64,000 nt of DNA from assembly GCA_026770025.1 (NCBI GenBank), contig JAMXDE010000013.1, positions 620,001-684,000 of the forward strand, read 5' to 3'. The position numbers were made by a program, and so were the translations under genes. This DNA comes from Craspedostauros australis (lineage: Eukaryota; Bacillariophyta; Bacillariophyceae; Mastogloiales; Achnanthaceae). The notes beneath the pieces were generated by a model. It ran no database searches and had not been told where the DNA came from. It saw only the letters and a list, made by a program, of their open reading frames with translations. Shown in pieces: positions 1 through 64,000 of this stretch; within the stretch, counting starts at the first letter, position 1; every line of letters starts with the position of its first letter.

Positions 1-311
1 GCGAGTCGTGGCGTCGCGTGATCGCGGATGATGATGAGATCGTTTTGTTGAGCGTCCCGCCCGAGGAATGGAGGTATCATCTGCTGACGCGCAAGGAACG
101 CAAATCGGGTGCGGATGCCAAGGCAGCCTCGCGGCTGATCGCGAGGCAGGTGGTGCAGGACTACGGCATGCAGCAGCACGTTGGCAAATTCCCGACCGAC
201 GTTGCGGAATCCGTCGTGATGGGATTGTACGTTTCGCGGCGGTTGGGTTGGATCGAGAGGGAGCCGGCAATTCGGAGATTCATGAATGGCCGTGTTGTTG
301 TTCCAAAGTAG
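1..311 (+). CDS. C-terminal end of a possible RuvC/MOC1-like Holliday-junction resolvase (5' partial)
   Basis: The frame is open from the left edge and ends with TAG at 309-311, giving about 102 residues. The order of features resembles the C-terminal part of RuvC-fold organellar resolvases (MOC1 type): a PP-x-x-W motif, a Lys-rich stretch leading into K-A-A-S-R-L-I-A-R, then a helix with a D-x-A-E-S pattern followed by G-L-Y-x-x-R-R. In that family the last acidic residues of the active site lie in a similar D/E-A-E helix, which would be the D-V-A-E-S segment here. No upstream ATG is visible, so most of the gene lies outside the window. It ends 190 bp from the stop of the convergent RING gene. 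The family call rests on motif spacing only; an unrelated protein remains possible. Confidence 0.45.
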   Translation, partial: ESWRRVIADDDEIVLLSVPPEEWRYHLLTRKERKSGADAKAASRLIARQVVQDYGMQQHVGKFPTDVAESVVMGLYVSRRLGWIEREPAIRRFMNGRVVVPK

Positions 312-500
312 AGTGGAGTCGAGTAGGTAAGCTGTTGTAGCCCAGGGTGGCGCCTCTACCCGCACTTTACTTGTACAACGATGAGTCTGTATTAGTATGT
401 TACGCCTCTGTACTCGACCTGGTTTCATGCGCAGTACGGGTCCAGAGCATTGTTACGTGCTGCTGTGACTATTGGAGTCGTCTGTTGCGTCGCTCTACAA

Positions 501-2387
501 CTACGCCCAAAAGTGCTGAATGATCATATCAATTTCGAACCGGCACACCGGACACTTGTCGCCACGCGCTTTCAAGATGCGTGCGCATACCAGACAGCAC
601 GCGACATGGCCTGTCTCACCATGCACGATGGTGGCGTTGCGTTCTTCCGTTAAACAGATGAGACATTTGTCATCGTCGCGGTCGGCCTTGGAATGATTTC
701 TCCTTTGTGTCACCTTGTTTCGGCTGACATGCGGTTGTGCAGGACCATCATCGTCGTCGGTGGTGCATTCACCGCAGTACCGATTGCCGTTCTCTTCTCC
801 ATCGCTGTCGTTGTCACCGGACGCCTCCATCGCTTCGCGGATGTAGCCTTCGACTTGCCGCTGCATTTGCAGATGATACATGCCGGGATTATCGGGATCG
901 AAGGCCGAATCCAATCCAACAAATTCCACGACCAACTCGTTGCCCGGCGGCGGACGATTCAGGCGCACGGAGACCCACCCGCCGTTCCCCGCCAACCGCA
1001 GACGTTCGATGCACCGATCCATGGGATGATCCGAAAAGGCACGACCGATGATGCTGAGCTCTGCCCCCATCGGCGCATGGCCGATCTGCGGACTGGACAG
1101 CTCGACGTCACGACGAATGACGGCGCCCTCGGGCAGACGCACCTTGTACAAGGCGGGCACAGGAAACGACAACGGCTGCGCGACGGATCCGCGCTGTCCG
1201 CTGAGCGGATTGAGGAATTCGGAGCACCAGCCGTCGACCAAGCGCGCCATGCGCTGCGCGTCGTCCTGCAGAATGGATTGTACGCGCAGACGCGACAAAC
1301 CTTGCTGGTTGACCGTCTTGCGCGTGACGCGGATGAGCGAACCGTACGGGATGGTATCGACGTGCTTCGTGTTGAGTTCCAAACCCAACCGCACGAACGC
1401 ACCGACGGGGCATGTGACACGCCATATCCAAACGTCAGGATCCAGGAACGACGAGGGCAATCCCGGCGCCATGAGCGGATATCCATCGACGCTCAACACG
1501 ACGTAAGCGTTCGTGCGCCTTGATTCATTGCGCGCGACCTTGAGGACTTGCACGACGCCCTGTTCGCCATGCGGATAGATGGATTGGTGCATGTCCCCGT
1601 TTTGGTACGATGGACGCACGTTGATCTTTTTGAGCGTGGACGAATCGAGATGGATGATCTCCGACGCCACCAACGTCGATCCCGGTGACAAGGTCTCCAA
1701 CGAGGTGCGCATGACGACACCGGTCTTGAGTTTGGACGGCAATTCGCGCAGCAAGGCCAGCCCGCCATCAATCTGCCACCACATCGCGTCGCGGTCATTG
1801 CGGCTTTCGATGATGCTGTTGATGGTTCGGCTGTTGCCGTCATGATGATAGTGGTGGCGTTGCCAATGTTCCGAGGATGGGTGTGAATGTGGATGCTGGC
1901 GCTGCCGTTGCTGCTGCTGCTGCTGATTGCACTGGGTCTGGAAGGTCGCCTTCCAGTCCTTCCACCGACTGCACTCGCGATCTCGACATTCCGACCTCCA
2001 TTCCTGCAGGCTGCGTTCGTCCAGCCGCTGCTGATGGGACATGTTGGATTCGAATGGAGAGAATAGAGCCGATCCTGGATGGTTGGAGTTGCATCCGCTG
2101 CGTCGTGGCGACTGCGGCTGTCTTAGCGACGCACGAGCAGGCGACGACAACGGAGAATCGAGCTTGCGGTTGGACCTGGTGCTGCTGTTGTTGGCGTGCG
2201 AGCCATCCTCCGCCTCCTCGAGCCACGCCTCATCCCTGGACTCCGGCAGCGTTGGGAAGTTGTCGATGCTGTTGGACATTCCATCGCCAGGCGATCCCTG
2301 CAGCACCACGAAGGGGCCTGGCACGGAAATCTCCAGTTCATGCGCCATCACGAGGTCCACCTTCCTATCGTGGCTGTGCTTCGTCAT
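501..2387 (-). CDS. RING-finger protein with MDM2-type C2H2C4 RING and SH3b-like modules, likely E3 ubiquitin ligase
   Basis: This is a 628-residue single-exon ORF starting at an ATG at 2387. The last 55 or so residues form a RING with C-x2-C, a V-H-G-E-T-G-H segment and C-P-V-C-R. The spacing and the G-x-T-G-H core match the MDM2/MDMX RING more closely than a classic C3HC4 RING, and the chain ends only nine residues after it (DMIIQHFWA), as MDM2 does. In MDM2 that tail is needed for RING dimerisation. Two related beta-rich modules lie at about residues 325-375 and 415-480, each with a pattern like Y-K-V-x-x-P-x-G-A-x-V-R and a closing G-W-V-S or R-L-R-V; these resemble SH3b-type repeats. The N-terminal 200 residues are Ser/Gln/His-rich with a Q6 run. 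No p53-binding SWIB domain is seen. The expected role is ubiquitin transfer to an unknown substrate. It is divergent from the gene at 3080. Confidence 0.8.
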   Translation of the reverse strand: MTKHSHDRKVDLVMAHELEISVPGPFVVLQGSPGDGMSNSIDNFPTLPESRDEAWLEEAEDGSHANNSSTRSNRKLDSPLSSPARASLRQPQSPRRSGCNSNHPGSALFSPFESNMSHQQRLDERSLQEWRSECRDRECSRWKDWKATFQTQCNQQQQQQRQRQHPHSHPSSEHWQRHHYHHDGNSRTINSIIESRNDRDAMWWQIDGGLALLRELPSKLKTGVVMRTSLETLSPGSTLVASEIIHLDSSTLKKINVRPSYQNGDMHQSIYPHGEQGVVQVLKVARNESRRTNAYVVLSVDGYPLMAPGLPSSFLDPDVWIWRVTCPVGAFVRLGLELNTKHVDTIPYGSLIRVTRKTVNQQGLSRLRVQSILQDDAQRMARLVDGWCSEFLNPLSGQRGSVAQPLSFPVPALYKVRLPEGAVIRRDVELSSPQIGHAPMGAELSIIGRAFSDHPMDRCIERLRLAGNGGWVSVRLNRPPPGNELVVEFVGLDSAFDPDNPGMYHLQMQRQVEGYIREAMEASGDNDSDGEENGNRYCGECTTDDDDGPAQPHVSRNKVTQRRNHSKADRDDDKCLICLTEERNATIVHGETGHVACCLVCARILKARGDKCPVCRFEIDMIIQHFWA

Positions 2388-3079
2388 CTCAAGGCGCGGA
2401 TATCAGATGGAGTAGGGCAGAGCAGAGCGTGGCTGCGTTGGTGTTCACTTTGACGTTGACGTTGACGTCGATGTTGCAGTTGCTGTTTGCGATTGATGGC
2501 TTTCTCTCTTTCTCTCTTCAGTGATTGTGATGATTGTGGAACACCTTGTTCGTGTTCGAAGCACCTGTGGTGGTTGTTTGTTCGCAGACACACATCATCG
2601 TGTCGTTGTCGTTTGGCGAAATTCGTGTCCAAAGATCCGGTGAGTCAAAGCGATCAAATGACTCCACCGAGTCGATTCACGTCAACAATTTTCACTCGTG
2701 TCAACGATGCGACACACATGGTGGCGAACTTTGTCGACCCGTTGACACTCATTTTTTGGATGTCGTCCCATTCTGCGGACAGCATCAACAAGAACACGAC
2801 GACGGTGCACCCATCACACTCTTGCACAGAACAAGGAAAGCAACATCATCGAAAGAAGCTCCGCACCAAGTCGAACTCGAGAGGACATACACAACACTCT
2901 ATCCGCACTCATTTCTACTGAAAGAGAGAGAGAGACAGCGAGCGAAAGTTCAAGTACCGAGTACGCAGAGACGAGCACAGAACAAGAGCACGGGACCGAC
3001 CAAGGGCTTGACTCCATCACATTGCATTGCATTGTACTACATTCCTGTCTACTATTCTATTGCACCGCTGACATCGACC
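2388..3079. promoter_or_regulatory. Divergent intergenic region between RING gene and coiled-coil gene
   Basis: This 692-bp region separates two divergently transcribed genes and should hold both promoters and 5' leaders. The half next to 3080 is rich in CA, GA and ACA runs (a GA run near 2921-2940), as expected of an untranslated leader. An open frame runs through it from 2534 into the downstream gene, but its composition is unlike a protein and it has no good start context. I could not identify a TATA box or other named promoter element with confidence. Confidence 0.4.
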
Positions 3080-4621
3080 ATGGCAGAAACGTACGATTTG
3101 CGCGTCCTGGAGGATGAGCATCAACCGGATCCATCCCTGTTGCCGGCTGGTTGGCAGAGCATTGCCGATGTCCAGCCTCTGAAGATGGAAACGAAGAAGA
3201 AGACCAAGAAAAGCAAGAAGAAGAAGAAAAAGAAGGCCATCACGCACGAGGATGAGATGGAGGCAGATTCGGTCCTCAGCACCTTGCTGGATGATGACGG
3301 CAATGAGCATAAGGTCATTGATTTGACCGTCGAGGAGACATCGGCGATCAAGAAGAATGTAAGTGTGCGACAGCAGAAGCAGGGATATGGACATCCATGG
3401 AACAACCAACCCAGTACCAATCCATTTGATTCGGATGATGACGAGGATGTGTACATTGAGTCAGCGACGGCACCGCAGAAGATTGCCAAGACGGTTGCAC
3501 CAAAGATGGCGACACCAAAGAAGTCGATGGCCACGGTGCCTGCCGCAAGCACCAACCCATTCCAAGATGACTACATCCGAAACAAGGTCCAACCAGTCAC
3601 CACCACGCAGACAGTGCAACGCGTGCCATCCGTGGACGCCATGTGCACACCGTTCGATGCTGACACCAACGAGACGGCGCAAGCCTTGACGGACATGGTC
3701 AAAAAGGGGACATCCGATATCATCGATGGCATCGCGGCCATGGAGAGTCCCGCCATGGAAAATCCATTGCCAGCCTTGACGGGTGCCATCGATTCGGCGG
3801 TCGAGGCCGGATCTCGGTTGGTATCCGGGATGATCCACAACAAGGCGGGCAGCGTAACGAAGAAGAAGAAGAACAAAGCGACAGAAGAAGAGGAGGCCGT
3901 TGAAATCCATCTGTCTGACACTGCCTCTGAACGTCCCATCGTGAATGTCGTGAAACAACGCAAATCCAAGTCGTCCGTGGAGAGCGACGACGATGACACT
4001 TCTGATGACGCTTCTGATGACGACGATGACGACGAGGAGGACGTCGTTGCCAGTTCCAGACGCCTGCTGCAAATGGCCGACAAACGCCTGCAGTACCAGC
4101 AACACACGGAGGAAGTGAAGAAGCTGCGCGGCCAAATCAGCACGATGAAGGAGCAGGCCGCCGCCTTGACGGAACAGCTGCGACGCGCCGTCGAGACGAA
4201 GTGCGATCTGGTCGTGGCACAGACCGAGATGGAGCGCATCCACGAGATCCAGCTGCTGGCCGCCAAGGACGAGATCCACATGCTGCAGCGCGAGGGCAAG
4301 AACAACGCGGACGTGACGGCGCGGTTGGAACTGAAGTTCATGAACGATATGAACGTGCTGTCGCAGCGCATCCATGACATGGATCGGCGGCATCGCAACG
4401 TGGTGTTGGAGAAGGATTGCCGCATCGCGCAGCTGGAGCAGGAGGTGTCGAAGCGCAAGACCGAGTCGGTGCGGCGGGAACCCCGGTTCAAGAGCCGATT
4501 CCTCGTACCGGCGTCGTCGAACGAGACCTTGTATCCGCAGCGTCGGGAGGAGACGAAGTTGACGGAGGATGACGGCGAGGCTACCAACGCATCCAACGAG
4601 ATCTTCGGCAACGTGTTGTAA
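3080..4621 (+). CDS. Acidic/lysine-rich coiled-coil protein with two NPF motifs, function unknown
   Basis: This ORF of 513 residues starts at the ATG at 3080, which has a strong context (ACC before, G after). The frame stays open upstream to 2534, but that part looks like leader sequence. A run of lysines lies at about residues 39-52. Two S-T-N-P-F motifs occur at about 112-116 and 157-161, each followed by acidic residues. NPF tripeptides are ligands of EH domains in endocytic trafficking, and plant SNAP33-type proteins begin with a similar N-P-F-D-S-D-D motif, but I see no convincing SNARE repeat. An Asp-rich block precedes a long heptad-type coiled coil at about 325-480. A GTAAGT at 3360 could be read as a splice donor, but the frame continues sensibly through it. 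I do not recognise the family; a trafficking or scaffold role is only a guess. Confidence 0.65.
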   Translation: MAETYDLRVLEDEHQPDPSLLPAGWQSIADVQPLKMETKKKTKKSKKKKKKKAITHEDEMEADSVLSTLLDDDGNEHKVIDLTVEETSAIKKNVSVRQQKQGYGHPWNNQPSTNPFDSDDDEDVYIESATAPQKIAKTVAPKMATPKKSMATVPAASTNPFQDDYIRNKVQPVTTTQTVQRVPSVDAMCTPFDADTNETAQALTDMVKKGTSDIIDGIAAMESPAMENPLPALTGAIDSAVEAGSRLVSGMIHNKAGSVTKKKKNKATEEEEAVEIHLSDTASERPIVNVVKQRKSKSSVESDDDDTSDDASDDDDDDEEDVVASSRRLLQMADKRLQYQQHTEEVKKLRGQISTMKEQAAALTEQLRRAVETKCDLVVAQTEMERIHEIQLLAAKDEIHMLQREGKNNADVTARLELKFMNDMNVLSQRIHDMDRRHRNVVLEKDCRIAQLEQEVSKRKTESVRREPRFKSRFLVPASSNETLYPQRREETKLTEDDGEATNASNEIFGNVL

Positions 4622-5999
4622 GCGCAAGCGCGAGAATGTGACGAGTACGATACGATACGATACGATACAATGCATACGAAGACGAATACGAAGACGAAGA
4701 CGAAGTAGTAGAATAGTTCAGCAAAGTGGATTTTAAGTATAGTAGCAGGCAAAGATTGTTGAAAGAGCCCTCTCCCCGTGACGAATGAGAGAGTCGAGCT
4801 CTGGTCTGCAACCTATTGTAGACTCTGAAGGAGACACGATGATGACAAGAGGGGGAGACTGCAACAACAGATGAGAATCCAGGTGGGCGCAGCAGGCAGA
4901 ACAGGATGCAGAACAAAGAGGGAAGTCCACGTGATTAGGGTTCCCATTGGACGGATCGATGGCGAACCTCTGCTGACGGTTGTGCTCGTCACGAGGTCAT
5001 CGCACACGTTTTGCGATGTCGAAAATGCGACCATGCTGGCAACAACGATTGTGGAGGCCAGCAGAGAGTGGAGGAAGGCAGATCAGTGACAACGTTGTGG
5101 TCGTTCCTTTGTCGTCCGATGAGTACGAGAAGAGAAATCCACAGAGTCATAACTGAGGAATAGCTGCTGTGGTTGCTCTACGAGTATTGTGAAGGAATGT
5201 GTCTCCATCATCTGTCATCCATGGCACCATCCACCACCTACTATATTCTGTCGCTAGACTCTTGCATACGAGTACATTGCTCGCACAGTGCACGCAAACA
5301 ACGAAATGACGCATCGGTTTTGTTCTTCCTCCCGAAAAATGGCGCCAGAGAGGTAGTTTTCCGTTGGGAGAATAAGGAATGGGTCTGATTGGACGGTTGC
5401 GACACCGGGACGACTTGGTGTGACACCCGTTGGTTGTCGCGAAAAATGCAAATTTGGCGACTTTCCCCGATCGCGTGGACATGTGTATCACGTTTTCGAC
5501 GATAAACACCTGGTGAGGGTGACAATGAAGCCTGCACAGAACAGCGCAGCGAGATCAGCAAGAAGAGGTGCAGCAAAGACGCATCTGCGTGGCATCGTGA
5601 TCGACATCATCATCATCATAACACGAGATCGTACGATACTTCATCACCCATCGCAAGGGCCACTCTGTCACATTGTATGTGAACAGTCGGAGGCAAGGAC
5701 GAGCAGATCGCAAGGTCACACACAGAGCAACAACGGTCCATCGACATCACAAACCAAGCAAACGACACATCGGCAGACTCAGTCACAAACAAAGACACAA
5801 TCACTCTCTCTGTTGATGCGACGCTGCCGTACGCACGAGTATACGCATCAGTACCCGCAGCGAACGAGCGCCATCTGGACTTCGCCAAACACGTTGGCGC
5901 CAACAAGAGGCATCACAATCATAGCCATTGCCATTGCCATAGCAACAACAGTCATAACACCAACAACAGCCATAGCAACAACAACAACAACATAACACA
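4622..5999. other. Intergenic region with short simple repeats
   Basis: There is no convincing gene here. Just after the upstream stop lie short tandem runs of TACGA (about 4646-4672) and GAAGAC/GAATAC (about 4678-4706). The 200 bp before the next ATG are CA/AAC-rich (for example CAACAA runs near 5940-5998), as expected of a leader. Antisense and overlapping frames through the stretch have no recognisable domain. Confidence 0.5.
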
Positions 6000-6932
6000 A
6001 TGATCGAATACCCCAACCACCTGAAAAGCCCACCAAAGCAGAACTCGGCAGACGACCTGTCCTCGTTGGGCAGCAACAGCAGCAGCGAGTCCAAACGCAA
6101 GGACCAGCAGCTCGACGAGGCCCTGCGATTGGCGCGCATCGTGCTGGGCAAGGACCACGCCAGCAAGTCGGACTCGAAGACCTTCCTTTCCGCCATCCGC
6201 GAGGTGGCCTCGCTCAAGCAGAACCTGCAGAAGCTCGAGCGCGAGCGCAACCTCCTGCGATGCGCCGTCAAGCGCACCAGCCTCCTGCAGCGCAGCGCCA
6301 GTTGCACCTCTCTGCAGAGTTCGGCGACGTTGGACACCGCGTTGGACTCCACGGCGTCCGACCACAAACCGCACGCCGTCACGCCGCAGACCACCATCGA
6401 GGACATCAAGATGCGCCTCGTGTGCTGGAAGACCGCGTTCCACAACCTCAATCAGACCCACGAGAAGCTGCTCCACAAATGCCACAAGGATCTCAAGCAA
6501 ATTGACTCTGTCTTGAAGAACCACATCTCGGACAGCGACGCGGAAGTCACGGCCGAGACGTTGGAGCATCTGCACGATCTCGTGCACACCGTCCTCAGTT
6601 TCCCAACGTCCGACACGCAGCTCCAGCAGAAGTGCAAACACCAAGAGACGCGCATCGAACAACTCGAGCAGCAACTGCAACAGATGCAGTTCCAACTCGC
6701 GACGACGGAGATTCTCACGTCCTCGTCCTCGTCCTCCATGGAGATGCCGCAAGCAACAACAACGACACACAAAACGAGACCCATTTCACCGACGGATACG
6801 GCGCGATCGTCGTCCTCGTCGTCGTGCGAGGATATTGGCGGCATCATCATGACGACGGCCACGACGGATGATGCCTTCATGATCTTCGATAATGCGGATG
6901 ATGACAGCGACCAAGATGAACCACATCTTTGA
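6000..6932 (+). CDS. Coiled-coil protein of unknown function, 310 aa
   Basis: A single-exon ORF begins at the ATG at 6000 and ends with TGA at 6930-6932. Residues about 25-100 are Ser-rich and then alpha-helical with heptad spacing (a K-Q-N-L-Q-K-L-E-R-E-R segment). A second Gln-rich coiled coil spans about 205-240, and the C-terminus is Ser/Asp-rich. There is no signal peptide, membrane segment or catalytic motif. GC-rich third positions favour this frame; the long antisense frame over 5952-6770 is Leu/Val-rich without motifs and is best read as its shadow. It lies on the same strand as the coiled-coil gene at 3080, which could reflect a shared cytoskeletal or scaffolding theme, but that is speculation. 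Confidence 0.6.
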   Translation: MIEYPNHLKSPPKQNSADDLSSLGSNSSSESKRKDQQLDEALRLARIVLGKDHASKSDSKTFLSAIREVASLKQNLQKLERERNLLRCAVKRTSLLQRSASCTSLQSSATLDTALDSTASDHKPHAVTPQTTIEDIKMRLVCWKTAFHNLNQTHEKLLHKCHKDLKQIDSVLKNHISDSDAEVTAETLEHLHDLVHTVLSFPTSDTQLQQKCKHQETRIEQLEQQLQQMQFQLATTEILTSSSSSSMEMPQATTTTHKTRPISPTDTARSSSSSSCEDIGGIIMTTATTDDAFMIFDNADDDSDQDEPHL

Positions 6933-7950
6933 GGCGCGTTTCGAAGCCATTCATGTAATTGATACTCTAATGCACCACTATTTGGAAAATGGGGTTGTCG
7001 CAATCTTCATCGTCAAGAGTATTGGCACGTTGTTATCCTCGGATCACACGGCAATACCATGCGTACGCAAGATCGATGCGAACGCAAGACATGGACTCAA
7101 CGCATCGCAGAGCTTGTCAACGACCGCCTCGTGCGCACCTTTTTCAGACACCTCGACAGTATTGATCGGTTGAGATTATGCGCTGGACTGTCTGTGCATT
7201 TGCCAAGACCAAACAATGTGCTTCTATTGCCTATCGCATCGCACGTGCATGCATGGAAGAGTCGCAGTTGGAGGCCAAACCATGGTTGGAGATCGATCAG
7301 GCAACGAACTCGACAAGTCGTGGATACACAAATCGAACCACAAAATGACGCAGAATCGCGCGTCAGCACACACAGAACGGGTTGCATAGTCGTATTGTTC
7401 TAAAATAGAGGGGTGGCTCTCTCCATACTCGCGCGTCAAATATCATGTCGGACCGTGAATGTATTGCAAAAGGATGCGATGGTGAAGGAGATTCGCCATC
7501 TCCGAGGGCTTGTGAATTTGCCAAATTAGCAAGTGCTCTCTTGATGGAATAGATATCGGTCTTGCCTTACAGGGGCGTAGATATCGAGAAGTCGAATGAG
7601 TGCAGATCGAGTTGGGCAGATGTCTGGGTCGCGGGAACATTTGGTGGAACGCAAGCCATGTCCAGCCGTTGCTGAAATCAGTGAGCGGGATAGCAACCAT
7701 TTCGAGCACAATCGGGAACAGTTCAATCTCTGCATGCCATTGTGGTGATATGTCCATGTTTTTTTTTTACCGGAGGCTCTCCTTTGCCAAAGGCAAGGAA
7801 GAATCGAAAATTCCTGTGGTACCTATGTGCCCATCTTGATCTCAATACCCTCGCAATCAGGAAGTTGCTCCTGGAGGAGAGTCTGACGTAGGTGGGCACT
7901 TCCAGGGCTGAATGGACTCCTAGTGTCTTTTGGCTTGGGTGGAGGCCAAA
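6933..7950. other. Gene-free stretch
   Basis: Open frames up to about 110 codons occur on both strands, but none shows a domain, signal peptide or consistent third-position bias. A poly-T run of nine sits at about 7759-7768. I see no RNA gene or repeat that I can name. Confidence 0.4.
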
Positions 7951-9728
7951 TTTTTTGGTAACCATTGGTAATTTTTGGTAAATAGTCGTATGAGTCAATT
8001 TTTCTGTAGACGCTGGTACATTTTGTACGTCAGTCCCACTCGAAGCCGCACAAAAAAAACCTTTTCTGCCACAAACCTCTTCGGCAAGTCCATTCCGCTC
8101 CATTTGTTTGAGCTCTCCTTCTGTGATCATTCTCATGTGTGGCTTTTAATCACCCTCTCCAAGTTTGGTGGCGATTGGTTGGGTAGTTGTCGAGATCTGC
8201 TTGTTTCTCTGGGGCCAACACTCGATATTGTCATTCACGAATGCCCATCACCGCGATGTATCGTAGCGAATTTTGTGTGGCCCAGCGCGTGTTAACACGC
8301 GGTGGAAATGATCACAAAACAATGTGGTACCGACCGATGCGTTCCTCACATGCTATGATCAGTTCCTTATGTCCTGGTATCATCCACTGTGGCTTAGTTC
8401 ATCGCATTGCATTGTAGTTGATTGCGGTTGATACTTTCTACAATAGCGTTTCAGTTCCACTCCGGAATACGGTATACCAGCAATCACCTTGGCAACGGCA
8501 ACTTGGATGCATGTATATTGTTGCACCCATCCTGCTTTGGGGACCAGTAGCACACAAGAGCAGTCCCGAACAGAGCAGAGTCGACTGTTTCACACCGAGG
8601 AGTTCAATCTCGCCATGCTCTGACCACTCTTCATTGGATCTTCCGCATCGCTGAGCATGTGCAACTGCGCCGCGCATAGTTTCCACACAATGTGAGCACA
8701 TTTTAGCACGTATCGTGTGTGTAATGTAGAAGCAAGTGTTCGATTGACCACAGCGGCGCTGAAGATTAGTAGAGAACATCAGGTTTCCTTCACAGAACGG
8801 TTGGAACGCGGTTTGATGGAGCACGAACAGTGACTGCGTTAACAACTTCACCCATGGCATGAGCGCGAGATGAGGGACTAGTCTTCGCAAGAGTATAGCA
8901 ACCAGCGCCAACGAATACAGTTGTAGCGTGTGATCAGGAAGCGGTGTTTCCTCGCGAGGATAGTACGCAGAAAAGCGACGAACAGAACTTGCAGTTGGTA
9001 TATCTTTGGAAGAAGTGAGATTCGAAGACCAAGACTACATGGGCAGGTGCAAGAGAGAATTCTGCGTCACCTGAAAGCACTGGCACGATGATCCGACGTC
9101 AGGGCGATGCACAACCTTGCATCAAGTAGAGAGACTCCTGCGAACAAAACAGTTCGAATCAACAACACGTAAAACCACACGATAATTTTTGGCGCGAACT
9201 TTTGTGCATTTACGGATTGATGATCATGGCTGTCACGAGCATTAGTGACTAACTTCAAACACCCAAAGCAACACACAAAGGCATCCTGGACCACTGACCA
9301 ACACACCACCCGAAGCAGAATGAAGTGACGAATACAACCATGTCATTCACTTGACCAATAGACGAAACAGAATTGGATGCGGGTCTTTGGAAGACAGTCG
9401 GTCGCTATTGGACCCAAACGCAACAAATTTCTGTACCAGAACGTCGTAGACTCTACGTGGTTACCAATGGTTACCAACGAAAAAATTCCGAAATCGCGTC
9501 CGTACGTCGTCCGTGCGAAAAAGGCCGATAAAGGGTAAAAAGAGGCATCGAGATGAACGGAAAGCGGAGATCGTTTGCCAACAATGAACACATCAACAGA
9601 GAGCTCTCACTCTCCTCTTTCTAATAATGCAAAGATGTCAGGCAACGGCCATCAACGCATCGCATGGTTCCATGTGCTGTCGGCGATAGGCGATTGGTTA
9701 CCAATAATTACCAATAAGCGCCAAAAAA
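7951..9728. repeat. Candidate element bounded by an inverted TTTTTTGG...TTGGTAA motif pair
   Basis: At 7951-7982 the sequence reads six T, GG, five bases, then ATTGGTAATT and TTGGTAA. The reverse complement of 9697-9728 has the same layout, with a different five-base gap and one further mismatch. A third related inverted motif (GGTTACCAATGGTTACCAA) lies at about 9461-9480. The 1.78 kb between them holds no recognisable gene. The arrangement would suit a non-autonomous DNA transposon with short inverted ends, but no clear target duplication was found at the ends, so the repeats may be coincidental or regulatory. Confidence 0.3.
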
Positions 9729-9940
9729 CTGGAAATTAGCCAATAGCCACTAGGGTTCCATCGAAATAGGCTCGACTGTAAGATACTCTCAACGAACCAG
9801 AAGAGGAGGAGTAGTCATCCATGTCAGGATATTTTGGGAACTCCACATTCCAATCATGCTTGAGGTGACCAAGATGATATTGGCGCTGGAGACAGGGACC
9901 ATGCCCGCAAGGATGGGAAGAGATGGAAAGTTTTGTGGTG

Positions 9941-10035
9941 TGTTGGAAATCCAGGGTAGTAGTATAGTCTAATGCTTATTAAACTGTACCATTTCAGAAC
10001 TATCAGATCAAAAGTCTATATTCACCTTAGTCTAT
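9941..10035 (-). repeat. LTR end fragment of the Copia family whose polyprotein lies at 54-60 kb
   Basis: On the + strand the stretch starts with TGTTGGAAATCC, followed by spaced matches such as AACTGTACC and AGAACT. These are the same landmarks as at 51804 and 60025, where they begin LTRs of a minus-strand Copia element. I could follow the similarity for about 90 bp. The other LTR end was not found nearby, so this is an old solo LTR or a fragment. Confidence 0.45.
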
Positions 10036-10432
10036 TCCTAATCTTGTTTCCGTAGACTGCGTCAGGTCACGCATGAGACTTTTGGTCATGAACCGTTTTC
10101 TCTTTCTCTGTTGACCTCATTTCCCGCAACGCCCGACGGCCCTCAGATACCTGTCTTGGTGTCTGAAGGTGGTAATGAGTTGAAGGATGGACGTCAGGCC
10201 CTGCCTGTCATCCTCCTTATGTGCACATGAACATACATGTCTACTGTCTTGATGAGTGAATGTACCTGAGCATCTTGGCTCAGATACAAGCTCATCAATC
10301 CCATCAAATTTGGCAAGATTGCATTTCTGCAATGATCGGATTTACTGCATGCATCATTGTTGTTCCAAGAAGCAATATCAGTATTGAAGGTGCCATGAAC
10401 CTCCTCAGTCTTGCAAACTTGACAACACCTTC

Positions 10433-10485
10433 ATGCTCTGCACTTCATGCACTGCAATTCATGCACTGCACTTCATGCTCTGCTG
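10433..10485. repeat. Short tandem repeat of about 15 bp
   Basis: Three to four imperfect units of a CTTCATGCACTGCA-like word lie head to tail. There is no coding context. It may sit inside the decayed LTR that begins at 9941. Confidence 0.5.
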
Positions 10486-10707
10486 TGTGTTGCAACACAT
10501 GTTGCCTCAGCATCATTTTCATCATTTCATCTCCATCTGCTCACAATTCAGACTCCAACAGTTCTGAATTGGGCCAGCTTACATACCATCTAACATCAAT
10601 TCACCACTCAGAGCACAATAACACTATCACACAGTTTCACTCTACTTCATTGACGGACTTGATCACTCCCAATTTTGAGGTAAGTACCCACTTTCATCTG
10701 TGTTCTA

Positions 10708-11316
10708 TCAGTGCACAAAGAAGTCGAACATGTCCATGCATTGCAAATTCCAATTGTGCATGGTCATGGTGAAGTGACCGTACTCTAACGTGATATCGTC
10801 CGCCTTGCGCAGATATCTGGCAGTGATGCGCTGGTTGTTGAGTAGACCATCGATGGTCGTCAACCATGCCGCCGCGTATCGTTGATGCCGCGTCATGCCT
10901 GCAAATCGTTATGTTGCCGTGAATGGCGGTGATGACTGGGATGTGGTCATGTTGACAGTTCTGTCCCGGTTCTCTTGGAACGACAGTCCTCGACCATGCA
11001 GCAGATCATCCTTGGAGTACCCCACAACAATCGGTCGCGGGCGTTTGCCATTTTAGAAGTTGTGATTGTTGTCGAATGGTGGCATTCGGATCCCATCATC
11101 CAATGGCAGATGATGTGCTTGTTGGGTAGATGGTGGCACGGTCTGATTCGAGATGGATGGAAGGATGGCAGCATTGTTGACATCGAAGACACCTTCAACG
11201 AAGCGCAGAGACCAGATCTGCACGATACCGAGCAAGACAGCGAAAGCGAAGATTGTCTTGACAATTGGGTGCGACGAACATGCGTGGACCGGGCGCTGAG
11301 CATCCATAGTGGACAC
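10708..11316 (-). pseudogene. Possible decayed or intron-containing gene for a small type II membrane protein
   Basis: In one minus-strand frame three protein-like stretches follow each other. The first starts near 11307 (M-D-A-Q-R-P-V) and has a hydrophobic segment suited to a membrane anchor (I-F-A-F-A-V-L-L-G-I-V). The second is a 47-codon stretch, and the third is a 60-codon stretch ending at 10708. Two in-frame stops separate them, near 11053 and 10904. A TTTGCAG just before the third stretch could be a splice acceptor, but I found no matching donor that restores the frame. It may be a pseudogene, a gene with unrecognised introns, or chance. Confidence 0.2.
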
Positions 11317-11487
11317 CAGGCATCGACAATTGTGGATGGCTCAGTGTGGATGTGTCTTGTGTTTTCCTCGCTGGGCTTGGAGCGGGGGTGGCTTGGATGG
11401 TTGTTGAGATGGAGTGGTTCATATCTGGTTTGTGTGGTTGTGTGGTTGTATTGTTGTGTTGCATTACATTGCGTTATGGCTGAGATG

Positions 11488-11640
11488 TTGTGTCGGAGAA
11501 GCGATGGTGTTTTTGGCGAAAATCAGGGTTCTGCACGACTGAAGAAGATGGCGCCAAACAAAACAGAACGAAAATATCCACAAATCGACGAATCCATAAA
11601 TCCAAAGAAAGAGAGAGCGAACACAACAAAAGAGACCAAG
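11488..11640 (+). repeat. Dispersed repeat of about 150 bp, copy 1
   Basis: The block contains GTTTTTGGCGAAAATC, then ACTGAAGAAGATGGCGCC, then AAACAAAACAGAACGAAAA, and ends with a GCGAACACAACAAA word. It recurs at 37763-37912 (inverted) and 63436-63585, both just upstream of SPO11. Small differences are scattered through it. No coding frame is conserved. Confidence 0.65.
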
Positions 11641-13359
11641 AGTGAAATGCAGGTATCAACATGAGACACACTAGTATATAAATTAGTCTGTCCTTAAGAC
11701 GACTTCAACTTGCCTCATTGATTGAGTGTCCGTTATCACATCAATAGCAGATCTAGAGTGTTTCCATGCAACCAAGACCAAAAGAGAGAGCACGGGGCAA
11801 CGAGCCCGAAATCGCTGGTGGACCAGGGAACGTTGCCAGGAGGTATTCACATGCGCAAAGCAAAGATCGCACCTGGCTGTCCCCGAAAATCTGCCTCAAA
11901 GCAAGCTCTGAAGCAGATTAGATGTGGACGCCAACAAACGTTGAATGGCGTCTTCAAGCGACTTGTCCCAACCCAACGATGTACTTTCGCAGATGTGCCG
12001 CGCACTCGCTCTCGCGAGCCTTGCGGAATCAGACGATGGGGTCGAACAGCAGTACAAGCTATTGAACTAGCGCACAAGGCGGCGTGAACGACTACCGAAT
12101 TGCAGAGCGATGCCGCGCCATTTCATCGTTGATTGACACGTCGCGCGGCTGCTTTGTGCGTGGAGATGTCTTGATCCCACTACCCAAAGCAGGCCCTCCG
12201 GTGCCATCGCTGCTGATGCTGTCGCTGTCGCAGCCGATGATGTGTTCTGCGCAACCCCAACAAGCAGGTTGCATACGCGGGATCGCGTTGTGGTTGTGAT
12301 CAGCGTCCACTTCGTCAAGGACCAGTTCGTAAGATTAGGCAGGGTGATCGTGGTGATAGCAGTGATAGTTCTTCAGCGAACAAGTTGTTGGTAGCGGGCG
12401 GCAGGGTGACAGATGTGTCTTGCCATTCCTTTCGTGGGCGCGAAACAAGGAAATGAGCTTCGATTTTATTGGAATGACACCGCACGATCTAACTTCCAAT
12501 GCCAACTAGTCGTCAACTCCCCATGTTCCTGAATACTTGGATGGCCCTGGAGCACTTGTATTCGTGGAGTGCGCGCACGTACTACTTGCATTGAAGCGGA
12601 TAGTTGACAACAGGAAGCACTCGCCCAACGCACAAGAACAGTGTGCACCTGTGGCGCCTCCAAAGGCTGATCATCCTTGGTTGATGTTGTATCAGTGTTG
12701 CCGGAGCTGTCCATGACACAACGTTCTGGATCGGCTGTCGCCTCCGGTCTGTGGAGATTGTGCAAGCGAAGAACGAGCGGAGCACATGTGTGGGAGGAGC
12801 ATTTATACCATCCATCACCACAGCCCCTTCATCTCGTCACTTGTGGCTCGCATGCATGCCCCTTTGGCTTCTTCTCTATCCCAAAGGTGTGGTTTGTGCC
12901 AGGGAGGTGGAGGCTCCGCCATTGTTCCATCGTTCCCTGGCGAATCGTGTAGTTGTGGTTGGCAGATTGCAACACCCATGGTGACAGAAACACTTGTGGC
13001 GATGTCGACATTTTTGTCCCAACACGACCAATGATGGATCCCAATCTGTCCGTGGTGTTTCTGTGGTGGCCATAATGTCCTTTCGTGACCGCGTGTCCCA
13101 CAAATCGGACCATTTTTGCGGCAGGCTCGTTCTCTCATTGTACGATTAAATAAATACGCCACTTACGCTTCCTCGTTGTACTTATATCAAAATCATTTAT
13201 TCTCTATCATATTTAGTTCTATCTGAAAATCGATCAGGACAGGCCACTGTGGCGACAGTGGGTCTTTGGAGTCCCATGCATCATTTCTGTTGCTTCCGTC
13301 AGGCTGTCTGCGGTGCGCCGCTGGGAGTTGCCTTCATTCCTTTCGAGGCCGTGAGCAAC
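11641..13359. other. Gene-free stretch
   Basis: Open frames of 70-120 codons occur on both strands without recognisable domains. Nothing suggests an RNA gene. The part next to 13360 should hold the 3' untranslated region of the carotenoid oxygenase gene. Confidence 0.4.
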
Positions 13360-15684
13360 TCAGTCAAAGTTATACACAGCACCCTCGAAAAATCCTCCGT
13401 GCAACCCAGCATTCGGCAGGAACTCCGGCAAGCGCAGGCGGCAGACTGGACCCCTCTCCAACGCACCCTCTCCCTCAACGTCCATGATCGCGATGTCTGT
13501 TGTTCCCGTCGACACCTTCGATACCGTGGTCATCACGTAGCACGCATCCTCCTTGTCCGGATCTGCGCCCTGCTTGCGGACCATGGTCGGCTCGCCAACG
13601 AACTCGTCTGAATCGAACGCCCATGCCTCGTACTTGCCAGGTGTGGTGGCGTCGATCTTCGTGATGGCGCTCTGGGCACCCCACATTGGCTTGGACAGGA
13701 AGGATGGTGTCTTCTTGCGAGACGCTGTGGTGTAGGTGTATCGGTGCGGTCTGGATGAGATGTGCTTTGGGACGACGGGGAACTCTGGACACTGATCGCA
13801 AAGGATGATGGGATCCTGCTGGAGTTGCTTGGCGTCTAGGTTGACGGTGTACCGAGCCATGTCTCCGACTTCGACGTCCGGTGCTTGGAGTGTCTCCCAC
13901 ACTGGCTTGTTGCTGTCGGTGGATGAATGGATGGCGAAATCGAAGTCCTTGTCTTCGCTGGTCCGGATCATGTCGAAGGTGAGGTGGCGATCGCCGTCAT
14001 CGCCGTCAGCTTCGTAGGCATTTCCGAAGTGGAAGTTGAAGCAGAACGGGAGCTCGATGCGGGTGATCCTGTCATCGGCAAGGGCGTCGATGCAGATGTC
14101 GCCATCCTTGTCGGCCTTCGCACCTTCGTGGGCGGAGGCGGACATCAACGATCGTGGAACGACGAGGAGTGTGGTTTCGCTGTCTTGAGGGATGGTGAGG
14201 GAGTCGCTGATAGCACCGAATCCAAGCAGCGCCTTCATGGTGCGGAGAGGATCGAGTGCTGCCTTCACCCAGGTGAAGACGACGTAGTTCTCGGTCAAGA
14301 TGAAGTCATGCATCATCGCTCTTCCGGGCAGCGTGATGCATACTCTTGGGTCGCTGTCGTCAGCGGCGTTGTCGTCTGCTGCCTTTGGTTGGTAGGTGTT
14401 GGCATCGTACTCGTAGAGATGAATCTTGTTCTCATCCTTGCCCATGCCGGGCAATGTGGTGCCGAATGTGACGTACGTATTCTTGATGGGATCGTAGCGG
14501 TAGTGACCGGAGATGCTGTCATCCTCGTTCAAGATACCACCCATATCGACCTCATCCTCTTGCTTCATGTCGAGCGTGACAGGATCGAGAGCGTATGGCT
14601 TGCCACCTTCCCACAATGCGTAGAGAGTGTTGGTTCCGGGTGCGAGGACGCAGTTGGTGTTGGCCACGTTGGCGATGTCCATGTTGCCGATGTTGGCAAG
14701 GAAGCCGCCGCTCTTCTGAGTTCCGAAGATGCCGCGCATGCTGACAGTGCCAGTGCGCTGGTCTTGGTTGAACTTCTGAGTCTTGACGAACTTGTTGCGG
14801 AATGTGATGCGAGACTGTTGATGATCAGTCTGTATCTGCTCCTCGTTGGTGTCATCACCGTTGCTGCTGTTGCTGTTGGGGTTGTTGCTGTTGCTGTTAT
14901 TGGTTTTGTCGAATGTGACACCCATGATCATGCCATCACCATCGAATGGATGAGCCACACGCTGTCCATCAGCGGCGGAAAATCGACCGGCACCATTACG
15001 GAACCACGTGCCTGATGGGAAGTCTTCTGGGAGATCGGCGGAGAGAGCGGCTTCGAGTGATGCCGTATCCTGATCAGCAGCGGCCTTGTTGGTCGAAAGC
15101 CATGGCTTGCTGGATCCAGGCAGAGTGATCTTCGATGGATCGAAGAGGTTGGGGACGAGGTACTCATCCATCCATGATTTGGTGGAGTACCTCAACGCTC
15201 CCAGTGATTCCAGGGTTGGAGGTTGGAAGGTTCGTGGGAACAGCTGCTTGGCCATGGCTTGGACCATGGATGTCATCATGTTCCCGATGATGGCATGGAT
15301 GTCGAATTCGCTTGACTTGTTGGATCGTGAGTTTAGGTCTGAATTGTCCGTGCCACCACTGTTGGGGGAAGCGACGAATTGGAGCGTGGTTGGTGTCGCA
15401 GTTTCTTGGCCGTTGACGAAGGAGTGTCGCCATGCCGCCATGTCGCAACCAACCTCGTTGATCTCAGGTCGGTGGTTGAGGATGTTTGGAAGCTGCGATG
15501 CGTGGACGGCTGTTGCTGACTGTTGTTGCTCTGTGCCTGTGAATATCGATGGCATGGCCTCCATTGCTGTGTTCCCGTTGGCCCGAATTGGCATTCTCTG
15601 CGGGGTGCTGACTTGGAAAGCTGTACCAGTGGCAGCGAACACATGGAGGAGCGCAAGTGATAATAGCGTTTGCGAGGTCATCAT
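13360..15684 (-). CDS. Carotenoid cleavage oxygenase (RPE65/CCD/NCED family), predicted plastid-targeted
   Basis: This is a 774-residue single-exon ORF from a double ATG at 15684. The enzyme family cleaves double bonds of carotenoids or apocarotenoids with a non-haem Fe(II) held by four histidines on a seven-bladed propeller. All four expected His contexts are present: S-G-H-Y-R-Y-D-P (about 394), M-M-H-D-F (459), F-H-F-G-N-A-Y-E (552) and G-L-H-G-G-F (762). The family N-terminal landmark P-S-G-T-W-F-R-N-G lies near 223-231. Residues 1-22 form a signal peptide ending A-T-G-T-A-F, close to the diatom ASAFAP motif with F after the cut, so import into the complex plastid is inferred. The chain is longer than usual (about 500-600 residues), because of a 200-residue N-terminal extension and an Asn-rich insert at about 261-275. 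The substrate cannot be told from sequence; xanthophyll turnover or apocarotenoid signalling would fit. Confidence 0.88.
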   Translation of the reverse strand: MMTSQTLLSLALLHVFAATGTAFQVSTPQRMPIRANGNTAMEAMPSIFTGTEQQQSATAVHASQLPNILNHRPEINEVGCDMAAWRHSFVNGQETATPTTLQFVASPNSGGTDNSDLNSRSNKSSEFDIHAIIGNMMTSMVQAMAKQLFPRTFQPPTLESLGALRYSTKSWMDEYLVPNLFDPSKITLPGSSKPWLSTNKAAADQDTASLEAALSADLPEDFPSGTWFRNGAGRFSAADGQRVAHPFDGDGMIMGVTFDKTNNSNSNNPNSNSSNGDDTNEEQIQTDHQQSRITFRNKFVKTQKFNQDQRTGTVSMRGIFGTQKSGGFLANIGNMDIANVANTNCVLAPGTNTLYALWEGGKPYALDPVTLDMKQEDEVDMGGILNEDDSISGHYRYDPIKNTYVTFGTTLPGMGKDENKIHLYEYDANTYQPKAADDNAADDSDPRVCITLPGRAMMHDFILTENYVVFTWVKAALDPLRTMKALLGFGAISDSLTIPQDSETTLLVVPRSLMSASAHEGAKADKDGDICIDALADDRITRIELPFCFNFHFGNAYEADGDDGDRHLTFDMIRTSEDKDFDFAIHSSTDSNKPVWETLQAPDVEVGDMARYTVNLDAKQLQQDPIILCDQCPEFPVVPKHISSRPHRYTYTTASRKKTPSFLSKPMWGAQSAITKIDATTPGKYEAWAFDSDEFVGEPTMVRKQGADPDKEDACYVMTTVSKVSTGTTDIAIMDVEGEGALERGPVCRLRLPEFLPNAGLHGGFFEGAVYNFD

Positions 15685-16471
15685 GATTACCTTGTGATAT
15701 TATAGGAGGAAAGCTGTTGTTAGCTGTGTGTGTGTGATGCAATCCAGCACTGGTTGTGGCGATTTGCTTTGGTTGGTGTGGGTGTGGGTGTTTGTCTTGT
15801 GTTGGTGATGATTTTATGAGAGGAGGGTGTTGCGAAATGTCGTGAAATGTTGTGAAATGGTTTGGAATGTTGGTGATGATTGTTCTTGTTGGCTCGTGTT
15901 TGAGCCACACGATTTTCGTGTTGAAACTGGTGGCGATACGTTGTCTGTGTTTTTACCTTGTATGGCCCCATTCAGCGAAGTCGAGTATTATTCTGCGGAT
16001 TTGAGATACTGAAACGTGATATTTTTAGACATCAGTTTTTCGTGTTGTCCATTAGGGTTAGATATATTTAGCTAGCTTCTACGACACAAATACATGGCTG
16101 GCTTGTCCTCACCGTGGACGAGAATGGTGACATCATTGACGGTCGATGCCAGACTGAAATGGTATCCAGCGGCCTCGATGGTGATGTTGTGAAAGGTTCG
16201 GTGTCACGTTCATTCCTTGCGTTGTCGATGGTTTGGCTCTGGTGTGCGTTACCTCCTTTGTGCGTGGAATGTCAAACAGCACGGTGTTGGTGGCGGCGTC
16301 CCTACACGTCCACTTCCACGTTCACGGCAATAGCAACACTTGCGAATATGACACAGCATAATATTATATCATATAGTATCATATAATAATACAGTATTGT
16401 GTTATGGAGCATAACACCAGGGACCAGGAAAACAAACACAGTAGAAACATGTAAAGATAGTATTCTACAAA
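15685..16471. other. Upstream region of the carotenoid oxygenase gene
   Basis: This region should include the minus-strand promoter and leader. The 120 bp next to the start are rich in GTGT and TGG runs. An AT-rich palindromic stretch (ATATCATATAG-type) sits around 16358-16395. No gene is seen. Confidence 0.35.
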
Positions 16472-19400
16472 ATGAATGCAAACACCGAAACAGCACCGAC
16501 GTCAATGGGTGTCAACTGTAGAAAAGATACAGAAGTGAGGCCAACAGCAGCAACAATGGCAGGCAAAGCAATGGTAAATCATAAGGAGACTGCCAACGGC
16601 ATACATGGAGGAGGACAGTCACAAACAAGGGCTGTCAAGACCATGCCAAGGAAGGCTGGGAGCAAGAAACGGGATAAGATGCTGACACTTGTGGAAGGAG
16701 AAAACAAGGCAGGAGTCTCCATTGCATGTAAGACAATGACAAGCATGTGGAAATCTCTGCCAGGAGAAATCCACAAGGTAGCTGTTTCATTCTCCTACCG
16801 TGAAGTGATGGCAGAGGAAGGCAGGTCGATCCATATCCTGGCGAAAGGGATGATGAATCAACGATAAAGGTGGACCGGGAAGGCAACTGCGAAAACAGGA
16901 CACACCATCCCAGTGCAGGAAGTGCAGGTGTTCATCAGCATGGTCATCAATGGAAGAAATAATTCGGTGTAGCGCAAGTGCCCAAAACAGACGAATGACG
17001 ACAGCAGATCCAACAACTTGCTGCTGACTTGAGCATGACAGATCCCAACATGATGCTGAAAGACATGATGATTCCCAATTCAGGAGGGCTCCTGAGGAAG
17101 ACTGAGATCACCATTGCGCGGAGAGCGGCTGTGAATGTGTTGGGGTCATGGTACCCAGACATCACGTTCGTTCCCCAAGGCAAAGATGCAGTAATGGGGG
17201 AAACCGAAAGCAGCATGATGAGCACAACCACAGAAGGGAGCGGAAAGAAGGGAAAGATGGGAGATAGCGACATCGTCCAACCAAGAAACCTCAAGCAGAA
17301 GAAAATCAAATTCATGACCAGCACACCAACCGCGATAGAGGTGGAGGGACAGCATTTGGCAAAGGCGATGGAGCACAACACAAGTAGTGAGAGTGAAGAG
17401 TCTGACAAAGATGAGGAGTCATGCAAGAGTGAAGGGAGCACAAGAAGTGCGAAAACGGATGAAGACAATGATAGCGATGCATCCGTGGAGAGCAAGACCA
17501 CGCATACGCTGAAGGAAGGCATGGTAGCGAAGAGATTTGACATGACAGTACTGGTCAAATCAGGCGGCAATCCAGTGAAGAGGTATCTGAAGCCACTTAA
17601 AAATGGCTAGGGGCGCTCAAGGATCACGGCGACATGATCTTCCTCATGGTGTGGAAGGTGCAAGACACCACCGAGGTGATCGGCAAAGCCAACCAATTTC
17701 CAACAACTGAGAAGGAGCTGATGATGTACGTGAGCAGGATGAAGGCAACATTGAATGGTCGAACAGTGGCGGCACAAGTGCGTATTGCTATGACATGTGA
17801 TCCAAAGGACATCATGTCAAAGTCAGGATCGCAGCTGAGTTTCTTCTACCAGTCAACTGGACAGACTCTGTACAAGAGACTGCTGGATGAAGCGGAGTAC
17901 ACAAAGCAAATTGGAATGCTCACCTACATGGGGAACTTTTCCAATGGACCTGCTATATGCGCCATCATCAACAAGCATCTGAAGGCTGCAGGAGTCGAAG
18001 GCGAAGTTGAGGGAAGAGTCAGGGCGGACAGAATGATCAGCCAGGAATGGCAAGATGCTCATAAAGCTATGGGGAGGATTTTCAAGGTGCAACCTTGGCA
18101 AGCTCTCAGGCTTGAAGCTGACAGCCGCTTCCATGTGAGAATCGCCGAAATCCTCTGTGAGATGTTCAATGACATCTCCAAGATTGGGCCAGGAGAACTC
18201 TGCAACAGATTCATCCCCCATCCAATGGCAATGACGTTGGGCCCAGATGGAGTGGCAGCCATGAAAAAGATGCTACAGAAACACAAAGTGGTAATGGGAA
18301 GGATGGTGGAAGTGCAAATCAGAGGGGTCGAAGACCTTGATGAGCTGGACACGATGGATTCAAGGAACCACTGAGATCGAACCTTGCCAATCAGGTGCAT
18401 CTGATCACAAAGAGGCCGGTGTTTATCCACGTTGACAAGAAGGAGGTGCCCTGGAATGGGAAGACCGACATCGTCTACGCATACATGCTCCCAGAGCATC
18501 TGGTGAGGGCAGAGGCGATCGTACACACCCTGGCAGCGAGGTGCACATGGGAAGTGGGAGCCACCAGCGCGAATTGGTTCACTCTGACTGAGCAAGCCAA
18601 GGTGCATCAGGTGCAGTATGACAAGGAGACTGGGAAGTATGTGGTGCTCCAGATCGAATCGAATCGATGTTGATGGTGGCAGATGAATTTCCGGATGTCG
18701 AGATCAAAGGACTCGAAGTGGTGGAAGGATCGTCATTTTGACTGTTGGCGCTTGACGACAAAAATGCAGACTCGTTCACAACGCACACCAGTCAAAAAGG
18801 GACGGCGCTCGGCAAGCCTATCAAGTTGGTCATGAAGCGATGCATGGTGGAGGCTCCTGCGAGCATCCTACCAGGCCGTGGCGACAAGTGCAGGTATGAT
18901 GCGAATCTTCCAGGCGGTAGGAAGCAAGAGGTCAATGGTGGTTCCACAGTCGTGGTGGGCAAGTGTGACCAAATAAGCATCTGCAGCACAGCTGGAAGTG
19001 CGAACGGTGGAGGATCTGATACAACCGAGGAGGCAGGGTGATCGCCCAATAATGGAAGCCATTGCAGAGCTGTGCAACAGGGAGGAAATGCGACAAGTGA
19101 ATCTGTGTCGAAGGTCAATGAAGTTGTTCTGGATGTCTGAGATCGTTATGGCGGACGGAACAGGCATTCTGAAGGCGGTCCTTGAAGATGATGGAGCGAT
19201 GGTGGAAGCCAGTGAAGTGAACGTGCCTACAGTTGGGCGGCTCAAGCAAGCGTATTGGGCAACATGGAGGTCCAAGCTCAAGGAGATGCTAGGTCGGAAT
19301 AGTGTGCTTCAGGATCGTTTACAGCTGGGCAAGTGGAGCAGTGCAGGCAGTGCGGCCTCCATGAGGTAGAATGAGCAAACTGGGAGGCTTCAGGTCCATG

Positions 19401-20983
19401 GCGATGGATGGATGGGATGGATGGAATGGAGAGAGGGAGGTTCCGATGAAGTCAAGAAGGAAGCTGTTTTGGCAAGTGCTGGGAGTGGTGGGAAATGGAG
19501 AAGGGTCCCCGTGGATGGCTACAAGCAAGGAGATGGCATACTGATGCTGACAGTTGGCGAATGGGATGATACCATGGTGGCAGATACCCAGGGGATGGAG
19601 AATGTCTGGGGAGATCTTGGCAAGGCCAAGTCATGGGCTGGGAAACACATCAGATGCGAGGTCAACTGGAGAGATATGGCCCAGAGTATACGAGAAGAGA
19701 CGGCGGTTGGCAGAAGTGACGGGTCTGCCAGAAATGGCAAGGGAATGGCGGCATGGGCGATGGCCACTGATGAGAGTCTGGAGGTGATGGTGTTTGGAAC
19801 CTTTGAGGCTTCGTGGAGGGAGGGCCTGACATCGTCCCAGCGAGCGGAGTTGGCGGGAATCTACAGTGCGCCGATGACGGTTTGGGAAATGGAGGAGAGG
19901 TTTGGAATACAAGGCAGACGGGGGCGCTGAAGCTGTGACAACCTGTAAGCCCTGAAGGTGCTGGAGTGGGTACATGAACCGGATCTGGCGAGTCCTGGTC
20001 ATGACATGATGGTGGCTGCCATGAGGGGCCGAAGCCAGCTGAGTACAACGTTTGTGGGATGACACGTGCGTGGGCATCAGGACGAGCACAAGAAGCCTGA
20101 CGAACTTGATGTGTGGGAGCATATGAATGTCATTACGGACCGGATCGCAGTACAGCAATGACGAATGCTCGAAGAGGGCGATGCGTGAAGCTCTCACCAG
20201 AACACAGGGACGTGATCGTGGCACATTGCAAGACAAGGCGTTCGCAGGTCGAGCATCACATATGCCAGTGTCGTTGGAGATGTGGTGGAGGCGGACATGG
20301 CGAGGGTCAGGTGGGAGCGAGGCATGAAGGTGATTGGTGGTGATGCCAACAAAAGCGTGCAACAACGGGTGGCGGGCAAGCTCACCAATACACAGAGAGT
20401 GCTCACCATGGAGCTCACAATACAGGAGGTGGCTGTGGGAATGCAGATGGTTTGGTAGAAGGCAAGGACGAGTGACAGCTGCCCCAGGTGTGGCAAGATG
20501 GAAACTTATGGCCACCTCTGGGTCTGCTGCTCACTGGAATCGATGGCATTTTGGAAAGTGCAGCGGAAACGGCTGAGGATCACGATGTGGAAGATGCCGA
20601 CTCATCCTGCCATTGCGAAAATACGGTTGAGCAATGTCAAGCAAGTGTTGAGAGGGCTGGGACCTGTTGGACGCATATGCGCAAACTGGGCTGAGGCAAA
20701 GCTGATGGACAATCAACAGGAGGCAGGATGGGATTGGCTGGTCACGGGCGTGATCGTGGGGTCATGGACCGAGTTACAGGAGCAGTACTACGCGCAAATC
20801 GGTCACAGGCTGTCCACAGCAAGGTGGGCGGCATGGATCGTGCACAAGCTCTGGAAGGTGGCATGGGAGCATTGGCACCAACGCAATCAGGCGATGCATC
20901 GCACTGATGAGGGGCCAGGGGCTCACATGAGGCAGGTGGTGCGAGACTACAGCTCAACTCTGCAAGACGCAGTGCAACTATGA
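16472..20983 (+). mobile_element. Decayed retroelement with a gag-like part and an RNase H-like part
   Basis: A chain of plus-strand frames covers this span. The 5' half (about 17.0-18.7 kb) encodes a Lys/Glu-rich leader and a helical region with no named domain, which I read as a gag- or ORF1-like part. At about 19.4-19.93 kb there is an RNase H-like patch: S-D-G-S-A-R-N-G-K-G followed 35 or so residues later by S-S-Q-R-A-E-L-A-G-I-Y, which supply the usual first Asp and the Glu. Near 20.49-20.53 kb comes a C-G-K-x-E-T-Y-G-H-L-W-x-C-C zinc-binding-like motif, and at 20.8-20.9 kb a Trp-rich stretch with W-x-x-R-N common at the C-termini of some LINE proteins. No reverse transcriptase core was found. 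It looks broken, with several breaks, and old. LINE-like is my best guess. Confidence 0.5.
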
Positions 20984-23900
20984 GGGGCAAGCATGGCTAT
21001 GTGGGCCCAACTACAGCTGTCAGGCAAAGGAGCCACAGCTATGGGAATGGTCGAAATATGGTTTGGACAAGTGCACCGAGTGCTGCAGATACCAGGCAAT
21101 GAAGTTCCCGTTGAAGTCCGAACTTGGCTCCGCCGATGGCGGTAACTGGCCATCGTGAACGAGGCTGTCCCTGGATTTCCCTGCATGAGTACACAAATAC
21201 ATACACCTTACAGATATTACCAGAGAGCCACGAATAGTGGAGAGCAGGATAGGTGGAGGCCGTCATGATCCCCTGAGCGTGCATACATATTGACTTGATA
21301 GCCGTTCTGCCTCGTGCCCTACACGAGATAAAAGCGGGTGGCATAAAAAAGTCTACGGCGCAGGCTGGGCACACACAAATAAGCTTAATCCATGGGTTAT
21401 ATATATAGTGCAATGAAGCACAGTGACTTATCCTTTGGTATGTAAAATGTATTTTATTGAACACTTAGGTTTGTTTGTAAATACAAAGTCCTACTGAACC
21501 TGCTTTGCTCCCATGGACATGGGATGCCATGGCCATCTACTGAGCCGTTGGCATGGTGTGAAAAGAGACTGGTGGCGGCAGTGGTTTTACTTGTTGTTTC
21601 TGGTGTTGTGATGTGAGTGCTTGCAGGTTCACTGACACTGAAACAAGAAGTTGAGAGGAGAGCAGATGAACAACAGCCAGAAGCCAACAATGACTGTTCG
21701 CGACGACCAGCAGAGAGGAGGTCCAAGCACACAGGCAGGGAATAGACCTGAAGCAAGGACCAGGCTGTACAATTGAGTGGGTACATGGAGGGAAGGCAAT
21801 GTGTGCTGAATGGGACATGGACGAAGCTCAACCTGTTGGGCCATGAACGGTGGCAGAACCGAGAACAAGGCAGTGTGACAGTCTTGGTGGGGGTCAGGCT
21901 TTGGATTACACACCAACCCACAACTCTGGATCTCGACAACTGATCCACAGCCCAGATAAAGCAGCAACTTCAGCATGCCTACTGCCACTGCCCAATCCTC
22001 GACATTGTTTCGCAACAACCCGCCTCACCCACGCGAAATGTGAGTGTGTCGATAAAGGACACGACTGGACATTGGTCGAAACACGACTGAGAATTTCGAA
22101 TCCAAGTCGCCCCTCTACGTTCGCATGCCTCACGTGTTTAGTCGTAGACTAATGCGAAAAATATAAACTTTTTAACTACAAGGCCCAGAAGCTTGTAACT
22201 TAACCCATATACTATCTACAACATAATAGGATGATTAAAGTAAAAATATTAAAAATCCGCATTTGTATACTATCGTATCCTGAATGGGGTCGTATACCTT
22301 GTATACATTGCATACATTGCTAGTGGTTTGTGGCTGCCCTGAAGTGTTCGGTTGAAACCGTTTGGGAAAATTGATACTTTGTGAGCTACAGTTGTTCGAA
22401 GGGAGCATTGGATTTGTACGATCGTCCGCATGTGAATGATGTTTAAGTTTGCGAACGCGATGCGCGGACCTTTTACACCCGTCAGTTGGCCGTGTTAACC
22501 GCGCGCGGCAACTGGTTGTTGCGAGCATCTTGTGCTGTGAGTGTTCGACGCGTCTGCTCTTTGTTGTTCCTGGTGAATGAACGAAGTTGTCCTTTGGTTG
22601 TGTTGTGCTGGGAGCAAACCTCCACTTTCGCTTCGCCTGGCATGTCTGGAGCAGTCCCTTCAAAGGTGTTTGTGATGATGAGATCTATCGTCAAGCCTTG
22701 TCATAGGCGCTTCACAGAGATGATGTTGATGGGGGTCATAGTCATAGTCGTAGTTGGAACGCCGCGCTATGACAACGGCCCGCCAAGACCAAACCATCAT
22801 TCGCCGCTGTTTCCAGTTATACCTCTCACGATCCTCCTTCTCCTTTTGACGCCTATTGATATTTTTTGATCAAACGAATAGAATCGCGTGTTTCGATGCC
22901 ACGCGATACATCCCTATCGTGCTTCCACTTCCCTCACATTTTGCGCACCATGCCGATCAGCATGTCCAGAACCACGGCCGCCCCCGAGATCGGCTGGATT
23001 CGATAGCGACGATTGACCGTTGGACTTCGCACGTAAGGTTCCGCGTGATGTTTGGATGTTTGGATGTTCGGATGTTCGGATGTCGAGATGTTGAGATGTT
23101 TGGATGTTTGGTTTCCGACAGAAAGCAAGCAGTTCTGAGGCGTAGGCGTGCGGGAGATTGGAAAGAAAGAACAGATGCCCATCAAAATTTGCAACGCATC
23201 TCCAAAGCGGCCATTCGGCCCAGAAAGAATAGCCCGTCCTCGGCAGGAAGTTGATCCAGGCGCTTCATTTGTATATGTTTGGTGCCGCGAGCTGGCTCTT
23301 ACTTCCCACGACACGCCAGATGTTCATACGAAGGGTACGTAACAACTCATCACACTTCGACCATGTTCATCAACAACTATTTGCGCGCCTCACATGCCAT
23401 ACTTGTCGACCAGATTAGAGACGTGGATCAGAACGATTGTGAAGGCCTCACCATGGTATACTTGGAAAGAGGAAGCATCACTCGGTGAGATCGTAATTCT
23501 ACGGACTTCAAGGTCGTAGTAGTTCTGATGCATGCGTCGATCAAATGGCATTGCAAATATTCGATCACAATGCATTTCCTCTTGGTACCATATGTAATAC
23601 TACAAATTATACTTGAGGAGTCGCGGTAGCTGTCAGTGACGTTGACTTGTGACGCTCATGTCGCATACTTTCGAGCTTATGCATTGCTCCAATGCTTCTT
23701 GTTGAGGGTCTTGTGGTTCGCATCAATGCCATCCCGCAACCACAAGGCACGATTCATCAGTGTCACGCTGTAGCGCCAGCTATTGTCGAAGAAGGAGTGA
23801 TGGATCCGACTGAGCAAACAGACTGTGCGTGTTTCTCTTTGGGCGGATGATGACACCTCGGATGATTCTGGAAAGAATGAGTCCCTGCCAAATCGTCAGA

Positions 23901-24237
23901 TGCCGCCAGCCAGACGGAAGAAGCCTCGTGTCTTGAGCTCGAGCGTTGAATGGCGTTGTGGATGGCGCGAATTATCCAAGAACCACACAGTGTAATATAC
24001 CTATTGTTGCATATTTGACGCATCTTCCAATACACGACTAGTCTATCAACTCAGCAAAGACCTTGACATCTACTCTCTCCGTCTTTCGGTCTCTCAGCCT
24101 CTCTGGCTCACCAGACAACAAGAGGCCGAAAAACAGGGTAGTTCGTGGAGTCTATTGCATCAACGTTCATATCTTTAGTCCGCTCTGCCTCCTGCGTTGC
24201 TTGTTAATCGTATTCCGCCGCTGTCGAGGGATTACAA
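20984..24237. other. Gene-poor stretch
   Basis: I find no supported gene over about 3.2 kb. The part from 22140 to 22260 is AT-rich. Frames up to about 160 codons occur on both strands (for example minus strand 21454-21948) but have no domain or consistent bias. The only distinctive item is the GGATGTT-type repeat listed separately. Confidence 0.4.
23046..23113. repeat. Tandem heptamer-to-octamer repeat (TTGGATGT / TCGGATGT)
   Basis: About eight head-to-tail copies of a GGATGTT-like word, some drifted to GAGATGTT. It is a simple minisatellite without coding role. Confidence 0.75.
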
Positions 24238-25534
24238 TCAGTCAAAGTTCGCCTCAAAGTCTTCCAACTCTGGAAACCCAACTGCTTCGCGGACGTCTGC
24301 AAAGCTGGCAATGTTGCATGTGTCGAGGCTTGCGGGATGACCCTCGTTTTCGCAGCCCGCCATTGTACGGATTGTCGAGCTCAGTTCCATCAAGGCCTTC
24401 ACAGTCGCTTGGAGCGCCGTCACGCCATGCAACGCGATGTCATAGCCAAGATCCCGAATCTCCTCACTGGAATACATCGATCTGTCTCCAGCTTCTTGCT
24501 GAACCTGAGCGATCATCGTCACCGTTGTCTTGTCGGCCAGCGATTGCTGCAGGTCTTTGTACTCTTGTTTGGACTGCAGTGCCTCCGCGTACACAATATC
24601 TGTGCACAAAGCGCACCACATGAATAGAAGAGCAGAGAAGTAAAACAAAGAAAGTTGCCATCAGGAGGGGCGTTGAGCATGTATCATACATCTACATGTG
24701 CCTGTGCCTGTGCTGGTGTATCACCGCACAGTCTGCCACACGTGGATAGAAAATCGTGATACCAAGAAACCGAATGGAGTTGCGTGCAACAATCAATTCT
24801 GTTGCAGGGGATTGGCGTTTTGGCGACAGCCATACAAACCTACCTGCGCCCATCTCTTCAAACGCTTGGCATCGATGGATTGCTTCATCGACCCCCAATG
24901 CCCTTCGGCAGTCTGTCCGCGCAATCAGGAGTATCCTGTTTCCGTCCTTCTCCCACGCCTCCGTCTTCGCATGGAGGGCCACCTTGATACGCTTGATGGC
25001 ATCCTCGCGAGGTAGAACATTGACGGATGCCCCAGCTACATACGTGCACCGTTTGGGAAAGATCTGATCCTCGATCGACACAGCCGCTGCGCCGATAGAT
25101 GCCAAGCTTCGAATTGTATGTCGCACGTTCGATGCACCGCCGTACCCCGTATCTCCGTCAACCAGAATGGGGATACCCTCGGTGCATTGGATGCAGCTGC
25201 GTGCCGCGTCCTGCATTTCGGTCAGTGTTATGATCCCAGCATCCGGCATGCCCAACCGGCTTGCGGAAACGCCGAATCCGCTGACGAAGAGCGCCTTGGC
25301 GTTGCCCTGCTGTTGCAGGATCTTGGAGGACAGCGCATCGTATACTCCAGGCACCAGCAATACCCGATGTTGGGCTCGTACTTCGTCGATGATGGAAAGC
25401 AGTTTAGCTGCAGAAGATCCGCCGTTGGTGGATGACAACGCAACCACGGTGGTCGGGATCATCACAACAATGGAGAAAATGAGGAAGACGACGACGACGA
25501 AGGGGAGGAGGCTGATTGGATGGAATCGCATCAT
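24238..25534 (-). CDS. Isocitrate lyase / PEP mutase superfamily enzyme with one intron and a secretory leader
   Basis: Two minus-strand exons, 25534-24844 and 24599-24238, join to 350 residues. The intron (24600-24843, 244 bp) has donor GTAGGT and acceptor TGCACAG, and joining restores the family motif E-E-M-G-A-D-I-V-Y-A-E-A. The alpha/beta-barrel landmarks are present: V-P-G-V-Y-D-A-L near 61-68, V-D-G-D-T-G-Y-G-G near 125-133, the catalytic loop P-K-R-C at about 160-163, and I-A-R-T-D near 204-208. The K-R-C cysteine is the general acid/base of methylisocitrate and isocitrate lyases; true PEP mutases differ in this loop. After the Cys the sequence is T-Y, not the G-H usual in lyases, so the substrate is uncertain (2-methylisocitrate, oxaloacetate or a phosphonate). 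Residues 1-32 are strongly hydrophobic and suit a signal peptide; plastid or secretory targeting is inferred. A start at 25684 is possible but looks like leader. Confidence 0.8.
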
Positions 25535-26296
25535 GATCGTCGGAATCAATGAGAAATGATATCCCTCTCCCTCTCTCTGTCTCGCTTTGCCCACACTGGC
25601 TATGCTGACTTGAGAAGTGCGACAGGTGGCATGCGTTGCGTTGTGTATGTTGTTATATGTTCTATTGCATTTGTTGGCAGCCAAGAAGCAGCTCTCGTAG
25701 ATTTGACCCGAGGCAGAGGTGGTCTGATTCGTCGTCGTCGTCGTCGTCGCCGCCGCCGTTGTTGATGCTGCTGTGGCTGTCGTATTTGTTCTTGATGTTG
25801 TTGTGAAGGTACGCGCGGCTACAAACGGGCGTTTGATTGGACAAAAAGGTATCTTTCACATCACAATCTGGCTCTCATCAAAGGCACAGAAACTGCCTTT
25901 CCCAAAGCACGTCATCACAATCGCCACACGGATCCAAACGCAAATCCAACTCCGCCCTGCAAATCCAAACACAAATGGAAATGCAAAATGCAGGATACCC
26001 TCCTCGCTGTGCAGATCACAAATGAGATCCGCCACTTGCATTGACACACGACGAGCACTTCCAACCACCAAGAGCCAACACGCAAATATACCATCAGTGC
26101 GGCATGGTACCATACCATAGTGTGAGCATGATTTGACGGCGGAACGCTGTGCGGTGCTGTTCTGCGACTGCCGCAGCACCTGGCACTATACGTACTCGTA
26201 CCATGCCATCTGGGTCACCTGACGCTTGAAACGAAATTCCAACCCCAATAATCGCTGCAGCACCCTGGAATAACACCACGATATGTACTACATATG
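25535..26296. other. Intergenic region with a CGT/CGC trinucleotide run
   Basis: A run of CGT and CGC triplets lies at about 25730-25760, interrupted once. The rest, including a CAAATCC-rich part at 25925-25985, holds no recognisable gene. It separates the 5' end of the lyase-family gene from the 3' end of the repeat-protein gene, so it should contain the lyase promoter. Confidence 0.45.
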
Positions 26297-28783
26297 TTAC
26301 AATGTCATGCAGGCGTCCGCGTTGTCGACCGGGCAGTTCATGTTGTCGGCGACAATGAACGTCTCACCGGTCGTACAAAAGGCACCAGCTGCGCAGTTGG
26401 CACAGCCCGAAGGGCAGACATTGTTGCCGAGCTCAAGATCCACGAAGAAATCGTCCGAGAAGCCAAGGTCGTTGCAAGCATCTACGCTTGTGCATGTGTA
26501 GTCGCCAACGACGACGCTTCCCGTGGTCTTGGTCGTGTCGCCTGAATGCATGAGGTAACACGCTCTGTCGGCATCGCAGGATTGCTGCCCGATGTAGACC
26601 GTGTCGTATGGTGTGGGTTGACCTGGGAAGCGGTAGGCCAAGTACTCGCAGGAGCTCAAGCCAGTGCAAGATTGCTCCAAGACATCAAAGGACCCCAGCT
26701 GATTGGTACCTGCATTGAAACAGGAGTTATCCCCTGTGCACGACCCTGGAGATATGATGGTCGTCGTGGTTGCAACGGAGTGAAGGTTCTGGCAGCTGGC
26801 CGAACCGATGCAGCTGCCCTGCATGATGATTGCCTCGCCTCCGAGGTTGTTGCAGGCATTTGCTCCGTTGCAAGAGGTATCCGCAATGACATTGATGCCG
26901 GTCCAAACGCAATCGGTTGGATTCGCGCAGCACGCAGCACCATCTGCGGCGCACTGGGCAGTCACTTCCGCGCCGGTTCCTGTGTAGAACGTACCGGTGT
27001 GCGCACCGGCTGCTACGAAGTTGCGGAGCAGCCCGGTGTTGATGAATATCTCGTTAAACGTGGTTGCTCCATCCGTCTGGCAAGCGAAGAAGTTTTGCAG
27101 ACCCACTTGAGCCGAGGTTGCGGCAACGAGACTGTCACAACCCGCATCTCCGCCGCAGTTGATGCCGCTGAAGAATGCGGTTCTTCCGCAAAGCTCGGTG
27201 GGAGCGGATGTCGGATCTTCGGATGGCGCGGTGCTCGGTATGGTGCTCGGAATCTCAGAGGGACTCACGCTTGGTATGGCGCTAGGTTGAGGACCAGAAA
27301 TCGTTGGCACCGAGCTGATGGATGGAACTGCCGAGGGGGACAGGCTCGGCGTTGAACTTGGGCTGGCCGATGGCATGGTGCTAGGGCTTGAGCTTGGGGA
27401 GCTGCTGGGGGTACCACTTGGGATGGCGCTCGGTGATGCGCTGGGGGTACCACTTGGGCTTCCAGATGGATCGGCAGAGGGAACCGAGCTCGCTTGCACA
27501 CCACCCGTCGTTGGCACCATGCTGATGGATGGAACGGAGGATGGAGACGCACTTGCCAATGCTGTAGGGGCCCCAGTTGGGATGGCGCTCGGTGATGCGC
27601 TGGGGGTACCACTTGGGCTTCCAGATGGATCGGCAGAGGGAACCGAGGTCGCTTGCGCACCACCCGTCGTTGGCACCATGCTAATGGATGGAACGGAGGA
27701 TGGAGACGCACTTGCTATTGCTGTAGGGTCTTCAGTTGGGATGGCGCTGGGCGATGCGCTGGGGGTCCCGGACGGTGATTGGGTCGGTGCCTGCGTCGGA
27801 TTCATGGATGGCGATGCGCTTGGCAGCGCGCTTGGGCTGGCGCTGGGCGATGCGCTTGGGATGTTCGACGGAGAAGTCGATGGTCGCAGGGAGGAAGTCG
27901 GATCGTTGGATGGGGCTGCGGACTCTGTCGGTGCTATCGAAATGGATGGAGCCAACGTCGTTGGCTGTCCGCTAGGCACGGCACTCTCAAGTACAGACGG
28001 CGTTTGAGTGGGAGCCGAAGTTGGCGTTGAAGCTAGCGTTGCGGTAGGCGTCGAGGTTGGCGCCATGTTCATATCCATGCCCTTGAGGCTCTTTGGAGAC
28101 TTCGTGCTCTTTAGAGATTTCTCGCTCTTGCTTGATTTGGAAGTCTCAGGATCCAGGAGTGCCCCGTTCAGGCCCTTTGGCCCCTTCGGCACCTTCGGCG
28201 ATTTGATACTCTTGCTGGTTTTTACAGAACTTGTTCCCATCCCTTCAGAGGCCATGGCAACAGAACCGACACCCCCAACGACGATCGCGTTGGATTCTGT
28301 TGTCGTCGTGCCAATCGCATTTGAATTGACTCCGCTCGATTTGACGTCCTTGCTGATCTTGCTCTTCTTGCTGCTCTGAGGCTCATCCTTTCTTTGGATT
28401 GGTATGGTGACCGGATCGGGCGAGTCAGCGGAAGCGGGATCTTCCGACTTGGATGACTTGGAGCTGTCTGTGTTCGACTTTGAAGCTGTCGACTTGTCAT
28501 TGCTCTTGCTTTCGTCTGACTTGGCGAATCTTCGCCCACTGTGCCGTGTCGGTTCGGCAACGTGCAGCTGCCTCTTCTTGCGGTCGCCGGCAGAGAAGAG
28601 TTGGCGCATCCTGTTTGATTTTTCATAGTTTTCGATTCTACTGCTTCTGCTGTTGCTGGTGATGTGCCCGAATGCATCAATGGTGAACTCATCATCGAGA
28701 GCCTGGGTCGTCGTGGCGAGGTGAGCCACAAGAACGGCGTTGAGGACCCTGGCCCCTGTGCGAGAATTGGCGGACGTCTTCAT
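26297..28783 (-). CDS. Secreted Pro/Ser/Ala-repeat protein with Cys-rich C-terminal domain
   Basis: An 828-residue single-exon ORF. Residues 1-28 form a signal peptide ending T-T-T-Q-A. Residues about 70-240 are Ser/Lys/Asp-rich (S-K-S-S-K-S-E repeats). About 250-530 is a low-complexity region built on P-S-A-S-P-S and P-S-G-T-P-S words, partly as 53-residue tandem units. The last 300 residues carry about a dozen short Cys motifs of the form C-x-G-x-x-x-C-x-N-L/A, spaced 25-35 residues apart, which would form disulfides. No C-terminal membrane anchor is seen. Diatoms have many such modular secreted proteins at the cell surface or in extracellular mucilage; a wall, adhesion or frustule-associated role is inferred from composition. 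I do not know a named homologue. Confidence 0.8.
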   Translation of the reverse strand: MKTSANSRTGARVLNAVLVAHLATTTQALDDEFTIDAFGHITSNSRSSRIENYEKSNRMRQLFSAGDRKKRQLHVAEPTRHSGRRFAKSDESKSNDKSTASKSNTDSSKSSKSEDPASADSPDPVTIPIQRKDEPQSSKKSKISKDVKSSGVNSNAIGTTTTESNAIVVGGVGSVAMASEGMGTSSVKTSKSIKSPKVPKGPKGLNGALLDPETSKSSKSEKSLKSTKSPKSLKGMDMNMAPTSTPTATLASTPTSAPTQTPSVLESAVPSGQPTTLAPSISIAPTESAAPSNDPTSSLRPSTSPSNIPSASPSASPSALPSASPSMNPTQAPTQSPSGTPSASPSAIPTEDPTAIASASPSSVPSISMVPTTGGAQATSVPSADPSGSPSGTPSASPSAIPTGAPTALASASPSSVPSISMVPTTGGVQASSVPSADPSGSPSGTPSASPSAIPSGTPSSSPSSSPSTMPSASPSSTPSLSPSAVPSISSVPTISGPQPSAIPSVSPSEIPSTIPSTAPSEDPTSAPTELCGRTAFFSGINCGGDAGCDSLVAATSAQVGLQNFFACQTDGATTFNEIFINTGLLRNFVAAGAHTGTFYTGTGAEVTAQCAADGAACCANPTDCVWTGINVIADTSCNGANACNNLGGEAIIMQGSCIGSASCQNLHSVATTTTIISPGSCTGDNSCFNAGTNQLGSFDVLEQSCTGLSSCEYLAYRFPGQPTPYDTVYIGQQSCDADRACYLMHSGDTTKTTGSVVVGDYTCTSVDACNDLGFSDDFFVDLELGNNVCPSGCANCAAGAFCTTGETFIVADNMNCPVDNADACMTL
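27419..27736 (-). repeat. 159-bp coding tandem repeat (53 codons), two full units plus partial copies
   Basis: The TGGGATGGCGCT word at 27419 recurs at 27578 and 27737, each 159 bp apart. The first two units differ at only a handful of bases. Because 159 is divisible by three, copy-number change keeps the frame of the secreted repeat protein. The low divergence points to recent duplication or ongoing homogenisation. Confidence 0.85.
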
Positions 28784-29357
28784 GGCGGGCGATGGTGCAA
28801 GCGACAGTGGTTATGATTGTGCTTGTGATTGTGCTTGTGATTGTGATTATGAATGTGATTGTGAAAGGCGACGCAAAATATGAAAGTGATGATGCTGTCG
28901 GTGGTGATTTACATACGAGTACGAAGATAATCGATGTGACGCTGTGTGGGGCATCGCGTCTTGCGCTGCGGATGGGCGTGTGACTTTGTGACCTCAGAAA
29001 GAGGTGGAGGTGCGCAGTGGAGACAAGAACATGATTTCGATTCAACGGCCTTGTTTTTGTGTTGTGAAATGCACCTCACAATTTGGTTGGTTCGTGTCGC
29101 ATGTGACGTCGCATTGGACTGGTTTGCACAAAAATGGTGGTGCCTTCGTGTTGTTCTCGTGTCCGTCCGGGAACTTGCACGATTGATCGCGAGCTGGCAG
29201 AGCACAACCCAACGCACGAACCTCCCACAAAATCTGCGGAGCAACGACAACTCCGACCAACACGACAACGAGTTGAACAGCTGCAACCAAACCTCCTCCT
29301 CCATCCAGATTCCATTTCTCTTCCGAGAGCTAGAGAGAGAGAAGATGTGGTCACAAG
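28784..29357. other. Upstream region of the secreted repeat protein, up to the transposon end
   Basis: It includes a TGTGATTGTGCT-type simple repeat at about 28812-28860, next to the start of the repeat-protein gene, then unremarkable sequence up to the transposon's left end. A GA run lies at about 29329-29345. No gene is supported. Confidence 0.45.
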
Positions 29358-29400
29358 GGAGTTGTCGGAAAAGGAGAAAATCCAACTTTATCTGTCGGAA
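29358..29400 (+). repeat. Left terminal inverted repeat of the DNA transposon
   Basis: It starts GGAGTTGTCGGAAAA and matches the reverse complement of 35361-35403 at most positions. The flank AAG at 29355-29357 is repeated at 35404-35406. Confidence 0.8.
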
Positions 29401-29610
29401 TCGGCAAGACTAAAACGCAACAAAGAAGCTGAACAGTTTCTTGCACCCATCGTGCTGTTTTGCTACTACTGAATTATCGCTAATGAGGTACTTGATCAGC
29501 CCTCTCCTTGTTTGTTTCTGTTTCTGTTGTTTTCTCGTTGGTGGCACCATCTCTTCCAGGGAGAATGCAAAGCTCTCTGCGTTGTGGTTTGGGATGGTTG
29601 CTCCTCTCTT

Positions 29611-29712
29611 TGTGTTGTTGTTGTCGTGCTTCCTGTGTTGTTGTTGTTGTGCTTCCTGTGTTGCTGTTGTCGTGCTTTCTGTGATGTTGTTGCTGTTGTC
29701 GTGCTCTCTTGT
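29611..29712. repeat. Imperfect TTGTTG/GTGCTTCCTGTG tandem repeat
   Basis: Units of about 30 bp with GTT runs and a GTGCTTYCTGTG word follow each other three times. It lies just downstream of the minus-strand transposon gene, inside the transposon. Confidence 0.5.
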
Positions 29713-29748
29713 GTTGACGCACCCAGGCTGGTGCGGTGTGCTCTCATT

Positions 29749-31847
29749 TTATGCGTGCTCTGTTCGCCCATCTGTGGACACCACGCTGCCACTCAATTCG
29801 CCAGTTCCACTGCCGCCTGCACCCAAATCGCCCACGCGGCTGCGGATCACTTCATCGCGGCGTGGGGCATCTTCATCGTTGCGGGGGTGCACACTTCCAG
29901 TCAGGCCCACCATCTCCATCTCGATGGTGTGCGTGGCAACACTCTCCTGGCTGCTGGATTGGGAGGAACTGACAGCGGCATCGGGGATGCTCCCACTGGG
30001 AGACCGCAGGCCAAGATTGGCAGCTGCCATGGCCTCCAAGTTCCGAGCCGTGCGCAGCTGCTCCTCAAGCACCGCCATGCGCGAGTTGGCGCGAAACTCA
30101 CGCGCAGCAACTTCGTTGCGCATTTGCGCAAACTTCGCCGTCGCTTCGCGCTCCAACTGCGCCTTCGCTTGGGCGTCCATGTGAGAGCGCTCTTTTGCTT
30201 GACGCAGGAGAGCCTCACATTCGGCGCGGGTCTTCCGGGCTTCCTCTTGGGCCTGTGCGATGCGTGCTGCGGCCTCGCGTTCCATCTGCTGCCGCATGGC
30301 GTCCACCTGCCCAGCGAAGTGGTTGGTAGCAGGAGGAGTCGCGAAGGCGCCATGATTGGGAGTCGGAGAGCCAAATGGAGCAGGCTGAGGACCACCGGCT
30401 GTACCACCATGAGGCCGAGGTGGCATTGGGCCACCAAATGGATGGGCAAAGCCTGCTGCTGGCACAGTTGCAGGCTTTGGAGGCATGGCTGAAGAGAAGG
30501 CACGGACAGATCCGTCCAGCCCCTTGACGCCGCGACGACCGACTGTCCCAAACTGCAGCTGGTTGTGATGCTCCTGGAAGAAACAGAATGTGACCAAAGA
30601 GGTCGTGCCGAGGTAGTTCTCAACTACCTCGAAGTTGGTGTCTTCGAGCTCCTTCGTCAAGACGTTGCGGAAGAGGCTGTCAATCTTGCGGGGGAGGTTG
30701 AAGTGGCAGGTGACTACGAGCTCTCCTGCTTCGTCAGTGACCTTGCGAGCGAGGTCCTGGAAGTAGTTCTTGGCAGCAGCAAGGCTGGTTGAGAAGCCTG
30801 CATTGTAACCATAAACGCCATAGATGCATTCAGCTGTAAAATACATCCGTGGTACCTTGTATGTGAGCTTGAGCGTCCATCCTTCATCTTCTGTGCTGAG
30901 TGTCACTGATTCTGGATCAACTTTCGGGTCAAGGACCACAAACACGTGAATCCCCTCGCGATAGCGACCATGTCCACTGGCGGCTGTGAGCGGATCGAAG
31001 GCACGCTCTGTGAATGAACCCATCTTCACCATGTCTAGAGCGGGGCTCATGGCGCGATCAACAGTTCTCAACCCCAACGATCCCATGGCATCCACAATGC
31101 CCTTCTCGTTGTTCGTTGCTTCGCGCTTTGTTGTTGTGGTTGGTGCTGGTGCTGGCGGCTTCACATCTCGGACAGGGGGTCCATGAGAGCCTTGTACTCC
31201 ACGACGAGGCATAATGAATGGCGGGGTAGCCTGAGACAGATCGTCGTCGACGAATCCTGAGTCGAGGTCCAGGCTGTCTGAAGATACAGCAGAGCCGTCG
31301 CGATGAGGAGGACGAGTAGGAAGGTAGCTCTCGTCGTCGTCCGAAGAAGAACTGCGGTCCACACTATCAGCAGGAGACTTGTTGGCATCGGCACCTTCTG
31401 CTGGTCTGTAGTTGATGCGAATATTGAATTGCTTTCGCAACTCAGAGAGGCGTTCTGTCGACTCCAGACCGCAAACCTTTCGGAGAGCAGATCCAAATCC
31501 TGGACATGGCAAGACAAAGCAGATGTTCGTGAGTACAGAGTTCATGATCAGCATTCATCGCAGCCAGTGATCTCAATGCACTCAGCAGCAAGCACAATGC
31601 AATGGAACGCACCTTTGCCAGTCTCGAGGAACTTGAGCAGACGTTTCCAACAGTTCAGGTAGTTCTTCTTCGTGTTCTTCTCGGAGTAGAGGCTGTGCCA
31701 CTCGACGTGTGACCCCCAAAAGTTGGAGAAGCCTTCCTTGGTCGGTTGAAAACGAGGAGGATCAGCGATGAACCCTTTGATGATGTACGCTGCGTGATCG
31801 CCGGATGATGACCACCTTTGAGCTTGAACAACTTTGTTTTGTGCCAT
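29749..31847 (-). CDS. Second gene of the DNA transposon, 661 aa, putative DNA-binding partner of the transposase
   Basis: Two exons, 31847-31613 and 31499-29749, join across a 113-bp intron with donor GTGCGT and acceptor TGTCCAG. The start ATG at 31847 has a favourable context (AAG before, G after). The N-terminal 80 residues are basic and Trp/Tyr-rich (W-S-S-S-G, N-F-W-G-S-H-V-E-W, N-Y-L-N-C-W-K-R-L-L), spaced like a small helical DNA-binding domain, though I cannot assign it firmly to Myb/SANT. A Ser/Asp-rich and Pro-rich linker follows, then a globular stretch with H-V-F-V-V-L-D-P and G-Y-N-A-G at about 275-390, and an Ala/Glu/Arg coiled coil at about 490-580. It is divergent from the transposase and lies inside the inverted ends, so a role in binding transposon ends or in nuclear import of the transposase is inferred from how other Harbinger elements work. 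Confidence 0.6.
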
Positions 31848-32863
31848 CTTGGAAGTGATCTGAATTGTGGGCTTGTGGTAAGCACCATCAATGCAGCAGA
31901 TGCTACGGGCATGGCAGCACACACAACTTGATCAACACGGAGCATGGCATCACACAATTGATCGATCGACTGGCGAATCAATTCAAACAACCGAGGTAGG
32001 AGCAACGTAAGAACCTACTGGAAGCGCTGCAGACTGTCGCATCCATCATTGCCTCTTTCAAGCAGCGAAACACACAGAATAGAACAAGCTGCCTCGTACA
32101 TGACGACATGAGCTGCCAAGTTCCTCTTTGATTCAGCGTTGGCTTCACTCGTGGCTTCCATTTGCCTTCCGTGGGAGCACAGTCGGATTGGGTGAGCGTG
32201 GTGGCATTTGGGGGGCAAATTCAACTTCATGTGGATGAGTCCGCCAACTCTCAATGATTTCCTCATGTCTCGATAGTTCTGCATTTCCACTCCGACAACA
32301 AAAAAATAGGAACCGACGGAAGCGTTTTTCGCGGGGCAAGTACCGTGAATTCTCCGACAAAAGCGTGTCTCAATTCCCACGCATGAGCCAGTATCAATTC
32401 ACGTAGAAATCAGATTTAGGTTCAGTCGGAGTTACGACTGCTCCGGATCTCATTCCGACGGTTTCTAAAGCGTTATTTTTTACGGATATTCTAGTCTTGT
32501 CGGAGAAAAACTGCGAAAAACATAGTTCACGTCGGACACATAAAGCCTACTTGTCGGATGTGTTTTTGGGGCATTCGTGCAAAATGGGTTCTCGTCGTAC
32601 TATCACGATCGTGTGATCCCGGAATTAATCATGCCAATGGCACGTTGATCTCATGATGAGACAATTGGGGTCGTGGGCGTGCGTTGATGGGTTCAACGGC
32701 TCTCCAACCTGATGCTGACGCGCACAACGGGCCCGAGCGTGTTGACCTGGCCACCCACACGAACATGATTCGAATCCAGCGCCACATCCCTCACGACAAA
32801 AATCGCCTCTGCGATTCCGAGATTGCCACAGGAAGAAATCCAATGACGTGAAATCGTTGCACG

Positions 32864-32899
<36 letters not shown>

Positions 32900-33160
32900 A
32901 CCCTCACTCTCATTCTCGTCCTCTTCTTGATGCAACACATGATCAACATCACACCAGCCCGAACCTCGGTATGCACATCCCATCATGGCACAGCCTCATC
33001 CCCGCAACCAGAGTCGAAGTGGGGTAAATCGGGCGAAGCAAGTCTTCTCCGACAACAATTCAAGTGGAGGGGCACGAACAGTGTTGGGCCAGCACAAGCA
33101 TCCACAAGCAAAAGCTGGCAGCAGCTTGCTTGAGAGCAACAACAAGGCACAGCACATTGA
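31848..33160. promoter_or_regulatory. Divergent promoter region inside the transposon with a cluster of TGTCGGA motifs
   Basis: Between the two transposon genes the word TGTCGGA, or its complement TCCGACA, or close variants occurs about eight times between 32289 and 32560, plus once near 33050. The same word is repeated in the terminal inverted repeats. A (AC)n run of about 12 units sits near 32876-32900. The cluster could be transposase binding sites used for self-regulation, or the relic of a smaller related element. Short open frames here have no recognisable product. Confidence 0.45.
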
Positions 33161-34208
33161 ATGGCAGGGACCGCCACTACCACATCTCTGAGCCAGCCTT
33201 CAATCAACAGCAAAGCGATGGTGAATGGCATCTACGACAATCGGTATGGAATCGGCACCGTCCAAGACTTCCTCGATCTGGCACGGCACATCCTCCTCAC
33301 CCCTGGGCAGTGCATCACCAATCTGCAGAGCCGGGCAGATACATTCGGAAAAGACTTTGCCGTTGCATTTGGGGTTTCTCCCCATCTCTGCGCTCTTCTT
33401 TGGGAGCACACACAGCGCATACAACCTTTGCGCCCGATACATCTTCTCTGGAGCCTGTACTACATGCGGCACTACCCATCTGTGCGCATGGCATGCCTGT
33501 TTCTCAGAACAACAGACAAAACACTCAAGCTGCATGTGTGGCAAGCCATCAAGGCTGTCGCAGCCCTGAAGAACGAAGTGGTAAGTCAATGCGAGTGCTT
33601 GTGGTTTCACAGTTCAATTCGATATCTCACAAGCTCATCCATTTGCGCCGATTGTTCCCCTTTGACACTACTCTGGATAGATCGTCTGGAACGCTAGATA
33701 CCAGGGGGATAAGAACAGGACATGCCTTGTCACTGTGGATGGCACGGATTTTTCAATCAACGAGCCAAGCCCATTTGACCGCAAGTGGTACTCCCACAAG
33801 TTCAAGTCGGCCGGAATCAGGTACGAGATTGCAGTCTCCATCCAGAGGGGAGATATTGTCTGGATGAATGGTCCATTCCCTTGCGGACGGTATCCAGACT
33901 TGAGGATCTTCCGCTCTCTATTGAAAGAATACTTGGATGAAGGTGAAATGGTGGAAGCTGATCGTGGGTACCGTGGCGATGATGCTGTCCGCACTTCAGA
34001 TGACTATGTTACAGAGGCGGAGAAGCATGCCAAAAGCCAGGCTCGTGCGCGTCACGAGACAGTGAATGGCCGCTTCAAGACGTGGAAGATCTTGCAGAAT
34101 CGTTTCCGGAACGACCTCATGTTACACAAGCATGTGATGAAAGCGGTGGTCACCATCACACAGCTTCAAATCGAACATGGGAGCTCCCTATTCCAAGTGC
34201 AGTACTAG
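33161..34208 (+). CDS. DDE_4-type (PIF/Harbinger-like) transposase, two exons
   Basis: Exons 33161-33580 and 33681-34208 join in phase across a 100-bp intron with donor GTAAGT and acceptor GGATAG, giving 315 residues. The catalytic triad of the DDE_4 superfamily is visible in order: D in V-D-G-T-D-F (near 159), D in A-D-R-G-Y-R-G-D-D (near 236), and E in R-H-E-T-V-N-G-R-F-K (near 270). The last motif is very characteristic of this family. The N-terminal half is helical (W-x-S-L-Y-Y-M-R and C-L-F-L-R-T), matching the usual helix-turn-helix part of these enzymes. The length is slightly short for the family (about 350-450), so a further 5' exon may exist; an open frame starting near 32985 is one candidate. 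The protein would cut and rejoin the element at its inverted ends. Confidence 0.8.
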
Positions 34209-35360
34209 TCCACAGATATGCCTCAAAATTGTTGGAGAACTCGTGATCTCAAACGCAGCCTCTGGCATGGAGAGTGAGATTAAATTCCATGAAATAAACA
34301 AGTAGTAACTTAGTGCACCTTCACTGTTGCAATATAGCTGTCATTGAATGTACCATGACCTTGCCGAGTAGTCACACCATGCCTTTCTGAAACTGCGAAG
34401 TGAGGCAACAATTATTGGAAGAGTTGGACGCGAACGAGCACGAAGCACAGAATAGCACCGTAACGATGTTGCCATTTGTGACGGATATGACGAGAGATTT
34501 TCTCGCAGCCCAATCAAGCACAATGGACAGCCAAGGGGAACCAACAAAGACGCCACCATTTCCAGAGAGTACGCATGGCGTTCCTTTGTTTTCAAAGCTG
34601 TATGACCCAGCAGCATGAGCATGTGGACCCGACCTATGCTGGGCGCTGTGCACTTGCGTGGTTTAGACAAGCAATGGCTGAACAAGGTATGTGCCAGCCG
34701 TCGGCTTCAATTTCAATTCATTCAACAGGGATTTATATTCAATCAATCTTGATCCATGACTTCCCTCGGGTCTGCGGTTGTGAACATCGCAACAAAACGA
34801 ACGAGACAGATCGTAGCAGTATGGTGGTGCGGTGACTGAGGCTTGTTGGAAGTCGGATCAGCCTGGGGTTTGTGTTGCATCGACGTTTTGCGATGCTGTC
34901 GTGAGATTCCTCACAGCCAGCACCACAGGCAATCCTTCTGTTACAATCCAGTTGTATGGCATCATTGAGAAGGTCAATGGTATTGGTCAGGAACAGTAGT
35001 CACAGCTCATATTCTGGGTGATGACTTGATCTTCTCTGTGGCAGTTGATGTTGTGCTGTGATGAATTGAGACAAGCCAAAAGCGGCGCACCACCACATCA
35101 ACGAAAATGCCGCTTGTGATGTTCCAGCCATCACGAGAAAATGAGATCCACGCAGGAACAACAGAAGCGCCACCACCACAAGAACCTGCCGTTGTTGTTG
35201 GCGACACAGCAACCAGTCCCCTCGCAGGGACAGCACCCTCAATCAATCACTTTCGTGAACCAATTCGAATCACGAATGAGTCAGCTGAGGAAAAATTCAA
35301 ATGTCAGTATTGGGTCGTATTAGTCAATCGAGGATTCTGATTGGCGTGTTTGGCAATGGG
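34209..35360. other. Non-coding 3' part of the DNA transposon
   Basis: Short plus-strand frames near 34400-34618 and 35107-35340 are protein-like in composition (acidic, Pro-rich) but have no motif. They may be chance or exons of an unrecognised third product. No other structure is seen before the right inverted repeat. Confidence 0.35.
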
Positions 35361-35403
35361 CTCCGACAGAAATAACTACATTTTCACTTTTTCCGACAAC
35401 TCC
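35361..35403 (-). repeat. Right terminal inverted repeat of the DNA transposon
   Basis: The reverse complement begins GGAGTTGTCGGAAAA and ends with TCTGTCGGA, matching 29358-29400. It is followed by AAG, which repeats the left flank. Confidence 0.8.
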
Positions 35404-35852
35404 AAGACCTGTCACGATCCAACGCACTCGTAAGATCCGAAACAGAGCCCTTCACCCTCAAGAGAGAAGGAGTGCGTCACCACCTTCCGCGCAAGTGATG
35501 GTGGGGCTCGCACAGAACACGAGCAACCCAACATGCGGTGGATCAACACAGCATGGTCAACAACATCCAGAGAAGAAGATCATCGGAAGCAAGAGCCCCA
35601 AGTATCGGCAGTTGCGGTGGCTGAAAGTATTGTGCGTCCATGAAACAATCACAGCATGTACTCGCAGAATGTGCATTGACCAAACACCGCACTGTTTTAT
35701 GTCGAACAGTGGCACAGCAGCGAGATTGTGAGCCGCAAATCTCAATGATGCCTGTTCTCTATACCTCCATAGCTGCCGACGTTGCTGATGTCGCTGACGG
35801 CCTTCCGCACCGTCGAACGAAAACAATCGACCATTGACTGCGCACGACCACG
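35404..35852. other. Intergenic region between the transposon and SPO11
   Basis: This stretch holds the 3' flank of SPO11 on the minus strand. No gene or repeat is recognised. Confidence 0.4.
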
Positions 35853-37601
35853 CTAGCACTGCTCTCCCCGCATCGTTTGCCGCGAACGGATCTGCTGCCC
35901 GACCCATCGTGCCAAAAAGTCCATCCCCTTCCAATGCAAGGCCTCGAGCTCCACCTTGGTCGTCATGGCGTCCAATTCTGCCTCGAAGGAGACGGGTCCA
36001 CATCTCAATACTTCGCTGTTGCCGCGTCGTTGCTGCCGGATGGTTTGCAGCCGCCGCTGATCCAGCTTCGTCATGGGCTGGTGCACATGGCGCGGCAGTT
36101 CCAACTGCGGTATGGACGAGGGCAGCAGCCCGATCCATTCCATCCGGAGATTGGCCGTCACAGCCGCGTGGTGCTTGGAATTGCGCGAGCCTTGACGCGC
36201 CGTCATGGACGACGACATGCCGGATGAGTACTGGTACGACTGCAACAACGACACGCCGAAGGGATTGCAATCACAGAGCCCGTAGACGGGCAGCTTGAGC
36301 TTGCAATGCAGGATCTGCACGAGTTGACGCGTCGCCAAATCCGGAAATCCTTTGCCCGTGATCAAGATGCAGGGCATGTCGCGGAAGAAACCGTCCTGGC
36401 ACAACCTCGTGTAGATGCCCTCCTTTTCCACCACCAAAAGGAATTGGGCGTCGCGCGACGTGAGGATCGACCGCGCGCTTGCATCGATGATGTCCGTCGT
36501 GATGGGCACGCCGTGCGCCGTGTGGAAGGAGCGTCCGTCAATGACGAGGCGGTGCGTCTCGGCGTCGTAGAGATCGAAGCAACCGCACATCCAGCCTTTG
36601 GGCGACGCGTGCAAACCCAGCGCGTATCGGGGGACCTGCAGGTGCGATGCCAATTCCCAAATGGCGGTGTCGCACTCCTGCTGATTGCGGAAGTGCGTGA
36701 TGTAGTGATAGTACAGCTCTCGTGTGGTGGTCGTCTTAGATCGTGCAGTTGGTTGTGACGTCAATGTTGTTGTTGTTGTTGCTGCTGTTGCTGCTGCTGT
36801 TGCCTGTGCATTGAGCGTGGTTGGACGATGAGAGTCGGCAATATCACGATTCTGTTGCAATAGCTCATGACAGTAGGTCGCCACGAGAAGAATGGAAGTG
36901 AGACTGCGGCATTGCGTGACATGCGCAAAGTGCCTGTTGGCGACGACGGGACAGCGGTCATGATCCAACCAATCCTGTAACACTGGCTGCAAGATCTGCT
37001 GCTCAATGCGACGGATCACTTCCTGCGGCGAAACTCGGAGAATGAGGTCGTCATGGTTGCAGTGCGTTGTAGAGCTTGCGCAGCATGAAGCCACCTGCGA
37101 CCGCGTCAACAATCCCGGCGTCGATGCATGATGGCTTCCATGCGGCATCGCGGAACTGCACTCGAAATCATCATCTTCGCGGTCTCCATGGTGCTGGCTG
37201 CGGTCTTGCGGCTGCTCAGGATGCCAGGTTTCGAAGCCAGCTGCCGTCGCCGACCGCTGTGGAACGACGAAGGAGGAGAAGCCTCGCGACTGCGGATGCA
37301 ACGCAGAGACTTGGAACGAACGCAGCCGTGCACCGCCAGAGTGTGCATACTCGTGTCCCTGGAGCCCGCCACCGTGCTCAGCCACGTCGGCAAGCGATTG
37401 CGACTGGCTGACCGCGTTGCAATGGGAGCGCACGCTCTCATCTTGCCAGGCATGCGACGCCATGGGGATGCTCGCACTTCTGCTCGTGCAATCAGGCAGT
37501 TGCTGTTTTGGCGCCAAAGATACACGCGATCGTGCGATAATGACACCATGATCGCCATCTCTCTCGTTGTGCGTACCTTCCCACCCATCGTGAGGGTCCA
37601 T
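35853..37601 (-). CDS. SPO11: SPO11, meiotic DNA double-strand-break transesterase (TopoVIA family)
   Basis: The single-exon ORF gives 582 residues from the ATG at 37601, which has A at -3 and G at +4; an in-frame ATG at 37712 (619 residues) has a weak context. SPO11 makes the breaks that start meiotic recombination, with a tyrosine that becomes linked to the 5' DNA end. The winged-helix motif T-T-T-R-E-L-Y-Y lies near 290-298, and the second Tyr aligns with the catalytic one. The Toprim part follows: V-E-K-E (391-394), C-I-L-I-T-G-K-G-F-P-D-L-A-T-R (near 411-425) and D-C-N-P-F-G-V (444-450), then W-I-G-L-L-P-S. The Toprim D-x-D position thus reads D-C-N. Residues 1-180 are a low-complexity extension, and an Ala/Thr run precedes the catalytic helix. 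The first part of the gene is duplicated inverted at the right edge. SPO11 supports a sexual life cycle. Confidence 0.88.
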   Translation of the reverse strand: MDPHDGWEGTHNERDGDHGVIIARSRVSLAPKQQLPDCTSRSASIPMASHAWQDESVRSHCNAVSQSQSLADVAEHGGGLQGHEYAHSGGARLRSFQVSALHPQSRGFSSFVVPQRSATAAGFETWHPEQPQDRSQHHGDREDDDFECSSAMPHGSHHASTPGLLTRSQVASCCASSTTHCNHDDLILRVSPQEVIRRIEQQILQPVLQDWLDHDRCPVVANRHFAHVTQCRSLTSILLVATYCHELLQQNRDIADSHRPTTLNAQATAAATAATTTTTLTSQPTARSKTTTTRELYYHYITHFRNQQECDTAIWELASHLQVPRYALGLHASPKGWMCGCFDLYDAETHRLVIDGRSFHTAHGVPITTDIIDASARSILTSRDAQFLLVVEKEGIYTRLCQDGFFRDMPCILITGKGFPDLATRQLVQILHCKLKLPVYGLCDCNPFGVSLLQSYQYSSGMSSSMTARQGSRNSKHHAAVTANLRMEWIGLLPSSIPQLELPRHVHQPMTKLDQRRLQTIRQQRRGNSEVLRCGPVSFEAELDAMTTKVELEALHWKGMDFLARWVGQQIRSRQTMRGEQC

Positions 37602-37762
37602 GATTGTCAGATGTGCAGTGGGGTTGGATCGAAGGATGGATCGGTCAATGGAATGATAGATCGATGCACTCTTGCGATGGTGGAGTGAAGTCAGTCGGTT
37701 GTGCTGGTGCATCTATTGTGGTCGCTGTGTGTGCAAACCACAACACATGCGTGCTTTCTTGG

Positions 37763-37912
37763 TTGCTCTCGTTTGTTGTGTTCGCTCTTTGTTTGGATTT
37801 GTGGATTCGTCGATTTCACGATCTTTTCGTTCTGTTTTGTTTGGCGCCATCTTCTTCAGTCGCGGCGGAATCAGGATTTTCGCCAAAAACATCATCGCTT
37901 GTCCAACACAAT
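37763..37912 (-). repeat. Dispersed repeat of about 150 bp, copy 2 (inverted)
   Basis: The reverse complement carries GTTTTTGGCGAAAATC and ACTGAAGAAGATGGCGCC, as at 11488-11640. It ends about 160 bp upstream of the SPO11 start and could belong to its promoter or leader. Confidence 0.7.
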
Positions 37913-38400
37913 ACAACGGCTTCGATGTGTGATGACGGGACCACGCATGTCAGGAATCAATGATGCAGATGTGTCATTATATCAAACTTTACCACACCTT
38001 TCAATGATATCATTCAGGCTCAACAAGTCAACTTGTGTAGATCACACTTGGGCTGCCTTGTAGCATGTCCCACTTTGCAAGACAACCAGTCATGTTGAGC
38101 AATGTGGCCTGTTCCAAATAGACATGAAAACACAAGTGTGAATCAGGAATCCCACCACTGGGGATGAACCTGAACACGATCAGGAGTATGGGTGCAACTG
38201 AACCCTCTCCAGGAGAACAGCATACACCACATTGGGCGTGCTCTGTGCGCTCTGATGGACAAGGACACTTGGGAGTCACCCAAAAGATAGAAACAATCAG
38301 AAAGAGCAACGGAATATGAATCAGAGCAACCAACCCAAGACCATCCAAGAACAGCAATGCGGACATGACAAACATGGTTGCAATTACCAGTGATGTGATG

Positions 38401-39203
38401 TGTTGGCAAGTTCCATGATTGGAAGCCTACAATCGTGGAAGACAGTGTTGTTCATAGTCGTTCTGCTTGCTATTTCATTACGTTGAGACTCCAATCCTCT
38501 CGGTGTCCATTCTCTTGCCCGATGCTCTTGGTGCTTCAATCTGTTTTGTAGATTTGGTCTCTGACTATGAGTCGGTACGCGAGATGCTCTCTTGCCACTC
38601 TTCGTATTCTCTCTCTCTCTCAACATCGTGTGCTCGCGCTACACGATACTCCGTGTTCGATGCGTACTCCGCATTCGACACTCCGTTCATTCAGTACTGG
38701 CTCCTACTCCATGAGTACTTACCATTTGAACTTCACCTCTCGTATCCATGATCTTGATGCCCTTCGGTCATCGGATCTTCACCTTCTGCTTCTGACTTGG
38801 AGACAGATGTCGACGTGGTGACACAATGACATCCTGTCGACGTCAGTAGGCGTCCTTCTGCTCTCCAGATGTCACGTTCCATTGGTGATGCAGTGGTCTG
38901 TCAGATGTTATCGTCATCTGAGGTTTAGTTGGGAAGTACCTCAAGATTCGCTTGGTACCATACGTCTCCATTGATGGATGAACGGACGATGTTTCTAATT
39001 CTCTCAGAAATCGTCAATTCCAAATTTCTTCCAGAAATCTTGCTCCTTTTCATGTGTTCCATTTCCCCTGTAATTCTGACGAATCACAGCATACTATCGA
39101 CATGAGTATAGTTATACCGTCCAAGTGCGTATGAGAGAATAACGGGTGAACGATGCACATATACACGTACATCTTGACATATACTCACATGTACATCTCG
39201 ACA
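38401..39203 (-). repeat. 3' LTR of the broken Copia element
   Basis: This 803-bp LTR shares its termini with the copies at 45490-46288 and 52465-53255. A near-identical inverted copy lies at 62145-62947, within the duplicated arm. Confidence 0.85.
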
Positions 39204-39223
39204 CCCTTCCTGTGTGCATTCAG

Positions 39224-42200
39224 TCATTCGAATGTTCTCGATGTGTCAAGGTATGACTTCTCATGTTCACGTTGTAAGTCGGCCTTGATGTTCTTGGTGA
39301 ATCCGTCGCTTGTGTTCTGCTCGGATTTGACGAAAATGATTTCGATGGTTTTGTTGATTACCATGTTCCTCACGTAGTGATGGCGCACGTCGATGTGCCG
39401 CGATCGTTGGGATGTTGATGGGTTCTTGGCGATGAAGATTGCTCCGATGTTGTCCACACGGACCTTGATCGGTGTCTTCACTGGGACGCCCACACTTTCG
39501 AGTAGCTGCATCACGAAGAAGATTTCCTTTGCCGCTTCGGAAAGGGCAACGTATTCTGCTTCGGATGAGCTGAGTGTGACGGCCTTCTGTGCCTTGGATC
39601 GCCAAAGGATTGGTACCTTGCACAGGTATAGGATGAATCCCCCTACGCTAATTCTTGTGTTCTTGTCTCCTGCATATTCGCTATCGCAGAAGAGCTCCAT
39701 GTCCCAGCCGTCGTCGTCTGGACGCGCTGGATGGATCTTCAATCCATAATCCTTTGTATCGATCACATACTTGATGATCCGATACATCTCCTTCATTGCG
39801 GCCTTGGTGGGCCCGATCAATACCTTGGAGAGTTCCCTCACAGGGTTCGCGATATCCGGTCGCGAGTGCTTGATGAGGAAGAGTAGCATACCGACGCCTC
39901 GGCGATATTCGGCATGTTCTTCCGGTCCGACCTTCTGCAGTCCGTTATCTTCGGATGGTCGTACGATGATTTGACCCGGGGTTCCCGGTGTCCCATAGCG
40001 TTGCATCTTCTCAACCTTGGTTCCGAATTCTTCAATGAGGTGTCGGATGAGATGTGGTTGACGCAATGTCGCTCTAGTCTTGTCATGGTTCAGTTCGATG
40101 TTGCAGCTGAGGTAGTCTCCGAGTCCATGCTCGATTGTCACCTTGAACTTGCTGCCTTGGATGTCCTTCAGGAATGTCTCCAGTGCCTTGGAGTCTCTGC
40201 AGCAGAAGCAGCCGTCTACGTAGATGGCCACAATCATGCTTCCTTCGTTCGTCTTCCTGTAGAACAGGCACGGGTCTGCTGCGCTCTGTTCGAAGTTGAT
40301 ATTCTTGAGGGTCGATACTAACATCTTGAACCATTGCCTGGCGCTCTGCACAAGTCCGTAGATTGGCTTGTGTAGGGTCAGGGCTTCGTCTGGTTGATGA
40401 TCCATCCCGTTGGGACAGTTCATGTAGATCTCCTCGTCGAGGTCTCCATGTAGGAATGCCGTTACAACATCGACGAGTGCGCAGTTCATCTTCTTGATCA
40501 GCATGATCACCATCATGACCCAATAGGTCACGTCATGGATGACGGGTGAGTAATGCTCTTGGAAGTCTACTCCTGCGACTTGTGAATAGCCACATGCAAC
40601 GAGCCGTGCTCGATGTGTGCCGTCACGCTTCAGCTTGAAGACCCATTTGCACTTGCAGCATCTGCGGCCGCGTGGGATGGCGTCTCGTTTGATCTTGCTG
40701 TACACCTTGCGTGTATCCATGGAGTCGAACTCCTTCTTGATGGCTGCTCGATATCCCTTCCGATGGATGGGATCTGGGTGATTGAAGGCTCCGTCGAACG
40801 TTGTAGGTTCGATGTGCTTCTCTGGTTCTTTGTTCTCGTCCTGCATCGATAATCCGATGTCGATCGCTGGTCTCTCGGTGATGATTGCATTCATCCCGTA
40901 TAATCCAGTTGTGCTATGGTGAGTGATCTCAATCTCTTCTTCTTCGTCTACGATTTCTTCGTCATCTGTAGTTTCGTTGTTAGACTCGTCGGTTATCTCA
41001 TCGCTCAGTTCGTCACTGTCTTCACTGGAGGATGACTTGCTCTCATAACCTTCCTCCTTTCGACCTCGTTCATTGAAGTCTGCGAGCTCACGCAGAGCTC
41101 TGGGAATACTCTTCCCTGCAGTTGACTTGGGATTAGCTTCTCCCTTCCTGCCTCGTGCTTTGTGGCGTCGGATTCTCTCCTTTCTAGCCACGTCACACTT
41201 GCTTGGTTTGCTTGGTGGAGGTCTGGATGGTGTGTCATGTGTAGATCTCGCTGGTGTGTTCGGAGGGGTAACACCTGCATCATCGTCGGCTTCGTTGCCG
41301 GATGGTTGGATCTCGTTATCCTCCTGATTAGATTCACTTCCATCTTCCTCGTCATTGTGGACTAGTTGAGTCACTACTCCATCGTCCTCATCATCCTCAT
41401 CGTCACTGTCCGATAGGATGTAGTACCTGTTACTGTCAGTGAAAGATACTCTCTTCGCTTCTGATGTTCGACGCGTTGCCGTCCTTGGCATTGCTCCCTT
41501 CCGTCCGATGGTTGTGAAGCCGTCTGCGTTCGTTGTTCCTGCTTCGTTGGATATGTTCGGTGCTGGTGCCCAGCCACGGAACTGTCCGTATGATTGGTTG
41601 AGCTACTTGATATCGCGTGAGCAGATCAGTGACCTGGTTGATGGTCTGTACATGTTGTAGACCCCTGATGCATGTTGGTGTGCATATCCAATGAACACCA
41701 TCTCTTCTCCTCTATTCTTGAGTTTCGCGGTAATCCCGCCGTAGGTAGTCTTCACAACACCCACCTCTCCAAACGTGCGGAGTGCATCCGCATATGGTGG
41801 ATTGCTGCCGAAGAATTGGCGATATGGTGACTCCTTCTGATTCTTCGCTACGGTGATGTTGGCGATGGCAGTGGCAGTGCTCGCAGCTGCTGCCCACAGG
41901 CCATGCCTATACTCTTCGTCGAGTTGTGCTCCGTTGAGCATGGAACGGATCTTGGTGTAGAGGTACGCGAACTTGCGTTCTACTCTACCGTTCTGTTGCG
42001 GCGTATTCGATGCCGTGAATTCGAATTTCACGTTCAGTCCTGCATCGATGAGAATATCCTGCGTGGATTTGTTCTCTCCGCTGTTGTCACCTCGGAAGAT
42101 GATTTGTTGATCACCAGTCGGTGACTTGATCGTCTGGACGAATTGTTTGATGTACCCTGGTTGGTCACTTTTGTTCTTGAGAAAGAAACTCCAGCAGTGA

Positions 42201-44146
42201 TCCGTGCAGTCGTCCACGATCAGGGTCCAGTAGCGTTATCTCCGAAGCTTATGTGTTTAGTGTAACTAATGTCAATGAAGAGCCGTTCGCCGCGGCGAGT
42301 GGCTCTTGGAATGGTTGCCTTCGGGATATTCTTCACTCTTGCGTTCGCGACCGCGCAGTCGCGACATACCGGCATCTCGCCGATAATCTTCCATCCATAT
42401 TGAGCGACCGTCCGCTTCATGGTCTCGAGTGGCGCGTGGCCGAGCATTCGGTGCAGGTTCACCGCGCTGATCTCCTTGGATGGATTCTTGACGATAGCTG
42501 TGCAAGCCTTGTTGTCGTCTGTTGGCATGATGGGATGCATCTGCACTCCCGTGATGAATCCGTTGGATGTGGGGAAGACTCGATCGAACACGATCTTCGT
42601 TCCGGATCCGTTGATGATGTCCATCAGAATGCCATTGTTACCAAGCTGGTAACCGTTGTACAGAGCCTTGTTCGTGGAGAAAAGGTTCACCGCCATTTTC
42701 GGTGTGTACTTCACATCATCGAGCCGGATGGTGTGGCCAGTGTTGTCTCGCTGCTTGACCTTCAAGCGAATGGATCCCATCTTGGGAGAGTCCAGCTTCG
42801 TGCTGTCTCCCACTTGGACGAAGGACTTGATATGCCGCACGTTGAAGAGAGCGGCGTCCGAGTTGACGATGTGACACGAAGCTCCGCTATCGGCGAGCCA
42901 GGTGTCCTTGTTGACCTTGTCCTTGTACTTGGTGCTCAGCTCGTGGAGTTGCTCCACAGCTGCCGCAGCTATCTCGTCGTCGAAGCTGCCATCATCATCG
43001 TCTTCGTGAACTTCATCTTCGTTGTATGGAGGATGATGATCTCTGTCATCCATGTCGTCGGGTAATTGCGCATAGTCCGATGGAATCGTACTGTTCCGAT
43101 GAGATCCTGTGGCTGGATCATATGGGTGGACGCGTGATCGCTCGCGTAAGAGCACGCGCATGCATCCTCCAAGGATGTAATGAAGATCTGTCTCTGGGAT
43201 CGTCTCTGTCTCGGCTGCTTCCAGTATGCGATTGATCACAACCGAATTGGCGAGAATCTCTTCGATTGATCTGAAGTTCTCGGATAGGATCGATCCCATC
43301 ATGTTCACCCATATTGGTCTGAGCACTCTTCGTTCGACTCCTGGGTACAGTTTCACTCCTGCTTCCATTACGGCATCAAAGATGAGTTGCTTCTGGATTA
43401 TCAATGCTGTTGCTGTTCCGTATGGAATGGTGTCATGACGATGGAGGTAGTTGGAGTTGTTGAGATTCCCAATCGGTGGGAACTCAATGTTCCGTGGGTA
43501 GATGACACGCTCGTTTGGATTGAAGCTGTCGTCTGGATGGTCTTCGGTTTCGTCACTGTCGTCTTCGTCGAAGATGCCCGATCTGTTGTTCCCCGCCGCT
43601 GGAGGAGGCGGCACCGCGCCGCCGTTCGTTTCGTCTTGGCCTCTATCAATCTCGTTGGTCTCATCGTCGGCCTCTTCGCTCATGGCCTCTTCGATGTCAC
43701 TATCGATGGCCTCGTTGCCCATCTCGGCTCCGTCGCTGTATGGACCGATCAGGTCGTGCGCGTTGAAGCAGCATTCGTAGCTCACTTCGCGTCTTGGATC
43801 CACCTCGTGGATGATGGGCTCCTCGTTGAGCCACTCCGGGACGATCTCATCGTCCTGTACTTCGTCGTCACTCCCGACGCACTCGAAGTTATCGAAGAAG
43901 GAGTCTTCGATGTAGTCATTGGACACCAACATGCAGAGCAGCATGTCCTTTGCCGAGAGTACCATCTCGTGCCCGCTCTTGTCGTGTCCTTCCGTTGCTG
44001 CGTTGACCTGTTCGTCGGCCTTCTTCTTCTCGTTGAACTTCTTCTTTCGGCACTCCGCCTCGCGATGTCCGAAGATACCACAGTAGTTGCACTTGCCGTT
44101 GAAGCCGCTTCCCTTGTTGCGGTTGTTGTTGCGCTTTCCATTCATC

Positions 44147-44179
<33 letters not shown>

Positions 44180-45408
44180 TTCTTGTTGTTTGATTTCTTG
44201 CGTTCTGGGCAATCGACGGATCTGTGACCATACACACCACAGTTGTGGCAGGTCCCCTTGAAATTACCGGTGCTCGTGAAGCCGGTGTCGTTGCTCTTCG
44301 TGTTGCTATCTTGGAAATCGTCGATGTACGCCTTGCCTCCTTGATGAGTGGCGTATGCTGTGTGGAGTACTCCTCTGATCGCGTTGATGGTAACCAGTTC
44401 CGGATTAAACGTGAGTTGATGTTGGAAGTTCACGATGTGAGTTCTATATTCGCTGCTCACCGTGCTGAGGATTTGCATGATCATCTCTTCGTCAGTGATC
44501 TCGTACTTGACGTCGTGGAGATGCGATCGTAGACCCTCGAGTCGCATGATGTAGATGTCGGGGTCCGAGTCTTTCTTCATTTTTTCGTTGTTAAACTGAC
44601 GCTTGAGTTTGATTTTCGTTGCTGCATCGGATGGACGGAACTTCTCCGCGAGAACGTTCCACGCTGCGTGTGGATCTCCTTCGGGGTAATCGTCGGAGAC
44701 GCATTGGTTGATGTATTGGATGGCTTGCTTGCCTTTTCCTTTCTCTGCATCCATCATGAGGATCAGATCGCTGAAGCAGTCGCATTCCAGTTCGTAGATT
44801 TCCTCCATCGCTTCCTTGACATCGTCGGCAGCTGCCGCGATCTCACTCACTGTTGGGACCTTGGTCTTGCCCAACATCACGTCTCTCGTCTTCTGTGCAC
44901 GAGCGTATGCCTTCGCTTGGGACTCCCATGCGCTGTAGTCTTCCTGTTCACCGCTGAACATCAGCGCCTTGATGCGTCGCTTATTCATGTTGGCTGATGT
45001 CGCCATGTTGATTCGTTGTTTCATTGTTGGTGCGCTCGTGCCCTTGATTTCCGTTGGTTTCTGTGTTGCCGATTCTTCGATTTTCGCTTGTTTCGCAAGG
45101 ATTGATTTGCTCACAAATTCTCCTCCTGGTGGTGTCTCACTTTTCCCACTCTGTTTGGCTGTGCGAATGCTCTCCGTCACACCAGTCTCCTCTTGCTTGA
45201 CCGTCTTGAAAATCCTCTTCTCCTCGCGGTGTAGTCTTGCAGACCGTTCTTCTTCGGTCTCGTTGATTGCGCTTGCCTCTGCGCTTGATAGGACAGTAGC
45301 CGTGGCTGCTTCCTTCTCTTCTCGTGGTGGAGTCTCACTCACACCTTCTTCTCTCTTGATAGTCGAATTGGACAGAGGGATGTCTCTCAATTCCTCTTCC
45401 TCGCTCAT
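39224..45408 (-). pseudogene. gag-pol coding region of the broken Copia element
   Basis: The order along the minus strand is as follows. The gag part has two CCHC zinc knuckles around 44.27-44.04 kb (C-H-N-C-G-V-Y-G-H and C-N-Y-C-G-I-F-G-H). The protease site D-S-G-A lies near 42.89 kb. Integrase spans roughly 42.45-41.95 kb. Reverse transcriptase and then RNase H cover about 40.7-39.3 kb, with an A-E-Y-V-A-L-S-E-A-A-K-E motif in RNase H that is typical of Copia elements. A poly-Asn run from a GTT repeat lies near 44.15 kb in gag. It is a fossil with about two breaks. Confidence 0.85.
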
Positions 45409-45489
45409 TCAGTCTGCTGCTCTTGAATGATGTCGTCTTCCTCGCACAATCCAATCCGCGGGCTCGCCCTGATCTATCGTTTATAAATG

Positions 45490-46288
45490 TGTTGGCAAGT
45501 TCCGCTCACGGTAACCTACAATCGTGGAAGGTGGTGTTGGTTGATAGTTGTTCATTTGCTATTTCATTAGTTGGCTACTCCGATCCTCTCGGTGTACGCC
45601 CATTCTCTTGCCTGATGATCTCGGTGCTTCAATCTGTTTCATAGATTCAGTCTCCGACTATGAGTCGGTACGCGAGATGCTCTCTCGCTCCTCTCTGTAT
45701 TCTCTCTCTCTCTGTCTCAACATTGTGTACTTGCGCTACACAATACTCCGTGTTCAATGCGTACTCCGCATTTGACACTCTGTTCATTCAGTACTGGCTC
45801 CTACTCCATGAGTACTTACCCTTTGAACTTCACCTCTTGTATCCATTATGCTGATGCCCTTCAGTCATCGGATCTTTGCCTCCTGCTCTGACTTGGAGAC
45901 AGATGTTGACGTGGTGACATGATGACATCCTGTCAACATCAGTAGGTATCCTTCTGCTCTCCAGATGTCATGTTCCATTGGTGATGCAGCAGTCTGTCAG
46001 ATGATATTGTCATCTGAGGTTTAGTTGGGAAGTACCTCGAGATTCTCTTGGTACCATTGATGGATGGACGGACGATATTCCAATTCTCTCAGAAATCGTC
46101 GATTGCAAATTTCCTCCAGAAATTCTGCTCATTTTCGTGTGTTCCATTTCCACTGTAATTCTGACGAATCACAGCATACTATTGACACGAGTGTAGTTAT
46201 ACCGTCCAAGTGCGTATGAGAGAATAGCGGGTGAACGATGCACATATACACGTACATCTTGACATATACTCACATGTACATCTTGACA
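45490..46288 (-). repeat. 5' LTR of the broken Copia element
   Basis: This 799-bp LTR starts TGTTGGCAAGTTCC and ends ATCTTGACA on the plus strand. It is clearly diverged from the 3' partner at 38401-39203. Confidence 0.85.
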
Positions 46289-47943
46289 AACAAAGCAGAG
46301 CAGGATGCCAACACAGCAGAGGTGTAGCTGCAAATTGAAGTAGTAGTATTATATGTTTTAGACACACCTGTGATTAGAGTGTTTGTGTGTGCATCATCTG
46401 CTTGATGGCATGGAGGATTGTGATGTGTGGCATGGTGTGTGTTTTGCATTTTGTGTTTTGTGATGAGTGGTGTGATTTTTTGTGACGAGGACCGTTATTT
46501 TTGTGTCGTGGTCCATGTGTGTTGCGGCGCGATTGGTGTGTGCTGCGCAGCCATCACGTTGTGTCGCGGAGCAAGGGCCACGTGCTGCGAGACGCACTCA
46601 CATCTTGTGTTGTGAGTGGTTTCGCATGACGTCGAATCTGTCCTGTGACGTCGAACACAGATCATGGAGGAACAACACGAAATATCTCTAAATGTACAAT
46701 CGCCGTTGCTCCCAAAAGCAAGCAAACCAGTTGCAACAAGGGGCCAAAACTCTACAACTAATGCTATCGTGACCCCGTTTTACATTCTCTGCAGCTAGTA
46801 GAACTGGTGATCTTGATGTTGCCATCACCTCCAACAAAGCGGATGGAGACTGCATTGTTGGATGTGCGTCTTTGGATGTGTATCGTCGGAAGCGTGGCTG
46901 AATGTGTTCAGCAGGTAGTTGTTCCAAGCACTATACAGAGCATGTTGAACCTTTTTGTTAATGCAAGCCTCTGCATAGTTGGACTCAATGACAGTGTCGA
47001 TACCATTTTCTGTGTCGATGCCAATCCTGGTCTTGATGTTGGCATGGGTGGTGGTGATGGCGCTGTGTCCCCGTTCACATCAAAGGGACACTTCTGTCCT
47101 TGTTTTGTTGGGATTTCGTGGAAGCAATTTTGTCATTTTTTCGTATGATTTGGTATTATGGTGGTAGTACTTGCGATGAGCGACAACAATACGGAGCACA
47201 CGATAGTCCCATCGCAACGATATCATGAACGTATCGGTCGGAATCGTCGTTCAGTTACGACAATGAAGTTTGTCGCCTCGAGATACTCAAACGGAGATAC
47301 TGCACGTAAAAATTGCAGTTTATTTGTTCATACCGTGATTTCTGAGAAAGTGTCAAAGTTCCACAATTCCTCGTGCGAAACCGACCACCCAATCCCACCG
47401 CCTCTGTCAGCGCTCACAACGAGAATCGATCTGACAGGGAACAGATCATCTGCGTCACACGGTTCCAAATGAGAACCCCAAGCGCAACAAAGCTCGGGAG
47501 AAATGACCCAACCTCCCCTCAATTCACCCTTCAATGGGATGGCTTGCTCGTGCCGGTGATAAATGTAAGCCATTTGATTGGCTGGGGTCGCCGGCCATGC
47601 CAAAAATAGCCACGAACCCCTCCGTTGCGACAGGTCCTTTCGAATGGTCATTGGAATAGGTCATTGGACCAAAACGCAGCGAAATTGCCATCGCGATGCG
47701 TGTGTGTTCATCTCGTGAAATTGTGCGGGCGTTCTGCGATGTGATGCTGTTGTGAAAACGTTTTCGCAAAACGACAACAAGCGCAACAAACGCGACACAC
47801 ATCAACGAACGCCGCTCTCGTTGGAGCCTCCAACCACACCAACCACACCAACCACACCAACCACACCAACCACACCAACCACACCAACAACACCAACCAC
47901 ACGAGCATCGACAACTCACAAGTCCAAGGCAGAATTGTTGACG
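46289..47943. other. Intergenic region between the Copia element and the sulfotransferase
   Basis: No supported gene. Frames near 46.7-47.15 kb on both strands lack domains. The last 200 bp, with the CCAACCACA repeat, are probably the leader of the sulfotransferase. Confidence 0.4.
47831..47896 (+). repeat. CCAACCACA nonamer repeat in the sulfotransferase leader
   Basis: About seven tandem CCAACCACA units lie 50-110 bp before the chosen ATG at 47944. The frame is open through them and reads as Thr-Thr-Pro repeats, but no ATG lies upstream in that frame, so they are read as untranslated. Confidence 0.75.
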
Positions 47944-49653
47944 ATGGGTCGCTCTTCGCGTGGAATTCGTGCGGAGTCTGGTAAACTCAAGCGCTCCAAC
48001 CGCAAGGCTACCTTGGCAAGCGGTCATAGGAGGGTCGCAACTCCCTCGGCGAAACAGATGAACAATGGCGATGGAATCAGTCGCCGCCGATCGACCACAG
48101 CGAACAAGACCATGAGACTCGCAATAGTGGCATTTTCCCTCATAGCCTTCCAATTCTCCGTGATGCAGATCTCACCATGGCAGTATTCATCCTCAACAAT
48201 GGGTGGTGCAACGACAGAATCTGCGATCATTGAGGGACTGCGGTCATCTCCCATTGTGGAACACGCACAAGCCGACGTCGGCACAGATGTATCAGGAATG
48301 GATTCGACAACAGCGTCACCAGCGGAGCCACCAGTAGAGCCACCAATGAAGGCTGCTCCCAAAGAAAAGAAAAACCGGTTGGTGTTCCATTTCGGACCAC
48401 CGAAGACTGCCACGACCTCCCTGCAAGCGGACCTGGTGGAACTCAGAAACAAGCAGATCCTCGCCAGCGACCACTACTGGGATTCAGGAATAGAATGCCT
48501 GAAAGAACCATTTACGGATCAACGGCTGCGATTATGTTCAATCGAAAGCTTGTTCAACGGCAGGGTCCTGCATACGCCTTACTCCAAGTACAGGAACCAG
48601 CTGGCACAGCAAGCGCTCATGAACAGCACAGATCAAGCAGCATTCGGTTCACCACGGCAGCCACCGCCACCGAGATTGCCAGCCCCTTTAGTGGAAACAC
48701 AACGAGTACTTGATGCGGCCAAAGAGCAGAACATCTCGTTGGTGTACAGCAGCGAGCTCCAGGGCTTTGCCGGCTTTTATGACAAAACACGATCCCAGAG
48801 TCCGACGTACTTCAACAACTTTCACCACTTCCTCAAAGACTGGGATGTATCGGTGGTCGTCACCTACCGACGCGCCTTTGACTGGATGCTCAGCTCTTGG
48901 AAGCAAATCTTCGAGGTGCGGGCAGAGGAAGGCCAGCGCTCAATTCTTTGGCCTGGGGAACGTGGAATATTATGCACAAACACGTGGTCAAAGATTCGAG
49001 AATGGAAGACGAGAAGTTCAAAGCCGCACGCTGATGGTCCCATGATGATGACTCTTTTGGGAAATCATGGTGTATCTTTCGTCTTCATAGATAGAATGAT
49101 CCAAGCGTGGAGAGAAAGCGGCTATCCCATCCACATCCTGAACTTCCACAGCAAACGGCACATCTCTGAGCAGCTGCTGTGCGACACCATTCCAGACACT
49201 CCCAAGTCATGTGAATACCTCGAGCATCGAAAGGAGGCCACCAAGGCCAACTCCCGATCAAAGCTTTGGTTGGAAATCAGCAACGTAGTCTTCACTGCAG
49301 CACAGCGTGGTTTGATCAGCCAAGCCACACAAGCCAACCGAACCAGGATGGACGTGACAAACGAATTGGCGGATTATCATAAACGTGTTCTGAACAAGAC
49401 CTTCACGGATCTCCCGCTGGATTGTCCGCCGGAGGATGAATTGCAAGAGCTCCTGAACATATCGCTGACGTTGGAGGAGAAGTGGATGCCTGAGTGGTAT
49501 GCATCTCCTGACGGTGAAGCGGCACACCGCGAGGCATTCCACCGCACCGTTTACGAGAAGCGTGAATTCTGTCACGTGAATCTGGATCGTTTGTTTAAAG
49601 GCGTGTCGACTTGGGACGATCTCTTGGACAAGCTGAATCGTACAATGGCCTGA
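47944..49653 (+). CDS. Sulfotransferase-like type II membrane protein
   Basis: This ORF has 569 residues from the ATG at 47944; the open frame before it lacks an ATG. A short basic N-terminus is followed by a membrane segment at about 57-75 (L-A-I-V-A-F-S-L-I-A-F), giving Golgi type II topology. An acidic, Pro-rich stem leads to L-V-F-H-F-G-P-P-K-T-A-T-T-S-L-Q at about 146-161. That is the 5'-phosphosulfate loop (P-K-x-x-T-T-S) that binds PAPS in sulfotransferases. The likely 3'-phosphate site is V-V-V-T-Y-R-R-A-F-D-W-M-L-S-S-W near 295-310, with the usual R and S spacing. The enzyme would transfer sulfate to a glycan or protein; sulfated polysaccharides are common in diatom mucilage, but the acceptor cannot be told. 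No intron is evident. Confidence 0.78.
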   Translation: MGRSSRGIRAESGKLKRSNRKATLASGHRRVATPSAKQMNNGDGISRRRSTTANKTMRLAIVAFSLIAFQFSVMQISPWQYSSSTMGGATTESAIIEGLRSSPIVEHAQADVGTDVSGMDSTTASPAEPPVEPPMKAAPKEKKNRLVFHFGPPKTATTSLQADLVELRNKQILASDHYWDSGIECLKEPFTDQRLRLCSIESLFNGRVLHTPYSKYRNQLAQQALMNSTDQAAFGSPRQPPPPRLPAPLVETQRVLDAAKEQNISLVYSSELQGFAGFYDKTRSQSPTYFNNFHHFLKDWDVSVVVTYRRAFDWMLSSWKQIFEVRAEEGQRSILWPGERGILCTNTWSKIREWKTRSSKPHADGPMMMTLLGNHGVSFVFIDRMIQAWRESGYPIHILNFHSKRHISEQLLCDTIPDTPKSCEYLEHRKEATKANSRSKLWLEISNVVFTAAQRGLISQATQANRTRMDVTNELADYHKRVLNKTFTDLPLDCPPEDELQELLNISLTLEEKWMPEWYASPDGEAAHREAFHRTVYEKREFCHVNLDRLFKGVSTWDDLLDKLNRTMA

Positions 49654-50440
49654 AGTCGTGGCAGGGTGAAGGGGAAGGTGGCGGAAGAGATGGGGTGGGT
49701 TGTGCACAGAAGCGAGAAATGGATGAACCGACAGGATCAAGATTGGCTCCAAATCGATCACTCTACCAATAGAAAGTAATGCTCTCGAGATAGCCGAAAA
49801 ATAATGACCAAGTACAAGCATGAAGCTGCAGGCGCCGCAAGATTCAGAATGAAATTGATGAGATAAGGACACGAAAGAGTCGGTCAACTTGATGGAGAAG
49901 TCCCCGAGAGGGAGACTTTTGCAAAGGATACTCCCTATTGGTGTAATGCGCATGGTCCTCCACTTCAAACACAATGCTACACTGCTATACTTTAATGTCT
50001 TCCATTGCCAAAAGAAAATCAAAACTGTATGAGTCTCCGAAGAAGTGCATGTCATCCAGCGCAGCAGAGCAGCTCGTACAACAGAGTATAGTGCAGTGGG
50101 CGGGTATGAATCGTGCACGTTCACGTACACATTCACGTACACGTTCACGTACACATTCACGTACACGTTCACGTACACATTCACGTACACGTTCACGTAC
50201 ACATTCACGTACACGTTCACGTACACATTCACGTACACATTCACGTACACATTCACGTACACATTCACGTACACATTCACGTACACATTCACGTACACAT
50301 TCACGTACTTGTATTCGTGGAGCGCCACACGGAACATTATCTGCCATCGCTGTGGTTGTCTGCACGCCCCGGACCGAACCGAACTGAGCTGAACCGCTCT
50401 GCGCTGCACGTTTGCATTTACATGCCCGACATGCTGGTGA
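49654..50440. other. Convergent intergenic region with minisatellite
   Basis: This stretch lies between the 3' ends of the sulfotransferase gene and the membrane-protein gene. The minisatellite at 50115-50308 fills a quarter of it. The rest shows no gene. Confidence 0.45.
50115..50308. repeat. 12-bp minisatellite (ACGTACACATTC / ACGTACACGTTC)
   Basis: About sixteen units of twelve bases lie head to tail. In the left part ACATTC and ACGTTC versions alternate, making a 24-bp higher-order unit; the right part has only the ACATTC version. The unit length is divisible by three and contains no stop in several frames on both strands, which creates long artificial open frames. Confidence 0.92.
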
Positions 50441-51160
50441 TCACTGTGCCATCTTCCACTGCATGATCCAACTCGAATTGGAACAGCTCTCCGCCAGTCC
50501 CCTTGTTACACACCCAACATGCGGGATCGATTTTCCGTTGACAAAGTCAAAGCGGCCCGTGACCAACACCTCCAAGCCCACCATCGTTTCCGAGATCTCC
50601 ACCCAGAACGCATCGCCGTTGGCGGCGATGTATCCTTCGTCGATACGGAAGTTGCCGTCGTTGTCGGAACCCTTGCCTGTCACCTTCCACAACGTCGTAC
50701 CACCGCTGACACTTTCAATGGCGTTCTGCTTCTCCATCTCGTCGTCGATGTTTGTGCCATCGAAACTGGCGTTCTTGACGGTGGTCGGTTCGAAGGTCAG
50801 GTGCTCCTCGGATGGATATGCACTGTCGTTCTTGTCGTAGGTGCATCTATAGCAGCCGTTACACGGCGTGGCAACCGCGATGTTGATCATACTGTCGACA
50901 TGGTTGGCGCTGCTCTGCAGCACGTTGATCTTGGCCTGCTTGCTCTGGTCCACGAAGGAGGAGACCGTTGCCGATCTGGGAGCGGCATTGCGAGAACTGC
51001 AATACCGCCGAATGGCGACGGCAAAGCTGATACCTGCCAAGACAGCTGAGATGCCCACCATGATCCCAATCGAGGCCAGGTCAGCCGAGCCACCGTCTCC
51101 GTGACTGCCCGCAGCTCCACCCCTGCTGCTTGAGCCGCCGCCGCCTCCCTTGGCAAGCAC
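50441..51160 (-). CDS. 3' exon of a single-pass membrane protein of unknown function
   Basis: The frame gives 239 residues and stops at 50441. There is no ATG at its 5' end; a pyrimidine-rich stretch ending in GCTGTGCAG just before 51160 suits a splice acceptor, so an upstream exon should supply the start and perhaps a signal peptide. Residues 1-30 are Gly/Ser-rich, followed by a membrane segment (I-G-I-M-V-G-I-S-A-V-L-A-G-I-S-F). After it comes a Cys-containing stretch C-N-G-C-Y-R-C-T-Y, then a beta-rich part ending S-C-S-N-S-S. A possible donor GTACGG lies near 51288, but I cannot settle the first exon. I do not recognise the family; similar Cys-containing membrane proteins are common in diatoms. 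Confidence 0.5.
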   Translation of the reverse strand: MLAKGGGGGSSSRGGAAGSHGDGGSADLASIGIMVGISAVLAGISFAVAIRRYCSSRNAAPRSATVSSFVDQSKQAKINVLQSSANHVDSMINIAVATPCNGCYRCTYDKNDSAYPSEEHLTFEPTTVKNASFDGTNIDDEMEKQNAIESVSGGTTLWKVTGKGSDNDGNFRIDEGYIAANGDAFWVEISETMVGLEVLVTGRFDFVNGKSIPHVGCVTRGLAESCSNSSWIMQWKMAQ

Positions 51161-51803
51161 CTGCACAGCGAAGACGGGAAGGGTGCAGAGCTGTCAGGAA
51201 TCGGGTGTTCTGAAACACCACATTGCCGCATCTCCCAATAGTAGGGAGCCAAGTGTAGAGAATCCATATATTACCGTACCTCCAACTTCGGATCTTTGTG
51301 ACAGAAAATGTGAGCTGCATGCATCCTGCGGTGGAGAATGCCACGTGCCGAATGCAAACCAGACCATGACATTCATGACCTCAATGCAGGAATGGGAATC
51401 ACACATGTATGTTGCAGGGGGCAGGGATGTTGGATTCATGACCAACATCATGATACACACAACTACGGCCCACATGTCGCAATGAATGAGAAAAGAGTAT
51501 TCGAGACTGGCCGATGTCACAAAGTCTGAGATGGATTGTGAACAAATCACTGATGACAAGCCAGCGAAGGATTTATGAAGCATTGGTGAAGTATTGGAGA
51601 GGTATCGTAGAAATGCAATGATGAAAAGCTGAGAAAGCAATCATCCAAGTTTTTCTTGTGAAACATGGAAGACTGTGATCCAATCAAATGGAATGATCCA
51701 AGTGATGCCTGTGATGCAGCAATGTCTAAGCCAACAAAACTATTGGAGGGAAGACAATGTGATGAGTGCATGGACATGGGGCACTTGGTGGTACATGCAT
51801 GTC
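51161..51803. other. Gene-free stretch that may hold the first exon of the membrane-protein gene
   Basis: ATG codons near 51325 and 51321 on the minus strand and a GTACGG at about 51288-51283 could form a short first exon. Otherwise nothing is recognised up to the LTR start. Confidence 0.3.
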
Positions 51804-53880
51804 TGTTGGAAATCCGGGGTTATAGTTAGTACTAAGTTCTAATCTGCTGTTAGAAACTGTACCGTTTTAGAACTGTGAGCACAATCTCACTTTCTCTTTC
51901 GATTTCATCTTCATGGCAGGCATCTGTCGCGGTGGCGACACGGGGCGTCCTGTTGTCTCTTAGGTGCTTCCCCCTTCGTTCATCATGCTCTGTTCTTGCT
52001 TCCTTGTCTCTGCATCGTCGTAGCTGTCTACGCTTGCATGGTAGGGATCTGCAGTCTTGAGCACTTGCCTATCTCATGTTTCTGTCGTTGATTCTCATGA
52101 CGCCGTCGTCTCATGATCGATGTCACCTTTGGTGATGTTCCAAACCTGCGGATATTCTGATCCTTTCTGATGTTCCAAACCTGCGGATGTTCTTGTCCGC
52201 AGGAGAGGCATGTGCTGTCCTCTTAATAGAGCTAAACTAGTAACCACCTTAGCGAGAGAGACTACGAATCCTCCGATTCGTCAGCATTCCAGTAGATCGA
52301 ACGAACACTTCGCCGAACCCCACGTTTGGAGACAGATCCGGAACCTTGAAGCGGATCTTCGGAATTCGTGTCAAGGAACCAATGGGGTTCCGATAACCAA
52401 GTTTCTGACACCCACCATCGCTAAAACGCCGACGCACGGAACCAAAGCCACAACAACGAGCATCTGTTGGCAAGTTCCGCTCACGGTAACCTACGATCGT
52501 GGAAGATGGTGTTGGTTGATAGTCGTTCGTTTGCTATTTCATTACGTTGGCACTCCGATACTCTCGGTGTCCGTTCGTTCTCTTGCCCGATGCTCTCGGC
52601 GCTTCAATCTGTTTCGTAGATTCGGTCTCCGACTATGAGTCGGTACGCGAGATCCTCTCTCGCTCCTCTCTGTATTCTCTCTCTCTCTCTCTACATCGTG
52701 TGCTCGTGCTACACAATCCTCCGTGTTTGATGCGTACTCCGCATTCGACACTCTGTTCATTCAGTACTGGCTTCTACTCCATGAGTACTTACCATTTGAA
52801 GTTCACCTTCAGTATCCATGATCTTCATGGGTCATCGTATCTTCGCCTCCTGCTCTGACTTGGAGACAGCTGTCGACGTGGTGACATGTTGACATTCTGT
52901 CGACGTCAGTAGGCGTCCTTCTGCTCTCCAGATGTCACGTTCCATTGGTGATGCAGTAGTCTGTCAGATGATATCGTCATCTGAGGTTTAGTTGGGAAGT
53001 ACCTCGAGATTCTCTTGGTACCATTGATGCATGGACGGACGATCTTCTGATTCTCTCAGAAATCGTTATTTGCAAATTTCCTCCAGAAATCTTGCCCCTT
53101 TTCATGTGTTCCATTTCCCCTGTAATTCTGACGAATCACAGTATACTATCGACATGAGTATAGTTATACCGTCCAAGTGCGTATGAGAGAATAGCGGGTG
53201 AACGATGCACATATACACGTACATCTTGACATATACTCACATGTACATCTCGACAAGCATCATCGCCCATTGTCTCTCACAGAACCCAGACGACGGATCT
53301 CGACCCACGGTACTTGGGCTACACAACCCACACGCATTGTCATACAGGACATCACAGGAGATTCCCCTCGAAGAAAAGAACCATAGCACTAATCTCATAA
53401 TCCGCACGTTTCTTCACCATCTACCAGTATTCTAAATTGACTACTTGTGGAACAGAAGACTCTCGTCCGGATCGCTTGCCAGTCAAGCCTCTGCCTACAG
53501 CTAAAGAACAGCCAACAAGACAACAGCCATTACGTTTGGGCTCTATTACCTCTGAAGAAGGTGCGTCACTTGCCCATGGACATGCTGTTCTGATCGACGT
53601 CGTCGTCTGGATGGTTGCCATGGTTGGCGTGGTATCGGGACCTCCTGATCCGCCGTGGGTGTCTTCCTTACATTGCCAGAGGACAGGCTACCCTCCTCGC
53701 GGTTATACAGGTATCAATCGCGTCCGTATGCTTAGTCATAGTCATAATGACATGGTATACAAAGGTGTGACAAATAGTCTCTGAACATGTGATGAATAAT
53801 ATTCAAAGCTGTGACAAACAATGTTGGGAGGTGCGGCAATTACGGGTATTCTGACAAAGTCGTACCCTCAATTCCTAACA
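51804..53880 (-). repeat. 3' LTR-like region of the second Copia element, interrupted
   Basis: It starts TGTTGGAAATCCGGGG and ends TCCTAACA beside the purine tract. Without the nested solo LTR it is about 1.28 kb, against 682 bp for the 5' LTR. A TTTCTGACA near 52403-52411 could instead mark the end of an independent solo LTR from 51804, leaving only the part up to 53880 as the true 3' LTR. Confidence 0.5.
52465..53255 (-). repeat. Solo LTR of the other Copia family, with target duplication
   Basis: It has the same ends as the LTRs at 38401-39203 and 45490-46288 (TGTTGGCAAGTTCC to ATCTCGACA). AGCATC directly precedes it (52459-52464) and follows it (53256-53261), so this is a genuine insertion later reduced to a solo LTR by recombination between two LTRs. 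Confidence 0.85.
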
Positions 53881-53954
53881 CCCTTCCATTGTCGCATCGA
53901 CAACATAACATCCATCATCACCGTCCTTCTTTCTCACCTTTCGCCTTACTCCCT

Positions 53955-56900
53955 TTAATCCATTGCAGACCGCAGTTGGATGAAGTGATTCTTGTGGTTG
54001 TCGTAGATCTCCTTTTTGGTGTTCTTCGTAAAGCCGTCTGCGATGTTGTCTTCCGATCGCACGAATTTGGTTATGGCTTCTCCATTTTTGACGAGTTCAC
54101 GTATGAAGTGATGTCGGATGTCGATGTGCCTTGTTCTTGCGGATGTCGATGGGTTTGAGGCGATGAAGATCGCTCCGACGTTGTCGACCATAACGTCCGC
54201 GGGTTTGTGCATCTTTAATCCGATGTCTCTCATCAGTTGCGTCACGAAGCGGATTTCTTTCCCTGCTTCTGACAGTGCGACGTATTCTGCTTCTGTCGAG
54301 CTGAGTGTTACGCTGCGTTGTGCCTTTGATCTCCATATGATTGGCACTCCTTGTAGTAGGACGATGTGCCCTCCTACACTGATGCGATTGTCCTTATCAC
54401 CCGCGAATTCGCTGTCGGTGAATATTGCAATCTTCCATGCATCGTTAGTCAGTGGACTTGGTTTCATCTTCAGTCCATACTCTCTTGTGTCCCATACGAA
54501 CTTCATGACTTGTAGCATCTCCTTGTATGCTGAGGCTGTTGGTCCGTCCAATACTTTGGTCAGCTCTCGCACTGCATTGGCGATGTCGGGTCGAGAGTGT
54601 TTCACCAGGTATAGCAGCATGCCTACTCCGCTTCGGTATCGGCTGTGTCGCTGTTTGTCCACCTTGGGTGCATCGCTGTTCCTTTGGATGCCCTGCCCTG
54701 GTGTTCCTGGTGTTCCGTATCGTTGTAGTTTCAGCACATCGCTCCCGAACGTATCGATGATGTTCTTGAGGATGTGTGGTTGGTTCACCCAACAGTTCGT
54801 CTTGTCATGGTTGAATATGATCTTGCAGCTTAGGTAGTCTTCAAGATCTTCCTCCACTTTGACCCCGAACCGTTCCGCTCGGATATCCTTCACGAGCTTC
54901 TCCAGTTCCTGCTTTTCTCCGATGCAGAGACAATCGTCCACATAGGTGCCGATTAAAAGCAGTTGCCCTTCCTGATTCCGAATCAGTAGGCATGGGTCTA
55001 CCTCACTCTGCCTGAACCCCAGTTTGAATAGGATGTCGACGAGCTTCTTATTCCATTGTCTGGCACTCTGCACGAGTCCGTAGATGGTTTTCTTGAGCAG
55101 CAGACATTCGTCGGTTTCGTGCTTCATGCCTTTCGGGCATTGCATGTAGATCTCCTCGTCGAGGTCACCGTGCAGGAATGCTGTCTCGAAGTCGATGATG
55201 ATGCTATCTAGCTTCAATATCATCTTCATGGTGAGCATGATGCGGTAGGTTGCGTCATGTATCACTGGTGCGTGGTGCGCTGAGAAGTCGACTCCTGCGA
55301 TTTGCGAGTATCCGCATGCCACGAGTCTGGCGCGGAATACCCCGTTTCTCTTTTCCTTGAAGACCCATTTGGTCTTCACGCACCGCCGATCTCTCGGCAT
55401 TTGGTCCTTCTTGATCTTTTCCCATACTTTCCTTCTGGCCATATCGTAGAATTCCTTGTTGATGGCTTCTCGCCATTTCTTTCTCTTACTGGGGTCCGCG
55501 TGGTCCCAGCAGTCTTCGAATGTGGTTGGGTCCAATAGCATAGCGATACTCGCTAGCTCCATCCCATCCTCATTTCGTTCGTTGTTCAATGCTTGGTCCG
55601 CAGTGATGATATCGTCGAGTCTCATCATTCCGTGAGGTGTATCTATCATCATACCTGCGATATCTCTGTTGAATGTTGACCCGTCCGCGTGGAAGTCGGG
55701 TCCTCCTGTGTCCGATGGGGATGCGATAGTCTCTTGGGGTGTCTTGTACCCTTCGTCTGTATTTGGTTCTGACTCATCGCTCGATTCGAGGTCTCGCTCC
55801 TCCTCTGGAATGGGTTCTTTGTTATACCCTGCGAGAGCACTCACCATCCTTGGTACGCGTTGCACAGGTTCTGCGATAGGGGTCTGCTCCGGCTCATATT
55901 TGGCCTCTTCATTTGCTCTCCCCTCATCGTCCCTTCCGAATTCGTCGCCGTCATTATCGTTCGACTCATTTTCCCCTTGGGTGGGGAGCAAGTCATCTTG
56001 CCCTCGCGCAGCGTCTTCTGTATCTTCTTTCTCTCCGGCTCTGCTGCTGCGATCTGCGTCGTCGGTCTCCATACCTTTGATGGTCTCCGATCGTCGCTCC
56101 CAAGCTGCTCTCGTGTGTCGAGTCTTCATACCCGATGTAGAGTCGTCATCTTCCAGATCTATCAATATTGATCTGTTGGCATTCTCGATACCTCTGAATT
56201 GCCCATATGACTGATTCATCCATGTCACGTCTCTCGTGATTAGGATCTTAGTTGTTGCGAGGTTCAGCATTCGATACACTCCCTTCGCGTGTGACTGGCC
56301 GTATCCAACGAACATAGCTGGTCTGGATCTGTCATCCAGCTTCGCCTTTATCGTGCGGCCTCCGATGTACACCATGCCTATTTCCCCGAAAACGCGCAAC
56401 CCATCCACGTAAGTTGGGATCCGGTTATTGAACAGCACGCATGCTGGTTCTCTCGTTTTCGTCCCGATGATATTCTCCAATTGGGTAGCGGTTCTGGCCG
56501 CTTCGGCCCATAATTTTCCTCGGACATTTTTCGGTAGGTGCGTGTGATTGAGCATGGCTCGAACTTTCCCGTACAACGTGGCGAATTTTCTTTCCACGCG
56601 ACCGTTCTGCTGCGGCGTAGATGCCGCAGTGTACTCGAACGTTGGGGCGAACCCTGCGACGAGTAGTTGCTTCTCCGCAGAATAATTTTCTCCTGCGTTG
56701 TCACATCTGATAATTTTCACTCGTGTTTGCTGATTGGCGTGGAGCCATTTAAGCAACAGAACCATTATTGTTCCAACCTCACTCTTCTCCTTCAGAAAAT
56801 AGCTCCAGCAGTAGTCACTGTAATCATCGAGGACTAGGAGCCAATACTTCCCTTGTCCGTAGCTGTGCGTCTGGACACTTGATGTGTCAATGAACAGTCG

Positions 56901-59900
56901 ATCACCAACCCCCTTCGCTCGTGATTGGAGTTTCTTTGTCATGGCCTTCTGCCTTTGTTTGCCAATGGCACAGTCCACACATGCATGCAATTTGCCTGTG
57001 ACATTCCAACCGTATCGTCCTGCTGTGCGAGAGATCGTGTAAGTGTCAACATGGCCTAACATTTTATGGATTTGGTTGACGTCCACCGCGGTCTGGGTGG
57101 ACACGCCAACATTGGCTTGATCGTGAGGGTGAGGGGCGGTGATCATGTTGACGCCGCTCACGAACCCGCTATGGGTTGCCATGAGTCTGTCGAACGTGAT
57201 GCGTTGCCTGCGCTTCTCCAAGCTCATCACGACACCTTGGTTGCTGATGTCGAAGCCGTGCTCGAGAGCTTTGTTGATGCTCAAGAGGTTCACCCACAGG
57301 TTGGGCACGAACTTCACTTGCTTGAGCACGATGGTAGCTTGGTTCCCGTTCTTCTGCATCACAACCATGCGTTTATCGCCAACCTTTGTTGCCTTGAGGT
57401 ATCGGCCGCTGCCGATCTTGATGGAGTGGTTGGCCACTCGCACGTTAATCATTCCCTCTTCGCTATTGGTGAGGTGGCATGAGGCACCGGAATCACCCAG
57501 CCACGTGTTTGCTTCGTGGTGGTCGGGGGCGATGGTGTGGCGGAGTGCGCTTGCATCGTCGAGGTCACCGATCACCATGGCCATGTCTGGTTGAGCGTCT
57601 TGGTGGTCACCGATCACCATGGCCATGTCTGGTTGAGCTTCGGCGGCTCGGTAGATGGGGAGCTGGTTGAACTCCTCTGGGTCTCGGACTCCTTGGTCAC
57701 CTGGATGATGCATCCACATCAGCATCTCTGCGGCATGCTGAACCAGGCTGTCGATGAGCCCTCTGTGGATGGGAGGCAGGTTGAGTTCTTCAAGCCTTGC
57801 GTTAATGTGTTGCACGGCTTGCACCAGTTGCATTGGCGTGTACACGTCGATGCGGTGCATCATGTAGTAGAGCGTGCGAGGGTTCAGGCTTTCTCCTCCT
57901 CCTTCGATGTACGCGTGCGCCGCGTTGCAGCACAGTAGGGCAAGCTCAGAGCGCACTTCATCAGCAACCATCATGTTGCTGAGAGAGTATCTCATTGCGA
58001 CATGCAGAGGTCCTGCAGTCCAGAGCTTCTGGCGGCGCGTCATGATGTCTTGGATCGTTGTTGGCGCCGCCCTTGCAGGGGGGTTTGCCAGTTGGATGAG
58101 GAACGGCGAGTTACGGCAGGTCTTGCACATGGCGTAGAGTGGGCCGCGCTGAAAGCACAGCGGGCACCATCCTGCGGTGCTCCCTCCGTTGCGGGACGAC
58201 TCTTCGATCATTCGATCAACCAGAGTCCTTGGTTCGGTTCGAGAGTAGATGGTGGAGGTGACGCGATGGTCGACTCCAGGCATCGCTACTTCGTTCTCCA
58301 TGATGTCTCCGACGTTGAGGGGTTCATCCTCGTAGACGATCCCGTCGAAGAGATTGTCTTCGTCGGTGTAATCGTCTTCATCGCTTGATGGGAAGTGCTC
58401 GCGGTTGATGGTCTCAACTGCAGCAACTGGGGGTCCGTAGTATCCGTACACACTTGGGGTGTGGGCCTCTCGTTCCTCTTCAGAGTACTCGTCCTCTTCT
58501 TTGAGGTCGAGTCCATTCATGTCCTCGTCGGTGGTTGCGAGGGCCATGTCGTTGATGAACGACTCGTAGTGCGCCATGTCGGTGGTGTTGATTGTTTGGT
58601 TTTTCTTGATGTTCGTGATTTCGTCGATTGTCACGATTCTTGGGTTGGTCACATTTTTTACCTCAACGGGGTCGATTTCGAGCTCGTCGGTGGGGAAACA
58701 CACCAATTCTTCGTTGTTGACCGACTTGTCTTCGTCAGGTAACCACATTGATTCATCGGTCATCACGAGATCAATTTCGTCTTCTTCGTCGTTAGCGGGC
58801 ATCCACATGGATTCATCTACCACGACGAACGCAGCGTTGTCTGCCGCAGTGTCTTCGGGTAGCCACATCGGTTCCTCGACCATCACGAGGGCGACGTCAT
58901 CTGTTCCTTCCATACCGTTGGTGGCCACGTTGGCGGCATCGGCTGCTCTCATCGCTGCCTTCAACTTGAAGCACTCGAGGATCTTGTGTCCCTTCTTACC
59001 GCAGTACTTGCAGTTTCTGTTGAACTTAGTCTTGTCCTCAGTATCACTTCTCTTGTTCTTCTTCGGGGGCTTGCCACCTTTGTTCTTAGGCGCAGACCGG
59101 CAGTCTGCCTTCTTGTGCCCGTAGGCTCCACAGTTGCGGCAGTGGCCCTTGAAGCCACCAGTGGTGGCGAGTGCCATTTCTTCCTTGCTATTGTTCTCGC
59201 GCTTACTACCTCCTTGCTTGATGTGACGTGCGTCGTAGGTTGCACTCACTGCTTCGCGGATGTCTTCGATAGTCATCTGCTTTTCGACGTTCTCGAACTT
59301 GAGCTCGATGAGCTTCACATCCATTTCATAGTCCCTCCCGAGAGCGTTGAGCACGAGCATGTGGTATTGCTCCATGTCCATGTTAACTCCCGCGTGCTTG
59401 AGGCGGTTACGGATCACCTCCATTTCGGTGAGGAAGGTATCCGGAGGTTCGCCTTTCTTCATTCGCATCCCGTTGAGTTGAGCCAACAACTTTGCCTTCA
59501 TTGGCGCAGTGCGTTGCTCGTAGATGCGCTCGAGAGCCTTCCATGCCTTACGAGGGTCTCCTCCCTCGTAGATGTTGCTCTCGCATCCCAACACAGCCAT
59601 GAAGGCGACATCGCCTTCGGTAGTTTCATGGTTGATTGCCATGGTCAGTTCTTCAAACGCGTACTTGGCCAGAGCCATCTTGTACTCCGCCTTCTCCTTG
59701 AGAGACATGGCAGATAACTTCGAGGCCTTAAGCTTCTTCTCTTCGCTTCCCGCGATGGAGGCGAGAGGAGAGGGGTCAAAAGCCTCGGTCTTCACAATCA
59801 CTTCACCCAAGTCCTTGAGATACAAGTCTCCGTAACCCTTGCGGTTGGCACGGGCGAGGAACTTCGCACTCCAAGCTTTCCAGGAGGATCGCTTGCCGTC

Positions 59901-59945
59901 GAACATGATCATGTAACGATCGGTCTTACCGAGGAAGGACGTCAT
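53955..59945 (-). CDS. Copia gag-pol polyprotein, 1996 aa, appears whole
   Basis: One open frame encodes all Copia parts in order. The gag part has two CCHC knuckles (C-R-N-C-G-A-Y-G-H near 59.13 kb and C-K-Y-C-G-K-K-G-H near 59.00 kb). A long acidic linker follows. The protease site W-L-G-D-S-G-A-S lies near 57.49 kb. Integrase has its H-H-C-C part near 57.05-56.97 kb and its catalytic core between 56.9 and 56.6 kb. Reverse transcriptase includes Y-V-D-D near 54.94 kb, and RNase H covers about 54.4-54.1 kb. A 42-bp in-frame tandem duplication lies just before the protease at about 57.57-57.65 kb. The integrase-before-RT order defines Copia (Ty1), and gag and pol share one frame as in many Copia elements. 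Confidence 0.9.
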   Translation of the reverse strand: MTSFLGKTDRYMIMFDGKRSSWKAWSAKFLARANRKGYGDLYLKDLGEVIVKTEAFDPSPLASIAGSEEKKLKASKLSAMSLKEKAEYKMALAKYAFEELTMAINHETTEGDVAFMAVLGCESNIYEGGDPRKAWKALERIYEQRTAPMKAKLLAQLNGMRMKKGEPPDTFLTEMEVIRNRLKHAGVNMDMEQYHMLVLNALGRDYEMDVKLIELKFENVEKQMTIEDIREAVSATYDARHIKQGGSKRENNSKEEMALATTGGFKGHCRNCGAYGHKKADCRSAPKNKGGKPPKKNKRSDTEDKTKFNRNCKYCGKKGHKILECFKLKAAMRAADAANVATNGMEGTDDVALVMVEEPMWLPEDTAADNAAFVVVDESMWMPANDEEDEIDLVMTDESMWLPDEDKSVNNEELVCFPTDELEIDPVEVKNVTNPRIVTIDEITNIKKNQTINTTDMAHYESFINDMALATTDEDMNGLDLKEEDEYSEEEREAHTPSVYGYYGPPVAAVETINREHFPSSDEDDYTDEDNLFDGIVYEDEPLNVGDIMENEVAMPGVDHRVTSTIYSRTEPRTLVDRMIEESSRNGGSTAGWCPLCFQRGPLYAMCKTCRNSPFLIQLANPPARAAPTTIQDIMTRRQKLWTAGPLHVAMRYSLSNMMVADEVRSELALLCCNAAHAYIEGGGESLNPRTLYYMMHRIDVYTPMQLVQAVQHINARLEELNLPPIHRGLIDSLVQHAAEMLMWMHHPGDQGVRDPEEFNQLPIYRAAEAQPDMAMVIGDHQDAQPDMAMVIGDLDDASALRHTIAPDHHEANTWLGDSGASCHLTNSEEGMINVRVANHSIKIGSGRYLKATKVGDKRMVVMQKNGNQATIVLKQVKFVPNLWVNLLSINKALEHGFDISNQGVVMSLEKRRQRITFDRLMATHSGFVSGVNMITAPHPHDQANVGVSTQTAVDVNQIHKMLGHVDTYTISRTAGRYGWNVTGKLHACVDCAIGKQRQKAMTKKLQSRAKGVGDRLFIDTSSVQTHSYGQGKYWLLVLDDYSDYCWSYFLKEKSEVGTIMVLLLKWLHANQQTRVKIIRCDNAGENYSAEKQLLVAGFAPTFEYTAASTPQQNGRVERKFATLYGKVRAMLNHTHLPKNVRGKLWAEAARTATQLENIIGTKTREPACVLFNNRIPTYVDGLRVFGEIGMVYIGGRTIKAKLDDRSRPAMFVGYGQSHAKGVYRMLNLATTKILITRDVTWMNQSYGQFRGIENANRSILIDLEDDDSTSGMKTRHTRAAWERRSETIKGMETDDADRSSRAGEKEDTEDAARGQDDLLPTQGENESNDNDGDEFGRDDEGRANEEAKYEPEQTPIAEPVQRVPRMVSALAGYNKEPIPEEERDLESSDESEPNTDEGYKTPQETIASPSDTGGPDFHADGSTFNRDIAGMMIDTPHGMMRLDDIITADQALNNERNEDGMELASIAMLLDPTTFEDCWDHADPSKRKKWREAINKEFYDMARRKVWEKIKKDQMPRDRRCVKTKWVFKEKRNGVFRARLVACGYSQIAGVDFSAHHAPVIHDATYRIMLTMKMILKLDSIIIDFETAFLHGDLDEEIYMQCPKGMKHETDECLLLKKTIYGLVQSARQWNKKLVDILFKLGFRQSEVDPCLLIRNQEGQLLLIGTYVDDCLCIGEKQELEKLVKDIRAERFGVKVEEDLEDYLSCKIIFNHDKTNCWVNQPHILKNIIDTFGSDVLKLQRYGTPGTPGQGIQRNSDAPKVDKQRHSRYRSGVGMLLYLVKHSRPDIANAVRELTKVLDGPTASAYKEMLQVMKFVWDTREYGLKMKPSPLTNDAWKIAIFTDSEFAGDKDNRISVGGHIVLLQGVPIIWRSKAQRSVTLSSTEAEYVALSEAGKEIRFVTQLMRDIGLKMHKPADVMVDNVGAIFIASNPSTSARTRHIDIRHHFIRELVKNGEAITKFVRSEDNIADGFTKNTKKEIYDNHKNHFIQLRSAMD

Positions 59946-60024
59946 GGTGATGATGGTGAGAGTCGTTTGTTGCTGTGTTGGTGATGATGGAAACGTAGGA
60001 TTTCAATCGTAACGTTTCGAAACG

Positions 60025-60706
60025 TGTTGGAAATCCGGGGTTAGTGTTAGTAAGACCTAATGCGTTGTTAGACCGTACTATTCAGAACTGTGAGCTCATT
60101 CTCTTCAGCTCCTTTGCCTTTCGTTTCTCACATAGCATCTCCTGCAGCAGCATCGTGTTATACTGTTGCATTCATGCATCTCATCATCATGAATCATCGC
60201 TTGCATACATGAGATCGCATCCGCAGGCATCCTTTGTCATGCACATCGTCGTGCATATCCGTAGGCATTCTTTCCATGCACCTTGTCGTGCATATCCTTA
60301 TTCTACATTCCCTGCGGTACGATTCCACAGTCTTGCGTTTCGCTCTTGATCTCTTGACACCGAACTTTACGATTGGTGTCATGATTGGTGTCATGGATGA
60401 TGCCCTTTCTGAGTTGTTCTAGTCCGTGGGTGACACGTGCCATGATCTCCAGATGGGGTGATCATCAATGTGTCGATCATCATCTTCCTTCACATGATTT
60501 AGATATCGTGGCCTTTTCTTGATTCATAGAGGACAGGCTTGTTTGCTTGGTAAGACTGAGGTCATTCCCGTGTGATTCGTGTCGTGGGTGGAATGGATAA
60601 TATTCAATGGTGTGACGAATAATATCCAAAGGTGTGACAAATAATGTTGGGAGTTGCGGCAATCATGGGTATCTTTCCGACAGAGTCGTACCCTCGATTC
60701 CTGACA
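60025..60706 (-). repeat. 5' LTR of the second Copia element
   Basis: This 682-bp LTR starts TGTTGGAAATCCGGGG and ends GATTCCTGACA on the plus strand. Its inner end lies 79 bp from the polyprotein start. Its outer end interrupts the ORF at 60707-61492. Confidence 0.85.
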
Positions 60707-61492
60707 GTTGGATTCCCTCGCCATTGGCAGGCGGATGTCGAAAAAGGTCTTGTGGAATTCGCTTAGGACGTCATTCACACTGAGGAGCTGTGCTGGCTTA
60801 GGCGCTTTCCTTGGAAATGCCACGACCTTGCGTCTTGGTTTGCGTTGCTTCTTCTTTTTCTTCGGGTTAGGGGATGTTGTCGTCTCTTCCTCTCCGTCGA
60901 ACTCGATGCCCTTGGAACGCATGAACACAATCCGAGCCGCCACCCATGCTGCCGTCTCGTGCGTAGACTTGATGCTACCGGCTTCCCACAGTCTGGGGAA
61001 GATGTTGGGGGTTGCCACCAGTCGCACCATGAGTTCCACGATGTTGATGTTGTTATCTGGGTGAAGCTTATTGTCGTAAGCGTCTTGGAATGCGTCGATC
61101 CACTCTTCGAGAGTCACGCCTCGGTTGATGTCTTGTGCTCCTTCCTTGAGGTGGGCAATGGTTTCATCGAGTGCCCCGTCTTCGCCGGTGGCCGCAGTGA
61201 AGGGTTCGGCGTCGCGCGTCAAAAGATTTCTTTCGAGGAGAATGTCTCCCCACGATTTCTCATGGTCATGGCTCCAAATCCAACGGATGTCACACGACCT
61301 GGTGTTGTTTTTTGCTCCCTTTTTTCCGCTCACTTCTCTGGCCTGTTTCCGGCCTCCTCCTCCATGCCCCGCTGCGGCCTTGGTACCATTGTGACGGCCT
61401 CCTCGTCCTGATCGTCCCTGTGCCCTCTGCTGACCTCGGGGGTGCTTGGGGCTGGCTCCGCTGGAGCTGTTTGTTGCGTCGGTGCGCACCAT
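60707..61492 (-). CDS. Basic protein of unknown function, C-terminus cut by the LTR
   Basis: This minus-strand frame starts at an ATG at 61492 and runs 262 codons to the LTR edge at 60706, where the reading frame passes into LTR sequence. Residues 1-60 are Gly/Arg/Ser/Lys-rich and suggest nucleic-acid binding. The middle (about 80-190) is acidic and helical, with G-V-T-L-E-E-W-I-D-A-F-Q and W-E-A-G-S-I-K-S. A Lys/Arg run follows near 205-225 (K-K-K-K-K-Q-R-K-P-R-R-K). I do not recognise the family. The remaining C-terminus was not found on the other side of the Copia element. Its 5' end lies about 100 bp from the inverted-duplication breakpoint at 61594, so the promoter may also be displaced. 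It may be a gene fragment. Confidence 0.45.
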
Positions 61493-61593
61493 GGTCGATG
61501 TTTTGTCTGCGGTAGTAATTGTACACGTTCTACGTAAATTTTTTAGTACCGGTCCTACGTACGTCTTCTCGGTGGAAGGGTCACACGGACTAT

Positions 61594-62124
61594 AAGGACT
61601 ATGGATTGAAGATCCATCCAGCACGTCCAGACGACGACGGCTGGGACATGGAGCTCTTCTGCGATAGCGAATATGCAGGAGACAAGAACACGAGAATCAG
61701 TGTAGGAGGGTTCATCCTATACCTGTGCAAGGTACCAATCCTTTGGCGATCCAAAGCACAGAAGGCTGTCACACTCAGCTCATCCGAAGCAGAATACGTT
61801 GCCCTTTCCGAAGCGGCAAAGGAAATCTTCTTCGTCGTGCAGCTACTCGAAAGTGTGGGCGTCCCAGTGAAGACACCGATCAAGGTCTGTGTGGACAACA
61901 TCGGAGCAATCTTCATCGCCAAGAACCCATCAACATCCCAACGATCGCGGCACATCGACGTGCGCCATCACTACGTGAGGAACATGGTAATCAACAAAAC
62001 CATCGAAATCATTTTCGTCAAATCCGAGCAGAACACAAGCGACGGATTCACCACGAACATCAAGGCCGACTTACAACGTGAACATGAGAAGTCGTACCTT
62101 GACACATCGAGAACATTCGAATGA
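61594..62124 (+). pseudogene. RNase H end of the broken Copia family, 5'-truncated copy
   Basis: The fragment encodes the last 175 or so residues of the Copia polyprotein, including D-S-E-Y-A-G-D and S-S-E-A-E-Y-V-A-L-S-E. It is followed by a purine tract and an LTR. It is a by-product of the inverted duplication and not an independent insertion, because the host flank came with it. Confidence 0.9.
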
Positions 62125-62144
62125 CTGAATGCACACAGGAAGGG

Positions 62145-62947
62145 TGTCGAGATGTATATGTGAGTATATGTCGAGATGTACGTGTATATGTGCATCGTTC
62201 ACCCGTTATTCTCTCATACGTACTTGGACGGTATAACTATACTCGTGTCGATAGTATGCTGTGATTCGTCAGAATTACAGCGGAAATGGAACACACGAAA
62301 AGGAGCAAGATTTCTGGAAGAAATTTGGAATTGACGATTTCTGAGAGAATTAGAAACATCGTCCGTTCATCCATCAATGGAGACGTATGGTACCAAGCGA
62401 ATCTTGAGGTACTTCCCAACTAAACCTCAGATGACGATAACATCTGACAGACCACTGCATCACCAATGGAACGTGACATCTGGAGAGCAGAAGGACGCCT
62501 ACTGACGTCGACAGGATGTCATTGTGTCACCACGTCGACATCTGTCTCCAAGTCAGAAGCAGAAGGTGAAGATCCGATGACCGAAGGGCATCAAGATCAT
62601 GGATACGAGAGGTGAAGTTCAAATGGTAAGTACTCATGGAGTAGGAGCCAGTACTGAATGAACGGAGTGTCGAATGCGGAGTACGCATCGAACACGGAGT
62701 ATCGTGTAGCGCGAGCACACGATGTTGAGAGAGAGAGAGAATACGAAGAGTGGCAAGAGAGCATCTCGCGTACGGACTCATAGTCGGAGACCAAATCTAC
62801 AAAACAGATTGAAGCACCAAGAGCATCGGGCAAGAGAATGGACACCGAGAGGATTGGAGTCTCAACGTAATGAAATAGCAAGCAGAACGACTATGAACAA
62901 CACTGTCTTCCACGATTGTAGGCTTCCAATCATGGAACTTGCCAACA
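62145..62947 (+). repeat. Copia LTR within the right inverted arm
   Basis: This is the inverted, roughly 99% identical copy of the LTR at 38401-39203. Some of its variants match the LTR at 45490-46288 instead. Confidence 0.9.
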
Positions 62948-63435
62948 CATCACATCACTGGTAATTGCAACCATGTTTGTCATGTCCGCATTGCTGTTCT
63001 TGGATGGTCTTGGGTTGGTTGCTCTGATTCATATTCCGTTGCTCTTTCTGATTGTTTCTATCTTTTGGGTGACTCCCAAGTGTCCTTGTCCATCAGAGCG
63101 CACAGAGCACGCCCAATGTGGTGTATGCTGTTCTCCTGGAGAGGGTTCAGTTGCACCCATACTCCTGATCGTGTTCAGGTTCATCCCCAGTGGTGGGATT
63201 CCTGATTCACACTTGTGTTTTCATGTCTATTTGGAACAGGCCACATTGCTCAACATGACTGGTTGTCTTGCAAAGTGGGACATGCTACAAGGCAGCCCAA
63301 GTGTGATCTACACAAGTTGACTTGTTGAGCCTGAATGATATCATTGAAAGGTGTGGTAAAGTTTGATATAATGACACATCTGCATCATTGATTCCTGACA
63401 TGCGTGGTCCCGTCATCACACATCGAAGCCGTTGT

Positions 63436-63585
63436 ATTGTGTTGGACAAGCGATGATGTTTTTGGCGAAAATCCTGATTCCGCCGCGACTGAAGAAGATG
63501 GCGCCAAACAAAACAGAACGAAAAGATCGTGAAATCGACGAATCCACAAATCCAAACAAAGAGCGAACACAACAAACGAGAGCAA
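63436..63585 (+). repeat. Dispersed repeat of about 150 bp, copy 3
   Basis: It is the mirror of copy 2 within the inverted duplication and a diverged relative of copy 1 at 11488-11640. It lies about 160 bp upstream of the second SPO11 start. Confidence 0.7.
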
Positions 63586-63746
63586 CCAAGAAAGCACGCA
63601 TGTGTTGTGGTTTGCACACACAGCGACCACAATAGATGCACCAGCACAACCGACTGACTTCACTCCACCATCGCAAGAGTGCATCGATCTATCATTCCAT
63701 TGACCGATCCATCCTTCGATCCAACCCCACTGCACATCTGACAATC

Positions 63747-64000
63747 ATGGACCCTCACGATGGGTGGGAAGGTACGCACAACGAGAGAGATGGCGATCAT
63801 GGTGTCATTATCGCACGATCGCGTGTATCTTTGGCGCCAAAACAGCAACTGCCTGATTGCACGAGCAGAAGTGCGAGCATCCCCATGGCGTCGCATGCCT
63901 GGCAAGATGAGAGCGTGCGCTCCCATTGCAACGCGGTCAGCCAGTCGCAATCGCTTGCCGACGTGGCTGAGCACGGTGGCGGGCTCCAGGGACACGAGTA
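63747..64000 (+). CDS. SPO11: Second copy of SPO11, N-terminal part only (3' partial at the window edge)
   Basis: The ATG at 63747 mirrors the SPO11 start at 37601 and is followed by the same reading frame to the edge, with no difference noticed. Only about 84 codons of the low-complexity N-terminal extension are inside the window; none of the catalytic parts can be seen. An earlier in-frame ATG lies at 63636. Whether the copy is full length, truncated or expressed depends on sequence to the right. Confidence 0.8.
   Translation, partial: MDPHDGWEGTHNERDGDHGVIIARSRVSLAPKQQLPDCTSRSASIPMASHAWQDESVRSHCNAVSQSQSLADVAEHGGGLQGHE

Follow-up and report, generated by a model that had tools for sequence, protein, structure and literature searches.

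Opposed Copia elements probably joined through a shared LTR in composite inverted arms beside a SPO11-family gene of a diatom

Introduction

Inverted duplications described in human chromosomes retain a disomic spacer of 766-70,466 bp between the two copies, and among the cases presented in that report hybrid LINE or SINE repeats were found at 3 of 21 sequenced junctions (PMC3907307). Among the Atlantic cod inversions attributed to ectopic recombination, the account given in PMC12368964 places related elements in opposed orientation at the segment ends and a chimeric element at the breakpoint. A hybrid repeat at the edge of the spacer is a recognized sign that opposed repeats have exchanged by homology. 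For diatoms, Ty1/copia-like LTR retrotransposons of CoDi groups are described in PMC8147415, and two members of the SPO11 family, SPO11-2 and SPO11-3/TOP VIA, are listed in PMC4647503.

Here we describe a locus of Craspedostauros australis, contained in a window of 64,000 nucleotides, in which a SPO11-family gene adjoins a long inverted repeat. The locus shares with the human cases of PMC3907307 a spacer between the copies and, where this spacer meets the inverted copy, a hybrid repeat of two opposed elements, although copy number was measured in those cases and the repeats were LINEs or SINEs, whereas here a Copia LTR is involved. Related, opposed elements at the segment ends and a chimeric element at the breakpoint likewise connect it to the cod inversions of PMC12368964; unlike these, it is seen in a single contig, and that contig lacks the other flank that an inversion should produce. 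Finally, one of its elements, designated Copia A below, has Gag, a zinc knuckle, Pol_BBD, RVT_2 and LTRs in common with the CoDi groups of PMC8147415.

Results

Positions 37348-39754 pair with 61594-64000 read on the opposite strand in an alignment that covers 2407 bases and contains 22 mismatches and no gap (99.09% identity, BLAST E 0.0), and the coordinates of paired positions sum to 101348 throughout, in full agreement with the preliminary description of inverted arms without net indel. The arms are at least 2407 bases long, their outer limit being set by the window edge at 64000, while on the inner side the similarity ends abruptly at 39754/61594, leaving a spacer of 21,839 bases (39755-61593). 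The seven bases GGACTAT are present twice at the 61594 edge and could be end-joining filler. Scans of the 64-kb window for tRNAs and Rfam families found none.

The gene beside arm 1 is a complete 619-aa SPO11/TopoVIA-family ORF on the minus strand (35853-37712). Both domains of the family were identified above Pfam gathering scores (TOP6A-Spo11_Toprim, 1.6e-35; TP6A_N, 5.4e-11), and PDB matches included topoisomerase VI subunit A (4.4e-16) and the meiosis-specific SPO11 chain 8urq (1.7e-8); six topoisomerase matches in NCBIfam were all under the curated cut-offs. The ORF carries RELYYHY, which aligns with REAYY of 1d3y, along with VVEKEG at residue 427 and CDCNPFG at residue 480. Codons 1-121 and 688 bases upstream constitute the SPO11-side flank of arm 1 (37348-38400), which is identical to its counterpart in arm 2 (62948-64000), where the flank ends at the window end. 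The second SPO11 start put forward in the preliminary description is thus present as codons 1-121 only (63636-64000, plus strand), identical to those of arm 1, and it holds as a second start only if the contig is correct. By mirror symmetry, the motif aligned with the active-site tyrosine would be expected near 64626, beyond the window, so that the arm 2 portion is without the active site. In IMG/VR, no stretch matched SPO11, and no outside outgroup was obtained from there.

Inward of the flank, arm 1 enters a Copia element on the minus strand, Copia A, which comprises a 3' LTR (38401-39203, with TG...CA ends and 87.5% identity to 45487-46288), an internal region with three broken ORFs (39224-45408) and the paired 5' LTR (45490-46288). 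Of the two outer ORFs, which were scanned against Pfam, one contains gag, zinc knuckle and Pol_BBD domains and the other RVT_2 followed by a putative RNase H; Gag, Pol_BBD and RVT_2 together with the paired LTRs are those of a Ty1/copia element. The outer flanks of the LTR pair display no common target-site duplication (left ATGTGATG, right AACAAAGC), whereas a solo LTR of the same family within the spacer (52465-53255, minus strand) has the six-base duplication AGCATC on either side. The mismatched flanks suggest an exchange of flanks at the element rather than a sign against its Copia identity. Because its own two LTRs differ throughout (83/639 in the outer part, 7/152 in the inner part), Copia A may already have been recombinant before the present event. 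The solo LTR served as an outgroup for the comparisons below; a search of IMG/VR for relatives of the Copia A RT ORF returned 600 pattern-matching stretches, of which 0 were confirmed, and hence provided no outgroup.

At the other end of the spacer, arm 2 begins with the truncated end of a Copia in the opposite orientation (61594-62144, plus strand), which has 14 differences from Copia A in 531 coding bases. It continues into an LTR at 62145-62947 (plus strand), so that homologous repeats stand opposed at both spacer ends, on the minus and plus strands respectively.

The arms are composite in their mismatch profile. All 22 mismatches fall in the Copia half and none in the 1053 bases of unique flank (Fisher 3.3e-6); by part, there are 0/1053 in the SPO11-side flank, 2/651 in the outer LTR part and 20/703 in the inner part. 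The best change-point was placed at 39052, with 2/1704 mismatches outside and 20/703 inside, and its likelihood gain was reached by 0 of 20000 permutations. The two outer mismatches (38562 and 38574) are 12 bases apart and without explanation. CpG-transition-like changes make up 10/22 by reading of contexts, and 6/14 by reading or 7/14 by a wider rule in the coding part. A faster decay of methylated or silenced Copia DNA was considered as the cause of the mismatches and fails to explain the profile, since CpG density is alike in the flank (52/1053), outer LTR (34/651) and inner part (45/703), and the outer LTR, which is also Copia, has just 2/651. Within the inner coding part, 11 of the 14 differences between the two Copias are silent (chance 2.8e-4; 7.7e-4 allowing for CpG), as would be expected of copies that had separated as working elements and not of a dead local copy.

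The two parts of the LTR also display conflicting affinities. In the outer part, arm 1 differs from arm 2 at 2/651 positions and from the solo LTR at 74/633, while in the 152 bases of the inner part 2 positions separate arm 1 from the solo LTR and 6 positions, 3 of them CpG-type sites (39052, 39103 and 39175) that mutate repeatedly, separate it from arm 2 (Fisher on the four inner and outer counts, 1.8e-6). All inner pairs except arm 1 and the solo LTR differ at 6 to 8/152, arm 2 being no closer to any other LTR, in a comparison with small inner counts and two other LTRs as outgroups.

Discussion

Because the inner differences are mainly silent and the inner and outer LTR parts group differently, arm 2 most likely owes its inner half to another Copia insertion, separate and truncated (Copia B), to which the SPO11 flank would have been joined inside the LTR, between 62297 and 62773. 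The arms do hold the SPO11 5' end, its upstream region and part of a Copia, as first described; the Copia part, however, is unlike a piece of one duplicated block, as mismatch density, silent-site bias and LTR affinities all point to a second, independent insertion. On this reading, 39754/61594 would be the truncation point of the second Copia instead of the end of a duplication.

Taken together, these results suggest that two opposed Copias were probably joined through their shared LTR, by recent rearrangement or by assembly. Two members of one family would have stood 21.8 kb apart in opposed orientation, a full-length but broken Copia A beside SPO11 and a truncated Copia B from 61594, and the SPO11 flank would have become attached to Copia B via LTR homology. 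This would leave a hybrid LTR at 62145-62947 whose inner part (62145-62296) belongs to Copia B and whose outer part resembles the arm 1 LTR, the switch lying in a run of 477 bases that is identical in both arms and divides the low-mismatch from the high-mismatch part (38575-39051 in arm 1, mirrored by 62297-62773 in arm 2). Homology between the opposed Copias would be the cause of the join, and the contrast in target-site duplications between Copia A and the solo LTR is a further point in favor. Change-point and conflicting affinities are those of a hybrid repeat at the junction, but gene conversion could give the same picture: conversion over an older inverted duplication also yields identical outer arms, and a tract stopping within the LTR mimics a crossover.

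Joining through the LTR could have come about in three ways, which share its likelihood in decreasing order: inversion in one haplotype, true inverted duplication, and misjoin. Exchange between inverted repeats produces inversions without loss. We tentatively place first, at somewhat less than an even chance, a conservative inversion of the spacer in one haplotype of a diploid, through exchange between the opposed Copias, with both arrangements merged by the assembler. The contig would then read SPO11 (haplotype 1), Copia A, spacer, Copia B, SPO11 (haplotype 2), with SPO11 twice in the contig and once per chromosome, and both the hybrid LTR and the identical flank would follow. A flip of the spacer by recombination between the arms, as initially proposed, is plausible, and in one haplotype it could by itself produce the present contig; a join of haplotypes in assembly had rightly been named as the main alternative. 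Chimeric elements from ectopic recombination are described at inversion breakpoints (PMC12368964), a mosaic of haplotypes makes up the P. tricornutum reference according to PMC8147415, and two distinct molecules, not a repeated use of one, are suggested by the 2 outer mismatches. However, an outbred diploid would be expected to show more than 0/1053 allelic differences, unless heterozygosity was lost in the region; one P. tricornutum chromosome is reported with little haplotype variation (PMC9266582).

It is rather unlikely that the region was truly and recently duplicated in inverted form around a single-copy spacer, even though the identical flank suits a very recent copy and the anatomy resembles that of human inverted duplications with disomic spacers (PMC3907307). 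A broken end in Copia B would have folded back on, or invaded, Copia A, with copying outward through SPO11. Against this, the human spacers in PMC3907307 are <15 kb in 20/21 cases, compared with 21.8 kb here, and those cases arise via unstable dicentrics that lead to terminal deletions, translocations or rings; in addition, the arm end lies beyond the window.

An ordinary inverted duplication of SPO11 flank and Copia ending at 39754/61594, with its outer part later converted, or else an inversion by end joining of staggered breaks, is unlikely. The continuous, gap-free match of 2407 bases fits either, and staggered breaks followed by end joining would generate inverted duplications of non-repetitive DNA at the inversion ends, which PMC12368964 gives as the mark of such inversions; the SPO11 flank is such DNA, duplicated and inverted, and the seven-base repeat could be the filler. 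End joining would be expected to duplicate DNA of one age, whereas the past of the Copia half appears to differ from that of the flank. Against both routes stand the inner silent-site bias and the conflict of LTR affinities, while a duplication without conversion would be expected to spread its mismatches evenly, contrary to the change-point. Least probable is that the assembler made a false join within the 1.35 kb of Copia similarity, with other sequence as the true outer flank of Copia B: the join does fall in 477 bases identical between the repeats, and no difference is seen in the unique flank, but 2 mismatches lie outside the switch interval and long reads, if used in the assembly, would span a 1.35-kb repeat.

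We lean towards one of two readings: exchange between opposed Copia LTRs has left the strain with the 21.8-kb segment next to SPO11 in both orientations, or the SPO11 region has truly been copied in inverted form, and very recently. Were the arrangement an assembly product rather than a recent chromosome rearrangement, neither a second SPO11 start nor gene-dosage claims derived from it should enter the annotation. The mismatch profile also illustrates how sequence by itself can distinguish a duplicated block from two homology-joined repeats. If the inversion or the recent copy is true, an almost unmutated LTR-driven rearrangement would adjoin a gene of the meiotic double-strand-break family. 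Should the arrangement exist in cells, it would represent an LTR-mediated rearrangement of very recent formation beside a SPO11-family gene, its switch interval already mapped, and would offer a useful view of how Copia elements reshape such genomes.

Composition of the inverted arms

The interval 37348-39754 (arm 1) is repeated in inverted orientation at 61594-64000 (arm 2); the 2407-base alignment contains 22 mismatches and 0 indels, which confirms the reverse-complement arms without net indel of the preliminary description. This length is a lower bound, as the right end of arm 2 coincides with the window edge (64000); the inner limit of similarity is sharp, at 39754/61594, and the spacer measures 21,839 bases. 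The arms had been read as one duplicated block, which would suit the SPO11-side flank (0/1053 mismatches) but apparently not the Copia part, where all 22 mismatches lie within 1354 bases (Fisher 3.3e-6), unevenly divided between the outer LTR (2/651) and the sequence inward of 39052 (20/703). A single change-point at 39052 gave a log-likelihood gain of 18.8, equalled in 0 of 20000 random placements of the 22 mismatches; this permutation is the fair test, the Fisher value for the same split (2e-9) being inflated because the point was picked from the same data. The arms are composite, not uniform. A higher mutation rate in silenced repeats was rejected as the source of the mismatch bias.

Arm 2 includes only codons 1-121 of SPO11, identical to arm 1 throughout. 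The proposed second SPO11 start is present to this extent, provided that the contig is correct; the tyrosine motif, mirrored into arm 2, would fall at ~64626, past the window end. The ORF itself (35853-37712, - strand, 619 aa) belongs to the SPO11/topoisomerase VI A family (Pfam TOP6A-Spo11_Toprim 1.6e-35, TP6A_N 5.4e-11). At E up to 0.01 it matches five distinct PDB sequences, of which one is a meiosis-specific SPO11 (8urq, 1.7e-8) and the other four are topoisomerase VI A subunits, the best at 4.4e-16; PMC4647503 reports SPO11-2 and SPO11-3/TOP VIA from diatoms. Just upstream of the SPO11 start, outside the Copia LTRs, 37763-37911 (mirrored at 63437-63585) is one copy of a ~150-base dispersed repeat, the other lying inverted 26 kb away at 11488-11639 (86% identity).

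Copia elements and the origin of the inner halves

Copia A, upstream of SPO11 on the - strand, has LTRs at 38401-39203 and 45490-46288, with Gag, zinc knuckle, Pol_BBD and RVT_2 domains spread over broken ORFs; in its pol, an in-frame stop separates the ORFs that meet at 41602/41603, and the frame changes near 42220-42235. The two LTRs differ throughout (83/639 and 7/152), and Copia A may already have been recombinant before the SPO11 flank was joined. Comparison of both outer flanks revealed no target-site duplication around Copia A, whereas the solo LTR at 52465-53255, from the same family, carries a perfect six-base one (AGCATC) on both sides, which agrees with flank exchange at Copia A. 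Another Copia (53955-60002), 65% identical to Copia A over the best DNA stretch, retains a single unbroken frame of 2015 residues (Gag, Pol_BBD, SH3, RVT_2); a direct repeat around it (53788-53880 and 60611-60706, 93-96 bases, 85%) may be part of its LTRs. Elsewhere in the spacer, a tandem array at 50112-50308 matches itself at 12-base offsets and multiples.

The inner arms share 531 coding bases and differ at 14 of them, silently in 11 cases. A silent count this high or higher has a probability of 2.8e-4 in a transition/transversion model, or 7.7e-4 when CpG transitions are handled separately, an excess expected of copies from working elements, not of a dead element copied in place. Within the inner LTR part (152 bases), arm 1 shows 2 differences to the solo LTR and 6 to arm 2, the remaining pairs showing 7 or 8 and arm 2 being near no other LTR; the outer LTR of arm 1 shows 2/651 differences to arm 2 and 74/633 to the solo LTR, columns with gaps being left out. 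Fisher on these four counts gives 1.8e-6, with small inner counts and two LTRs as the only outgroups; IMG/VR scans with the Copia A RT ORF and SPO11 found no outside relatives to serve as such. At the eight LTR differences between arms, the solo LTR sides with arm 1 at 7 and with arm 2 at 1 (38562). Judged from sequence, the inner halves look like different Copia insertions.

A proposed joining within the LTR

A second element, Copia B, opposed to Copia A and truncated at 61594, probably sits at the far spacer end. Its truncated edge contains GGACTAT twice (61587-61602), ~100 bases before the ATG of ORF 60524-61492 (- strand), a frame for which Pfam and NCBIfam gave no match at E 0.001. The SPO11 flank was probably joined onto Copia B; the simplest place for this is the LTR stretch 62297-62773, 477 identical bases that mirror 38575-39051 in arm 1. 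Exchange between opposed repeats leaves a hybrid repeat bordering the spacer, as in 3 of 21 sequenced junctions of human inverted duplications, whose single-copy spacers span 766-70,466 bp, 20 of the 21 being shorter than 15 kb (PMC3907307). According to PMC12368964, inversions by TE-TE ectopic recombination yield chimeric elements at breakpoints, and those made by end joining are marked by non-repetitive DNA duplicated in inverted orientation; taken alone, the SPO11 flank would suit end joining, but the Copia half would not. Alternatively, a gene conversion tract may have ended inside the LTR.

Chromosome-level readings

Three readings share this anatomy. Possibly, though short of an even chance, the spacer inversion is heterozygous in a diploid and the assembler walked between haplotypes, one SPO11-A-spacer and the other SPO11-B-spacer (reversed), producing a contig in which SPO11 appears two times. 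For P. tricornutum, the reference genome has been characterised as a mosaic of haplotypes (PMC8147415). An identical sequence would result from a true inverted duplication in which a broken end was copied outward, a reading that is a little less likely. An assembler misjoin at the repeat, yielding the same contig, is improbable; the mismatches at 38562 and 38574, outside the switch interval, suggest two molecules. Exchange between inverted repeats produces inversions without loss, and for this reason we place the haplotype inversion ahead, though by a small margin, as 0/1053 is low for allelic differences.
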